This document shows positions 1 through 64,000 of a DNA stretch of 64,000 nt, one piece after another. Origin of the DNA: Crambe crambe (lineage: Eukaryota; Porifera; Demospongiae; Poecilosclerida; Crambeidae); assembly GCA_963924555.1 (NCBI GenBank), contig OZ004583.1, positions 8,694,582 to 8,758,581 on the forward strand, read 5' to 3'. The notes under the pieces were generated by a model that saw only the letters and a program-made list of their open reading frames with translations, was not told the DNA's origin and searched no databases. A program made the translations under genes and the position numbers. Within the stretch, counting starts at the first letter, position 1. Each line of letters begins with the position of its first letter.

Positions 1-730
1 TGGCCAAAAAAAAAAAAAAGTGGTGAGGCCATGGCATCTGTGGCCACTGTGCTTCCTATGGCCCTGGATACAAACCTGGGGCCCATGCTTTTACTATTAC
101 TTTAGTGTGGATATACATTCACACTTAGTGGAATATTGTTCCTCCCATAGATATTGTAGAAGAAAAAAAGACGACTAATTATGTGTAATATTATCAAGTT
201 ATTAAGGCTGGTGTGCATGTATGCATGTAGGATTGGGATGAGATCACTGTGATATTATTATTAATGCACACCACACTTCATTTAATGCACACCACAATGA
301 TGACTAGCAACCTCCTTCTGACATAAACTCACCAGGACTGGAGAAAGCAGCTCTAGCTAGCTATTTACATTAAAACTCATGAAGGAAGATCAGACAGAAA
401 GAGGCAAACTCCCACTAGCTAACAGGCACCTTGTTTTGCGGCTACTGCTGTTGCTAGGGAAAGACATAAATTCTTTAGTCAGCTAGACAGCTCAAGCTTG
501 ATTGAGCATTGCTTTGCATTTGAAGTGGGTAATAATCATACCCATGTCTGTATGCTTCAAGAACACAATGTAATAATTGTACCCATGCCTGCAGAAATGT
601 AACTAAGGTGTGCTCATTCAGCACGTGGGCAATGAGCGAAGCATTTTGTACCCCATGCCTAGGCTTCACAGAAACTGGTCTTATTTAGGGTGAAGAATTT
701 TTCTTTATGCAGGCACCAAATATCTAGTTG
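1..730. repeat. Unit edge made of dispersed repeats, no gene seen
   Basis: The first 110 bases recur, slightly changed, near 48130-48240, and the stretch around 270-340 recurs there and, reversed, near 9330-9400 and 21800-21870. Bases 440-740 recur near 31460-31740 at high identity. No open frame here resembles a protein. It reads as spacer of the duplicated array carrying fragments of small transposons. Seen directly by comparing the stretches; the element family is not identified. Confidence 0.6.
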
Positions 731-732
731 TG

Positions 733-1230
733 TCAGTGATCTTTTGCTAGACTATAAATGTCCAGTGTGTGGCTTTCCTGCTCCCTGGCTGTCCATCTGG
801 TTGTGTATGCGTTGCAGATATTGAGTAGGCTCTTCATTATTTGTGGATTGCAATCCTTAAATTTAGCTGTTGGGGCAACTGGCACACAGTACAATAGGAG
901 GTGGAGAAAAATTTTTTCTTCTTGAGCATAAACATATAGCTCCTGAATTCGCTTTTTCTCTTTTCCTGTCATCAATCAATGATAGTTACCTTCATTTATA
1001 TCCGACAGGATCTCACATTTCTCAGTGGTGGGATCAGGACTTATTTTTATTTCAATTTTCCTGCCAAGAATTTTGTTAGCTAGGCTTGTTTTTCCTGCTC
1101 CACTTTTCCCTGCAATAGCAATGGTGATTTCTTTTATCTTTTGAGGATCTTGTTCGGGTGAGACTACGAAATCATGTCCTGGGCAGTCTCCAAACTCAGC
1201 AAACTCTGTGACATTCTCTGGAGATGCCAT
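733..1230 (-). pseudogene. Short AIG1/GIMAP-like GTPase, truncated copy
   Basis: The start codon at 1230 opens MASPENVTEFAEFGD followed by a P-loop GKSGAGKTS, so the G1 motif of an AIG1-type GTPase is clear. The strand containing the G3 motif (IIDNPGLM in the sister copy at 34404-35205) is mostly missing, which shifts the frame. The second part reads the conserved stretch LHLLLYCVPVAP, then leaves the family after QIMKSL. The second half of the GTPase and the glycine-rich tail are absent. It is a broken relative of the copies at 34404-35205 and 51048-51460. Confidence 0.8.
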
Positions 1231-1499
1231 CGTATCTATTTCATTGTCTAAAATTCATCTGGAGATAGTATCAACATTATTATACTCCCAAACTGACTGT
1301 AGCTGGCTTGTTATTGTTCTTGTCATTCTTGTCAAACAGGTTTAGTCTTTGATTGTGCAGTGATGTGTATGTGTGATCAATACCACATGCATGGATTCTT
1401 CTGGCAGTGTACCAAGATCGGTAGTCAACCTTTCATTAAGATATCTTATTTAGCCATAATATCTCACTGTTATGGAGTCCTGTGACTAAATTTTATACA

Positions 1500-1705
1500 A
1501 GATCCATGCTTCAAATCATAACCCTTCCTTTCCCTCCTCCCTCCTCCTCTCCCCTCCTCCCTTCTCCCCCTCCCCTCCTCTCTCCCCTCCCTCTTTTCCC
1601 TCCCCTCCCCTCCTTCCTTTTCCTCTCTCCCCTCTCCCCCTCCCCCTCCCCTCCTCCCCATCTCCCTCCCCTCCTCCCCCTCTCCCCTCCCTCTTTCCCC
1701 TCCTA
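1500..1705. repeat. Long polypyrimidine tract
   Basis: About 200 bases of almost pure C and T on the plus strand. The same tract with the same left flank (about 240 bases) occurs at 51700-51842, where it lies just 3' of a long GTPase gene. It therefore marks the place where a long GTPase copy was lost in this unit. Open frames over it are low-complexity artefacts. Confidence 0.75.
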
Positions 1706-2202
1706 GGATGCCTAATAGGAGTGAAGTAAGAATAGTATTTTATAATATTGCTGTGGTTCTTGAGTGTGGTGATAGGTGGTTACTTGACTCACTTGTTGCT
1801 GAAGGGGGAGTGAAGTAGGGATTTAAGTTGGATATTGGTGTGGTTACTGAAATTAGGAGGGCTGAGAGTGATAGGAATAGTAATAATGCAGCTATATTTT
1901 ATGGCTATCCCTACTTTACTTTTTATTTAGAAAGAAAATTTTTATCCTCATGTATAGCGCAGAAAATTTCTTCTAAATAAAAAGTGAAGTAGGGATAGCC
2001 ATAAAATATAGCTGCATTCCTATCACTCCTACCCTCCTAATTTCAATAACCATGCCCATATATACACCCAACTTAAATCCCTACTTCACTCCCCCTTCAG
2101 CAACAAGTGAGTCAAGTAACCCCTTACCCGTACCCATCACCGAACTCAAGAACCACAGCAATAGTATTGTTACAAAACGACTATTCCTACTTCACTCCTA
2201 GG
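1703..2202. mobile_element. Foldback element with arms of about 230 bases
   Basis: The left arm (about 1703-1935) is matched in reverse by the right arm (about 1978-2202). Both ends carry CCTAGG. The inner parts share GCAGCTATATTTTATGGCTA and its complement, with a loop of about 40 bases. No transposase frame is present, so it is a non-autonomous foldback or MITE-like element. The end motif CTCCTAATTTCAATAACC also appears near 14410 and 24450, so the family has other members here. Confidence 0.75.
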
Positions 2203-2228
2203 CCTCCTAATTTCAATAACCACACCCA

Positions 2229-2262
2229 TTTAGCCTTTCCATTAGGAATCATAGCTGGAACC
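2229..2262 (-). pseudogene. Remnant of a long GTPase linker
   Basis: About 34 bases match the linker-coding part of the long GTPase gene near 28432-28462 (motif PNGKAKG on the minus strand). The piece lies between the foldback element and the decayed MON2 exons, where a long GTPase gene sits in other units. It shows that this unit once had one and lost it by deletion. Confidence 0.55.
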
Positions 2263-2379
2263 ACAATCCACTATCACATGTACTTGTATAGTAAATATAA
2301 GACATTGTAATGACATGGCCATTGAGGAAGGGAAGGACTAGTTGAGATATTATCACCTTCTCCTCCCCTTGATCTCCCT

Positions 2380-3792
2380 TAGGATATTTGTCCCTCCTGC
2401 CTGGTTGCCCACCACACTGGAACTAGAGCTCCCCCTTTGGTCTAGAACTTCTGGAAACTGTTCTCCGCTCACACTCAAAGGTCTTCATCAAGGTACGTAC
2501 CCCCTTAATCTAAAATGATTTAATTGTTACCTCATTCTGCAGGAGAAGCTTTTCAACCAGCTATTGACGGAGTGTGTGTGTCCCCTGGTGGTCAAACTCT
2601 TCTCCCCTACTTCCAAGTATTGTCAAACCTCCCCCACCCCTTCCTCTGGTTCCCCCACCACAGCTGCCATGCTGGCTGCTGATAAGCCGACCTTTGCACT
2701 CTCTGTCAGACTGTTGAGAATCTTGAATGTCCTAATAAGGGAATTCTATTCTTGTTTGGTAAATTACAAAATAATAATGATTTCTGTATTAGTTAATGAG
2801 TCATGGGTGATATCGTCTGTGTTGCTCCAGGTAACACAGTGTGAAATCTTCCTTTCAATGTTGGTCAAGTTCCTTGATTCAGACAAGCTGATGTGGCAAC
2901 ACACCCTTGTAGTGGAGGTCCTTTATTCCTTCTGCAATCAACCTGACTTCTTAAAAGTAAGTCACTCAACCCTAAAGATAGACACCAATATAGAACTAGA
3001 GGACAACCTCTCTATAGGGATGAAATATATAGGAGGTGGAAATTCCATCATCACCTATATAATTATGTTTATGCAACTATCCATCCTTTACCATACATCA
3101 CATGTGTATTTGCATTACTAGCTGCCCTTTACCATTCAACAAATTTGTATCTACCCCAGGTCAATGACATGCAGGATCGTTCCTCTAAAATCTTTGGAGA
3201 TATCGTAGATACTCTCGGAGGTTTCATCCAATCATACTTCACCACCACTCTTCCTTTGGCATCACTGCCTTATCTCCTACTTCCTCCACCCACAGGAAAT
3301 AGTAATGGAAATCTCACAACAGGAAGTGAAACTGGAAGTACAACAGGCAGTGGAAGATACACCCACCAGTTCAGTTTGAGGAATGTGACCATAAGTGCTG
3401 ACCCCATTCCCATCAATGCCCACACCAAGCCTGTATGGTGAGTGATGCATTCACTGATCACATGACTTCATATGATATGGGTACCGGGTGATTCCTGCAT
3501 TGATCACATGATTATCACATGACTCTGCACACACTGCACTGAATATAAAATATGCTGATCATAGCTATGTATTTATCACATGATTATCACATGACTCTGC
3601 ACACACTGCACTATAGTTTGGAGATGCTGGATAAATATGAAGTGCCACTTATTCCAGATGGCTATCCCCTGGATGCCGTTAAGAGTGTGTCCCTCATCGT
3701 TAACAGCAGTGATAATAGTTCAGCCAAGCTGCGACGTAAGCAGCCGCCTCCTCCCTCCAGCATGCGGGCAATGGAGCAACATTCTGTGGAAG
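2380..3792 (+). pseudogene. MON2: Decayed MON2 internal exons 6-10 (unit 1)
   Basis: Five exon remnants match the good exons at 53854-55386. Exon 6 (about 2383-2495) lacks 17 bases. Exon 7 (2543-2758) is whole with splice sites. Exon 8 (2831-2956) has an extra base before its donor. Exon 9 (3160-3437) lacks about 14 bases at its start. Exon 10 (3617-3792) is internally shortened, and its end is fused to the last bases of exon 22 (CTGTGGAAG before GTCAG), so the exons between were lost. It is followed by the same sequence that follows exon 22. It cannot encode a normal MON2 segment. Confidence 0.85.
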
Positions 3793-3961
3793 GTCAGTTG
3801 CCTTGGTCATGTGACCTTTTTTAAAATTAGTATGTGTATATAAAAAATAGTCTACATGATTATTTTGAGTGGCTATTTTATTTGTTATGAATTTTCAAGT
3901 AGTAATAGTAATATTTTCAAGTAGTACTCAAGTACACATGTTCAGTTCTGTACTGCTCTTT

Positions 3962-4426
3962 TTAACGGTATCCAATAGCAAAGAGACGTGCCCCTGCATG
4001 GCTGCCATGTCTAGCTGGTACAGTGAGGTAGACCCTGCGATTAGGAGGCATTGGGAACCACATGTTCTCAGAGTTAGTGTTCCAAGCATCTTGAGTCCAT
4101 GAGTATAACGTGAGGTACTTCTCATATCGTGTGGTTCCAATCTGAGTGAAGACTTTGAGGTCATGATAAGATCCACGGTTACTATAACCACTGCTTGCAC
4201 CCACAAAGATCAGTACTTCCCTAGCACTGGAGGGAATGATGTTGGGGATGGTAAAGGTCATAGTTGAAGCATGTTGCAGATTTGATGAACCAATGGAGGT
4301 TTTTATGACAGATGTCCAGTTGACAGGATGATAGTGTGACCATGTGGTTGGAGGAGTAGTGCTGCTGCATTTGGACATGCAGAGCAGAATGAAAATAGCA
4401 ATATTCGAAGCAGAGAAAGTCACCAT
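3962..4426 (-). CDS. Small secreted protein, copy 1 (unnamed family)
   Basis: A 154-residue protein in one exon. The N-terminus (about residues 1-22) is a likely signal peptide with the hydrophobic core IAIFILLC. The mature part holds IPSSAREVLIFVG, VFTQIG, NMWFPMPPNRRVYLTVP and a C-terminal IGYR. I recall similar predicted proteins from sponges and cnidarians but no named family; a lectin-like beta fold is only a guess. A TATA box lies 64-72 bases upstream of the start. It sits antisense behind the MON2 remnant, where the same family occurs downstream of true exon 22. Compared with copy 2, differences cluster in two short stretches. Confidence 0.75.
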   Translation of the reverse strand: MVTFSASNIAIFILLCMSKCSSTTPPTTWSHYHPVNWTSVIKTSIGSSNLQHASTMTFTIPNIIPSSAREVLIFVGASSGYSNRGSYHDLKVFTQIGTTRYEKYLTLYSWTQDAWNTNSENMWFPMPPNRRVYLTVPARHGSHAGARLFAIGYR

Positions 4427-4489
4427 TGTTAGTTTTTAGGTTGCTTTGAGAAGTCAGCTATAACTTGAAAGATAATTGTGAAAAATGCT

Positions 4490-4498
4490 CTTTTTATA
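4490..4498 (-). promoter_or_regulatory. TATA box of secreted protein copy 1
   Basis: The minus strand reads TATAAAAAG about 70 bases upstream of the start codon at 4426, a fitting place for a core promoter with a short 5' leader. The same box is kept in copy 2 (16694-16702) and, as TATAAAAG, in the copy at the right end (63780-63787). Confidence 0.6.
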
Positions 4499-5199
4499 GC
4501 AGGAAGCCACCGAAAACGTGTTATTCCTTGTTTCTCAGTTGTGGGCATATCCATTGAATTGGGTACATTAAATTCATATTGGAGTTTGTTGACCTTTGAA
4601 GTTCAGTGCCACCTGTACAAGTGTACATGTGGTGCATCACTTGTTTATAGTTGTTTATGACATCACTGTTCACCCCTCAATAGATCTCTGACAGCAGAGT
4701 TCATGGTGCAACTGCCCAGGTGTGTGTATTTGTGCTGGATAGTCATGGCAAATAAGTTCAATATATTCAGGCATTCTAGCTATAATGAAAACCATGTCAT
4801 TGGCCACTCTGCACTGCAAAAAACCAACCATACAAGTGTGGCACCATTTTTTTTAGAATCACAATTCACCTCCTGCTATATAGTTAGAAGGTAATTGCAT
4901 ATTCAATTATTCAAACTTTAATCCTATGACATTATTGATATTTCAGAGTCTCTTATTAGACATACACTTCAGCAAGGTGTACCTGTGTCTTGTAGAACTA
5001 CAGCGGGTTATATATTTATTAAATGGCTATTTCATATATCCTTAACTTGTCACCTGTAGATGTAGCTGTACCCTGCAAAATACAATAATTTACTTAGAGC
5101 ACTGAAGGTCATGCTGCATGTGTAATATAGCACTTGAAGTGTGGCTCATTGAGTTAAAAGAGTAATTTTTATTCTGGAATGTGTCTTTACTCCATACAG

Positions 5200-5408
5200 G
5201 TAACAACATAAGAGTCTGCAACAACACACACTTGGTATTGTCGGTGATGGGGCTTGTGGAAAAACCTGTCTCCTCTTTTGCCTTCACGAAGGACAAGTTC
5301 CCTGACAAGTACATCCCAACTGTCTTTGAGAATTACATGTCTGATATCAAAGTGGACAGGAAACTGTTAGAACTATACTAACCCCACACTGACGTCATCC
5401 TAGCTATT
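5200..5408 (+). pseudogene. Rho-type GTPase exon fragment, unit 1
   Basis: The text decodes, with breaks, to Rho motifs: VFENYMSDIKVD follows a damaged P-loop region, and NTDVILAIS-like bases follow. A whole Rho would have KLVIVGDGACGKTCLL and a G3 DTAGQE segment; the first is out of frame by one T in a T run and the second is missing. The same frame slip is shared with unit 2, so the gene died before the units were copied. Confidence 0.7.
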
Positions 5409-5682
5409 TCTTGTGGTCATACATGTATGTATTATGATTCTGTTAGCACAGATATAATACCAGAAATGCTTTTCAGGGGGCACGAATCTTGATTCACAGA
5501 ACTTGCTGAGTGGTCAGTGGTCACATGACCAATCCTTCATTGTAATAGCAATCACATGACTAAGATTTATATGACTGATCGCGTGACTGAGCCTTATCGT
5601 ATACTTCATAATCATTACTAGTGTTACTGCACATACTGCCATGTAGCTAACACATATTTGTCTACTATACAGAACTGATTAT

Positions 5683-5900
5683 TCAGTTGATTAAATGTTG
5701 TGATGCCCAATATATATTGCCATAGATATAGTTGTAGTCTGGAAGCTGCTCAATAGGATCTGTGTGTAAAAATAAGTTGGCCATGACAATAATGTACACA
5801 GTGGATGATTTGATTCCAACTTACCAATACCAACAACAGCAGGGCACTGGTCATAGATGTAATGAGAACACACTTCCTTCACCACCTTGGCATTCACTTG
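5683..5900 (-). pseudogene. UQCRC1: Last two exons of a UQCRC1-like gene, unit 1
   Basis: Exon 5825-5900 follows an AG acceptor and encodes VNAKVVKEVCSHYIYDQCPAV, ending in a GTAAGT donor. Exon 5683-5759 joins in phase and encodes DPIEQLPDYNYIYGNIYW, then a stop. This matches the C-terminus of the complex III core protein UQCRC1 (known ending: SKYIYDQCPAVAGYGPIEQLPDYN split around an intron). No upstream exons are seen before MON2 exon 1, so it is a 3' fragment carried with the unit, though the two exons are themselves intact. Confidence 0.8.
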
Positions 5901-6350
5901 CTAAAGGGGGTATATGTTTTCATTAAAAATTAATACTTTTTGCAAGTGTCATCCATAGAGTAGATTGCCTTGCTAAAATGAACGAATGCATCCACATGGA
6001 AATAGTGACATTGATTGCATGACATCATCGAATGACCATGGTTTGTCAACATCATGTAACTGCTGGTACTATTTTGGGGCGGCAGAACAAGTTTGATGTG
6101 CTATTGTTCCCATACAATAGCACAATAAAGGGTCAGCTACGCCAGACTAGGGAGGTGCACACTTGCATTATGTGATCAAGCACATGGCCACTTTACAGTT
6201 CATTTTTCATGTCGGCAAGAGAATTCTCTGGAAGATTATATTGCAGCTTCTGTTTTGTTACAATAGAATGATGAGAATACTAGCATAATTGAAGCATAAT
6301 AGGTAGCTCATGTGAGCAGAATAGATTACAGTTGTTAGCATAATTAAGTA

Positions 6351-6517
6351 TCAAGCTTGGAATAGAGCAGAGCATAATAGGTAAAGAATGTGCACCTCCC
6401 TACTCATACCCCTTTTCCTTCCCTTGGGTTGTGGTATCAAGCTTGGAATAGAGCAGAGCATAATAGGTAAAGAATGTGCACCTCCCTACTCATACCCCTT
6501 TTCCTTCCCTTGGGTTG
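6351..6517. repeat. Tandem duplication of about 85 bases upstream of MON2 exon 1
   Basis: A stretch starting TATCAAGCTTGGAATAGAGC and ending CCCTTGGGTTGT occurs twice in a row. Unit 3 also has two copies (about 42711-42871) but unit 2 has one (about 18914-19000). It lies about 350 bases before the MON2 start codon in each unit. Confidence 0.7.
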
Positions 6518-6870
6518 TAAAGGGTCGGACTATTCATACATTGAGAGGAGAACCTAGATGCAAAGGTTACATATCCCAATATCGATATGCACACTAGCAC
6601 TGCATGCTACCGACCCCTTACCAAATCAAGACCCCCTTGACATGATTTACCCTTTCCTTCAGTTCAGTAAAGTCTCATAGTGACGTAGATGTAGAGATTC
6701 TCCTTTTACCTGTTGATAGGGTCTGGTGCTGGCTCGCGAGACAATTTCTACTTAAAGCTTACGAACTCTTGCTGGTACATGGTGAGGCGACATTGTCACA
6801 TGACTAGTTCGTGATTCCATAGCTGGTGTGCTTTATTTCGAATACATTTGCTTGCAGTTTACGAGGGGGC

Positions 6871-8560
6871 ATGTCGAATCCTGAGGCCAGCTCCAAAGGC
6901 CGTAGACGGGGAGAAGACGGGGCAGCCTTGAAGCAGTTGGTCCAAACTCTCAGAGGAGACCTCAATACCCTCTCCAATGAAGCCAGGAAGAAATATCCTG
7001 CTGTCAGGGAGGTAAGTAAGGGATAATATAAATCTCTGAAGTATTGTTACTGAGTTCTGAGTTCTGCACTGGTATGCTGTGGTTCGGATAAAACACTCAT
7101 CCACCCCAGGGCTGTCCTCAGAGCATGTTAGTGCGGTGTTACTATAATAAATTTGTGTATGTAAAGAAGTATGTGCCTCTCTAACAGATGGCCATAACAG
7201 AATTGTGATAACAATAGCCGTACATTATTATTATTATTATTATTATTATTATAAAGAAAAAGAACAAAAGATATTGTGTTTTTTTTCTTATGTTAGTGAA
7301 TGGACATCCGGTTACCATGATATATTCACATCAATGCCCCTTTCACATGTTACATTAATTTTCTCACTCCTTCCTCTTTCTTCTGTCCCTCCTCACTTCT
7401 TCCTCTTCTCCTCTCACTCCCTCTCTTCCTTCCCTCTCTCCTCCCTTTCTCCCTTCTCACCTCCTCTCTCTTCTCTTCATCCCCTCCTCCACCTACTCCT
7501 CTAGGCGGCAGAAAGAAGTGGAATGCGCCTGAAGACATTATCAGAGTCCAGAGGCTTCAGCATTAATGGTACAAATGTCCACAATAGGGTTACTACTGCA
7601 ATCACTCATTGTTGTTCCTTCCTCAGTATTGGCAGGGACGGATGATGTGGTTCACCCGTTGCTATTTGCCTGTGAGACCAAATACCCTCCCATCGTCAAG
7701 ATTGCACTCTCTTTCCTGCAAAAACTCATTCAATACAAAGCCATTCCCAAGGTATGTCTCATTTAGAAGGGTATAGTCTTGCTCATGCATTGAGGGTGGC
7801 TTCACATATTTTCAACCCTTTACCAACTCAAGGGAAAGTATAATTATTGCTCATGAAGGAGATGGTATAGGAGCCATGTCCTCTTTATTGACCACATGCC
7901 CAAATAGCATTACATACATGGGAGGTTAGGTGGAAAGGTACGTTTTTTTGTTGTTTTTTGCAGAAGAGTGTGGAGTCCATTGTTGCTACTCTCCGTGTGC
8001 TGATGGACGCAGGTGTGGAGGAACTCAAGGTCCTACAGACTATCCTCCTCTTGGTCACCACCACTGATGTGGTCCAAGGAAAACCCCTCTCCAAGGTATA
8101 GACCACCACTCCTGGCTTTGTGCCCAACTCCTCCCCCAACATACAACTATACCTAATCTGTACACCTCCAAAAGCATATGATTACTCAGCACATTCATGC
8201 ATATCACTCCATTGCTCTCCATTCCTTCATACATTACATCTGCTATGTTTCCTTCACCCACTTCATGTTAATATTTACATACCCTCCCTCTCTCCCCTCT
8301 TCTAATATCTTCATTTCTCATCTCCTTCCCCCCCTCCCTGTGCACAGACTCTACTACTATGTTTCGGGATGTACTCTTCACGTGACCCCAGCATCCACAA
8401 CACAGCAGGTGTGGTCATCAGACAGATCGTGTCCTCCATGTTTGAGAGACTCAACTCCTTCATCAGCAGCAAGACTGGGTCCTTTGACTGGGAAGAAGGA
8501 AAGGAGACAGATCGTGGTCAACTCCCCATACAGGCTAGCGATGCCTATCTACTCTTTCAA
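6871..8560 (+). CDS. MON2: MON2 exons 1-5, copy A
   Basis: Exons 6871-7011, 7505-7568, 7627-7751, 7964-8095 and 8348-8560 have GT-AG borders and matching phases. They encode the N-terminus of MON2, a large scaffold of the Dopey-MON2 endosome-Golgi pathway related to Sec7 Arf-GEF flanking (DCB/HUS) domains. Landmarks are KYPAVRE, EELKVLQTILLL (human EELKLLQTVLVLL) and SDAYLLFQ. The exons end exactly where intact exon 6 should join, but the next MON2 sequence in this unit is a decayed block (15168-16008). Whether it makes a truncated protein, or splices far to 53854, is unknown. It differs from copies B and C by few bases. Confidence 0.85.
7217..7252. repeat. ATT microsatellite in MON2 intron 1, copy A
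   Basis: About eleven ATT repeats. The matching tracts at 19685-19703 and 43582-43601 are shorter, so the length varies between units. Confidence 0.8.
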
Positions 8561-8651
8561 GTAAGTAACTATTGAATACCAAAGGGATTTTTTTATAGAC
8601 TAGTGAGAAATTCTGCATTCTCTTCTAGCTAAGCCTAAGGCTGTAATTAAG

Positions 8652-8818
8652 CCACTAATCCGAATAGCTTGGGATCAACCTGAACCCATTTGGAATAGTG
8701 ATAGATTTGGATTAGTGAATGCATACAGTTTGAATGGAACACTTTCTAGTTTTCATTTAATGCACCTCAAAATAGCTATTCGCATTTGTGAAGCGGATTA
8801 AAGGGGTTTGGATTAGTG
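8652..8818. mobile_element. Small inverted-repeat element (MITE)
   Basis: CACTAATCCGAATAG at the left is matched in reverse by GGTTTGGATTAGTG at the right. The homologous insert in unit 3 (45028-45167) has fuller ends beginning TGGACCCTC. It has no coding capacity and lies in the intron behind MON2 exon 5 in all three units, so it predates the duplication. Confidence 0.6.
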
Positions 8819-8998
8819 GTGTAGCCAGATTTCAAAGTGCTGATAACCATAGGTCATCCTTGATACAGTGGATTGCAGTGATCTTGCAACAGAACACCAA
8901 ACCAAAAAAGGTTCAAAGGTCAATTAAATGCTTATGCGTCGTGCACAAAGAATAAATTTCGTGGACTCGGAAGGACTGCAAAAACCACGAAAATAACC

Positions 8999-8999
8999 C

Positions 9000-9030
<31 letters not shown>
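8999..9030. repeat. C homopolymer followed by A homopolymer
   Basis: About 22 C then about 10 A. Unit 2 carries the same at 21468-21498 with fewer bases. Such runs are unstable and also poorly resolved by sequencing. Confidence 0.85.
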
Positions 9031-9031
<1 letters not shown>

Positions 9032-9710
9032 AATTTGTACCCGTAGATTTCAATGCCACCCAGCTTTTGTAAGCGTTTTGTGGCAAGCATTACAGGTTCA
9101 CATTAACAGCTTCCTACATGCAGCTGCCTGGCTGATACAAGTAATCTACCACATGATTAATAGGTAATCACATGCTTTTTCGTGCAATTTGCACTCAGCT
9201 TGCCTCGTGCAATTACCAAGCCTGTTTCAAATTACACTCAAAAGCATGTGATGCATATCTAGCTAGAGCTGCTTTTTCCAGTCCTGGTGAAATTTTTTAT
9301 TTTTATTATTATTTTTTTTTGGTGTGTGTGGATTAGGAGGTTGCTAGTCATCATTGTGGTGTGCATTAAATGAAGTGTGGTGTGCATTAATTAATAATTT
9401 TATAGCCATCTCATTTAATTCCTATATGCACACCCTAGCCCTTGACAACTTGATTAAAGAAATAAGAAGCATACATATAATGATTTGTGTGTCACACTCC
9501 GAGCTTTATACAGTGGTTATCATCTCTGCAGCTTTATTTATCACATTAATTATGTAATAGTTAGAACATGGGAGTCCCAGTGATTATGGCCGTAAACTAT
9601 TGAGTCCAAGGGTGCAGCCCATTATACAATACCTACAGTATATGTGTGATATTAGCTATAATAATTACATTTATGCTGTTATTTTTCCTCTTTCTCTTCT
9701 TTTTTCTTTT

Positions 9711-10502
9711 TCATTTTTCATCCTTATTGTTTTTCATACCAAGTATCCATGCCACAGCACCCACAACACCACCCACTGCTGCACCATACGTCCAATGTTT
9801 CTCTAATCTTAGTTTGCACTCTTCCTTGCCTTTATCAATCATGATCTCACGGAGAATCTCCAACCATTTTCTATCTGGTATCACTTCATCGTCATCATTC
9901 CTACCAACTGGTACAGCAATGATAACATTCTCTAGATTTTGTTTGGGTTCAAGTTCAAATATAGTCTTCACTGTCACGTCCTTAACTCCGAGGCTTTTTA
10001 ATTCTTCTTCAAAATTTTTGGCATATTCTTTGAGGTAGTCTTTGTATTGTTCAAGTGAGTAATTCTCTAGATCTATTTGATTGGCAAAGGTGAAAGCAAT
10101 GACACAGTTTTTCCAGATAACTTTTCCAAATCTGCTTTGCAGGTTCTTCATTATTTCTGAATTGTTGTCCTCAAATTTAGATGCTAGAGTAACTGGCACA
10201 CAGTACAACAAGAGGTGGAGAAATCCTCTTTCTTTTTCAGCAAAATCAAATAGTTTCTTAAGTTGCTCCTTCTCTTTCCCTATCAACAATCCAGGATTAT
10301 CAATGATAGTTAATAGTACATTTTCTTTTATCTTTGATATAGTTTCACATATCTTTGTGTCGGGATGAAGATTCAAATTTTTTTTGCATTTGCCAAGAAT
10401 TTTGTGTGCCAGAGTTGTTTTTCCTGCTCCACTTTTTCCTACAACAGCAATGATGATTTCACGAGGCTCCTTTTCTTTGGGTGAGCTTTCATATGAAGCC
10501 AT
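9711..10502 (-). CDS. Short AIG1/GIMAP-like GTPase, intact
   Basis: A 263-residue single-exon protein. The P-loop GKSGAGKT is at about residues 22-29, a G3 motif DNPG at 68-71, and the AIG1-typical hydrophobic strand LHLLLYCVPV follows. In the G4 position it reads FTFANQIDL instead of the usual T/NKxD, so base specificity is uncertain. A C-terminal small-residue segment (AAVGGVVGAVAWILG) could anchor it in a membrane. AIG1/GIMAP proteins are membrane-linked GTPases, often immune-related. A CCTTTCAG acceptor 20 bases upstream of the start suggests a 5'UTR intron. It lies antisense downstream of MON2 exon 5 copy A and is the only unbroken short-class member in the window. Confidence 0.85.
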   Translation of the reverse strand: MASYESSPKEKEPREIIIAVVGKSGAGKTTLAHKILGKCKKNLNLHPDTKICETISKIKENVLLTIIDNPGLLIGKEKEQLKKLFDFAEKERGFLHLLLYCVPVTLASKFEDNNSEIMKNLQSRFGKVIWKNCVIAFTFANQIDLENYSLEQYKDYLKEYAKNFEEELKSLGVKDVTVKTIFELEPKQNLENVIIAVPVGRNDDDEVIPDRKWLEILREIMIDKGKEECKLRLEKHWTYGAAVGGVVGAVAWILGMKNNKDEK

Positions 10503-10968
10503 CTTTATCTAGCATTTGTTAGCCAAAAATCAACTGAAAGGTTTAACAATTAATATCCTAGACTGCACACTTTAAATTAAAGGGAAAAATAAGAGGAACT
10601 TTATAATCTTACTCTAAGCATGCATACATGCATCTGAAAAAGGGGAGGAACAATGCAATAGGCATAATAATTACATCCTATTGCTATATTGCATGTTGGT
10701 GTTTGTGGTCCTTGGGCTTCGGTACAATTAATCCTCATCCCCATGCTTAGTATAAGTATGTGTACATGCATGCTTGGGTTATTGTTCCTCCTGTTCTTTT
10801 GAAGCATACATGTCTGTTCTTTTGACATGTTATAATTACATATTATACTCACATTCTTGAGATATTGATGCACTGTATGCACATACTTTTGGCTTAATAC
10901 GAGTGTGGTTATTGAAATAATGGGTAACTTATATGCAGAATATGATGTCTAAAATTAATTCTACTCAC

Positions 10969-11178
10969 TTCTTCAATACATTCGCTATCTCCTTTTCTAG
11001 TTGAACACTCAGCTCTCTTCTCAATGCTTCCTTTAGTTGCCTTTTCAGCTCTGTGACCATCAGTTGTTGAAGTTGTAGGTAATACGGACACTTTCTGTTG
11101 TATTTCTTTTCCCAGCTGAACACTCTGCTCTTCCTTTATTAGTTCGTCTTCCTCGGGTGAGGTATCACATGAAGCCAT
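10969..11178 (-). pseudogene. Exon fragment with coiled-coil coding bases
   Basis: The start MASCDTSPEEDE and its 5' leader resemble the short GTPase genes (MASYESSPKEKE), but the rest is homologous, in a shifted frame, to the charged C-terminal helix of the Death-domain gene (KEALRREL-type bases near 12830). It ends at a GTGAGT donor at 10968. It looks like a chimera of a GTPase start and a Death-gene exon; whether it is expressed is unknown. Confidence 0.45.
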
Positions 11179-11339
11179 CTTTGTCTAATATTTGTTAGCC
11201 ATAAATCAACTGAAGGTTTAACAATCTTAAACTATACCCTAGTATAAGTAATATCCCAAGTGTGAGGGATGTGTATCAGTTTAAAGCTCGAGGGCTTAAA
11301 TCTGGACACTCCTGAGCACAAGGAATATTATCTGCCCAG

Positions 11340-11590
11340 GTTAAAGGAAGGGAGTATGCAAAACACCAGCTTGCTGTAGACAAGCTAGAATGCTCTGTCT
11401 TTTATATTAGCTACTCCCAGAAAAGCTTGTTGGGTTTGAAACGTGAATGTTATTCGTTGACCACGTTGCATATTTATAATGATATTCATTGACCATACTC
11501 CACATTATAAACCAACAAGCTTTTCAGGGAGTAGCCAGCATAAAAGGCAGCTCATAGACTGGTGTTTTGCATGCCAGTTTATTCCTAGCC
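11340..11590. mobile_element. Foldback element downstream of the Death-domain gene
   Basis: The left arm (about 11355-11437) and right arm (about 11507-11585) are inverted copies, sharing GCAAAACACCAG and AAGCTTGTTGGGTTT with complements. The central 70 bases are AT-rich. No coding content. Confidence 0.65.
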
Positions 11591-12700
11591 TGGTCCCCAG
11601 ACTGTGCTGTACTGGTAGTTTCTCCCCTGATGGTAGATCAAATAATCTTTTTTTAATTGTTGCACATCAAAGCATCATTGCACATCATACTGTGATAAAC
11701 GTGCTGGGTGGCAGAAGTCTCACTAGCCTCGACCTCGTCCCCAGGCTCTCGCGTGCGCACGGAAGGGGGGAGGGGAAGAAAGAGAATCTGTGAATTTTGT
11801 AATTAAATTTACGTATGTACAAATGCGTAATATAAATGATGTCATTGATTCATAATGTCTACAATGGAGTGTCTAGTGCTAGTAGCAATGCTAGTTTGAA
11901 GAAGATGGACTTGGAAGGTTAGGTTTTAGCGATCTCTCCTTGAAGGATGAGCAGCATCTGTCGATCAGAGCCGTTTACAAAGGAAGCAGCATATTCTTAC
12001 TGGCTTTGGGAAGAGCCTATGTTATAAAATACTCCCTTTTGTGATGGAACACCGTATAACCAACTTGACGCTTCCAAGAGCTGCGCTGTACTGGTAGTTT
12101 CTCCCCTGATGGTAGAGTGTTCCATTGCATTATAATTATACAAATCCCAACAGCAACAGGACTAGTTATCCTTACCTCATCGTCCTGTAGTCAAGCTGCT
12201 CCCAAATAACTGCCAAAAAGAATATGATTCCTGCGACAAATGGAGCCACTGGTCAGTTAGTAGAGATTGATTGTGTAGGACTTAGGAAGAGCAGAGTCCA
12301 AAGTTTATTATCACCTTAATATACGCATGCGCATGGCGCATAATAGAGAACCCTATTATAGGGGTCGAAAGTCAACTGGCAACATTCCTCTCCCTAGGCG
12401 CTAGTGATCAAATAATGCATTTCTAATTGTAGCACATCGAAGCATCATCACGCATCATAATTAGATAACGCGCCGGGCAGCAGAAGTCACAATTTACGAT
12501 CACTCTCTCTTTCTTCCCCTCCCCCCCTTCCGTGCGCGCGAGAGCCTGGGGCCCGGGGACGGACGAGGCTAAAGTCTCACATGATGAAATTTACGATCAC
12601 TGTGTACCAGGCTCTCTTTCTTCCCCTCGCCCTTTCATGCACATGCAAGAGCCTGGGAGCGAGGCTAATTTGCTCCTAGCTGTCCTGCTAGGCTGGTGCC
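11590..12700. repeat. Diverged repeat block between Death gene and GTPase
   Basis: The phrase CTGTACTGGTAGTTTCTCCC occurs at about 11607 and 12088, and a segment with TTGCACATCAAAGCATCAT near 11660 recurs in changed form near 12430. GC-rich pieces with CCCAGGCTCTCGCG and its complement resemble ends of small transposons. I see no gene here; some exon of the Death-domain gene could be hidden. Confidence 0.45.
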
Positions 12701-12770
12701 CAACCATGGCACTGTGTCCCTCCCTACTTGTCTTTAAAAAGAATCTGATATCTAAATTAATTCTACTCAC

Positions 12771-14090
12771 TTTTTTAATCCATTCACCTCCCACTGAGAT
12801 AGACGCTATCTCCTTTTCCAGCTGACCACTCAGCTCTCTTCTCAATGCTTCCTTTAGTTGCTCTTTCAACTCTGTGGCCACCAGCCATGTGACCTCCAGT
12901 GATCCTTCTTGCAGGTCGTACAGGATCAGAACGAAATTCGGTAGTTGGCAGCTCAATGTAAAACGGCGTCTCAACTCTTCTAATTCCAGGAGTGTAATCT
13001 CTGTCATCTGCTTGTTGATTACAGTCTTTACTTCTTCAAACCCTTCAGGGACTTTTTCAAACCTTTGCAAACCCTTACAATATGGGATGAAGTCGGCCAC
13101 AGTAGTTTTCTGAAAAAAATCTTGCATATCGGAATCATAATACATCATGTGCATTTTGAGGTTCTCACTCCCATATTTGTTCACAATCACTTCGAGAAGT
13201 TTGTAATTGAAGCAATTCCAGTATAGGTTAAGGTGCATGAAGATCTCTTGTAAATTTGATGCTTTCATCAATTCAGGTATATTCTCCTTAATGAATGTGA
13301 AATGATTGCTCTTAATTTTCAATGGAAGGAGAGTGAGGGTAAACCGAAAGTCTTCCACTGAAACTTTATTTCCTTCTCTCACTTCTCGAAAAATAGAAAC
13401 AGCAAGGTCTTCGAACCGTAGTTCGAAACGACTTATAATTTCTTCCATGTTATCTAGACATCATAAGTAAAAGGACTTATATATCTACAGTTTTCTAGTG
13501 CCTATGAACTGCCATTCAAAGAAAGGAAGCAGTTACTTCTGTTCTCTTGAAGAAAAAGTAATGACAATTATTTGGGCATGTGGTGGCTAAGTTAACCCGA
13601 TCATTTCTGATAGCCTATAATTATTCGATTGTTTCATTTTAGTCAAGTTAGAGCTCAAAGTTTGAAATTGTTACCTAGCTAACTAGCTCAGTCGAAAGAT
13701 TTTTATTATACCTTTGGGTCTTATTGCCAGTGCTTTCGTATCTTCAGCATCTTGACTAGCAACATAAAGCACACACAGCTCTCCTACCAGGTCCAAACGC
13801 CCAATCTTCTCCAGACCCTTAGCCAACTCGAGGTAAGTGGCCCTACTTCCCAGTCGCTCCCTCCATGTAGTCAGAGACATTGAGCGTTGCAAAGCATAGT
13901 CACCTTTATGGTTTTCTCGAATAGCAGTGCAGTCCTGGTTAGTCAAGCCAAGGAAAGAAGCCAGCAATTCCCACCTGTCCAGCCTTGTAGCTATGGAGTT
14001 GCAAGCTTCAGCAGGACAAGGGATGTTTAGCTCATCTCTTGTTAATTTATGTTCTGTCAAGACATCACATAACTCCACTCTAGAGGCCAT
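12771..14090 (-). CDS. Death-domain protein with a conserved helical partner segment
   Basis: Exon 1 (13712-14090) starts MASRVELCDVL and encodes a Death domain: IATRLDRWELLASFLGL, then WRERLGSRATYLELAKGL and LDLVGELC, the usual helix pattern of this adaptor fold. It ends in phase 1 at GTATAA. Exon 2 (12771-13453, acceptor TCTAG) joins in frame to give about 228 more residues, with FMHLNLYWNCFNYKLLEVIVNKYG, a segment I recall only from sponge and cnidarian predictions, and a charged helix ELKEQLKEALRREL. It ends at a GTGAGT donor, so at least one more exon should follow to the left; I could not identify it. Death domains assemble signalling platforms, so an innate-immune role is an inference. 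Confidence 0.75.
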
Positions 14091-14099
14091 AGCTGTTAT

Positions 14100-15130
14100 G
14101 TAGAATCTGATAGAACCAGCTACTGTAGATCATTGGACTGCACTGCAATAACTTTGCTCATTCAAGGTTTGTTTTGACTTCAATAAGGTGGGTGGAAATA
14201 GCTTTAATGACATGAATTCTATTTGCATATCATGTGATTATGGTGTATAAGTTCATTCATAGTTGTCATCATCTAAGTCTTTAACTCAGGAATAGAGGAG
14301 GAAGCCATGGCCTCTAAAGTCACAGTCAAGTTACAAACCATGCACTTATGCAATAGAAGGATGTTTGAACTTTGTGTAGTTAGTAGGACCTTTCATGAAC
14401 AAGAGAGTAACCCTTACCCTCCTGATTTCAATAACCACACCCATAATGCATCTACTTAAGCTCTATATACATAGTGCACTGCAAAAATGTCTGCTGTGTT
14501 GCAGGTTGAAAAATGACATGCCATTATGGAGAGTTTGTGGATGGGTGGGTGGGGAAAGAACTGACAGACGTCAGCTCTCAGCGTATAGCTAGCTGTAGCT
14601 TGTTGGAGCATGAGGCAGCTGCTGACTGATCCTGTGCATGCGTCTCACTGGTAAGAGGTGGGGCCTTGCCCCACTCCCTATGTCATGCGGTCCTCATTAT
14701 TAACTCAGTTTAACTGTCATTAAACTGTATTATGTATGGGAATGGGCCAATATTTTGCATATGGCAACTACTAGGTAAGGTCTAAAAAGTTATATTTGCT
14801 TTAGTCTATGGCTAATACAGAATATGCAAGACGCAAGATCTTATATAGATAAATTGAAAAGTAGAATCAAAAACTAAATGTAATTTTTGTGGCAATAAGC
14901 TTTAAAAATCAGCCATTAATTCCAAGTGGTCATTGAGATGCAACGCAGTTTACCTTGAGAATGAAATCAGTCATAACATCAGTCATTTTGATTGGTCCTC
15001 CTTCATTTTTTGTGTATGTGGTACTATTCTGATACTTAATAACGTGGTGCAAGTTACAAATTTCTATCATGAATAGTTTTTAAGTTAATTTTCCCTAGCA
15101 ACCATGTGTGGGCGGAGTGTGCTTCCACCC
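14100..15130. other. Intergenic stretch, no gene seen
   Basis: AT-rich sequence holding one copy of the repeat end CTCCTGATTTCAATAACC near 14420, but no convincing exon. It separates the Death-domain gene from the decayed MON2 exons of unit 2. Confidence 0.5.
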
Positions 15131-15167
15131 TTAAGGAGTCATGGGTGATATCATCTGTGTTGCTCCA

Positions 15168-16008
15168 GGTAACAGTGTGAAATCTTCCTTTCAAGGTCGA
15201 AAGTCCATTATCACCTATATAATTATTTATGCAACTATTTACCCTTTACCATACATCATATGTGTGTTTGCATTACTAGCTACCCTTTACCATTCAACAA
15301 ATTTGTATCCACCCCAGGTCCTTTCGTGTCAGCAGGAGCAATCTTTGGAGATATATCGTAGATGCTCTCGGAGGTTTCATCCAATCTTACTTCACCAGTC
15401 ACTGCCTTATCTCTTACTTCAGGAAATAGTAATGGAAATCTCACAACAGGAAGTGCAATTGGAAGTACAACATGAAGTGGAAGATACACCCACCAGTTCA
15501 GTTTGAGGATAAGTGCTGACCCCATTCCCACCAATGCCCACATCAAGTCTATATGGTAAGTGATGCATTCACTGATCACATGACTTCATATTTAAAGTGG
15601 GATATGGGTGATTCCTGCATTGATGACATGATTATCACATGACTCTACACACACTGCACTGAATATAAAATATGTGCTGATCATATGTATTTATCACATG
15701 ATTATCACATGCGCACACTGCTTTGCACTGTAGTTCATTGATCACATGATTATCACATGACTGCACACACTGCTCTGTACTGTAGTTCATTTATCACATG
15801 ACTCTGCACACATTGCACTGTAGTTTGGAGATGCTGGATAAATATGAAGTGCCACTTATTCCAGATAGCTATCCTCTCGTGGTGGCCCTAAATGCTCTCC
15901 TGGAGAGTATGTCCCTCATCGTTAACAGGAGTGATGATAGTTCAGCCAAGCTGCGATATAAGCAGCCACCTCCTCCTTCCAGCATGCAGGGCAATGGAGC
16001 AGATGAAG
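15168..16008 (+). pseudogene. MON2: Decayed MON2 exons 8-10 (unit 2)
   Basis: Only about 25 bases of exon 8 remain after its acceptor, followed by an internal deletion. Exon 9 (15318-15555) has several gaps against 54618-54920. Exon 10 (15824-16008) is close to the good exon but ends early in GATGAAG before GTCAGTTGCC, again the sequence that follows exon 22. So units 1 and 2 share the exon 10-to-22 fusion. Exons 6 and 7 are gone here. Confidence 0.8.
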
Positions 16009-16165
16009 GTCAGTTGCCTTGGTCATGTGACCTCTTTTTAATTAGTATGTGTATATGTATATGTACATATTGATTCTATAAAAAATAGTCTACATGATTA
16101 TTTTGAGTGGCTATTTTTCAAGTAGTAATACTTGAGTACACATGTTCAGTTCTGTACTGCTCTTT

Positions 16166-16630
16166 TTAACGGTATCCAATAGCAAAGAGACGTGCATTCA
16201 CATAATTCCCATGTGCAGCTGGTACAGTGAGGTAGACCCTGCGATTAGGAGGCATTGGGAACCACATGTTGTCAGAGTTAGTGTTCCAAGCACTTTGTTC
16301 ATAAGAGTATAACGTGAGGTACTTCTCATATCTATTGGTTCCAATCTGAGTGAAGACTTTGAGGTCATGATAAGGTCCACGGTTACTATAACCACTGCTT
16401 GCACCCACAAAGATCAGTACTTCCCTAGCACTGGAGGGAATGATGTTGGGGATGGTAAAGGTCATAGTTGAAGCATGTTGCAGATTTGATGAACCAATGG
16501 AGGTTTTTGTGACAGATGTCCAGTTGACAGGATGATAGTGTGACCATGTGGTTGGAGGAGTAGTGCTGCTGCATTTGGACATGCAGAGCAGAATGAAAAT
16601 AGCAATATTCGAAGCAGAGAAAGTCACCAT
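16166..16630 (-). CDS. Small secreted protein, copy 2
   Basis: A 154-residue protein with the same likely signal peptide and conserved core as copy 1. The first 95 residues differ at two places only, but the stretch after YLTLYS (YEQSAWNTNSDN against WTQDAWNTNSEN) and the one after VYLTVP (AAHGNYVNARLF against ARHGSHAGARLF) differ sharply. The TATA box is kept at 16694-16702. It lies antisense just right of the MON2 remnant of unit 2. Confidence 0.75.
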   Translation of the reverse strand: MVTFSASNIAIFILLCMSKCSSTTPPTTWSHYHPVNWTSVTKTSIGSSNLQHASTMTFTIPNIIPSSAREVLIFVGASSGYSNRGPYHDLKVFTQIGTNRYEKYLTLYSYEQSAWNTNSDNMWFPMPPNRRVYLTVPAAHGNYVNARLFAIGYR

Positions 16631-16693
16631 TGTTAGTTTTTAGGTTGCTTTGAGAAGTCAGCTATAACTTGAAAGATAATTGTGAAAAATGCT

Positions 16694-16702
16694 CTTTTTA
16701 TA
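16694..16702 (-). promoter_or_regulatory. TATA box of secreted protein copy 2
   Basis: TATAAAAAG on the minus strand, in the same position relative to the start codon as in copy 1. Confidence 0.6.
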
Positions 16703-16731
16703 GCAGGAAGCCAACGAAACCGTGTTATTCC

Positions 16732-17319
16732 TTGTTTCTCAGTTGTGGGCATATCCATTGAATTGGGTACATTAAATTCATATTGGAGTTTGTTGACCTT
16801 TGAAGTTCAGTGCCACCTGTACAAGTGTACAGGTGGTGCATCACTTGTTTATAGTTGTTTATGACATCACTGTTCACCCCTCAATAGATCTCTGACAGCA
16901 GAGTTCATGGTGCAACTGCCCAGGTGTTTGTTTCTCAGTTGTGGGCATATCCATTGAATTGGGTACATTAAATTCATATTGGAGTTTGTTGACCTTTGAA
17001 GTTCAGTGCCACCTGTACAAGTGTACAGGTGGTGCATCACTTGTTTATAGTTGTTTATGACATCACTGTTCACCCCTCAATAGATCTCTGACAGCAGAGT
17101 TCATGGTGCAACTGCCCAGGTGTTTGTTTCTCAGTTGTGGGCATATCCATTGAATTGGGTACATTAAATTCATATTGGAGTTTGTTGACCTTTGAAGTTC
17201 AGTGCCACCTGTACAAGTGTACAGGTGGTGCATCACTTGTTTATAGTTGTTTATGACATCACTGTTCACCCCTCAATAGATCTCTGACAGCAGAGTTCAT
17301 GGTGCAACTGCCCAGGTGT
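16732..17319. repeat. Three tandem copies of a 196-base unit
   Basis: Each unit runs from TTTCTCAGTTGTGGGCATAT to ACTGCCCAGGTG. The three copies are nearly identical. The matching place in unit 1 (about 4530-4724) has one copy, so the triplication is recent and confined to unit 2. Open frames inside are repeats of one another and not genes. Confidence 0.9.
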
Positions 17320-17784
17320 GTGTATTTGTGCTGGATAGTCATGGCAAATAAGTTTAATATATTCAGGCATTCTAGCTATAATGAAAACCATGTCATTGGC
17401 CACTCTGCACTGCAAAAAACCAACCATACAAGTGTGGCACCATTTTTTTTAGAATCACAATTCACCTCATGCTATATAGTTAGAAGGTAATTGCATATTC
17501 AATTATTCAAACTTTAATCCTATGACATTATTGATATTTCAGAGTCTCTTATTAGACATACACTTCAGCAAGGTGTACCTGTGTCTTGTAGAACCACAGC
17601 GGGTTATATATTTATTAAATGGCTATTTCATAATATCCTTAACTTTGTAATCCACCCATGCAAAATACAATAATTTACTTAGAGCACTGAAGGTCATGCT
17701 GCATGTGTAATATAGCACTTGAAGTGTGGCTCATTGAGTTAAAAGAGTAACTTTTATTCTGGAATGTGTCTTTACTCCATACAG

Positions 17785-17995
17785 GTAACAACATAAGAGT
17801 CTGCAACAACACACACTTGGTATTGTCGGTGATGGGGCTTGTGGAAAAACCTGTCTCCTCTTTTGCCTTCACGAAGGACAAGTTCCCTGACAAGTACATC
17901 CCAACTGTCTGTGAGAATTACATGTCTGATATCAAAGTGGACAGGAAACTGTTAGAACTATACTAACCCCAACACTGACATCATCCTAGCTATTT
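17785..17995 (+). pseudogene. Rho-type GTPase exon fragment, unit 2
   Basis: Near-copy of the unit 1 fragment with the same frame slip before FTKDKFPDKYIPTV and the same missing central part. Confidence 0.7.
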
Positions 17996-18243
17996 CTTGT
18001 GGTCATACATGTATGTATTATGATTCCAGAAATGCTTTTCAGGGGGCATGAATCTTGATTCACAGAACTTGCTGAGTGGTCAGTGGTCACATGACCAATC
18101 CTTCATTGTAATAGCAATCACATGACTAAGATTTATAGATCATGTGACTGAGCCTTATCATATACTTCATAATCATTACTAGTGTTACTGCACATGCTGC
18201 CATGTAGCTAACACATATTTGTCTACTATACAGAATTGATTAT

Positions 18244-18461
18244 TCAGTTGATTAAATGTTATGATGCCCAATATATATTGCCATAGATATAGTTGTAGTC
18301 TGGAAGCTGCTCAATAGGATCTGTGTGTAAGAATAAGTCAGCCATGACAATAATGTACACAGTGGATGATTTGATTCCAACTTACCAACACCAACAACAG
18401 CAGGGCACTGGTCATAGATGTAATGAGAACACACTTCCCTCACCACCTTGGCATTCACTTG
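18244..18461 (-). pseudogene. UQCRC1: Last two exons of a UQCRC1-like gene, unit 2
   Basis: Same two exons as in unit 1 with splice sites kept (HYIYDQCPAVVGVG then PIEQLPDYN). No upstream exons are found. It lies about 870 bases from MON2 exon 1 in the opposite direction. Confidence 0.78.
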
Positions 18462-19331
18462 CTAAAGGGGGTATATGTTTTTAATTAAAAATTAATACTT
18501 TTTTGCAAGTGTCATCCAATTTTATTTTAGAAGAGTAGATTGCCTTGCTAAAATGAACGAATGCATCCACATGGAAATAGTGACGTTGATTGCATGACAT
18601 CATCGAATGACCGTGGTTTGTCGACATCATGTAACTGCTGGTACTATTTTGGGGCGGCAGAACAAGTTTGATGTGCTATTGTTCCCATACAATAGCACAA
18701 TAAAGGGTCGGCTACGCCAGACTAGGGAGGTGCACACTTGCATCATGTGATCAAGCACATGGCCACTTTACAGTTCATTTTTAGAGAATTCTCTGGAAGA
18801 TTATATTGCAGCTTCTGTTTTGTTACAATAGAATGATGAGAATACTAGCATAATTGAAGCACAATAGGTAGCTCATGTGAGCAGAATAGATTACAGTTGT
18901 TAGCATAATTAGGTATCAAGCTTGGAATAGAGCAGAGCATAATAGGTAAAGAATGTGCACCTCCCTACTCATACCCCTTTTCCTTCCCTTGGGTTGTAAA
19001 GGGTCGGACTATTCATACATTGAGAGGAGAACCTAGATACATATCCCAATATCATATGCACTAGCACTGCATGCTACCGACCCCTTACCAAATCAAGACC
19101 ACTTGACATGATTTACCCTTTCCTTCAGTTCAGTAAAGTCTCATAGTGACGTAGATGTACTTTTACCTGTTGATAGGGTCTGGTGCTGGCTCGCGAGACA
19201 ATTATTTTCTACTTAAAGCTTACGAACTCTTGCTGGTACATGGTGAGGCGACATTGTCACATGACTAGTTCGTGATTCCATAGTTGGTGCGCTTTATTTC
19301 GAATAAATTTGCTTGCAGTTTACGAGGGGGC

Positions 19332-21030
19332 ATGTCGAATCCTGAGGCCAGCTCCAAAGGCCGTAGACGGGGAGAAGACGGGGCAGCCTTGAAGCAGTTG
19401 GTCCAAACTCTCAGAGGAGACCTCAATACCCTCTCCAATGAAGCCAGGAAGAAATATCCTGCTGTCAGGGAGGTAAGTAAGGGATAATATAAATCTCTGA
19501 AGTATTGTTACTGAGTTCTGAGTTCTGCACTGGTATGCTGTGGTTCAGATAAAACACTCATCCACCCCAGGGCTGTCCTCAGAGCACGTTAGCGCGGTGT
19601 TACTATAATAAATTTGTGTATGTAAAGAAGTATGTGCCTCTCTAACAGATGGCCATAACAGAATTGTGATAACAATAACCGTACATTATTATTATTATTA
19701 TTATAAAGAAAAAGAACAAAAGTCATTTTAGATATTGTTTTTTTTTCTTATTTTAGTGAATGAACATCCTGTTACCATGATATATTCACATCAATGCCCC
19801 TTTCACATGTTACATTAATTTTCTCACTCCTTCCTCTTTCTTCTGTCCCTCCTCACTTCTTCCTCTTCTCCTCTCACTCCCTCTCTTCCTTCCCCCTCTC
19901 CTCCCTTTCTCCCTTCTCACCTCCTCTCTCTTCTCTTCATCCCCTCCTCCTCCTACTCCTCTAGGCGGCAGAAAGAAGTGGAATGCGCCTGAAGACATTA
20001 TCAGAGTCCAGAGGTTTCAGCATTAATGGTACAAATGTCCACAATAGGGTTACTACTGCAATCACTCATTGTTGTTCCTTCCTCAGTATTGGCAGGGACG
20101 GATGATGTGGTTCACCCGTTGCTATTTGCCTGTGAGACCAAATACCCTCCCATCGTCAAGATTGCACTCTCTTCCCTGCAAAAACTCATTCAATACAAAG
20201 CCATTCCCAAGGTATGTCTCATTTAGAAGGGTACAGTCTTGCTCATGCATTGAGGGTGGCTTCACATATTTTCAACCCTTTACCAACTCAAGGGAAAGTA
20301 TAATTATTGCTCATGAAGGAGATGGTATAGGAGCCATGTCCTCTTTATTGACCACATGCCCAAATAGCATTACATACATGGGAGGTTAGGTGGAAAGGTA
20401 CGTTTTTTTGTTGTTTTTTGCAGAAGAGTGTGGAGTCCATTGTTGCTACTCTCCGTGTGCTGATGGACGCAGGTGTGGAGGAACTCAAGGTCCTACAGAC
20501 TATCCTCCTCTTGGTCACCACCACTGATGTGGTTCAAGGAAAACCCCTCTCCAAGGTATAGACCACCACTCCTGGCTTTGTGCCCAACTCCTCCCCCAAT
20601 ATGCAACTGTACCTAATCTGTAACATTACATTCACCTTCAAAAGCATATGATTACTCAGCACATTCATGCATATCACTCCATTGCTCCATTCCTTCATAC
20701 ATTACATCTGCTATGTTTCCTTCACCCACTTCATGTTAATATTTACATATCCTCCCTCCCTCCATCCCCTCTTCCAATATCTTCATCTCTCATCTCCTTC
20801 CCCCTCCCTGTGCACAGACTCTACTACTATGTTTCGGGATGTACTCTTCACGTGACCCCAGCATCCACAACACAGCAGGTGTGGTCATCAGACAGATCGT
20901 GTCCTCCATGTTTGAGCGACTCAACTCCTTCATCAGCAGCAAGACTGGGTCCTTTGACTGGGAAGAAGGAAAGGAGACAGATCGTGGTCAACTACCCATA
21001 CAGGCTAGCGATGCCTATCTACTCTTTCAA
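19332..21030 (+). CDS. MON2: MON2 exons 1-5, copy B
   Basis: Exons 19332-19472, 19965-20028, 20087-20211, 20424-20555 and 20818-21030 have the same borders and phases as copies A and C. All stay open. Changes against copy A are a handful of bases, for example a Ser for Phe in KIALSSLQKL. The next MON2 sequence to the right is the decayed block at 38980-39507, about 18 kb away beyond GTPases and the LTR fossil. It may make only the N-terminal region or be silent. Confidence 0.83.
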
Positions 21031-21758
21031 GTAAGTAACTATTGAATACCAAAGGGATTTTTTTATAGACTAGTGAGAAATTCTGCATTCTCTTCTAGCT
21101 AAGCCTAAGGCTGTAATTAAGCCACTAATCCGAATAGCTTGGGATCAACCAGAACCCATTTTGGAATAGTGAAAGATTTGGATTAGTGAATGCATACAGT
21201 TTGAATGGAGCACTTTCTAGTTTTCATTTAATGCACCTCAAAATAGCTATTCGCATTTGTGAAGCGGATTAAAGGGGTTTGGATTAGTGGTGTAGCCAGA
21301 TTTCAAAGTGCTGATAACCATAGGTCATCCTTGATACAGTGGATTGCAGTGATCTTGCAACAGAACACCAAACCAAAAAAGGTTCAAAGGTCAATTAAAT
21401 GCTTATGCATCGTGCACAAAGAATAAATTTCGTGGACTCGGAAGGACTGCAAAAACCACGAAAATAACCCCCCCCCCCCCCCCCCCCCCAAAAAAAAATA
21501 ATAATAATTTGTACCCGTAGATTTCAATGCCACCCAGCTTTTGTAAGCGTTTTGTGGCAAGCATTACAGGTTCACATTAACAGCTTCCTACATGCAGCTG
21601 CCTGGCTGATACAAGTAATCTACCACATGATTAATAGGTAATCACATGCTTTTTCGTGCAATTTGCACTCAGCTTGCCTCGTGCAATTACCAAGCCAGTT
21701 TCAAATTACACTCAAAAGCATGTGATGCATATCTAGCTAGAGCTGCTTTTTCCAGTCC

Positions 21759-21790
<32 letters not shown>

Positions 21791-22181
21791 GGTGTGTGTG
21801 GATTAGGAGGTTGCTAGTCATCATTATGGTGTGCATTAAATGAAATGTGGTGTGCATTAAATAATAATTTTATAGCCATCTCATCTAATTCCTATATGCA
21901 CACCCTAGCTCTTGACAACTTGATTAAAGAAATAAGAAGCATACATATAATGATTTGTGTGTCACACTCTGAGGTTTATACAGTGGTTATCATCTCTGCA
22001 GCTTTATTTATCACATTAATTATGTAATAGTTAGAACATGGGAGTCCCAGTGATTATGGCCATAAACTATTGAGTCCAAGGGTGCAGCCCATTATACAAT
22101 ACCTACAGTATATGTGTGATATTAGCTATAATAATTACATTTATGCTGTTATTTTTCCTCTTTCTCTTCTTTTTTTCTTTT

Positions 22182-22968
22182 TCATTTTTCATCCTTATTG
22201 TTTTTCATACCAAGTATCCATGCCACAGCACCCACAACACCACCCACTGCTGCACCATACGTCCAATGTTTCTCTAATCTTAGTTTGCACTCTTCCTTGC
22301 CTTTATCAATCATGATCTCACGGAGAATCTCCAACCATTTTCTATCGGGTATCACTTCATCGTCATCATTTATACCAACTGGTACAGCAATGATAACATT
22401 CTCTAGATTTTGTTTGGGTTGAAGTTCAAATATAGTCTTTACCGTCATGTCCTTAACTTCGAGTTTTTGTAATTCTTTTTTGAAATTTTTGGCATATTCT
22501 TTGAGATAGTCTTTGTATTTTTCAAGTGGGTACTTTTGACTTATTTCATTGGCAAAGGTGAAAGCAATGACACAGTTTTTCCAGATATCTTTTCCAAATC
22601 CACTTTGTAGATTCTTCATTATTTCTGGATTGTCAAATTTAGATCCTAGAGTAACTGGTACACAGTACAATAGGAGGTGGAGAAAAATTTTTTTCTTTTT
22701 GAATATAATCATATAGCACCTGAATTTGCTTCTTCTCTTTCCCTCTCAACAATCCAGGAGTATCAATGATAGTTAATAGTATATTTTCTTTTATCTTTGA
22801 TATAGTTTCACATTTCATTGTATCGGGACAAGAATTCAATTTTCTTTCGTATTCCTTGCCCATAATATTGTACACAAGTTCTGTTTTTCCTGCTCCACTT
22901 CTTCCTACAACAGCAATGATGATTTCACAAGGCTCCTTTTCTTTGGGTGAGCTTTTATATGAAGCCAT
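22182..22968 (-). pseudogene. Short AIG1/GIMAP-like GTPase with one frame slip, unit 2
   Basis: Homologue of 9711-10502. It starts MASYKSSPKEKEP, has a P-loop GRSGAGKT and IIDTPGLL. At a run of seven A just before LHLLLYCVPV the frame slips by one base; the second frame then runs on to the normal C-terminus MKNNKDEK. Everything else is kept. It is either a young pseudogene or a sequencing error in the A run. Confidence 0.8.
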
Positions 22969-23413
22969 CTTTATCTAGTATTTGTTAGCCAAAAATCAAC
23001 TGAAAGGTTTAACAATTAATATCCTAGACTGCACACTTTAAGTTAAAGGAAAAAATAGAGGAACTTTATAATCCTACTCTAAATATGCATGCATGCATCT
23101 GAAAACGGGGAGAAACAATGCAATAGGCATAATAACTACATCCTGTTGCTATACCGCATGTTGCTTGGTGTTTGTGGCCCTTGGGGTTCGGTACAATTAA
23201 TCCTCATCCCCATGCTTAGTATAAGTATATGTACATGCATGCTTAGTTATTGTTCCTCCTGTTCCTTTGAAGCATACATGTCTGTTCTTTGACATGTTTA
23301 TAATTGCATAATTATACTCACTGTTGTTGAGATATTGATGCACTGTATGCACATACTTTTAGCTTAATATGAGTGTGGTTATTGGGTAACTTATGCAGAA
23401 TTTGAAATCTAAA

Positions 23414-24086
23414 ATTAATTCTACTCACTTCTTTAATACATTCGCTATCTGCTTTTCTAGTTGAACACTCAGCTCTCTTCTCAATGCTTCCTTTAGTTGC
23501 CTTTTCAGCTCTGTGACCATCAGCTGTTGAAGTTGTAGATAATGCAGACACTCTCTGTTGTATTTCCTTTTCCAGCTGAACACTCAGCTCTTTTCTCACT
23601 TCTTCCTTTACTTGCTTTTTCACCTCTGTTTCCACCAGCTGTTTGACCTCTAGTGTGTAGGTCATACTGGATCAGAATGTTAACATAAAAGATTATTACA
23701 TTTATACCTTCGGGTCCTATGGTCAGTGCTTTCAGATTGTCAGCATCTTGACTAGCAATAGTGTCCTTATAAAGCACACACAGATATTCCACCAGGTCCA
23801 AACGCCCAATATTCTCCAGACCCTCAGCTAACATGAGGTAAGTAGCTTTACTTCCCAGTTGCTCCTTCCATTTGGTCAGGGACATTAAGCGTTGCGAAGC
23901 ATAGTCACCTTTATGGTTTTCTCTAATAACAGTGCAGTCCAAGTCATGGATACAAGCCAGCGGTTCCCACTTATCCAGCTTCATGGCTATGGATTTACAA
24001 GCTTTAGCAGGACAAGGGATGTTTAGCTTATCTCTTGTTAATTCATTATCTGTCAAGACATCACATAACTCCACTTTAGAGGCCAT
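23414..24086 (-). pseudogene. Death-domain gene, internally deleted copy
   Basis: Exon 1 (23708-24086) is a close copy of the Death-domain exon at 13712-14090, start MASKVELCDVL, with IAMKLDKWEPLA and WKEQLGSKATYLMLAEGL. Helix 2 is shortened (LACIHDLDC). The bases of exon 2 then lack about 170 codons including the LYWN segment, leaving only the charged helical end, which can no longer be joined in frame through the original sites. Without splicing the frame runs a further 60 codons. Confidence 0.7.
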
Positions 24087-24476
24087 AGACTACTATGTAG
24101 AATCTGATAGAACTAACTACTGTAGATCACTAACTTTTGTCATTCAAGGTTTGTTTTGACTGAAGTGGGTGGAAAGACATGAATTCTATTCCCATATCAT
24201 GTGATTATGTTATAAGTTCATTCATAGTTATCATCTGAGTCTTTAACTCAGCACCATGCTAATCAGCACTCACTGGGATGGGAATACAGGAAGAAGCCAT
24301 GCCCTCTAAAGTCACAGTCAAGTTATAAACCATGCACTTAATATGCTTGAACTTACAATAGAAGGATGTTTGAACATAGTGTAGTTGGTAGGTTCAAAAA
24401 AAAATATTCATGAACAAAAGAGTTAAGTTACGTAACCCTTACCCTCCTAATTTCAATAACCACACCCATATATGCA

Positions 24477-24939
24477 TACCATATAGCAGGTAACTTTCGA
24501 GGGAGAATACTTTCGCGAATTTCGTTGGTTTGTTGCAATCAGCGAAAGTTTTCCCCGCGAAATTCAATTAATTCGGTCAAGCGCAAGTGCGCTCCATGCA
24601 CGTGCCATGCCATGCTCGATCGGTGTATGCAGCTGTTTGTTCTTTGTTGCTATGTCTCTGCTCAAGTACTTCCAGAAAAATCCAACTCTTCCAAAGCCTG
24701 ATGGACCACTGTCATCAGTAGTTCCTTCTTCTAGTATAGCAGCCGCTAACAATGAGGTGAAACAGGTATTAGACTACCCTGAGAACGGGAAGAAGAACAC
24801 CAAGTCCAAGATCAAAGCCCAGCGTGGAACGTACATAAGGCCGTGATCGATCAATCAATCGTGAAAGATTTCCCGTGAATTTTTCCATTCATGCTATTCG
24901 CGAAAGTATTCTCCCTCGAAAGTTTCCCGCTATACGGTA
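24477..24939 (+). mobile_element. Deleted DNA transposon with 43-base inverted ends
   Basis: The left end TACCATATAGCAGGTAAC and the right end, read in reverse, TACCGTATAGCGGGAAAC, continue together through CTTTCGAGGGAGAATAC to about 43 bases. The ends begin with TA, fitting a Tc1/mariner/pogo-type target. Inside is a short plus-strand frame (24652-24846) with SLLKYFQKNPTLPKPDGP and AAANNEV, which I recall as the N-terminus of transposase-like proteins in sponge and coral genomes. The rest of the transposase is deleted. Confidence 0.7.
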
Positions 24940-25345
24940 TTACCCTAAGTGTTTTAATGCACCATGCATTAAAACACATGGAGCTAGTAAAGAGTGGTCT
25001 AAACATTTTAGTGCTGATCACATGACTTGTGACCAATCAAATTCCAGTTGGTCCTTACAGAACTAGAACCCTAGCCCTAGTACCTAGCAAGCTCTGACAC
25101 ACTTTGGTTCAGAAAGAATGCTCTAATTTAATGATATTCAAAAAAATAAATGAGGTAAATTCCTGAGGTTTTCCTATTTGAAACCGAATGTAACAAGTGA
25201 AATGCTAAGATTTTTACTTACTGTAAGCACTAAGGACTGAGGCTGAAAGGTCATAGTCCTACCACTAGGCGCCTATGTACCTTCAGCACAGTTCCTCAAG
25301 CGTGCACTAAACATTTAGTGCACATAAAAATGTGCTTTGTGAGAT

Positions 25346-26530
25346 TTAAAGCACACTTTTCAGAGGATCTGATTGGTCACAAGTATAATATATCATAATC
25401 ATCATGCTTAAATTATTTTCAAAGTCATTAACACCTCCCCCCTCCCCCCTCCCATCTTGATAGTGTATATAATGTGCATGTAATCTGTCGGTCGAAATGA
25501 TTTTAGTTTGGTTTTTTTCATCTTCTTCTACTCTCTTTTGGTAATCTTTCTTCATGACTTCATCGACCAGATGAGGACCAGAATGTCCCATAACAGCTCC
25601 TGCAGTACCAAACGCTAGAGCACCGATTCCTGCACCTACAACCCCCGTCCCCGCTCCAATGGCCAGGCCCAGGGGACCTCCGGCCAACCCCCCAATGCCA
25701 GCTCCTACTTCGGCACTGACTCCCAGCGCACCACTCAATCCTCCAACAGATGTAGTGAAAAGTGTAGCTTTAGCTCCATACTTAAATTTAAGCAGGGTTT
25801 CTTGGCCTTCTTCCCTGCACTTGGTGATCATCAGATCAAAAAAGATGCGTCATTAGTCTCTTGAAAGCCAGGCATCACCATGTCGTCATTGTCATCATCA
25901 CCAAAACCAGCCAGCACAGCTAGTAATGTGGCCAGATCATCACGTGCTAATTTCAGATTATCGTACTCTAATATTGTTTTTACTGTTATGTTTTCCACTT
26001 CGATTTTACTCAGTAAATTCATCATTAAATTTTTCTTCATAGTGCCTTCTGTATTGATTTTCTTCAATGCATTCTTGAACTTGCCGGCATAACTCTGTAT
26101 ATGTGCCTTGTACTTCTCTTCTTGGTTTTCATCAGTCTTGGACTTTCTTTGTCGTCTCAATACCTCATTGCTATGGGTGAAAACAACAATGCAATGCTTC
26201 CAAATTTCTTTGCCATAAGCACTTTGTATGGAAGAAATTATATCGAGATTGCAATCATCGAACTTTGCCCCAGGACCTACTGATATACAGAGCAAGATAA
26301 GATCGGCTTTGTCCCTTAAATGCCAAGACAGCCGCTTTAAATCACTCATCCTGTTGCTTGATTGCAATCCCGGACAGTCGATAACCTTAATATTCCCAGC
26401 TTCATTCGTGTAGGAACGAAATTTATCAGTAGATGGATCTGGACTCATTTCTACTTCACTCTCCTCACCAAGAAGATTATAAATGAGGGTGAGTGATTTC
26501 AGGGGCACTTTCACTAGCCATGCTTTTAGT
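25346..26530 (-). pseudogene. Long AIG1/GIMAP-like GTPase, deleted and rearranged
   Basis: A start MASESAPEIT (about 26522) is joined directly to the region TLIYNLLGEES, so the whole linker and the P-loop are missing. The rest is close to the intact long class (VIDCPGLQSSNRMSDL, KHCIVVFTHSN, VENITVKT) until about 25860, where a small deletion breaks the frame in QETNDA. The glycine-rich C-terminus (GAGIGGLAGGPLGLAIGAG) continues in another frame to 25346. It cannot bind nucleotide as it stands. Confidence 0.8.
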
Positions 26531-26561
26531 AGTATTATTTTCAACAGTTACTGATTCAACA

Positions 26562-26815
26562 ATAATTATGGATATTTCAAAAAATCCTGAGAAAGAAAAT
26601 ACCAGCAAAGATTCTGCAACTAAAAATGTAACTGTGATTCCTGATGACAACGACTCTGCTAATGAAGTCCCTGTGGGAGATTTATCTATAGTAGAACCGG
26701 GTGATGATGATGACTCTGCCAATGAAATGCTGATACAACGAAATCCCAATCCAAACAGAAATGTAACAATCGCAATTCTGGGGGAAAGTGGTACGGGAAA
26801 AACGAGTGCATGGGG
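26562..26815 (+). pseudogene. Inverted linker and P-loop of a long GTPase
   Basis: On the plus strand, opposite to all other GTPase genes here, bases encode NPEKENTSKDSATKN, then an acidic linker (VEPGDDDDSANE) and NRNVTIAILGESGTGKT, and then leave the family. This is the N-terminal part of a long-class gene lying head to head with the copy at 25346-26530 that lacks exactly such a part. A local inversion with loss of a few bases at the joints is the simplest reading. Confidence 0.7.
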
Positions 26816-26939
26816 GAGGACAATATATCCTGGTGGTATTCATACTATGACATATTTGCAAGTTGCATGATTTCAATTGACCACACTCACTGTTCTTTGA
26901 CTAGAAACATGGATACAACTTATTTATACCGCTCAAAGC

Positions 26940-27077
26940 TTCCACATTTCCTACAACAGCAATGATGACTTCTTTTATTTTTTGAGGATCTTCGTCAGGT
27001 GAGACTACGAAATCATCATGTATTAGACTTGAAAGTTTGCAGTCTCCAAACTCTGTGACATCCTCTGGAGATGCCAT
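26940..27077 (-). pseudogene. N-terminal scrap of a short GTPase
   Basis: It starts MASPEDVTEFGDCKLSS and runs to EVIIAVVGN, where the P-loop should begin, then is unrelated. It is the sister of the N-termini at 1230 and 35205. Confidence 0.7.
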
Positions 27078-27163
27078 CGTATCCATTTCATTGGAAACAT
27101 AATGACATTCCCAACTGAATATAGCTGGCTTGATATTGTTCTTGTTATTCCTGCCAAACAGGA

Positions 27164-28591
27164 TTAGTTTTTGATTATGCTATGTGTGATCCACACCACA
27201 TGGATCCTTCTGGCAGTGTACCAAGATTGTAGTTGACCTTTCATTAAAATGCCAGCTCCCACTCCGGCACCAACTGCCAGTGCTCCACCCAATCCTCCAA
27301 CAGATGCAGTGAGAAGTGTAGCTTTTGCTCCATACTTGAATTTAAGCAGGGTTTCTTGGCCTTCTTCCCTGCACTTGATGACCATCAGATCAAAGAGGAT
27401 GCGTTTCCAATCTTCATTAGTCTCTTGAAAGCCAGGCATCACCATGTCGTCATCGTCATCATCACCGAAACCAGCTGGCACAGCTAATAATGTGGCCAAA
27501 TCACCACGTGCCAATTCAAGATTATCGTACTCAAATATCGTTTTTACTGTTATGTTTTCAACTTCGATTCTCCTCAGTGCATTCATCATTTTCTCCTTAA
27601 TGCCTTCTGTATTGATTTTCTTCAATGCATTCTTGAACTTGCCGGCATAACTCTGTATATGTGCCTTGTACTTCTCTTCTTTGTCTTCGTTGGTCTTGGA
27701 CTTTCTTTGTCGTCTCCATGCAACATTGCTGTAGGTGAAAACAACAATGCAATGCTTCCAAATTTCTTTGCCATAAGCACTTTGTATGCAAGAAATTATA
27801 TCGAGATTGCCATCATCGAACTTTGCCCCAGGACCTACTGATATACAGAGCAAAATAAGATCGGCTTTGTCCCTTAAATGCCAAGACAGCCGCTTTAAAT
27901 CACTCATCCTGTTGCTTGATTGCAACCCTGGACAGTCGATAACCTTAATATTCCCAGCTTCATTCGTGTAGGAACAGAATTTATCAGTAGATGGATCTGG
28001 ACTCATTTCTACTTCACTCTCCTTACCAAGAAGATTGTAAATGAGGGTGGTTTTCCCTGCACCACTTTTCCCCAGAATAGCGATTGTTACATTTCTGTTT
28101 GGATTGGGATTTACCGGTAGTTGTATATTGGCAAAGTCATCATCATCATCATCATCACCCGTTTCTACTCCAGATAACTCTCCCACAGGGACTTCATTGG
28201 CAGAGTCATCGTCATCATCTGAAGCTATTCCAGCACTGCTTTCTACTTCAGATAGTTCTCCCACACTTCGTTCATCTACAGCAGGCAAACCTCCAACAGG
28301 GGCTTCAAAATTGAAGCTCTGTGCTCTACTTGGAGGCTCTGAAGGGCTTTCACTACCTGCAGTGAGGGTTCGTGTCTTAGGAATTCCTGAGGGAGCTAAA
28401 TTAACTTCTGTGGAAGATCCTGTTCTGCCTTTAGCCTTTCCATTAGGAATCACAGCTGGACTTTCAGTATCTTCTTTGCTAGTATTTTCACTACCTGCAT
28501 GTATCTTAGGAATTCCTGATGGTTCTTTATTGGTACTGTCCTGTTCTTCCTCAGGATTAGGAGTGATTTTAGAGTCACTTTCACTAGCCAT
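27164..28591 (-). CDS. Long AIG1/GIMAP-like GTPase with swapped C-terminus
   Basis: A 475-residue open frame. Residues 1-165 are a polar, Ser/Glu/Asp-rich linker with two runs of aspartates. The P-loop ILGKSGAGKTT, G3 DCPGLQSSNR and the G4-position FTYSN follow. The glycine-rich tail begins (SVGGLGGALAVGAGVGAG) but stops at ILMKG, where the sequence switches to the 3' flank of the short class (compare about 1375-1440), giving about 25 unrelated residues. So the membrane-like tail is cut to one third. It could still be a working GTPase, but the chimeric end suggests a recombinant or dying copy. Confidence 0.7.
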   Translation of the reverse strand: MASESDSKITPNPEEEQDSTNKEPSGIPKIHAGSENTSKEDTESPAVIPNGKAKGRTGSSTEVNLAPSGIPKTRTLTAGSESPSEPPSRAQSFNFEAPVGGLPAVDERSVGELSEVESSAGIASDDDDDSANEVPVGELSGVETGDDDDDDDFANIQLPVNPNPNRNVTIAILGKSGAGKTTLIYNLLGKESEVEMSPDPSTDKFCSYTNEAGNIKVIDCPGLQSSNRMSDLKRLSWHLRDKADLILLCISVGPGAKFDDGNLDIISCIQSAYGKEIWKHCIVVFTYSNVAWRRQRKSKTNEDKEEKYKAHIQSYAGKFKNALKKINTEGIKEKMMNALRRIEVENITVKTIFEYDNLELARGDLATLLAVPAGFGDDDDDDMVMPGFQETNEDWKRILFDLMVIKCREEGQETLLKFKYGAKATLLTASVGGLGGALAVGAGVGAGILMKGQLQSWYTARRIHVVWITHSIIKN

Positions 28592-28599
28592 GTCCTCTT

Positions 28600-28944
28600 A
28601 TTCTTTGGTAGTCCAAATCAACAGATTTAGCAATAAGGCAAAAGGGGGTGGGGTGGTGAGGACAATACAATAATCATATTCAATGGTATCATATATATAG
28701 GCATTAATATTCATACTATTATGCATGGTGTAACTATGTTTTTAATTGACCTTACTCACTGTTTTAGAGATGTTGATATACTGTTTTTATACTGTTTTCA
28801 CTGTTTTTATACTGCTCGGTCTGCTCGGTGCCTCTACTTTTCCCTGCAACACTTCTTTTACCTTTGGATGGATTTTCTTTGGGTGAGACTTGAGAGTCTC
28901 CAGTCTCCAGATGCCATCATATTTCATTGTCTAATACTTTAACC
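28600..28944. other. Spacer between long GTPase and LTR fossil
   Basis: AT-rich 5' flank of the GTPase, ending in a short remnant (about 28843-28940) that echoes the N-terminal coding region of the short GTPase class. No other gene is seen. Confidence 0.4.
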
Positions 28945-31239
28945 ATGTACGAAAGTTCCTGCAAAGGTGTAATGAATTCAAAATCACTCTCAACACTAGT
29001 AAGTTCAGATATGCACAGTCTGAAGTACAGTTCGCAGGATTCGTACTGTCAGCAGATGGGTATCAAATAGACCCTGCAGTTACGGTCGCCATCAAACATT
29101 TTCCCACACCAACCAATCGTACTGATCTTTGTTCCTTTTTTGGACTGGTTAACCAACTCTCTGCATGCTCTGACTCTGTGGCTCCATCATTAGCACCCCT
29201 CCGACCCTTACTTAGTACAAAAAATGACTTTTTGTGGTTACCAGACCATGACCTGGCATTCAGCAAGGCTAAGGAGCTGCTCACCTCACCATCCATTCTG
29301 TCATTTTTCGACATTAACAAACAAACAAGGCTGTGTACTGATGCAAGCCACCAGGGACTTGGGTTCATTTTACAACAAAAGCAAGGGGATACCTGGGAGT
29401 TGGTTCAGGCGGGGTCAAGATTCCTCTCAGACACGGAATCTCGGTATACTGTAATCGAGCTGGAATTACTGGCGGTGACTTGGGCCATTCAGAAATGCAG
29501 AATCTTCCTAGCTGGAATACCACATTTTAAAGTCATCACTGATCACCACCCTCTTTTTTCCATTCTGAATACCCAGTGTCTCAATGAAGTGGAGAACCCA
29601 AGGTTGCAACGCCTTAAGGCTCGTCTAATGCCCTACAATTTCACAGCCGAATGGATCAAGGGAACCTTGAACCAGGCGCCAGACGCTTTGTCAAGATATC
29701 CTGTATCTGACCCACTTCCACAAGATTCCCTTGGAGAACAGGATCACAGTAACACCTCGGAGTTATCCTGTGCTGAGATACGAGCTATCCTCGTACCAGG
29801 CGAAGACAGTATCAGGATTGAGGCCCTGCGGGAGTGTGCAGCAGAGGATGAGGAGTATCAGCAGCTCCTGAAGATCATTCTAGAAGGGTTCCCAAAGCAT
29901 CGTGGCAATTTACCTGAACTGTGTAGACATTATTGGTGCGTCCGTCAACACCTCTCCGTGGATGATGACCTTGTTGTTTGTGGGTGTAGATTGCTAATCC
30001 CTGCGTCTATGAGGAGAGAGGTACTTCAGAAGCTGCATGAATCACACCAAGGCTCAGTACGTACCAAGCAGAGAGCTAGGCTAGTGGTGTACTGGCCTGG
30101 CATTGATAATGACATCGATAATGTCATTCTCACCTGTAAACAATGCCAAGATCTACTTCCAGCTAATCCCAAAGAGCCGATCATCATGAAGCCAACACCA
30201 GAGAGACCGTTTCAAGAAATTGCAGGTGATTTCTGTTATCATGGTGGTAAAAACTATCTCATTTTAGTTGATTGTTATTCTGATTGGCCAGATATATCGA
30301 TGGGTCAAATCACAGCAACTGGTTTGATCTCTGCCCTGAGACAATCCTTCTGCAGGACAGGAGTACCTGACATCATTTGGTCTGACCAAGGAACACAGTT
30401 TATGTCAAAGCAGTTCCAAGAGTTTTCAAAACAATGGGGGTTTAAGCACATTACATCGTCCCCAAGGTACCCTCAGAGTAATGGGAAAAGTGAGGCGACT
30501 GTTAAGTCTATGAAAAAATTGATTCGTACATCCTGGCGAGGACGTTCCATGGATGAAGATGTCTATCTCGGAAAGATGGTTTGTCCCCCGCTCAAGAATT
30601 ATTTGGTAGGCCTGTTCAGGACACATTGCCTGCCCATCGCCGATCATTCGCCCTGGAATGGCAAAAGAAAACAGTTGATGCAGAGAAAAGTCTACTCGAG
30701 AGCAAAGAGAAAAGTGAGATTTATTATAATCAAAATGCTCGTACCCTACCAGATATAAATGTAGGATCAAATGTGGCCATCCACAATGGTGAAACGAAGC
30801 AGTGGGATATTTACGGCATTGTTGTGGAAATCGGACCCTATCATAGATATTATATAAAATTGCATAGTGGAAGGATCCTGGTCAGGAATCGTCGTTTTCT
30901 ACGCCACCGAGTTCCGGTATCCAGTGTACCCCTAGGAATGAACCAAGATCAAGTGCCACCAGTGGCAGCACGTCCCGTCCCTAGACGATCATCTCGGTCT
31001 CGCCGTCGACCAAAGCGTCTTATTGAAGAGATTAAAAGTTTCAGCTTTTGTGCCTAACACCCTACCACAAGTAACTCCACAAAAGCTTTGTGGGGGGTGT
31101 AGGAAATTTGACTCATTCATTTTTATTGTACTCTTGTCATTATTATTGTAGTGTAAATTATAGTCACGTGTAAGTCATGTGATGTTGCTATCCAGCCAGT
31201 CTGGAACTTGTTGAATTAAAGTTAAGTCTATTTCTTACA
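28945..31239 (+). mobile_element. 5'-truncated Ty3/gypsy-type LTR retrotransposon fossil
   Basis: Parts in order: the end of reverse transcriptase (FAGFVLSADGYQIDP), RNase H (LCTDASHQGLGF), an H2C2 zinc finger, the integrase core and the integrase C-terminal region, then a likely 3' LTR of about 140 bases (31098-31239, starting TGTAGGAAAT and ending ATTTCTTACA). The 5' LTR, gag, protease and most of reverse transcriptase are absent. It is broken, with about one or two reading-frame breaks besides the truncation. The long open stretch suggests moderate to young age. It sits inside unit 2, between two GTPase copies. Confidence 0.85.
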
Positions 31240-32320
31240 TCTATACATAGCTAAAACCATAAAAGAGAGGAAAAAAGACCAGGAACAAGTAAGGGAAAAA
31301 TCATTTCTTGAAATGAAAAAAGATGTAGGGATGACCACTGCTCAAAAAAGTAAGGAAACAAGAAGGATGGAAATGGGATCAATCTTTGTTCTGTATATCC
31401 AGCCAACAATCCCTACATATACGTACATTACTACACTATAATCTGAAGCTACCCGACGTATACTGTTGTTGCTAGGGAAAGAGGGGCTGTGACATAAATT
31501 CTTTAGTCAGCTAGACATGGTTTGAGCATTTGAAGCGTAAAATCATACCCATGTCTGTATGCTTCAGGAATACAATGTAATGATTATACCTATGTTTACA
31601 AATGTAACTAAGGTGTGAGCATGTGGGCAATAAGCATTTTGTACCGCATGCCTAGGCTTCACAGAGATTGGTTGTATTTAGGGTGAAGAATTTTTCTTTA
31701 TGCAGGCACCAAATATCTAGCTGTGTCAGTGATCTTTTGTTGTTATTGTTGTTTTCCAATAATCATCTATAAAGCATTCCATATATTGTCGAGCTAGCTG
31801 GCAATACTGCAGAGTCCACATTCTAATTATCATTAGTGCCTGCATATAAAAATACTGCTTGGAGAACTACACGGATACAGTAGCAGCTAGCTAATGGTTA
31901 CATAAAGCTTATCATGAGCAATACCGTTGTAGACTTGTCACTCGAGCTAACTATTCTGTTGCTCTACACCGTCCACTTGTGGTCTCATAAATCACCTTGT
32001 GTTCTCACACGCAGCCTAAAGCATTTCACACGCAGCCTAAAGCATTTCAGATGAAATAGGTAACAGTTCGGCAACAGTGTGCATTATATATACAGAGCTG
32101 GAAATCTTGCCCTTCTTTCCGGAATAAAGCCTTTTTCCAAAAATCACCTCAATTTTAAACACTGGAGAATATCATCTAGACATCATTAAGGCTGAAATTG
32201 AATCGATACTGGTAGTGTGGTGTACTCAAGACAATACAATACCTACAGTGTATGTATGGTCTTAACTGTGATGTTAGCTATAATAGTTAAATTTATGCTG
32301 TTATTTTTCTTCTTTTTTTC
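31240..32320. other. Spacer with a copy of the 440-740 repeat
   Basis: About 31460-31740 is a near-copy of 440-740. The rest is AT-rich with no gene that I can support. Confidence 0.55.
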
Positions 32321-32324
32321 TTTT

Positions 32325-33083
32325 TCATTTTTCATCCTTATTGTTTTTCATACCAAGTATCCATGCCACAGCACCCGCAACACCACCCACTGCTGCACCA
32401 TATGTCCAATGTTTCTCTAATCTTATTTCCTCGCTTTTGTCAATCATCTTCTCTCGGAGAATCTCCAACCATTTTCTATCGGGTATCACTTCATCGTCAT
32501 CTTTTGTACCAACTGGTACAGCAATGATAACATTCTCTAGATTTTGTTTAGGTTGAAGTTCAAATATAGTCTTCACTGTCATGTCCTTAACTCCAAGGCT
32601 TTTTAATTCTTTTTCAAATTTTTGGGCATATTCTTTGAGATAGTCTTTGTATACTTCAAGTGAGCACTCCTCTTGATTGACACAATTAGCAAAGTGACAC
32701 AGTTTTTCCAGATATCTTTTCCAAATGTGCTTTGTAGGTTCATTATTTCTGAATTGTTGTCCTCAAATTTATTTATTGGGGCAACTGGCACACAGTACAA
32801 TAGGAGGTGGAGAAATTTTTTTCTTTTTGAACATAATCATATAGCACCTGAATTTGCTTCTTCTCTTTCCCTCTCAACAATCCAGGAGTATCAATGATAG
32901 TTAATTGTACATTTCCTTTTATCATTGATATTGTTTCACATTTCTTTGTATCAGGATGAGAAATCAATTTTCTTGCGTATAATTTTGTATGCAAGAGTTG
33001 TTTTTCCTGATCCACTTTTTCCTACAACAGCAATGATGATGAGGAGGCTCCTTTTCTTTGGGTGAGGTTTCATATGAAGCCAT
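32325..33083 (-). pseudogene. Short AIG1/GIMAP-like GTPase, multiply broken
   Basis: A copy of 9711-10502 with start MASYETSPKEKEP at 33083. The P-loop is damaged (a base loss before it and a changed GSGKNN-like reading), the A run before LHLLLYC again shifts the frame, and two more gaps follow. The C-terminus AAVGGVAGAVAWILG is kept. At least four breaks. Confidence 0.8.
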
Positions 33084-33246
33084 CTTTATCTAATATTTGT
33101 TAGCCAAAAATCAGCTAAAGGTTTAGCAAGACTACACACTTTAAGTTAATTAAAGGGAAAAAATAAGAGGAACTCTATAATCCTGACTCTAAACATGCAT
33201 GCATGCATCCGAAAAAAAGGGAGGAATAATGCAATAGGCATAACTA

Positions 33247-33411
33247 GGGTATGTTCATGTAACATATTCAATTGGCGAGCGAAGCAGTTGGTGAAAGTCA
33301 TATTTGTGGGGTCAAAGGTGAAATGAACATATGTGCATTCATATTAAAAGTGACCTACGTATCAAAATCTCAGTTTGCATGAATAGGGAGGCTCGCTTCA
33401 CTCGCCAATTA
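33247..33411. mobile_element. Small inverted-repeat insertion with empty sites in paralogues
   Basis: The ends carry AATTGGCGAGCGAAGC and GCTTCACTCGCCAATT as imperfect inverted copies. The same flank without the insert is seen near 10655-10675 and 23128-23148 (GGCATAATAAxTACATCCT), so this is an insertion of about 165 bases made after the copies arose. Confidence 0.6.
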
Positions 33412-34047
33412 CATCCTGTTGCTATTCTGCATGTTGCTGGTGTTTGTGGCCCTACAATTAATCCTTATGCCCAAGGTTATTGTTATTGTTTCTCCTGTTC
33501 TTTTGAAGCATACATGTCTGTTCTTTTGACATGTTATAATTGCATAATTATACTCGAAATACTGATGCAATATATGCACATGTACTTTGGCTTAATATGA
33601 GTAGATTTTGAACGCGGGGCTATTCTGTAGGTTCAAACCTTTCTGAAACTACTGAAACTTCTGAGCTCAATGTTGGAGGATATAATCCTAGAATATATCT
33701 TTCAAAAAAGACCTTGTAAGCTCGTGGAATTTTGAAAATATTTGACCCTTCAGAATAGCCCCACTGTTTGAAATAGCCCCGCTTTGCCTTAGTAGGTTCA
33801 AAAAAATTCATGAATAATAGAGTTAAGTTTACCCTCCTAATTTATGTAGCAGGTTGAAAAAAAAAATTTGTATAGTCATTTCTGGTAACCTAACAAACCA
33901 GGTGGTGGATGATGTTGATCCTCGTTCCTGGGCCCATAAAAAATTGGCCTGGAAACAAGGCTAGGACCAGATGAAAATGGTGATTTTAAAAGTCATTGTA
34001 AAATACTGCTTTGTCTTCTGCCCTGCATACTTTAGTCCTAGCACGCT

Positions 34048-34222
34048 GAAAGTGTTCTGTCTTCAAGTTAGAAGAGAAATATTTCAGTGTTATGAAAGTA
34101 TATTATTGCATGTGCCATCCCTACTTAGATGGCATGTGGAATAATCTTTCATAAAACTGAAATACTTCTCTTCTACTGTCTGTTATACTTGAAGATAGAA
34201 CAACTTTCAGTGTGATCTAATC
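34048..34222. mobile_element. Foldback MITE, copy 1
   Basis: Arms of about 70 bases (CTGAAAGTGTTCTGTCTT at the left and its relatives reversed at the right) enclose a short centre. A second copy with the same flanks lies at 50697-50884. Confidence 0.6.
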
Positions 34223-34403
34223 GACTGCACAATACAATTTATGTAATGAACAAAAATAATACAGCTGAGATGAGCTAGTATATATATTGTAGTTAGTATG
34301 TGTGGTATATAACTACTTCAAAGTATGTATGGTATATAGCTACTTAACTACTTCGAACATCCTATAAATTTCATGAGACTTGACTGTGATGTACAAATTG
34401 TTA

Positions 34404-35205
34404 TTATGCTTCTTTTCTTTTGTTCTGGTCTTTTTCTTTTATAGCATTGACTGTCTTAGCCATAGCAGCCCCACCAAGTGCCCCACCTAATGCCCCACCT
34501 CCTGCTATTGCACCCACAGGACCTCCCGGTACTCCAAGCAATGCACCAACTGTTGCACCAGCAACAGCACCTCCAATAACAGCACCTCCCACTGCAGCAA
34601 TCCCCACAATTATTTTCAAGTTCTGTAGTCTTAGTTTCCACTCTTCCTTGCCTTTAGCAATCATCTGTACACGGAGAATGTCCAACCATTTATCTTTATT
34701 TTGAATACCAGGCATCATTTCATCATCCTCATCATCACCAACTGGTACGGCAATGATAACATTTTACCTTTTCCAAATTTACTTTGTAGGCTCTTCATTA
34801 TTTGTGGATTGCAATCCTTAAATTTAGCTGTTGGGGCAACTGGCACACAGTAGGTGGAGAAAAAAATTTTCTTCTTGAGCATAAACATAGCTCCTGAATT
34901 CGCTTTTGCTCTTTTCCTGTCATCAATCCAGGATTATCAATGATAGTTAATCTTATACCTTCATTTATATCCAACAGGATCTCACATTTCTCAGTGGTGG
35001 GATCAGGACTTATTTTTATTTTGATTTTCCTGCCAAGAGTTTTGTTTGCAAGGCTTGTTTTTCCTGCTCCACTTTTCCCTGCAACAGCAATGATGACTTC
35101 TTGAGGATCTTCTTCAGGTGAGACTACGAAATCATCATGTCCTAGACTTGAGAGTTTGCAGTCTCCAAACTCAGCAAACTCTGTGACATTCTCTGGAGAT
35201 GCCAT
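34404..35205 (-). pseudogene. Short AIG1/GIMAP-like GTPase, internally deleted
   Basis: It starts MASPENVTEFAEFGD at 35205 with a good P-loop GKSGAGKTS and IIDNPGLM. Then a two-base loss shifts the frame, and about 70 codons between FGK and VIIAVPVG are missing. The C-terminal part (34404-34718) keeps the glycine- and alanine-rich tail GGAVAGATVGALLGVPGG. Same subclass as 733-1230 and 51048-51460. Confidence 0.8.
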
Positions 35206-35577
35206 CGTATCTATATTCATTGCCTAAAATTCAACTGGAAATAGTCCTGAACTGACTATAGCTGGCTTGTTATTGTTCAGTCTTTCATTGTGCAGTATGT
35301 ATGTGTGATCAACACCACATGCATGGATTCTTCTGGCAGTGTACCAAGATCGGTAGTCAACCTTTCATTAGGATATCTTATTTAGCCATAATATCACACT
35401 ATTATGGAGTCCTGTGATTATTAATTTTAAACAGTAATCCATGCTCTTTTTTTTCAAAGTCACGAACCCCTCCTCCTCCTCTTGATAGTATAATACAATA
35501 ATGTATATAATGTGCATGTAAAAGTTTTTGTTTTTTTTCTGTCAATCAAAATGATTAGCTTTGTCTTTGCATTCATA

Positions 35578-36918
35578 CTAGTTGTCGTTTTCATCTTCTT
35601 TTACTCTCTTTTGGTGATCTTTCTTCATGACTTCATCGACTAGACGAGGACCAGAATATCCCATAACAGCTCCTGCAGTACCAAACGCTAGAGCACCGAT
35701 TCCTGCGCCTACGAACCCCGTCCCTGCTCCAATGGCCAAGCCCAGGGGACCTCCGGCCAATCCTCCGATGGCTCCCACTCCAGCACCAACTGCCAGCGCT
35801 CCACCCAATCCTCCAACAGATGCAGCGAGAAGTGTAGCTTTTGCTCCGTACTTGAATTTGAGCAGCGTTTCTTGGCCTTCTTCCCTGCACTTGATGACCA
35901 TCAGATCAAAAAGAATATGCTTCCATCCCTCTTTAGTCTCTTGAAAGCCAGGCATCACCATATCATCATCGCTATCATTACCAAAACCTGCTGGCACAGC
36001 TAGTAATGTGGCCAAATCATCACGTGCCGATTTCAGATTATCGTATTCAAATATCGTTTTCACTGTTATGTTTTCGACTTCAATTTTTATCAGTGCATTC
36101 ATCATTTTCTTCATAATGCCTTCCGTATTGATTTTCTTTAATGCATTCTTGAACTTGCCGGCATAACTCTGTATATGTGTCTTGTACGTCTCCTTTGGAT
36201 CTTCGTTAGTCTTGGACCTTTTTTGTCGTCTCAATGCCTCATTGCTGAAGGTGAAAACAACAATGCAATGCTTCCAAATTTCCTTGCCGTAAGCATTTTG
36301 TATGCAAGAAATTATATCGAGATTGCCATCATCAAATTTTGCCCCAGGACCTACTGGTATACAAAGCAAGATAAGATCAGCTTTATCCCTCAGTTGCCAA
36401 GATAGCCGCTTTAAGTCACTCATCCTGTTGCTTGATAGCAGTCCTGGACAGTCAATAATCTTAATATTCCCAGCTCCATTCGTGTAGGAATGAAATTTAT
36501 CAGTGGATGGATCTGGGCTCATTTTTTCTTCATACTCCTCACCAAGAAGATTGTAAATGAGGGTGGTTTTTCCCGCGCCACTTTTCCCCAGAATAGCGAT
36601 TGTGACATTTCTGTTTGGATTGGGATTTTCTTCTTGAACTTGATCATCATCATCTAAATCTTTCCTTTCTTCTTCATTTATACCTCCTTCAAAATTGTTG
36701 CTTTGTGGTCTACTTGGAGGGTATGAAGGACTTACACTACCTGCAGTGAGGCTTCTTGTCTTAGAGCTTCCTGGAGGAGCTAAGTTAACTCCTGTGGCAG
36801 ATCCTGTTTTGCTGTTTGCCTCTCCACTTTTAGTTGCAGAATACTGATCTTCTTTGCTGGTATTGTCCTGTTCTTTCTCAGAATTAGGAGTGATTTTAAA
36901 GTCACTTTCACTAGCCAT
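35578..36918 (-). CDS. Long AIG1/GIMAP-like GTPase, intact
   Basis: A 446-residue protein when started at MASESDFKIT (36918), the start kept in its sisters; the frame is open a little further upstream. A polar linker with DLDDDDQ is followed by ILGKSGAGKTT, DCPGLLSSNR and the G4-position FTFSN. The C-terminus has a long small-residue zone (GGLGGALAVGAG through GAGIGALAFGTAGA) and a charged end KKDHQKRVKEDE. The zone could insert in a membrane as a glycine zipper. AIG1 family GTPases often polymerise on membranes; that role here is inferred. It lies 360 bases left in the reading sense from a broken short-class gene, a pairing repeated at 51048-53332. Confidence 0.85.
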   Translation of the reverse strand: MASESDFKITPNSEKEQDNTSKEDQYSATKSGEANSKTGSATGVNLAPPGSSKTRSLTAGSVSPSYPPSRPQSNNFEGGINEEERKDLDDDDQVQEENPNPNRNVTIAILGKSGAGKTTLIYNLLGEEYEEKMSPDPSTDKFHSYTNGAGNIKIIDCPGLLSSNRMSDLKRLSWQLRDKADLILLCIPVGPGAKFDDGNLDIISCIQNAYGKEIWKHCIVVFTFSNEALRRQKRSKTNEDPKETYKTHIQSYAGKFKNALKKINTEGIMKKMMNALIKIEVENITVKTIFEYDNLKSARDDLATLLAVPAGFGNDSDDDMVMPGFQETKEGWKHILFDLMVIKCREEGQETLLKFKYGAKATLLAASVGGLGGALAVGAGVGAIGGLAGGPLGLAIGAGTGFVGAGIGALAFGTAGAVMGYSGPRLVDEVMKKDHQKRVKEDENDN

Positions 36919-37019
36919 GTCTTTTGTCTGTGATGACATGTGCAGCTTTGCTTCACTATCACATGATTCAGTCTTGATCTTCAAGATAAGAAAATGACTC
37001 TTCAAACCACAATCAGTCT

Positions 37020-37560
37020 TTGTGGTGTGTATGGGCTACTGGGCATAAGACATAAGATATCACTGCTTGATATTCTCCAGTAGAGCAGTGCTGAACTGAC
37101 TTAACCATCCTGCATTACTGAAGTTTTGGGAAGTTGAAATTATCAATTTCATGCAGTTAGATATTTTTAAAGATTTGCAGTAAAAAAAAAAAAAAAAAGC
37201 TAGCTAGAGCTCAACTCTAGAGAATATTTTAGTTTATGGTCCACTCTATCTGCAAATTGTTTTATATCTTTGTAGAAGCAGTAGTTCTTGCAGCACAGTA
37301 CGTAGAAACTGGAGTGACCGGAATTACCCCGCTTTACCCTATTGCTGAGGTGCATGTGTAGTGAAGTAGTCATGGGTATTTTTCCCCTTCAAGACTAGTA
37401 GCTAACCTGATGAATACATACATCTAGACAGCATCATCTCAGTACAAACTTCCTTCGATGTTATCATTCTATTATTATGCTTCAAATCTCCTCCCCTCCC
37501 TCCAATGAATATGATATGTATTTAAAGTGTAGGAACTAGAATGAATTATGCATTGTTGTT
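37020..37560. other. AT-rich spacer between long GTPases
   Basis: No gene or clear repeat seen apart from an A run at 37182-37197. Confidence 0.5.
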
Positions 37561-38762
37561 CTACTCTATTTTGGTCTTCTTGAGGTAGTCTTTCTTCTTG
37601 ACTTCATCGACTAGACGAGGACCAGAGTGTCCCACTGCAGCTCTTACAGTACCAAATGTTAGAGCACCGATTCCTGCGCCTACAACCCCTGTCCCCGCTC
37701 CAATGGCTAAGCCCAGAGGACCTCCAGCCAATCCTCCAATGCTGGCTCCCACTCCAGCACCGACTGCCAGTGCTCCACCCAATCCTCCAACAGATGCAGT
37801 GAAAAGTGCAGCTTTTGCTCCGTACTTGAACTTGAGCAATGTTTCTTGGCCCCTTTTCTTGCACTTGGTGACCATCAGATCATAGAGGATTACTTTCCAA
37901 TCTTCATAAGTTCTTTGCAATTCAGGCATCACCATGTCGTCTTCATAATTACCAAAACCAGCTGGCACAGCTAGTAATATGGCCACATCATCATGTGCTG
38001 ATTTCAGATCATTGTACTCGAATATTGTTTTCACGCCTATTTTTTCAACTTTTTTCATCATTTTCCATTCTGCATTGATTTTCTTCAATGCATTCTTGAA
38101 TTCATTGGCATAACTCTGTATATGTGCCTTGTATGTCTCCTTTGGATCTTCGTTAGTCTTGGACCTTTTTTGTCGTCTCAATGCCTCATTGCTGAAGGTG
38201 AAAACAACAATGCAATGCTTCCAAATTTCTTTGCCATAAGCACTTTGTATGCAAGAAATTGTATCGATATTATCATCAAATTTTGCCCCAGGACCTACTA
38301 GTATACAAAGCAAGATCAGATCAGCTTTATCTTTCAGGTGCCAAGAAAGTTGCTTTAGAGCTTTCATCTTGTTGCTTGATTGCAGCCCCGGACAGTCAAT
38401 AACCATAATATCCCCATCTTTATTCATGTGGGAAGAAAATTTAACAGTGGATGGGCCTGGGCTCATTTTTACTTCATTCTTCTGGTCAAAAAGATTGTAA
38501 ATGAGGGTGGTTTTCCTGTGCCACTTTTCCCAACAATAGCAATTTTGACATCTCTGTTTGGTTTAGCGCGGTTTGGTTTGGAATTTTGTTGTATCTTATT
38601 GTCATCACCTGTTTTTACTTCTTCTGGGCTTTCATTACATACAGATGAGGTCTCTGAATTAACTTCTGTGGAAGATCCAGTAGCCTTTCCATCTTCTTTG
38701 CTAGTATTTTCCTGTTCATCCTCTGGATTTGGAGTGATTTTGGAGTCAATTTCACTAGCCAT
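37561..38762 (-). pseudogene. Long AIG1/GIMAP-like GTPase with one base lost in the P-loop
   Basis: It starts MASEIDSKITPNPED with a shortened linker. The P-loop reads GKSGTGK, then one A is missing from an A run that is one longer in the sisters (GGAAAAACC), which shifts the frame right at the catalytic lysine/threonine. The rest is open from MSPGPSTVKF to the end, with DCPGLQSSNK, FTFSN and a full glycine-rich tail. A single slip separates it from a normal gene, so a sequencing error must be kept in mind. Confidence 0.8.
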
Positions 38763-38979
38763 TTCTTGTTTATGATGACATGTGCAGTCTATTGTTTCCT
38801 AACAAAGCTTAGCTTCACTATCACATGATTCAGTCTTGATCTAAGATAAGCATGATGCATTCTTTCAGACCACAATCCACTATCATGTACTTGTAGTAAA
38901 TATAAGACAGTGTAATGACATGGCCATTGAAGGGAGGGACTAGTTGAAATATTCTTATTATCACCTTCTCCTCCCTTAG

Positions 38980-39507
38980 GATATTCGTTTCCTTACCAAT
39001 GGTGACCCTCCTGCCTGGTTGCCCACCACACTGGACCTAGAGCTCCCCCTTGGTCTAGAACTTCTGGAAACTGTTCTCTGCTCACACCCAAAGGGTACGT
39101 ACCCCCTTAATCTAAAATGATTTAACTGTTATCTCATTCTGCAGGAGCTTTCAATCAGCTATTGATGGAGCGTGTGTGTCCCGTGGTGGTCAAACTCTTC
39201 TCCCCTACTTCCAAGTATCGTCAAACCCCCCACCACAGCTGCCATGCTGCCAATAAACCGACCTTTGCACTCTCTTGAGAATCTTGAATGTCCTAATAAG
39301 GGAATTCTATTCTTATTTGGTAAATAATAATGTCTGTATTAGTAAATGAGTCATGGGTGATATCATTTGTGTTGCTCCAGGTAATGCAGTGTGAAATCTT
39401 CTTTTCAATGTTGGTCAAGTTTCTTGACTCAGACAAACCTATGTGGCAACGTACCCTTGCAGTAGAGGTCCTCTATTCCTTCTGCAATCAACCTGACCTC
39501 TTAAAGT
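38980..39507 (+). pseudogene. MON2: Decayed MON2 exons 6-8 (unit 3)
   Basis: Exon 6 (38980 to about 39096) keeps the frame start DIRFLTNGDPPAWLP but lacks ten bases near its donor. Exon 7 (about 39145-39319) has several gaps. Exon 8 (39381-39507) is close to the good one ([15 protein letters not shown]) with its donor. Exons 9 and 10 are missing; the sequence passes into a scrap of the secreted-protein gene. Confidence 0.8.
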
Positions 39508-39693
39508 AAGTCACTCAACCCTAAAGATAAACACCAATATAGAACTAGAGGACAACCTCTCTATAGAAATATATCCCCAAACAATCACATATATAATTAT
39601 GTTTATGCCACTATCTACCCTTTACCATGCATCACATGTGTGTGTTTACATTACTGACTACCCTTTACCATTCAAAAGTTTTGTATCTTCTCA

Positions 39694-39768
39694 GATGGTT
39701 CCAATCTGAGTGAAGACTTTGAGGTCATAATAAGGTCCACGTTTACTATAACCACTGCTTGCACCCAA
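39694..39768 (-). pseudogene. Scrap of the secreted-protein gene, unit 3
   Basis: About 75 bases match the middle of copies 1 and 2 (the part coding GASSGYSN to VFTQIGT). Nothing else of the gene is left here. Confidence 0.75.
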
Positions 39769-40089
39769 TCACAATTCACCTCATGCAAAATTAACGATTT
39801 TATATAGAAGGTGTTCAACTGTGCATGGAATAGTCAAACTTTACTGCTATGGGATTTCAGAGTCTCCCATTGGACATACACTTAAGCAAGGTGTACCTGG
39901 TAGATATCTTGTGTCTTGTAGCACCACGGTGGGTTGTAACCTCTATATATTTATTAAGTGGCTATTTTATTTGATATATTCACCTCTGTCCACATAGATA
40001 TAGCATGGTACAGCTTCGTTGTAATTCACCCATGCAAAATACAATAGTTAAAGAGTCAATTTATTCTGGAATGTGTCTTTAATCCATAC

Positions 40090-40335
40090 AGGTAACATAG
40101 GAGTCTGCAACACAACACACATTTGCAAACTTATGATTGTTGGTGATGGGGCTTGTGGAAAAGCCTGTCTCCTCTTTTGCCTTCACGAAGGACGAGTTCC
40201 CTGACAAGTTTATTCTAACTGTCTGAGAATTATATGTCCAATATCAAAGTGGACTGGAAACTGTTAGAACAAGGGCCCTTGGTTAGAACTATACTAACTT
40301 GGTTGGTACCCCAACACTGATGTCATCCTAGCTAT
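40090..40335 (+). pseudogene. Rho-type GTPase fragment, unit 3, first copy
   Basis: This copy shows the best P-loop of the four: KLMIVGDGACGKACLL, then the shared frame slip. The Rho effector region is damaged, but a late piece coding DVILAIS remains. Confidence 0.7.
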
Positions 40336-40883
40336 TTCTACATGTATATGATAAAGATTGTAATACCAGAAATGCTGAAGTCCTTATTCATTTTCAGGGA
40401 GCATGGTGAATCTTGATTCACAGAACAAGAGTTCTTGCTTACTTTTGCCAGTCCATTATAGTAGGTATTGAGTGGTCACATGACACGCACCTAGGAAAAT
40501 GTTTCACAGACATTTGAATAATCTAGCAACTCTGAGACAGAAATTGGTGTTCTATAGCTCCATAGCAGTATGTGCGTATTGACACAAGTAATGATTGTGA
40601 AGTATAATGTGGTGCATCACTTGTTTATAGTTGTTTATGACATCACTGTTCACCCCTCAATAGATCTCTGCTGTTCTCTGACAGCAGAGTTCATGGTGCA
40701 ACTGCCCAGGTGTGTGTATTTGTGCTGGATAGTCATGGCAAATAAGTTTAATATACTCAGGCATTCTAGCTATAATGAAAACCATGTCATTGGCCACTCT
40801 GCACTGCAAAAAACCAACCATACAAGTGTGGCACCAATTAAAAAAAAAAAAATCATAATTCACCTCATTCAAATGATTGGTAA

Positions 40884-41245
40884 TTAGGCCACTATTAATA
40901 GAATGATTGTTTCCTGTCCACCGCCCGCGTATTGAAAATGTCACCGCATCAAAAAATAATATTACTGCCTAGCGCCTGCCATTGCTCATGCGCGCAGTAG
41001 AGCGCGCACATTTGGCTTCACCATATGCATAGATACTATAACCTCCGGACATTATAGTATCTATGGCTTCACATGCAGCTCTTTTGACTAGTCTCGCGGG
41101 CCGCGAGACTATAGTGAATGATGAAGACAGGACCCTTGAGACAAACAACGAAGTAGTAATAGAATAATTATAATAACCGCCCGCCCGCAGCACTTGTGGA
41201 TATTTTCTTGGACAGGAAACTAGGATTCTATAAATAGTGGCCTAA
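40884..41245. mobile_element. MITE of 362 bases with inverted ends of about 37 bases
   Basis: The left end TTAGGCCACTATTAATAGAA is matched in reverse by the right end TATAAATAGTGGCCTAA, and both continue through GTTTCCTGTCCA. A second inverted repeat (GATACTATAACCTCCGGAC region) lies inside. Units 1 (about 4885-4910) and 2 (about 17480-17510) show the uninterrupted site, so it jumped in after the units split. No coding frame. Confidence 0.8.
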
Positions 41246-41579
41246 TAGCTACATATTCAACTGTTCAAACTTTAATCTTATGACATTATTGATATTTCAG
41301 AGTCTCTCATTGGACATACACTTCAGCAAGGTGTACCTGGTAACTAGTTATTTTGTGTCTTGTGAAACCACAGCGAGTTATATATTATATTTGTAATTTT
41401 GCTGATATTCTTAACTTGTCACCTATAGATGTAGCATGGTACAGCTCCTTTATAATCCACCTATGCAAAATGCAATAATTTACTTAGAGCACTGAAGGTC
41501 ATGCGGCTGCATGTGTAATATAGCACTTGAAGTGTGGTTCATGGAGTAAAAGAGTAACTTTTGTGTCTTTACTCCATAC

Positions 41580-41790
41580 AGGTAACATAGAGCCTGCAAC
41601 AACACACATTTGGTATGGCTGCAAACTTGTGATTGTCGGTGATGATGCTTGTGGAAAAACCTGCCTTCACGAAGGAAGAGTTCCCTGACAAGTACATCCC
41701 AACTGTCTTTGAAAATTACATGTCTGATATCAAAGTGTGTTAGAACTATACTAACCCCAACACTGACATCATCCTAGCTATTTCTTGTGT
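41580..41790 (+). pseudogene. Rho-type GTPase fragment, unit 3, second copy
   Basis: A second, more decayed Rho piece (LVIVGDDACGKTC, then IPTVFENYMSDIKV). Unit 3 therefore carries an extra internal duplication of the spacer plus Rho segment. Confidence 0.65.
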
Positions 41791-42036
41791 TCAGCATCAT
41801 ACATGTACACGTATGTATTATGATTACATTAGCACAGATATACCAGAAATGCTTTTCAGGGGGCACGAATCTTGATTCACAGAACTTGCCAGTCGGGTCA
41901 CATGACCAATCCTTCAAATCACATGACTAAGATTTATAGATCATGTGACTGAGCCTTATCGTATACTTCATAATCATTACTAGTGTTACTGCATGTAGCT
42001 AACACATATTTGTCTACTATACAGAATTGCTAGATT

Positions 42037-42225
42037 ATTCAGTTAATTGAATGTTGGGCCCGATATAGTCTGGAAGCTGCTCAATAGGACCTGTGTGTGG
42101 GAATAAGTCAGCCATGATGATAATGTACACAGTGGATGATTTGATTCCAACTTACCAATACCAACAACAGCAGGGCACTGGTCATAGATGTAACACTTCC
42201 CTCACCACCTTGGCATTCACTTGCT
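42037..42225 (-). pseudogene. UQCRC1: UQCRC1-like tail, unit 3, damaged
   Basis: The same two exons as in units 1 and 2, but both carry deletions: the last exon loses the bases for YIYGNIYW and the other loses several near HYIYDQ. Confidence 0.7.
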
Positions 42226-43227
42226 AAAGGGGGTATATGTTTTCATTAAAAATTAATACTTTTTGCAAGTGTCATCCATTTTATTTTAGAAGAGTAGATT
42301 GCCTCGCTAAAATGAACGAATGCATCCACATGGAAATAGTGACGTTGATTGCATGACATCATCGAATGACCGTTGATTGCATGACATCATCGAATGACCG
42401 TGGTTTGTCGACATCATGTAACTGCTGGTACTATTTTGGGGCGGCAGAACAAGTTTGATGTGCTATTGTTCCCATACAATAGCACAATAAAGGGTCGGCT
42501 ACGCCAGACTAGGGAGGTGCACACTTGCATCATGTGATCAAGCACATGGCCACTTTACAGTTCATTTTTCATGTCGGCAAGAGAATTCTCTGAAAGATTA
42601 TATTGCAGCTTCTATTTTGTTACAATAGAATGATGAGAATACTAGCATAATTGAAGCATAATAGGTAGCTCAAGTGAGCAGAATAGATTACAGTTGTTAG
42701 CATAATTAGGTATCAAGCTTGGAATAGAGCAGAGCATAATAGGTAAAGAATGTGCACCTCCCTACTCATACCCCTTTTCCTTCCCTTGGGTTGTGGTATC
42801 AAGCTTGGAATAGAGCAAAGCATAATAGGTAAAGAATGCTACTCATACCCCTTTTCCTTCCCTTGGGTTGTAAAGGGTCGGACTATTCATACATTGAGAG
42901 GAGAATCTAGATGCAAAGGTTACATATCCCAATATCGATATGCACACTAGCACTGCATGCTACCGACCCCTTACCAAATCAAGACCCCCTTGACATGATT
43001 TACCCTTTCCTTCAGTTCAGTAAAGTCTCATAGTGACGTAGATGTAGAGATTCTCCTTTTACCTGTTGATAGGGTCTGGTGCTGGCTCGCGAGACAATTT
43101 CTACTTAAAGCTTACGAACTCTTGCTGGTACATGCATGGCGAGGCGACATTGTCACATGACTAGTTCGTGATTCCATAGTTGGTGCGCTTTATTTCGAAT
43201 AAATTTGCTTGCAGTTTACGAGGGGGC

Positions 43228-44926
43228 ATGTCGAATCCTGAGGCCAGCTCCAAAGGCCGTAGACGGGGAGAAGACGGGGCAGCCTTGAAGCAGTTGGTCC
43301 AAACTCTCAGAGGAGACCTCAATACCCTCTCCAATGAAGCCAGGAAGAAATATCCTGCTGTCAGGGAGGTAAGTAAGGGATAATATGAATCTCTGAAGTA
43401 TTGTTACTGAGTTCTGAATTCTGCACTGGTATGCTGTGGTTCAGATAAAACACTCATCCACCCCAGGGCTGTCCTCAGAGCACGTTAGCGCGGTGTTACT
43501 ATAATAAATTTGTGTATGTAAAGAAGTATGTGCCTCTCTAACAGATGGCCATAACAGAATTGTGATAACAATAGCCGTACATTATTATTATTATTATTAT
43601 AAAGAAAAAGAACAAAAGTCATTTTAGATATTGTTTTTTTTTCTTATTTTAGTGAATGAACATCCTGTTACCATGATATATTCACATCAATGCCCCTTTT
43701 ACATGTTACATTAATTTTCTCACTCCTTCCTCTTTCTTCTGTCCCTCCTCACTTCTTCCTCTTCTCCTCTCACTCCCTCTCTTCCTTCCCCCTCTCCTCC
43801 CTTTCTCCCTTCTCACCTCCTCTCTCTTCTCTTCATCCCCTCCTCCTCCTACTCCTCTAGGCGGCAGAAAGAAGTGGAATGCGCCTGAAGACATTATCAG
43901 AGTCCAGAGGCTTCAGCATTAATGGTACAAATGTCCACAATAGGGTTACTACTGCAATCACTCATTGTTGTTCCTTCCTCAGTATTGGCAGGGACGGATG
44001 ATGTGGTTCACCCGTTGCTATTTGCCTGTGAGACCAAATACCCTCCCATCGTCAAGATTGCACTCTCTTCCCTGCAAAAACTCATTCAATACAAAGCCAT
44101 TCCCAAGGTATGTCTCATTTAGAAGGGTATGTAGTCTTGCTCATGCATTGAGGTGTAACCCTTTACCAACTCAAAGGAAAGTATAATTATTGTGAAGGAG
44201 ATGGTATAGGAGCCATGTCCTCTTTATTGACCACATTCCCAAATAGCATTATATACATGGGAGGTTAGGTATGTACTGCATGGAAAGGTACGTTGTTGTT
44301 GTTTTTTTGTTGTTTTTTGCAGAAGAGTGTGGAGTCCATTGTTGCTACTCTCCGTGTGCTGATGGATGCAGGTGTGGAGGAACTCAAGGTCCTACAGACT
44401 ATCCTCCTCCTGGTCACCACCACCGATGTGGTCCAAGGAAAACCCCTCTCCAAGGTATAGACCACCACTGCTGGCTTTGTGCCCAACTCCTCCCCCAACA
44501 GACAACTGCACCTAATCTGTAGCATTATATTCACCTTCAAAAGCATATGATTACTCAGCTCCTTCATGCATATTAATCCATTGCTCTCCCTTCCTTCATA
44601 CATTACATCTGCTGTGTTTCCTTCACCCATTCCATTCTCTCCCCACTTCTAATATCTTCATTTCTCATCTCCTTCCCTCCGTCCCCTTCCCCCCCTCCCC
44701 TCCCTGTGCACAGACTCTACTACTATGTTTCAGGATGTACTCGTCACGTGACCCCAGCATCCACAACACAGCAGGTGTGGTCATCAGACAGATCGTGTCC
44801 TCCATGTTTGAGAGACTGAACTCCTTCATCAGCAGCAAGACTGGGTCCTTTGACTGGGAAGAAGGAAAGGAGACAGATCGTGGTCAACTCCCCATACAGG
44901 CTAGTGATGCCTATTTACTCTTTCAA
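43228..44926 (+). CDS. MON2: MON2 exons 1-5, copy C (the one nearest the intact remainder)
   Basis: Exons 43228-43368, 43861-43924, 43983-44107, 44323-44454 and 44714-44926. Starts at MSNPEASSKGRRRGEDG. Exon 5 ends in phase 0 at SDAYLLFQ, and exon 6 at 53854 begins in phase 0 with DICFLTNGDPPAW, matching human MON2 MLFQDLCQL across the joint. The 8.9 kb intron between them holds antisense GTPase genes. MON2 works with Dopey in retrograde endosome-Golgi transport; this part forms its DCB-like N-terminal region. I take this copy as the likely functional 5' end because nothing MON2-like lies between it and exon 6. Confidence 0.9.
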
Positions 44927-45027
44927 GTAAGTAATTATTGAATGCCAAAGGGATTTTGTATAGACTAGTGAGCATACTCTTCTAGCTAAGTTTATATATT
45001 ACTGATTATGGTACTAATGCCATATAC

Positions 45028-45167
45028 TGGACCCTCACTAATCCGAATAGCTTGGGATTGACCAGAACCCATTTTGGAATGGAGCACTTTCTAGTTTCCA
45101 TTTAATGCACCTCAAAATAGCTATTTGGATATGTGAAGGTTCGGATTAAAGGGGGTTCGAGGGTCCA
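45028..45167. mobile_element. MITE of about 140 bases
   Basis: The ends TGGACCCTC and GAGGGTCCA are inverted copies, flanked by TA on both sides within a few bases, and the inner ends ACTAATCCGAA and TTCGGATTA pair as well. Homologous inserts lie behind MON2 exon 5 in units 1 and 2. Confidence 0.7.
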
Positions 45168-45957
45168 CAGTACATTGATTATATAGGTAAATACACTTGA
45201 CTGATTGATAACCGTATGTATATCATGCTACTGGAACATGCGCAGTACAATATGGAAGCACCAAATTGGTGATTACAGCCAAATAAACAACGGCTTGGAT
45301 TCAATAGTTTATTGGCCATAATCACTGGTAACCACTGTATAAAGTTTGAGTGTGACACACAAATCATGGTTTATTTTGTCAAAGGGCTAGGGCTAGGGTA
45401 TGAGATGGCTACAATAATTATCAATGCACACCACGCTTTATTTAATGCACACAACATGAGCATAATTAATGCAGATCATAACTACAGTCTAATGATTATT
45501 GCAGCGAGTGAGCTGACTCTCAGGTCATGACTCATTGAAATATATGTAAGACTTATTACACCGAGTCAGCGTGAGATATGGGGAGATATTTCACAAGCGG
45601 AAGACAGTGAAATATATCTAAGTGGTTTATAAGCACTAGGCTTATCTAAGTGCTTTGAGGTAAGCATTACAGTTTTCTATGTATGCAGCTGCCTGCCACT
45701 TACAAAAGCACAAATGAATAGCTATCAGCACAAACACCTATAGGAATACTTGCTCGCTCGCTCGCTGTGACTCAAAAGTTGTACATTGCCCTAGTTATTA
45801 TAATGAGCAGTCATAATTTTATATGGCATGAAAGAGGGGGGAGGAACTCAATATAGACATGATTAATAATACAAAGTGATGACGCAACATTATAACCACT
45901 GTAATAATAATTATAAACCTCGACTATGATGCACAATGGAGATAATCATACAGCTTC

Positions 45958-46231
45958 TGAATTTATTTCTTCTCTTTTCCTGTCATCAATCCAGGATTAT
46001 CAATGATAGTTAATCTTATATCATCATTTGTCTCTGATAGGATCTCACATTTCTCTGTAGTGGGATCAGGACTCATTCCTTCTACTTTACTACCAAGAAT
46101 TTCAGAGTTATTTTTCCCGCTCCACTTTTCCCTGCAACAGTAATAAAAACTTCAGAACCTTCTTTAGGTGAAGCATCGTGTCCAGAATTTTCTTCAGGTG
46201 GGGTTTCACTTGAAGCCTCTACTTTAGCCAT
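45958..46231 (-). pseudogene. N-terminal piece of a short GTPase
   Basis: It starts MAKVEASSETPPEENSGHD, then VFITVAGKSGAGK, after which a base loss breaks the frame; the G3 part IIDNPGLMTGK is still readable further on. The rest of the gene is absent. Confidence 0.75.
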
Positions 46232-46470
46232 TAAAATCTGACTGGCAGTTCTATCTAGTTGCTAATTAACACTTTCAACCAATCAGAATAGGACACAACT
46301 AAATTGGTACAATACTAACATGTATACAGCACAAGTCATACAAGTGCATGTCCCCTCTTTTTTTTTCCCCAAAGTTTTCAAAACTGTTGACAACTCTCAC
46401 CTTTTGTTGACAGTAATTTCTTTAGTTGACTGGACAATACTCGATTTTTATAATGTATACACAAAAGGGG

Positions 46471-46566
46471 AAAATTATGCTAAATAAAAAGGCCATGTAG
46501 GGTTAGTCTGTACTTTTACTGCTATAGGTAAAAGTACTACATGACCTTTTTATTTAGCATAATTTT
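46471..46566. mobile_element. Near-perfect palindromic MITE of about 96 bases
   Basis: AAAATTATGCTAAATAAAAA at the left is matched in reverse by TTTTTATTTAGCATAATTTT at the right, and the pairing continues to the centre with a small loop. No coding capacity. Confidence 0.75.
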
Positions 46567-46806
46567 TTTCTTTCACTTGTTTGTTTACTTTTTATATGAC
46601 CTCATTTTTTTATTTAGAGAGGCAGCTACTGGTTGGCACATGCGTACGTACATGCGCATGTGATCGTGATAGACGCTCGCGCGTGACAAATGACATCATT
46701 TATTTATAAAAATTAGGAACTCAATATAATGTGATTAATAATACAAATAATACACAACGTTATTATTTTATTTATATAAAGCATGCACAAATCACTATAG
46801 TTGCAT

Positions 46807-47821
46807 TTACTTATGCTTCTTGTTCTGGTCTTTTTCTTTCATAGCATTGACTGTCTTAGTCATAGCTGCCCCAACACTTCCCGCACCACTTGCCCCCACT
46901 ACTGCCCCTCCCACAACAGCACCAACCACACCTCCTACTATTGCACCCACAGGACCTCCCACTAACCCAACCACTGCACCAACTCCTATACCAGCAGCAA
47001 CACCTCCAATGATACCACCTCCCACTGTAGCAACCCCCACAATTGTTTTCAAGTTCCAATATTTCTGTAGTCTCAGTTTACAATCTTCCTTGCCTTTAGC
47101 AATCATCTGGTGACAAAGAATGTCCAACCATTTCTTTCCATCTTGAATACCAGGCATCACTTCATCATCGTCATCATCACCAACTGGTACGGCAATGATA
47201 ATATTCTCTATATTTTGCTTTGAGTCAAGTTCAAATATAGTCTTCACCTCCACGTCATTAACTTCAAGATTTTTTTGCAATTCTTCATTAAACTTCCTGG
47301 CATACTTTTGGATGTATTCTTTATACTGTTTACATTTAGGTTTTGCATGATTGGCAAAGGTGAAAGCAATGATGCAATTTTTCCAGATACCTTTTCCAAA
47401 TGTACTTTGTAGGCTCTTCATTATTTGTGGATTGCAATCCTCGAATTTAGCTGATGGAGCAACTGGCACACAGTACAAGAGGAGATGAAGTTGAAGTTGT
47501 TTTTTTTTCCCCGAGCATAATCAAGTTGCTTATCAAGTTGCTTCTTCTCTTTTCCTGTCATCAATCCAGGACTATCAATGATAATCCTTCTTTTTTCCCT
47601 GACATGACCTTAGATTTCTCAGTGGTGGGATCAGGACTAGCTTCTACTTCAACTTTCTCACCAATAATTTGGTATGCCAGAGTTGTTTTTCCTGCTCCAC
47701 TTTTCCCTGCAACAGCAATGATAACTTCTTTCTCTTTAGGATTTTCTTGTATTTTTTTTTCTTCTTCAGATGAAATATCACCTACATTACTATTGATTGG
47801 TGAGGTTACATGTGAAGCCAT
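46807..47821 (-). pseudogene. Short-class AIG1/GIMAP-like GTPase with large glycine-rich tail, frame broken
   Basis: It starts MASHVTSPINSNVGD (47821), with a P-loop GKSGAGKTT. A small deletion before IIDSPGL and one extra A in an A run before LHLLLYCVPV each shift the frame. From 47478 the frame is open: YCVPVAPSAKFED, FTFANHAK at the G4 place, VPVGDDDDDEVMPG, and a tail of about 65 residues made mostly of G, A and V. Only two slips separate it from an intact gene of about 330 residues. Confidence 0.75.
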
Positions 47822-48129
47822 AACTGTCTATTTAGTAGTCTCAACTGGAGGTTCACCAATATCCCCGACTGCACACTTCAAAAGATAAGAGGAACTAACT
47901 TATCTAAATATGCATACATGCTTCAAAAAAGGAATTCATTATAAAAACAAATGTGTAAAAACAACCTATTTTTATGTTAGCGGAGTTGTAAAGCAGCCCA
48001 TATTTAATGGATGAGTGTGATACCAAGACCATAGGAAGCAAAATTAAAGTGGAGAGGTGTTGTTAGGGATGTGGTTAAGACCTTTGAGCAGCATTGTGAC
48101 TATCGTGGCTAATGGCGCATGAACTTTTT

Positions 48130-48420
48130 CCAGTCCTGGCCAAAAAAAATAAATGGTAAGGCCATGGCATCTGTGGCCGCTGTGCTTCCTATGGCTCTGG
48201 ATACAAACCTGGGGCCCATGCTTTCACTATTACTTACTCAAGTATTGATATACATTCACACTTAGTAGAATATTGTTCCTCCCATAGATACTGTAGAAGA
48301 AAAAATGACGGACTAATTATGTGCATTATTAATTAAGTTGAGGCTGGTGTTCATTTAATGCACACCATGATGATGCTCCTCCTGACACACACACTCACTC
48401 ACCAGGACTATAGAAAGCAG
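48130..48420. repeat. Second copy of the repeat at 1-350
   Basis: It shares GGCCATGGCATCTGTGGCC and the following 200 bases with the left edge of the window, with small gaps. Confidence 0.75.
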
Positions 48421-48694
48421 CCCTAGGCAACCATAGCTATGATAGCCTGCATAACATCCATGAGGAAGTCTTGAACTAGACTATCACAAAATCCTGCCTG
48501 AACAAGCTTAATTAATAGCGTGTTAAGCTTGTTCCCATCTACGCTTTACGTATGAAACCACACCCACTACATAAGCTATGCAGCTCAAAGTATGTCCTCC
48601 AGAATCTGGAGGAGAGAACGAGTTTGATATACGCGTGACACCAGACCCTTTGATTTTATTTTGGAGGGGCGGGTACACGAGACTACTGGACAAT

Positions 48695-48752
48695 CGATAT
48701 TCCCAGCTTCATTCGTGTAGGAATAAAATTTATCAGTGGATGGATCTAATAT
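48695..48752 (-). pseudogene. Scrap of a long GTPase
   Basis: About 55 bases coding DPSTDKFYSYTNEAGN match the segment just after the P-loop of the long class. Nothing adjoining belongs to the gene. Confidence 0.65.
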
Positions 48753-48881
48753 GCACTAATGAGTTGCCATATTGCCAAAAGTACTTGAAGGAGCTCATTA
48801 CTGTATTAAAGTAGTGAAGTAGCTATGAAACCCAATGAATGAATAAATAAAACTAGCTAGTTATCTCAGCATTCAATGTTA

Positions 48882-50312
48882 TTATTTGACTTCTTCTCTC
48901 TCTCCTTCGACCTCTTCTCTCTCTCCTTGGACTTCTTCTCTCTTTCCTTTGACCTCTTCTCTCTCTCCTTCGACTTCTCTCTCTCCTTCGACCTCTTCTC
49001 TCTCTCCTTCATCCTCTTTTCTTTCTCTTTTGGCTTCTCCTTTGATCTTTTCTTTATCCTCATCATCGTTCCAACGAGGACCAGTATATCCTGCTGCAGC
49101 TCCTGCAGTGCCAAATGCTAGTGCACCAATCGTGCCCGCTGTGATGCCAACTCCTAATCCCACAGCTATTCCTGGGAGGCCCCCAATTGATCCTGCAGCA
49201 GCTCCCAGCCCAGCACCTAATGCTGCACCTCCTGCGATACCTCCAATTGATGCACCCAAAAATGTTTCTCTAGCTCCATAGTTGTAATGGAGCAGTGCTT
49301 CTTTACTTTCTTGCCTGCATCTGGAAACCATCAGCTCGAAGATTATTTGCTTCCAGTGATCATTATTCTCTTGAAATCCAGGTATTACCATATCGTAATG
49401 TCTACCTTTATAACCAGCTGGCACAGCTAGTAATGTGGTGTTATCATCATATGCCGATTGCAGACTGTTATACTCGAATATCGTTTTCACGGTTATGTAT
49501 GTAATGCCACGTAGAAAGATTAGACTTTGGATCCAACTTGGGATCAGACTTGAGATCTTTCCTGAAATAACTTTCTTCAGTGCATCTTTGAACTCACTTG
49601 CATAACTCTGTATGTATGCTTTGTAGGCCTCCTCTGGATTTTCTTCAACTTCCTCCATTTGACCTTGCACTGCAAAATTGCTAAAGGTGAAAACAACAAT
49701 GCAATGCTTCCAAATCTCTCTGCCATAAGCACTTTGTAAACTAGACATGATGTCTGGATTGCCGTCGTCTAATTTCGCATTAGGACTTACTGATATGCAG
49801 AGCAAAATAAGATCAGCCTTTTCTTTCAGATACCAAGATAGATTTTTGAGATCACGTTTATTGTTTTTTGACTGTAGCCCTGGACAGTCAATAACCTTGA
49901 TGGTATTTTCTCCATAGGTTTGGAAGTCTGTGGTGTTTCTTTTCGGATTCATTCGTTCCACACCATCCTTGCCAAGGAGTGTTTTAATGAGAGTGCTTTT
50001 TCCTGCTCCGCTTTTTCCCAGAACAACAATGGTAGCATTTTTATTCAGATTGGTAGTTTGTTTAGGTGGTGGATTTTTTCTTTCAGCAGCAGCAGGGCTT
50101 TGATCAGGAATTGTTTCTTCATATGGAGACAAAGAAGCTGCAATTGGATTGGGACTCGATCTTCTGCTTGGTAGTTCTGAAGGACTTTCACTACCTGTAC
50201 TGGTTGCTCTTAGTTTGGAAAGTTGTGGAGAAGTTAAGGTACCTCCAGCAGCTAGTTTTGATTTTTTGTCCTGACCTTTCTGATCTCTTTCTTGAGACTC
50301 TTTCAAAGACAT
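48882..50312 (-). CDS. Divergent long AIG1/GIMAP-like GTPase with charged repeat tail
   Basis: A 476-residue protein if started at MSLKESQERD; an ATG eight codons earlier is also in frame. The polar linker (1-90) lacks the aspartate runs of its sisters. P-loop GKSGAGKS is at about 99-106, G3 DCPGLQSKNN follows, and the G4 place reads FTFSNFA. An extra hydrophobic stretch (SSLIPSWIQSLIFLRG) precedes the ITVKTIFEY motif. After the glycine-rich zone the protein ends in about 55 charged residues built of EREEVEG-type repeats, encoded by a minisatellite. It is the most divergent long member, intact, and lies antisense in the intron between MON2 exons 5 and 6. Confidence 0.85.
   Translation of the reverse strand: MSLKESQERDQKGQDKKSKLAAGGTLTSPQLSKLRATSTGSESPSELPSRRSSPNPIAASLSPYEETIPDQSPAAAERKNPPPKQTTNLNKNATIVVLGKSGAGKSTLIKTLLGKDGVERMNPKRNTTDFQTYGENTIKVIDCPGLQSKNNKRDLKNLSWYLKEKADLILLCISVSPNAKLDDGNPDIMSSLQSAYGREIWKHCIVVFTFSNFAVQGQMEEVEENPEEAYKAYIQSYASEFKDALKKVISGKISSLIPSWIQSLIFLRGITYITVKTIFEYNSLQSAYDDNTTLLAVPAGYKGRHYDMVIPGFQENNDHWKQIIFELMVSRCRQESKEALLHYNYGARETFLGASIGGIAGGAALGAGLGAAAGSIGGLPGIAVGLGVGITAGTIGALAFGTAGAAAGYTGPRWNDDEDKEKIKGEAKRERKEDEGEREEVEGEREVEGEREEVKGKREEVQGEREEVEGEREEVK
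48890..49040. repeat. Coding minisatellite in the GTPase tail
   Basis: CTCTCTCCTTCGACCTCTT-type units of about 12, 18 or 24 bases repeat about seven times. All unit lengths are multiples of three, so the frame is kept. Confidence 0.8.
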
Positions 50313-50572
50313 TGTTATCCTTCCTGCACCAAGCACTCCGCCACCTCCCCCTTTTTAAGAACTCAGTGTATTCATAGATCATGAATCTACACCATGACAA
50401 TCATCCTAAAATGGAGTTTGCATTTTTTTTCTCCTTTAGCACCAGTGCATATGTTAGAGTCTATTGCATTGCTTTCTTCTGATATAGAGTCTGCTCATCA
50501 ACATCTGCACTTTTGAAGGATCACAGATGATAGCCAATGGATATTCAGCCAAAAGAGTATTCATTAAAGTAC

Positions 50573-50620
50573 ATGTCAGTGCTTTCATATTGTCAGCATC
50601 TTGACTAGCAGTAGAGGACC
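50573..50620 (-). pseudogene. Scrap of the Death-domain exon
   Basis: About 45 bases (GTGCTTTCATATTGTCAGCA onwards) match the end of the Death-domain exon near 23728-23770. It shows that unit 3 also once had the Death-domain gene. Confidence 0.6.
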
Positions 50621-50696
50621 AAAGATGAAAATGGTGATTTTAAAAGTCACTGTAAAATACTGCTTTGTCTTCTGCCCTGCATACTTTAGTCCTAGC

Positions 50697-50884
50697 ACAC
50701 TGAAAGTGTTCTGTCTTCAAGTTAGAAGAGAAGTATTTCAGTGTAATGAAAATATAATTCCACGTGCCATCCCTACTCAGAGATGGCATGTGGATAGAGA
50801 TGGCATGTAGAATAACCTTTCATAACACTGAAATACTTCTCTTCTACTGTCTGTTATACTTAAAAGACAGAACACATTCAGTGT
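50697..50884. mobile_element. Foldback MITE, copy 2
   Basis: Sister of 34048-34222 with inverted arms (CACTGAAAGTGTTCTGTC against GACAGAACACATTCAGTG). Confidence 0.65.
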
Positions 50885-51047
50885 GATCTAATCGACTGCA
50901 CAAATGTGATGAACAAAAATAATACAGCTGAGATGAGCTAGTATTGTAGTTAGTATGTGTGGTATAAAGCATGTGTGGTATATAACTACTTCAATGATAA
51001 TGAACATCCTATAAATTTCACGAGACTTGACTGTGATGTACAAATTA

Positions 51048-51460
51048 TTATGCTTCTTTTCTTTTGTTTTCTTTTATAGCATTGACTGTCTTAGCCATAG
51101 CACCCCCACCAAGTGCCCCACCTAATGCCCCACCTCCTGCCCCTCCCACAATGCCACCCACCACACCTCCTGCTATTGCACTCACAGGACCTCCTGGTAC
51201 TCCAAGCAATGCACCAACTGTTGCACCAGCAACAGCACCTCCACTAACACCACCTCCCACTGCAGCAATCCCCACAATAGTTTTCAAGTTCCAATATTTC
51301 TGTAGTCTTAGTTTGCACTCTTCCTTGCCTTTAGCAATCATCTGTATACGGAGAATGTCCAACCATTTCTCTTTATTTTGAATACCAGGCATCACTTCAT
51401 CATCATCGTCATCACCAACTCAAACTCAGCAAACTCTGTGACATTCTCTCGAGATGCCAT
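51048..51460 (-). pseudogene. Short AIG1/GIMAP-like GTPase with its core deleted
   Basis: The start MASRENVTEFAEFE (51460) is joined directly to the bases for VGDDDDDEVMPGIQ, so the whole GTPase core is gone and the joint is out of frame. The C-terminal frame (51048-51395) keeps RLQKYWNLKTIVGIAAVGGG and a glycine-rich tail. Confidence 0.8.
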
Positions 51461-51704
51461 TGTATCAACTAGAAATAGTTCTAAACTGAATATAGCTGGC
51501 TTGCTATCGTTCTTGCCATTCTTGTCAAACAGGTTTAGTCTTTAATTGTGCAGTATGTATGTGTGATCAACACCACATGCATGGATTCTTCTGGCAGTGT
51601 ACAAAGATCGGTAGTCAACCTTTCATTAAGATATCTTATTTAGCCATAATATCACACTGTTATGGAGTCCTGTGACTAAATTTCATACAAGATCCATCAT
51701 AACC

Positions 51705-51842
51705 CTCCCCCCTCCCCTCCTCCCTCCTCCTCTCTCCCCTCCCTCTTCCCCCTCCTCCCTCCTCCTCTCTCCCCTCCCTCTTCCCCCTCCCCCTCCTCCC
51801 CCCTCCCCCTCTCCCCTCCTCTTTCCCCTCCCCCCTCCCCCC
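51705..51842. repeat. Polypyrimidine tract, second copy
   Basis: C/T-only tract matching 1500-1705, here just 3' of the long GTPase gene at 51947-53332. Confidence 0.75.
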
Positions 51843-51946
51843 CAATGAAAATGATAATACATAACAATAATGTATATAATAATAATGTAAGACAAATTTT
51901 AGTGTCTGTTAATCAAAATGAGTTTAGCTTGGTCTTTGCATTCGTA

Positions 51947-53332
51947 CTAGTCATTTTCATCTTCTTCTACTCTCTTTTGGTAATCTTTCTTCAAGACTTC
52001 ATCGACCAGACGAGGACCAGAATGTCCCATAGCAGCTCCTGCAGTACCAAACGCTAGAGCACCGATTCCTGCGCCTATGACCCCTGTCCCCGCTCCAATG
52101 GCCAAGCCCAGGGGACCTCCGGCCAATCCCCCAATGCCAGCTCCTACTCCGGCACCGACTGCCAGCGCTCCACCCAATCCTCCAACAGATGCAGTGAGAA
52201 GTGTAGCTTTAGCTCCATACTTGAATTTAAGCAGGGTTTCTTGGCCTTCTTCCCTGCACTTGAGGACCATCAGATCAAAGAGGATGCGTTTCCAATCTTC
52301 ATTAGTCTCTTGAAAGCCAGGCATCACCATGTCGTCACGGTGGTCGTCACCAAAACCAGCTGGCACAGCTAGTAATGTGGCCAAATCATCACGTGCCAAT
52401 TCAAGATTATTGTACTCGAATATCGTTTTTACTGTTATGTTTTCAACTTCGATTCTCCTCAGCGCATTCATAATTTTCTCCTTAATGCCTTCTGTATTGA
52501 TTTTCTTCAATGCATTCTTGAACTTGCCGGCATAACTCTGTATATGTGCCTTGTACTTCTCTTCTTTGTCTTCGTTGGTCTTGGACTTTCTTTGTCGTCT
52601 CCATGCAACATTGCTGTAGGTGAAAACAACAATGCAATGCTTCCAAATTTCTTTCCCATAAGCACTTTGTATGCAAGAAATTATATCGAGATTGCCAGCA
52701 TCAAACTTTGCTCCAGGACTTACTGATATACAGAGCAAGATAAGATCGGCTTTGTCCCTCAAATGCCAAGACAGCTGCTTTAAATCACTCATCCTGTTGC
52801 TTGATTTCAGCCCTGGACAGTCGATAACTGTAATATTCCCAGCTTCATTCGTGTAGGAACGAAATGTATCAGTAGATGGATCTGGACTCATTTCTACTTC
52901 ACTCTCCTTACCAAGAAGATTGTAAATGAGAGTGGTTTTCCCCGCACCACTTTTTCCCAGAATAGCAATTGTGACATCTCTGTTTGGATTTGGGTTTTGT
53001 TGTATGGGAACTTCATCGGCAGAGTCATCGTCATCATCTGAAGCTATTCCAGCACTGCTTTCTACTTCAGATAGTTCTCCCACACTTAGTTCATCTAGAG
53101 CAGGCAAACCTCCAACAGGGGCAAAGCTCTGTGGTCTACTTGGAGGCTCTGAAGAGCTTTCACTACCTACAGTGAGGGTAATTTCTAGAGGAGCTGAATT
53201 AACTTCTGTGGAAGATCCTGTTCTGCCTTTAGCTTCTTTTCCATTAGGAATCACAGCTGCTAAACTTTCAGTAGAATACTGATTAGTATTTTCCTGTTGA
53301 TTTAGAGTGATTTTAGAGTCACCATTAGCCAT
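51947..53332 (-). CDS. Long AIG1/GIMAP-like GTPase, intact
   Basis: A 461-residue protein from MANGDSKITLN. Residues 1-117 form a polar linker with SDDDDDSADE. P-loop GKSGAGKT is at 126-133, G3 DCPG at 171-174, and the G4 place at about 237 reads FTYSN rather than NKxD. From about 385 a small-residue zone runs through AGIGGLAGGPLGLAIGAG to AFGTAGA, and the end is charged (KKDYQKRVEEDE). It is very close to 27164-28591, which lost this tail. It lies antisense about 520 bases before MON2 exon 6. Confidence 0.87.
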   Translation of the reverse strand: MANGDSKITLNQQENTNQYSTESLAAVIPNGKEAKGRTGSSTEVNSAPLEITLTVGSESSSEPPSRPQSFAPVGGLPALDELSVGELSEVESSAGIASDDDDDSADEVPIQQNPNPNRDVTIAILGKSGAGKTTLIYNLLGKESEVEMSPDPSTDTFRSYTNEAGNITVIDCPGLKSSNRMSDLKQLSWHLRDKADLILLCISVSPGAKFDAGNLDIISCIQSAYGKEIWKHCIVVFTYSNVAWRRQRKSKTNEDKEEKYKAHIQSYAGKFKNALKKINTEGIKEKIMNALRRIEVENITVKTIFEYNNLELARDDLATLLAVPAGFGDDHRDDMVMPGFQETNEDWKRILFDLMVLKCREEGQETLLKFKYGAKATLLTASVGGLGGALAVGAGVGAGIGGLAGGPLGLAIGAGTGVIGAGIGALAFGTAGAAMGHSGPRLVDEVLKKDYQKRVEEDEND

Positions 53333-53853
53333 GTCTTTTATGACAGACATGCAGCTATTGTTTCCTAATATAGCTTTGTTTCCTCTGTCATATGATTTAG
53401 TCTTGATCTTAAGATAAGCATTCTTCAGACCACCACTCTCTGTGTACTTGTAGTAGATACAATTGATTTTACAACAGTATCTGTTACCACAGGTTACCAC
53501 ATCTCATCGATGTAGCCAGAGTTTGGTTAACCACTGGCCACAAACACTGTTGCCATACAGTAAAACTTGCAACAGAGTTGGTAACCTGTGATAGGATGCT
53601 GTTGCAAGTCTTATTACAGAGGTTTTCTGGTTGGTTGACCAGTAGAATCTGCACACGTGCAAGATAAATTCAAGCAAGCAACTGTCATAGGTCTTAATTT
53701 TAGCGAGCATGAATTCAATTCTGCAGTGTTGGCAAATTTTGTGACCACCAACCTGAAAACCAACTGTATAAGACAGTGTAATGACATGGCCATTGAGGGA
53801 GGGAGGGACTAGTATTCCTATTATCACCTTCTCCTCCCCTTGATCTTCCTTAG

Positions 53854-56848
<2,995 letters not shown>

Positions 56849-57177
56849 GTATGTAACTTCCCAACAGGTAGACTAAGTACTGTAAGGAGTATTCACATAG
56901 ATGTATGGGTGTGGTTACAATTGGCCTATGCAGAGTGAGACGGACACTGCTATATGCAATGTCATTCGCAAGGTCATAATCCACACATCATCATAAATAT
57001 ACATTCAATTATTTGCTGATGACTGCATAACACATTGAGCTTTGAGAGCTGACCAAATACAGAATGGTTTTAGCAACCTTGTAATCTAACAGCCTCTCAT
57101 TCACCTCTCATGTTTGCTGTGACTACTAGGTAGTCTCCAAGGGACTTCCCCAGGGGAATTCCCATTTCCTTTCAGTG

Positions 57178-57187
57178 TATATAAAAG
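57178..57187 (+). promoter_or_regulatory. TATA box of the nested intronless gene
   Basis: TATATAAAAG lies 49 bases before the start codon at 57236, a fitting core promoter with a leader of about 25 bases. Confidence 0.65.
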
Positions 57188-57235
57188 CAGCAGAGAAGAT
57201 TTAGCAAGAAAAATATTGATCTACTAGTAATAGAA

Positions 57236-58150
57236 ATGGAAGAAGAAAACACGGAAGAAGAAAAAGTACAAAGTCATTCAAGCATAGGAGAAGAAATAGC
57301 AGATATTTTAAAATCTGTAAAAAAGAATTTTGATCTTCTCAATGAAGTATTAGGAACAGTGAAAAGTACTATACCTGACCTGATAGCTCGCATCCAAGAT
57401 GAAGTGAATCAAAAGGGCACAGTTAAGGTTGCTGAACTGAGATTGTCTTTTCACAAATGCAGTAGTGGTCTGTCCAAAATGTTTCAGGCTTACCGTAATT
57501 TTTTCGTTCAGGTTGAAGACATGTGTAAGCACTGTCGACTTGATGATTTCTCACTGTTTCGAATGAAACTATTTGCCCTGTTTGGCTGCTATGGTTATGC
57601 CCTGAGCTATATCAGAAGTGTGCAATACTATCTTCGCAAGGTCCAAAAACTGTATGATGCTTTTATGACGATCTTTAATGAAACAATCAGTTTATGTGGT
57701 CAAGAAGTAGGCGCGTCTTTACGCAACCGTAAGCAGGCTAGTGTGAAGAAGTCGATTTCCACAAGTACTGCAGTTCTATTTATTGGTGGTGGTATTTTAA
57801 CTGGTGGGGTTGGTTTTGTGATTGGTTTAGCTGTTGGAGGAGCCAGTGTTTACACTGCATATAATTACAATTCCACTGAATCAAAATTCAAAGCAATTGG
57901 TGATAAATTTGACTCTGCTTATGCCAAAGCTTCACAAGTGGAAGCAAATTTAACAGCGTTTAATGTGAGCTTAAGTTCTATTTCCATGAAATTGGATGTT
58001 TTCGAGCATCATATTGAAGAAGGAGCTTCCTACAGCTTCTTTTCGCATGCAATTGGAAGTCTTCTGTGTGGATTTAAGGAGATATCTGGAACTTCTCTCA
58101 CCTCACATCAGTGGATTAATACAATTAATATAGCAGACTTTAAGGACTAG
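57236..58150 (+). CDS. Intronless helical protein with central glycine-rich hydrophobic segment
   Basis: A 304-residue protein I do not recognise. It begins with an acidic stretch (MEEENTEEEK), then long amphipathic helices (residues about 15-165) with a cysteine-bearing part (EDMCKHCR). A hydrophobic, glycine-rich segment of about 30 residues (177-209, FIGGGILTGGVGFVIGLAV) could cross or enter a membrane, and is followed by another helix with heptad character (AIGDKFDSAYAKASQVEANL). No signal peptide is seen. The layout of helices around one small-residue hydrophobic segment recalls membrane-inserting helical proteins such as the apolipoprotein L kind, but no motif proves it. It is nested, same strand, in the intron between MON2 exons 14 and 15, with its own TATA box. 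Confidence 0.75.
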   Translation: MEEENTEEEKVQSHSSIGEEIADILKSVKKNFDLLNEVLGTVKSTIPDLIARIQDEVNQKGTVKVAELRLSFHKCSSGLSKMFQAYRNFFVQVEDMCKHCRLDDFSLFRMKLFALFGCYGYALSYIRSVQYYLRKVQKLYDAFMTIFNETISLCGQEVGASLRNRKQASVKKSISTSTAVLFIGGGILTGGVGFVIGLAVGGASVYTAYNYNSTESKFKAIGDKFDSAYAKASQVEANLTAFNVSLSSISMKLDVFEHHIEEGASYSFFSHAIGSLLCGFKEISGTSLTSHQWINTINIADFKD

Positions 58151-58280
58151 TCAAGATGAAACCAACTTTGATCTTTTTATTAACCCTCCCCGCATGCGTG
58201 AGAGGGTTACGGTAGTTGTCGTTTTTTTAATTAGCTAGTTATCCTTTGTATATTTGTGTCACTGTGTCATGCACCTGATC

Positions 58281-58595
58281 TCTGAGATGGCGAATTTTCA
58301 ACTCTTGAGACAGACACTAGCATAAGTACGCGACAATCTAACACTTAAAAAAAAATTTTTTTTTGATAGCTGCATTTTAGCTACAAACAGCCAGCTTCTA
58401 TTACACTGCAATAATGCATATCTAGAGCCCCTGGTTAAGTGCGCATGTGGTGCCATGCCCCCCTTTCATCATCACTTGCCTGATCTTTGAGATGACGAAT
58501 TTTCAACCCTTGAGACAGACACTAGCAAGAGTCTAACACTTAATTTTTTGATACAGCTGCAAACAGCCAACTTCTACTGTGATATTCCAAATAAT
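58281..58595. repeat. Diverged tandem pair
   Basis: GACGAATTTTCAACCCTTGA and the next 90 bases (about 58490-58580) repeat, with gaps, the segment at about 58285-58400. They lie just downstream of the nested gene. Confidence 0.6.
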
Positions 58596-58639
58596 ACACA
58601 CCCACAATAGTATCGCTCGTTGCCCCACCCCTTTCATCT

Positions 58640-59025
58640 CGGGTCTAAATAAGGGAGGGAGAGTGCCGAACTGCCCATAGAGCGGTCCAAATGGTGTTTG
58701 GAAAATAACATGACACTCGCATGATATAATGTGTAGTTCATTTTGTAATTCAAGCAATATTCCCAGATCCAGACATCAGAGTTGAGCCAAGCCCAGTGCT
58801 AGTCTGGTGTAGCTGATTCCAGGGAGGGAAATATGGTAAAGGGTTGGCTACACCAGATTAGCCCAGCGCAGCGCTCTTACCTATCAGCTCGAGGGCATAG
58901 GTCAGTTATCGCATACTTTGACGTATTTGTCACATGTGAGAGTAAGCACTGGTCATGTTACTTTCCAAACGGTTTTTGTAACAGCTCTACAGACAGTTCG
59001 ACACTCTCCCTCCCTTATTCATTCT
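58640..59025. mobile_element. Foldback element in MON2 intron 14
   Basis: AATAAGGGAGGGAGAGTG at the left is matched in reverse by CACTCTCCCTCCCTTATT at the right, with arms of about 80 bases that include TTTGGAAAATAACATGAC and its relative. A second inverted pair (GTCTGGTGTAGC and GCTACACCAGA) lies inside. No coding content. Confidence 0.65.
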
Positions 59026-59254
59026 TGTCTATAGCACATCCTAGCCTTTTACCCAGGCCTTATAAATAAGGGCCTGGTATCCACTATTTGCGTGTGCGCA
59101 ACCCCAGCATCTATGATGTAGAGTGGGAGGTGCTAATTTGATGACTCGATCTTTGCCGCAGAAACACAGAAAAGTAGGCCTTCACACACTTTTTCTCGAT
59201 CCTCTGACCTGATCCTTCATCCGGAGCAAGAACTGCACTTCTCTTCCCAGCTTA

Positions 59255-59554
59255 TTGCTAGCCACATTACAAAGCTTTGTAGTCTCATGCAGCCAGACCT
59301 TTCCAAGACTAGTAGAACTTCTGGTGGTCCACTACAAACGGCAGAACTTGGCTCTTCCCAGAACCAGTCGGCAGATGTACAAATACTTCATAGACAGACC
59401 TGATGGGCCACTCCACATGAGGCAAGCCCAACGTCTCCAAGGGAAAGCGACAGTATCAGAGAAACAAGTATCATTGGTAGCCTCGTTTGTAGCTGAAACT
59501 GGAGCTGGAGAGCACCTTCGGCAGTTGGCATTATTATTGTTTACTACCAACTAG
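59255..59554 (+). other. Short open frame of unknown meaning
   Basis: A 99-residue frame of normal composition (ELLVVHYKRQNLALPRTSRQ). It has no clear promoter or splice sites and matches nothing I know. It lies between two repeat blocks in MON2 intron 14 and may belong to a transposon remnant. Confidence 0.25.
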
Positions 59555-59639
59555 CCGTCATAGAAACAAGGCCCGCCCAATTATTACATTTACGTATCCT
59601 AAAATTTCCTAAAGTGCACAAATTCACGGAAAAGTGTAA

Positions 59640-59965
59640 AAAACCAGTGCATGCTCAAGCAGTAGATACCAGGCCCTTATTTAAAATAAGGCCTGGGTAC
59701 ATGGCCATAGCACATGCATGCGCAAGCAGTAGATATCAGGCCCTTATTTATAAGGCCTGGGTACGTGGCCATAGCACATGCATGCGCAAGCAGTAGATAC
59801 CGGGCCCTTATTTAAGATAAGGCCTGGGTACGTGGCCATAGCACATCATGCACAAGCAGTAGATACCAGGCCCTTATTTATAAGGCCTGGGTACGTGGCC
59901 ATAGCACATCATGCACAAGCAGTAGATACCAGGCCTGGGTACATGGCCATAGCACATGCATGCAT
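59640..59965. repeat. Tandem repeat of about 65 bases with palindromic core
   Basis: About five units, each with GCAAGCAGTAGATACCAGG, then the palindrome GGCCCTTATTTATAAGGCC, then GGGTACGTGGCCATAGCAC. One unit lacks the palindrome. A related piece (AGGCCTTATAAATAAGGGCCT) lies alone near 59060. Confidence 0.8.
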
Positions 59966-60118
59966 GCAGTGCGGAAAGTTTGCACTTTAATGCTTTTCAT
60001 CTATCATGTGACTTACGTACAAAGATTTCAATTACTGTATTAGGGAACATCTGGAGTTAATGATCTTCATCAGCTGTTATTCCCTGACCTAAGAGCATAA
60101 TTATGCTTGTCTCTGTAG

Positions 60119-62350
60119 GCCTTGCTTGCTGTGGCAAAAAAGGAAGAGATTTCAGACATTGCCGATAAACTCACAGGTGTCTTCAAATCCAGCAGGTGAG
60201 AGGAGAGGAAGAGAAACATCATCAGTAGGGTTTTATTGAGGGGTATTTGCCCCTTGGAAATTTATTACCTACCTTTATTACTTTACCCTCCCTTTTCCTT
60301 ACAGCTGACCATTAAAAAATAATGCCCTCCCCCCAATATACATTATTTGTATGTGCCACCCTTGAGCAATTTTCTGAGTGAAACCCTGATCAGCAATCCT
60401 TAAGAGTCGATTTCCCCACCTCCCAGGCAATTACGAGACGTCAGTGCACTCAAACTAGTCGAATCTCTCTCCCAGTTGCTCCTGACAACCTCCCCCGGGG
60501 CAAGTGCAAAGGAGGTAGCCCTGTTCCCCATAGTAGCACTCCAGGAGATAGGGACTGCCAATACTGCCAGACAGGAGGTCATTTGGGAACCTGTCACTAC
60601 TCACCTTTCAGAGGTCAGTCATTTGAATTAAACTCTTCCTCCATAAGTAGTTAGTTGCCTTAGTTGCTTTGGGATATTATTCGCAGGATTTAGTTGGTGA
60701 ATTTCTTTAAAATTGTTTCTATGTTTAGGCTTGTTGCCACAGTGATCCAAGCCTGAGGACGTTTGCAGCAGAAGCACTCACTTCATTGATTAGAGGAGCT
60801 CTTGAAAATGAATCTAATGAGGTGCGTATGTATCATAAACACTGCCAAACTTAGATTTGCCACCATACCAGGAGCATTTGTCACCATACCAGGGGCATTT
60901 ACCACTATACCAGGAGCATTTGCCACCATACCAGGGGCATTTACCACTATACCAGGAGCATTTGCCACCATACCATACCAGGGGCATTTACCACTACCAG
61001 GACTAATGAATGACTCACTTTATTTCTTCTGTTTAGGAGAAGAAGGTGATTCTTTTGTCTCCATTGAAGAAATTGACAGGCATTCAGCATGTGGATGTCA
61101 GACAGAAACAGCTGGATTGCATCAGTCAAGTACGGAGGGAGGGGAACAATGAGGGGAGGAGGGGGAGGGGAACAATGAGGGGAGGAGGGGGAGGGAAGGG
61201 AGGGGAACAATAAGGGGAGGAGGGGAGGGAAGGGAGGGGAACAATGAGGGGAAGAGGGGAGGGGGAACGTAGGTCATTCACTGCCTATTTTCTACTTCAG
61301 GTCCTTCACTCAAGTGGACAGAGTTTTCGTTCCAGCTGGTCAGTGGTGTTGGATGTCATTCAATCAGCTACTCAGATGCAGAGGTGTGCACACACACATA
61401 CATAGCAAAACCACCTTAGAATCCATACAGACCTGCTAATAACAGCAGAACATGGGTCATTCCCACTCAAAATTGCCACATATCCCACCATAATTAGGAC
61501 AAATGGCTAATTTAAATATCAATCAAACTGGACAGAGTGTGCAGATTTCTGGTCAGACCTTTGAGTATTTTTTTTCCACTGTTGATTATGTGCTTAGTGA
61601 ATTGCTGATCAGAAGTGGTTTCCAGAGTCTGCAGTTGGTGATAGCAGACTTCCTTCCAGCCATCCCTCACAGCTATGTCTCCTCTTGCGTGGACATGTCA
61701 GGGCAGTATGGTCTCCAAACTGTCGACATCAACATCTCCCTCACCTCCATAGGACTACTGGTCAGTGTGACATGTAGCTGTACATTTACATGCATGTAGC
61801 TCTCTGTGCTTCAAAGGAAAGAATTCCTCTGCTTTGGTCATATTTTAAAAGCATCTGTGAATGCTTATCAACTCAGCTCATTTATGTAGCATATGTAAGC
61901 TTCTATTTTTGTTTTTATTTATTTATTTTTATTTATTTTTTGCAGTGGAATATGGCAGACTATCTCTTCCAAAGTAAGTCTACTCTGAGAGAGAGTTTGT
62001 TGCCTAATACCTATGATGCTGTTTGGATGCTCCTCTTCAAGTGAGTTCACCATCACCACACTGTATCCACAACCGTACTGTAAGAAGATGATGATTCCTC
62101 TCATCCTTGTCCTTCTCCCTGCTTTCTTCTCCTCTTCTCCCCTCATTCTTCTTCTCCCTCTCATCTTTTCCCCTCCCACTGCTTCTCATCCCCCTCATCT
62201 TCTCCCTCCTCCTCTCTCAGACACCTTTCAGACCTGTGTGTTGACGAGAGGGCAGCAGTGAGGAAGAGTGCCAGCCAGACCCTATTCTCCACCATCTCTG
62301 CCCATGGCACACTCCTCCAGAAGGAGACATGGAAGGACGTCCTGTGGAAG
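60119..62350 (+). CDS. MON2: MON2 exons 15-22 (gene continues beyond the window)
   Basis: Exons 60119-60195, 60427-60613, 60729-60821, 61037-61129, 61301-61383, 61598-61760, 61946-62040 and 62221-62350, with matching phases. Landmarks against human MON2: [13 protein letters not shown] (human [12 protein letters not shown]), [44 protein letters not shown] and [22 protein letters not shown]. Exon 20 was started after TGCTTAG because only this gives the right phase. The last exon ends WKDVLWK with a GTCAGT donor, corresponding to human VIWKVLFHLL, so the C-terminal third of MON2 must lie to the right. Confidence 0.92.
60858..61008. repeat. Minisatellite of 21 bases in MON2 intron 17
   Basis: About seven units of the type CACCATACCAGGAGCATTTG. 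It is open in both directions but lies between exons 17 and 18. Confidence 0.85.
61134..61272. repeat. Purine-rich minisatellite in MON2 intron 18
   Basis: About four units of GGGGAACAATGAGGGGAGG type. Confidence 0.8.
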
Positions 62351-62476
62351 GTCAGTTGGTCATGTGACATGCATGTGATCTCCATACACATTGATTCTAT
62401 AATAATAGGCTTCTACATATTATTTTAAGTTTATAATTTGCTAATAATGTAGCATTTCTATGTATGTATGTTCAGT

Positions 62477-62760
62477 TCAGTAGTTACTACTGTTTTTAAC
62501 GATATCCAATGGCAGCTGCATTTCTGCCATATGCAGCTGGTACAGTGAGGTAGACCCTGTGATTAGGAGGCATTGGGAACCACATGTTCTCAGAGTTAGT
62601 GTTAGTAGCAAGTTGATCCCAAGAGTATAACATGAGGTATTTTCATATTTGTTGGTTCCAATCTGAGTGAAGATTTTAAGGTTCTGTTGAGATCCTCGAC
62701 TACTATGCCCTACTGCAGCACCCACAAAGATTAGCACTTCACTAATATTTGAAGACCATT
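62477..62760 (-). pseudogene. Secreted-protein gene, decayed copy in MON2 intron 22
   Basis: It keeps MLIFVGAAVGHSS, FTQIGTNKYE and the bases for NMWFPMPPNRRVYLTVP, but with several frame breaks, and the N-terminal half and signal peptide are gone. It lies right behind MON2 exon 22. Confidence 0.75.
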
Positions 62761-63096
62761 AAAATTCATAATAGTGTGTAGCCCATTGATAGGATTGGCA
62801 ACTGCCACCTGTACATACACATTGCTGCTATGACATCACTCAATGGATTTCTGATGACAGAGTTCATAGTGCAACTACCTGTGTCTGTGTTTGTGCTGGT
62901 AGTCATAACAATATGCCAGCTCACATATATTCTGGCATTCTAGATCTGATGACAATTATGAAAATATTACTGTAATGTGTTATTCTTGGTGTCTTGGCAC
63001 CAATTTTTTAAATCAAGAAGCTATAATATGTCTAAGCAGGAGTATTCATGTATTTTCAAAGTACATGTATGTATGTTCAGTTCAGTACTACTATTT

Positions 63097-63704
63097 TTAA
63101 CGATATCCAATGGCATAGAGATATGCTGCTGCATTGCTGCCATATGCAGTTGGTACAGTGAGGTAGACCCTGCGATTAGGAGGCATTGGGAACCACATGT
63201 TCTCAGAGTTAGTGTTAATAGCAAGTTGATTCCAAGAGTATGACATGAGGTACTTCTCATATTTATTGGTTCCAATCTGAGTGAAGACTGAGGTCACGAT
63301 AAGGTCCATTGTTACTGTGCCCTAGTTTTACACCCACATAGATCAGTACTTCCCTAGCACTGGAAGGAATGATGTTGGGGATGGTGAAGGTCATAGTTGA
63401 AGCATGTCGTAGATTTGATGAACCAATATATCTTCTTGTGACAGACGTCCAGGTGACAGGGTGATTAGATTGCTGAATGGGTGGAGGTGTAGTACCACTA
63501 CACATGGACATTATGGCTGTTCTCAGTTGATTCACCTTTGACAGGAGGTCAGGGCACCCTATTCCAAAGATACACACCCACGGATCATAATAAGCTGGTC
63601 TTATGTATTGTACGTGACTCACTTCCTTCATGGTGTGCTGTAGTCATTGCCGTCATGCAGAGCAGAATGAAAATAGCAATATTCGAAGCAGAGAGAGTCA
63701 CCAT
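63097..63704 (-). pseudogene. Secreted-protein gene, copy with an intron and a frame slip
   Basis: It starts MVTLSASNIAIFILLC (63704), a signal peptide like copies 1 and 2. A GTGAGT donor at about 63625 and a TTTGGAATAG acceptor about 75 bases on join in phase to give an extra segment CPDLLSKVNQLRTAIMSMC, absent from copies 1 and 2. The core then follows (IPSSAREVLIYVG) until a two-base loss in the part coding DLKVFTQ, after which the frame changes and runs to IGYR. The extra segment with two cysteines and a leucine-rich helix may be the ancestral form. One slip only, so an error is possible. Confidence 0.7.
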
Positions 63705-63712
63705 TGTTAGTT

Positions 63713-63902
63713 TTAGGTCACTTTGGGAGGTCAGCAGTAACTTGAGAGAGATGTGTGTTATGAACTGTCAGAAAATCCTCTTTTATAGCAGAAAGCTGGT
63801 GAATTTTAGGTCACTTTGGGAGGTCAGCAGTAACTTGAGAGAGATATGTGTGTTATAAACTGTCAGAAAATCCTCTTTTATAGCAGAAAGCTGGTGAAAA
63901 CA
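63713..63902. repeat. Tandem duplication of the promoter region (about 95 bases, two copies)
   Basis: Each copy begins TTTTAGGTCACTTTGGGAGG and ends with a minus-strand TATAAAAG (63780-63787 and 63875-63882) and AGCAGAAAGCTGGTGAA. The gene at 63097-63704 thus has two TATA boxes in series. Confidence 0.8.
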
Positions 63903-64000
63903 ATATAATTCCTCGTGTGTCAATCCATTAAAATTAATAGGGTACATGAAATTCATGTTGTGTGTGTGTTAGAGTGTGTTGACCTTTGTTTGGAGTTCAG

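Follow-up and report, generated by a model that had tools for sequence, protein, structure and literature searches.

The first five exons of MON2, which encode its DCB domain, are open in four tandem copies (D, A, B and C, in that order) in the genome of the sponge Crambe crambe; a fifth copy, E, is broken, and copy C, the last of the row, is the start of the sole complete-looking MON2 gene. The window analysed is a stretch of 64,000 nucleotides (GenBank assembly GCA_963924555.1, contig OZ004583.1, positions 8,694,582 to 8,758,581); coordinates are counted from its first letter, and negative ones lie to its left. The reading that we put first, at a little short of an even chance, is that the 5' part of MON2 was duplicated in tandem repeatedly, that the copies were locally homogenised and kept under purifying selection on the DCB domain, and that the products of the extra copies are DCB-only proteins.

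Layout of the MON2 array

All copies in the window lie on the plus strand. Exons 1-5 are located at 6871-7011, 7505-7568, 7627-7751, 7964-8095 and 8348-8560 in copy A, at 19332-19472, 19965-20028, 20087-20211, 20424-20555 and 20818-21030 in copy B, and at 43228-43368, 43861-43924, 43983-44107, 44323-44454 and 44714-44926 in copy C. Copy D is found at window coordinates -11518 to -9939, and the decayed copy E at about -30.5 to -28.3 kb, with exons 1 and 5 missing or fragmentary. An earlier sequence-only reading had counted three open sets of about 99% identity; copies A, B and C are indeed 98.2-99.3% identical, so the count holds within the window, but not for the array, in which D is a fourth open copy. 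The same reading had noted three decayed internal exon blocks, and these were recovered on the plus strand as block a (2383..3818, exons 6-10 of copy D), block b (15136..16055, exons 9-10 of copy A) and block c (about 38980..39503, exons 6-8 of copy B); a fourth, block d (exons 6-8), lies at about -13.8 kb. Its single sound set of internal exons was likewise borne out for exons 6-9 (53854-54920), the other six of the seven DNA matches listed being damaged blocks. In the 143-Mb assembly, exons 4-5 have at least 11 DNA matches and exons 6-9 at least 7, all of those listed being on contig C5. A DCB profile search of the genome gave at least 17 matches: 16 fall in the MON2 array, and the other (profile positions 138-176), on contig C15, presumably belongs to a different DCB gene.

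Judged from its sequence, copy C apparently begins a full-length MON2 gene that reaches about 106.2 kb, outside the window. Its exons 1-5 match the DCB domain (PF16213) at positions 3-173 of 177 (E 1.9e-53). They are followed by sound exons 6-10 on the plus strand (53854-53979, 54030-54245, 54304-54428, 54618-54920 and from about 55132; span 53854..55384, with the end of exon 10 approximate), and the joined exons 6-9 match the HUS domain (PF12783, E 7.6e-29) after the DCB domain. Further middle exons with rough borders occupy 55742..62350 on the same strand, up to the first Mon2_C (PF16206) exon found, 62231-62350. When exons were scanned singly, Mon2_C was matched at positions 102-141, 141-187, 186-232, 373-432, 619-658, 709-747, 746-775 and 771-819, although the pieces at 619-658 and 746-775 were under the curated cut-off; no piece scanned matched positions 233-372, 433-618 or 659-708. 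No Pfam match was obtained for 55762-55941 (exon 11), 59137-59400, 101040-101234 or exon 7 alone, nor any PDB match for exon 7 alone. The exon at 62231-62350 is not the last one: it covers only positions 102-141 of 819, and the matches run on to position 819 at about 106183. To call MON2 broken up, as had been done, is thus misleading, because the last copy resembles a complete gene. The 22 exon pieces from exon 11 on have only self-matches within the 214-kb region, and exon 11 has a single match listed in the whole assembly. HUS and Mon2_C together are therefore not found in copies A, B and D, in which exons 6-10 are damaged. The complete gene appears to have long introns (8.9, 12.6 and about 25 kb) that carry nested genes. 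A model with exons 2 and 3 unspliced was set aside in favour of a 58-nt intron 2, since exon 2 then resembles that of human MON2 and the DCB match of the spliced protein is continuous.

AIG1 GTPase genes are interspersed through the array, all but one piece of those described here on the minus strand. Intron 5 of the complete MON2 gene contains five AIG1-like blocks (45873..53503), in which 48885-50354 and 51950-53503 are long open frames. An AIG1-like cluster lies between B and C (25511..38840), with open frames at 27167-28597, 35581-37035 and 37564-38562; the plus-strand piece, of 147 nt, belongs to this cluster. Downstream of copy A there is an AIG1-family ORF of 265 aa (9714..10508), the copy of which downstream of B (22206-22974) is divided between two frames. 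The AIG1 domain is over the Pfam cut-off in three ORFs of the window. Genome-wide, 15 of the 96 AIG1 matches listed fall in C5:8673017-8747553, 13 of them over the cut-off. A 196-bp triplet is specific to copy B, and a Ty3/gypsy-type ORF between B and C occurs just once in the stretch -40 to 70 kb.

Homogenisation and possible selection in the DCB exons

In every open copy, exons 1-5 comprise 675 nt encoding 225 aa, an open frame over the complete module, as expected of a functional partial duplicate. Copies A and B differ at 5 of these sites, A and C at 9, and B and C at 12. Among the four copies together 17 of 675 sites vary (14 silent, 3 replacement and no indels), and no pair differs at more than 3 of 225 amino acids. 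Coding positions 51, 237 and 273 set D apart, 441 sets B apart, 293 A, and 375, 418 and 654 C; at the protein level, the copies can be told apart at F98, G161 and I33. The sites form a mosaic, A and C being set against B and D at three of them and A and B against C and D at two. All four introns are present in A, B and D, which is not the intron-less structure of a processed pseudogene. Introns 3 and 4 of these copies differ by indels and the exons do not, a contrast that is inflated because the introns are of low complexity. In copy D, the donor of exon 1 is GC, and the ATG is preceded by 49 additional nucleotides. Copies A, B and D share an identical exon 5 donor, and that of C is intact.

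Much of the 99% identity is best ascribed to conversion or recent exchange, because the noncoding DNA shares the low divergence. Along the copies, noncoding divergence ranges from 0.4% to 18% per 500-nt window. In a homogenised A-B tract (4500..9500), which covers the upstream region and exons 1-5, it is only 0.4-3.2% per 500-nt window, against 6-13% in the flanks. A C-B tract (42200..44200) differs by about 1% at noncoding sites, against 6.7% at 41.2 kb and 6-17% past 44.2 kb. Over the kilobase 5' of exon 1, the aligned bases of A, B and C agree to 98-99%. We also considered conversion limited to exons (cDNA-mediated), since a first alignment gave about 20% divergence in the introns of D versus 1-2% in its exons; alignment intron by intron overturned this. 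The excess comes mostly from intron 1, which aligns poorly (about 40%), and between B and D the divergence is 1.7% in intron 2, 8.2% in intron 3 and 1.1% in intron 4, near the silent rate.

The DCB frame may nevertheless be under purifying selection. The sites that vary among the extra copies A, B and D number 8 silent and 3 replacement (Fisher P 0.0007; binomial P 0.0008-0.005, or 0.018-0.066 with half of the changes assumed neutral). Scaled by the silent rate of each pair, replacement changes were too few in all six pairs even with only one partner taken as neutral (P 0.014 to 9e-8); D differs from the other copies by 1-3 replacement changes, where 16-38 would be expected with both partners neutral. 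Changes private to single extra copies number just 4 silent and 2 replacement (hand-calculated binomial about 0.05), so selection after the last homogenisation is weakly shown. The broken copy E, which the four-copy statistics omit because of its missing or fragmentary exons 1 and 5, has 4 replacement and 2 silent private changes.

The HUS-coding exons 6-10, by contrast, are damaged in every extra copy, and their blocks contain deletions that shift the frame. Block a carries a 17-nt deletion in exon 6, a +1 insertion in exon 8 and deletions in exons 9 and 10, with exon 7 remaining open; block c has deletions of 11, 4, 23, 4 and 10 nt, with exon 8 open; and in block b tblastn finds exons 9-10 only. 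Replacement and silent changes number 34:33 in block a, 9:13 in c and 10:8 in d (pN/pS 0.33, 0.22 and 0.39). The 93:43 of block b was left out of the pooled comparison, its 'exon 8' alignment being spurious. Since these ratios are all below 1, and that of exons 1-5 does not differ from that of block c alone (P 0.17), the contrast between the two halves is not a clean one.

Proposed DCB-only proteins and the alternative readings

Under the preferred reading, a 5' segment of MON2 (exons 1-10) would have been duplicated in tandem several times within an AIG1 GTPase cluster, leaving one complete-looking gene at the right end, preceded by the partial copies E, D, A and B. Copies D, A and B have kept their DCB exons intact; these exons were partly homogenised along with the DNA upstream of them, and most of their changes are silent. 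The three copies may be transcribed from MON2-like promoters, and their products would be DCB-only proteins of about 229-307 residues that terminate either at an in-frame stop past exon 5 or within a tail encoded by damaged exon 6, 7 or 9. When exon 5 is spliced into the copy's own block, a stop follows after 20 (D), 62 (A) or 82 (B) residues; in B it follows after 46 if the next intron is retained. At the Golgi, such proteins might engage the binding partners of the MON2 DCB domain and in this way act as competitors or modulators of full-length MON2. Three options had been offered for copies A and B, namely truncated DCB-only proteins, alternative 5' ends or assembly artefacts, and the first is the best supported, by the whole DCB domain, the mostly silent changes and the stops in their own blocks. 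Transcripts terminating past the damaged exons could, however, be degraded. The DCB and HUS domains of yeast Sec7 are also reported to make up a single structural unit, with an N-terminal dimerisation role that is not conserved (PMC4764562), which suggests that a lone MON2 DCB domain may be unstable. In mammalian cells, a Mon2 clone without the DCB part is reported to lose its Golgi localisation (PMC3842536).

Because homogenisation covers noncoding DNA as well, a serious rival is that the extra sets are pseudogene fragments of an AIG1-driven duplication, kept clean by recent conversion from C; we regard this as possible, if rather unlikely. The A-B and B-C tracts that span introns and upstream DNA, the mosaic of sites among the four copies, the decay of the exon 6-10 blocks beyond the tracts and the 4:2 private changes would all fit non-functional hitch-hikers. 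Against this reading stand the 8:3 ratio of silent to replacement sites in A, B and D, the shortage of replacement changes in D and the lack of exon indels across four copies.

It is improbable that the copies D, A, B and C are alternative promoters, all spliced to exon 6 at 53854 to give full-length MON2. The shared exon 5 donor would permit it, exon 5 joins exon 6 in phase, and large introns with nested genes appear elsewhere in the gene. However, the closest acceptors for D and B are in their own damaged exon 6, the splice must jump over further complete exon 1-5 sets, and A, B and C are so nearly identical that they offer no diversification on which selection could act. An assembly artefact, whether unmerged haplotypes or a misassembled tandem array, is unlikely, and markedly so: three near-identical sets had raised this option, but the array lies on a single contig with no N across 214 kb, its noncoding divergence changes widely along the copies, the B triplet and the Ty3/gypsy-type ORF are copy-specific content, and exon 11 was matched once in the assembly, among the matches listed. 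Barely plausible is a multi-DCB protein, in which exon 5 is spliced to exon 2 of the next copy to add 178-residue DCB modules before full MON2; the 534-nt block of exons 2-5 is indeed phase 0-0, and the D-A, A-B and B-C joins are in frame, but exon 1 with its start and the upstream region, which the model does not need, are conserved in A, B and C.

Relation to known systems

From its sequence, the array is a functional-looking 5' partial tandem duplication, an event of a type already known. A close parallel is HvARM1 of Triticeae, which arose by partial duplication of the E3 ligase gene HvPUB15; like the MON2 copies, it derives from an intracellular gene and keeps a protein-interaction part. 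Most partial duplicates of this kind had been classed as putative pseudogenes, and HvARM1 is a tested, separate gene, unlike the several tandem 5' MON2 copies ahead of their parent (PMC6092874). Clusters with multiple variable first exons (UGT1, GCNT2, protocadherin; PMC1885805) likewise place tandem 5' exon sets before one downstream set. The MON2 array differs in its five-exon unit, in the damaged exons 6-10 between the sets, and in the sets being near-identical, where diversified 5' exons are the mark of the UGT1 and protocadherin clusters. In Drosophila yakuba, tandem duplications are also reported to reshuffle gene parts and to be able to alter expression (PMC5460883); here, a single locus went through several rounds, its copies were homogenised, and one half decayed. 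As in members of the Sec7-BIG family, MON2 exons 1-5 encode a complete DCB domain (BIG1 DCB, PDB 5ee5), and a lone BIG1 DCB fragment (1-228) is reported to bind Arl1, with which the DCB structure was solved (PMC4956616). The literature searched yielded neither stand-alone DCB genes beside full MON2 nor a report of a 5' partial tandem duplication of MON2.

A broader proposal, which we hold to be doubtful, is that the copies form a MON2 'minigene' family of intact DCB-only genes or tandem in-frame DCB modules. Selection would maintain them within a growing cluster of AIG1 (immunity-type) GTPase genes, where they would serve as decoys or regulators in the Golgi and endosome traffic that depends on MON2. 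The locus is a clear example of a repeated duplicate that retains one domain-coding half as the adjoining half decays, and the nested immune-type gene cluster may drive the duplication of its host gene MON2. If the extra copies are expressed, three stand-alone DCB domains would be kept beside one full MON2, and they would provide a natural test of the DCB domain alone, a matter on which the papers cited here on Sec7, BIG1 and Mon2 give different answers.

Organization of the MON2 array

We analysed the locus (C5:8694582-8758581, in an assembly of 143 Mb and 119 contigs) together with 100 kb to its left and 50 kb to its right, 214 kb in all and free of N bases; positions are in window coordinates, with negative values left of the window. 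The open copies of MON2 exons 1-5 are A (6871-8560), B (19332-21030), C (43228-44926) and, left of the window, D (-11518 to -9939). A fifth copy, E (about -30.5 to -28.3 kb, also left of the window), is broken: its exons 1 and 5 are not intact, and 9 and 10 nt are deleted from exons 3 and 4, respectively. Exons 6-10 are sound only from 53854 to about 55384, and recur as decayed blocks a (2383-3818), b (15136-16055), c (38980-39503) and d (left of the window, about -13.8 to -13.3 kb). The units follow one another as E, d, D, a, A, b, B, c, C and the sound exons 6 onward, an order indicating that the duplicated stretch extended as far as exon 10. In the units left of C, the exon 6-10 part is damaged in all four and the exon 1-5 part is intact in three. 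Within the 214 kb and at E up to 1e-3, each of the 22 stop-free pieces from exon 11 on, some with only rough borders, matched itself alone (piece 60732-60860, which lacks an open frame, was dropped), and exon 11 was the single match to its own DNA across the assembly.

Each of the four open copies, when modelled as spliced, is 675 nt long, with 225 open codons. Scans of the whole C and A proteins matched the DCB domain (PF16213) at positions 3-173 of 177 (E 1.9e-53 and 2.3e-52, respectively), and two of the three PDB sequences found at E up to 1 are BIG1 DCB structures (5ee5, 4.3e-5; 5j5c, 2.4e-4). As a DNA query against the assembly, exons 4-5 gave at least 11 matches, every one within C5:8664900-8739507, and 16 of at least 17 matches to the DCB profile fall in the array. 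One lies elsewhere, at C15:3015776-3015895 (profile positions 138-176, 31.2 bits), and presumably belongs to another DCB-containing gene. Two more exon 5 fragments are seen left of the window, at -9387 to -9238 and, on the minus strand, at -24192 to -24341. At -11580 to -11377, copy D has GC, not GT, as its exon 1 donor, and 62 nt, not 13, separate a conserved GCAG from the ATG. No report of a partial MON2 duplication was found among the titles and abstract openings listed in searches of open-licence literature.

The MON2 gene of copy C and its nested neighbours

Right of the window, seven of the eight pieces tested matched the Mon2_C profile (74917-75063, 75286-75492, 101944-102216, 104115-104285, 104663-104953, 105380-105553 and 105905-106183), the last ending at profile position 819 of 819. 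Piece 101040-101234 had no Mon2_C match, and profile positions 233-372, 433-618 and 659-708 were matched by none of the pieces tested. Judged from both ends and the order of the matches, copy C looks like a complete MON2 gene, which would span about 63 kb. Other genes sit in introns that measure 8.9, 12.6 and roughly 25 kb (the right border of the last is uncertain), and five AIG1-like blocks lie within intron 5. From -24.9 to 53.5 kb there are 20 such blocks, with 19 in minus orientation, interspersed among the MON2 units; the genome has at least 96 AIG1 matches, and among those listed 15 are at the array. The AIG family is reported to be prone to expansion and loss (PMC7053062). A reasonable inference as to the cause of the array is co-amplification, in which a nested AIG1 cluster would have been amplified together with the 5' half of its host gene, MON2.

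Several other features share the locus. An intact single-exon frame of 321 aa (57185-58150, plus strand) lies within a MON2 intron, is single-copy in the 214-kb region and has no Pfam match. A small-protein family with mostly 160-190-aa open frames and a conserved NMWFPMPPNR motif forms 27 blocks (3965-4384, 16169-16588, 39697-39768, and from 62499-64000 on to 100407), 24 of which lie after 62.4 kb within two MON2 introns; ten members aligned to an eleventh at 43-81% identity, and a Pfam scan of one member (16169-16639) gave no hit at E 0.01. At 64194-64990, right of the window, two short fragments like the end of MON2 exon 62231-62350 (ETWKGVLWK) recur in the array that follows; they were absent from the tblastn matches at E 1e-3. 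Between B and C, a Ty3/gypsy-type open frame (28935-30758, plus strand) carries RNase H and integrase domains and is the only copy between -40 and 70 kb. A Death-domain frame downstream of A (13686-14129, minus strand) has a diverged copy downstream of B (23679-24089, minus strand). In unit B, a 196-bp unit is present in triplicate at 99% (16732-17323); judged from overlapping alignments, unit A seems to have about one.

Homogenization and possible constraint in exons 1-5

The roughly 99% identity of exons 1-5 noted in the sequence-only reading was seen again, but it cannot be read by itself as selection, since the low-divergence tracts include noncoding DNA. A and B differ by 0.4-3.2% per 500-nt noncoding window at 4.5-9.5 kb and by 6-13% further out; C differs from B by about 1% at 42.2-44.2 kb, 6.7% at 41.2 kb and 6-17% beyond 44.2 kb. 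D differs from B by 8-14% in five upstream windows, 4.5% in the first, 111-nt window and 1.4% at exon 5. This pattern is that of gene conversion acting on tracts, or of unequal exchange that took place repeatedly. Through the same tracts the upstream regions of A and B are nearly like that of C, and presumably contain a promoter.

Among A-D, 17 of 675 sites vary (14 silent, 3 replacement), without indels; the replacements are I33 only in D, F98 only in A, and G161 in A and B versus R in C and D. Across the six pairs pN/pS is 0.03-0.13, and Poisson tests scaled to the silent rate rejected neutrality of both partners in all six and of one partner in all six (largest P 0.014), although a shared history makes the pairs non-independent. 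Without C, 11 sites vary (8 silent, 3 replacement; Fisher P 0.0007; binomial P 0.0008-0.005 according to transition bias). Constraint on all three of A, B and D is only moderately supported, as the binomial P becomes 0.018-0.066 when half of the changes are taken as neutral; the six changes seen in just one of A, B and D (4 silent, 2 replacement) are borderline taken alone. Exons 2-4 of E have 4 private replacement and 2 silent changes (Fisher P 0.045 against 3:14, 0.16 against 3:8). Against the sound exons, N:S is 34:33 in block a, 9:13 in c and 10:8 in d (Fisher P against 3:14 of 0.015, 0.17 and 0.035; pooled, 0.018); block b (93:43) was left out because one exon is misaligned. These decayed blocks also have pN/pS below 1 (0.33, 0.22 and 0.39 for a, c and d), part of which must be owed to the functional set used for comparison.

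Predicted products of the extra copies

Read-through past exon 5 adds VSNY and then a stop in all four open copies. Splicing of D to exon 6 of block a would add 20 residues, with a stop within exon 6, and of A to exon 9 of block b 62 residues, with a stop within exon 9. B spliced to both exons 6 and 7 of block c would gain 82 residues, as 11-nt and 4-nt deletions there offset each other over a stretch, or 46 with the intervening intron retained. Whichever route is taken, the predicted product has the DCB domain and no more than a fragment of HUS. The frame is also kept when exon 5 is joined to exon 2 of the following copy or to 53854, so multi-DCB or alternative-5'-end products are possible as well.

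A Mon2 clone without the DCB part was reported to lose its Golgi localization in mammalian cells, both ends being required (PMC3842536), and Arl1 is described as bound by the BIG1 DCB fragment 1-228 (PMC4956616). For yeast Sec7, DCB and HUS are reported to form one structural unit, and isolated DCB/HUS in excess to inhibit exchange in trans (PMC4764562). The main doubt over a competitor role would be the stability of a DCB-only protein. Given these Mon2, BIG1 and Sec7 results, it is plausible that a DCB-only protein would act as a competitor.
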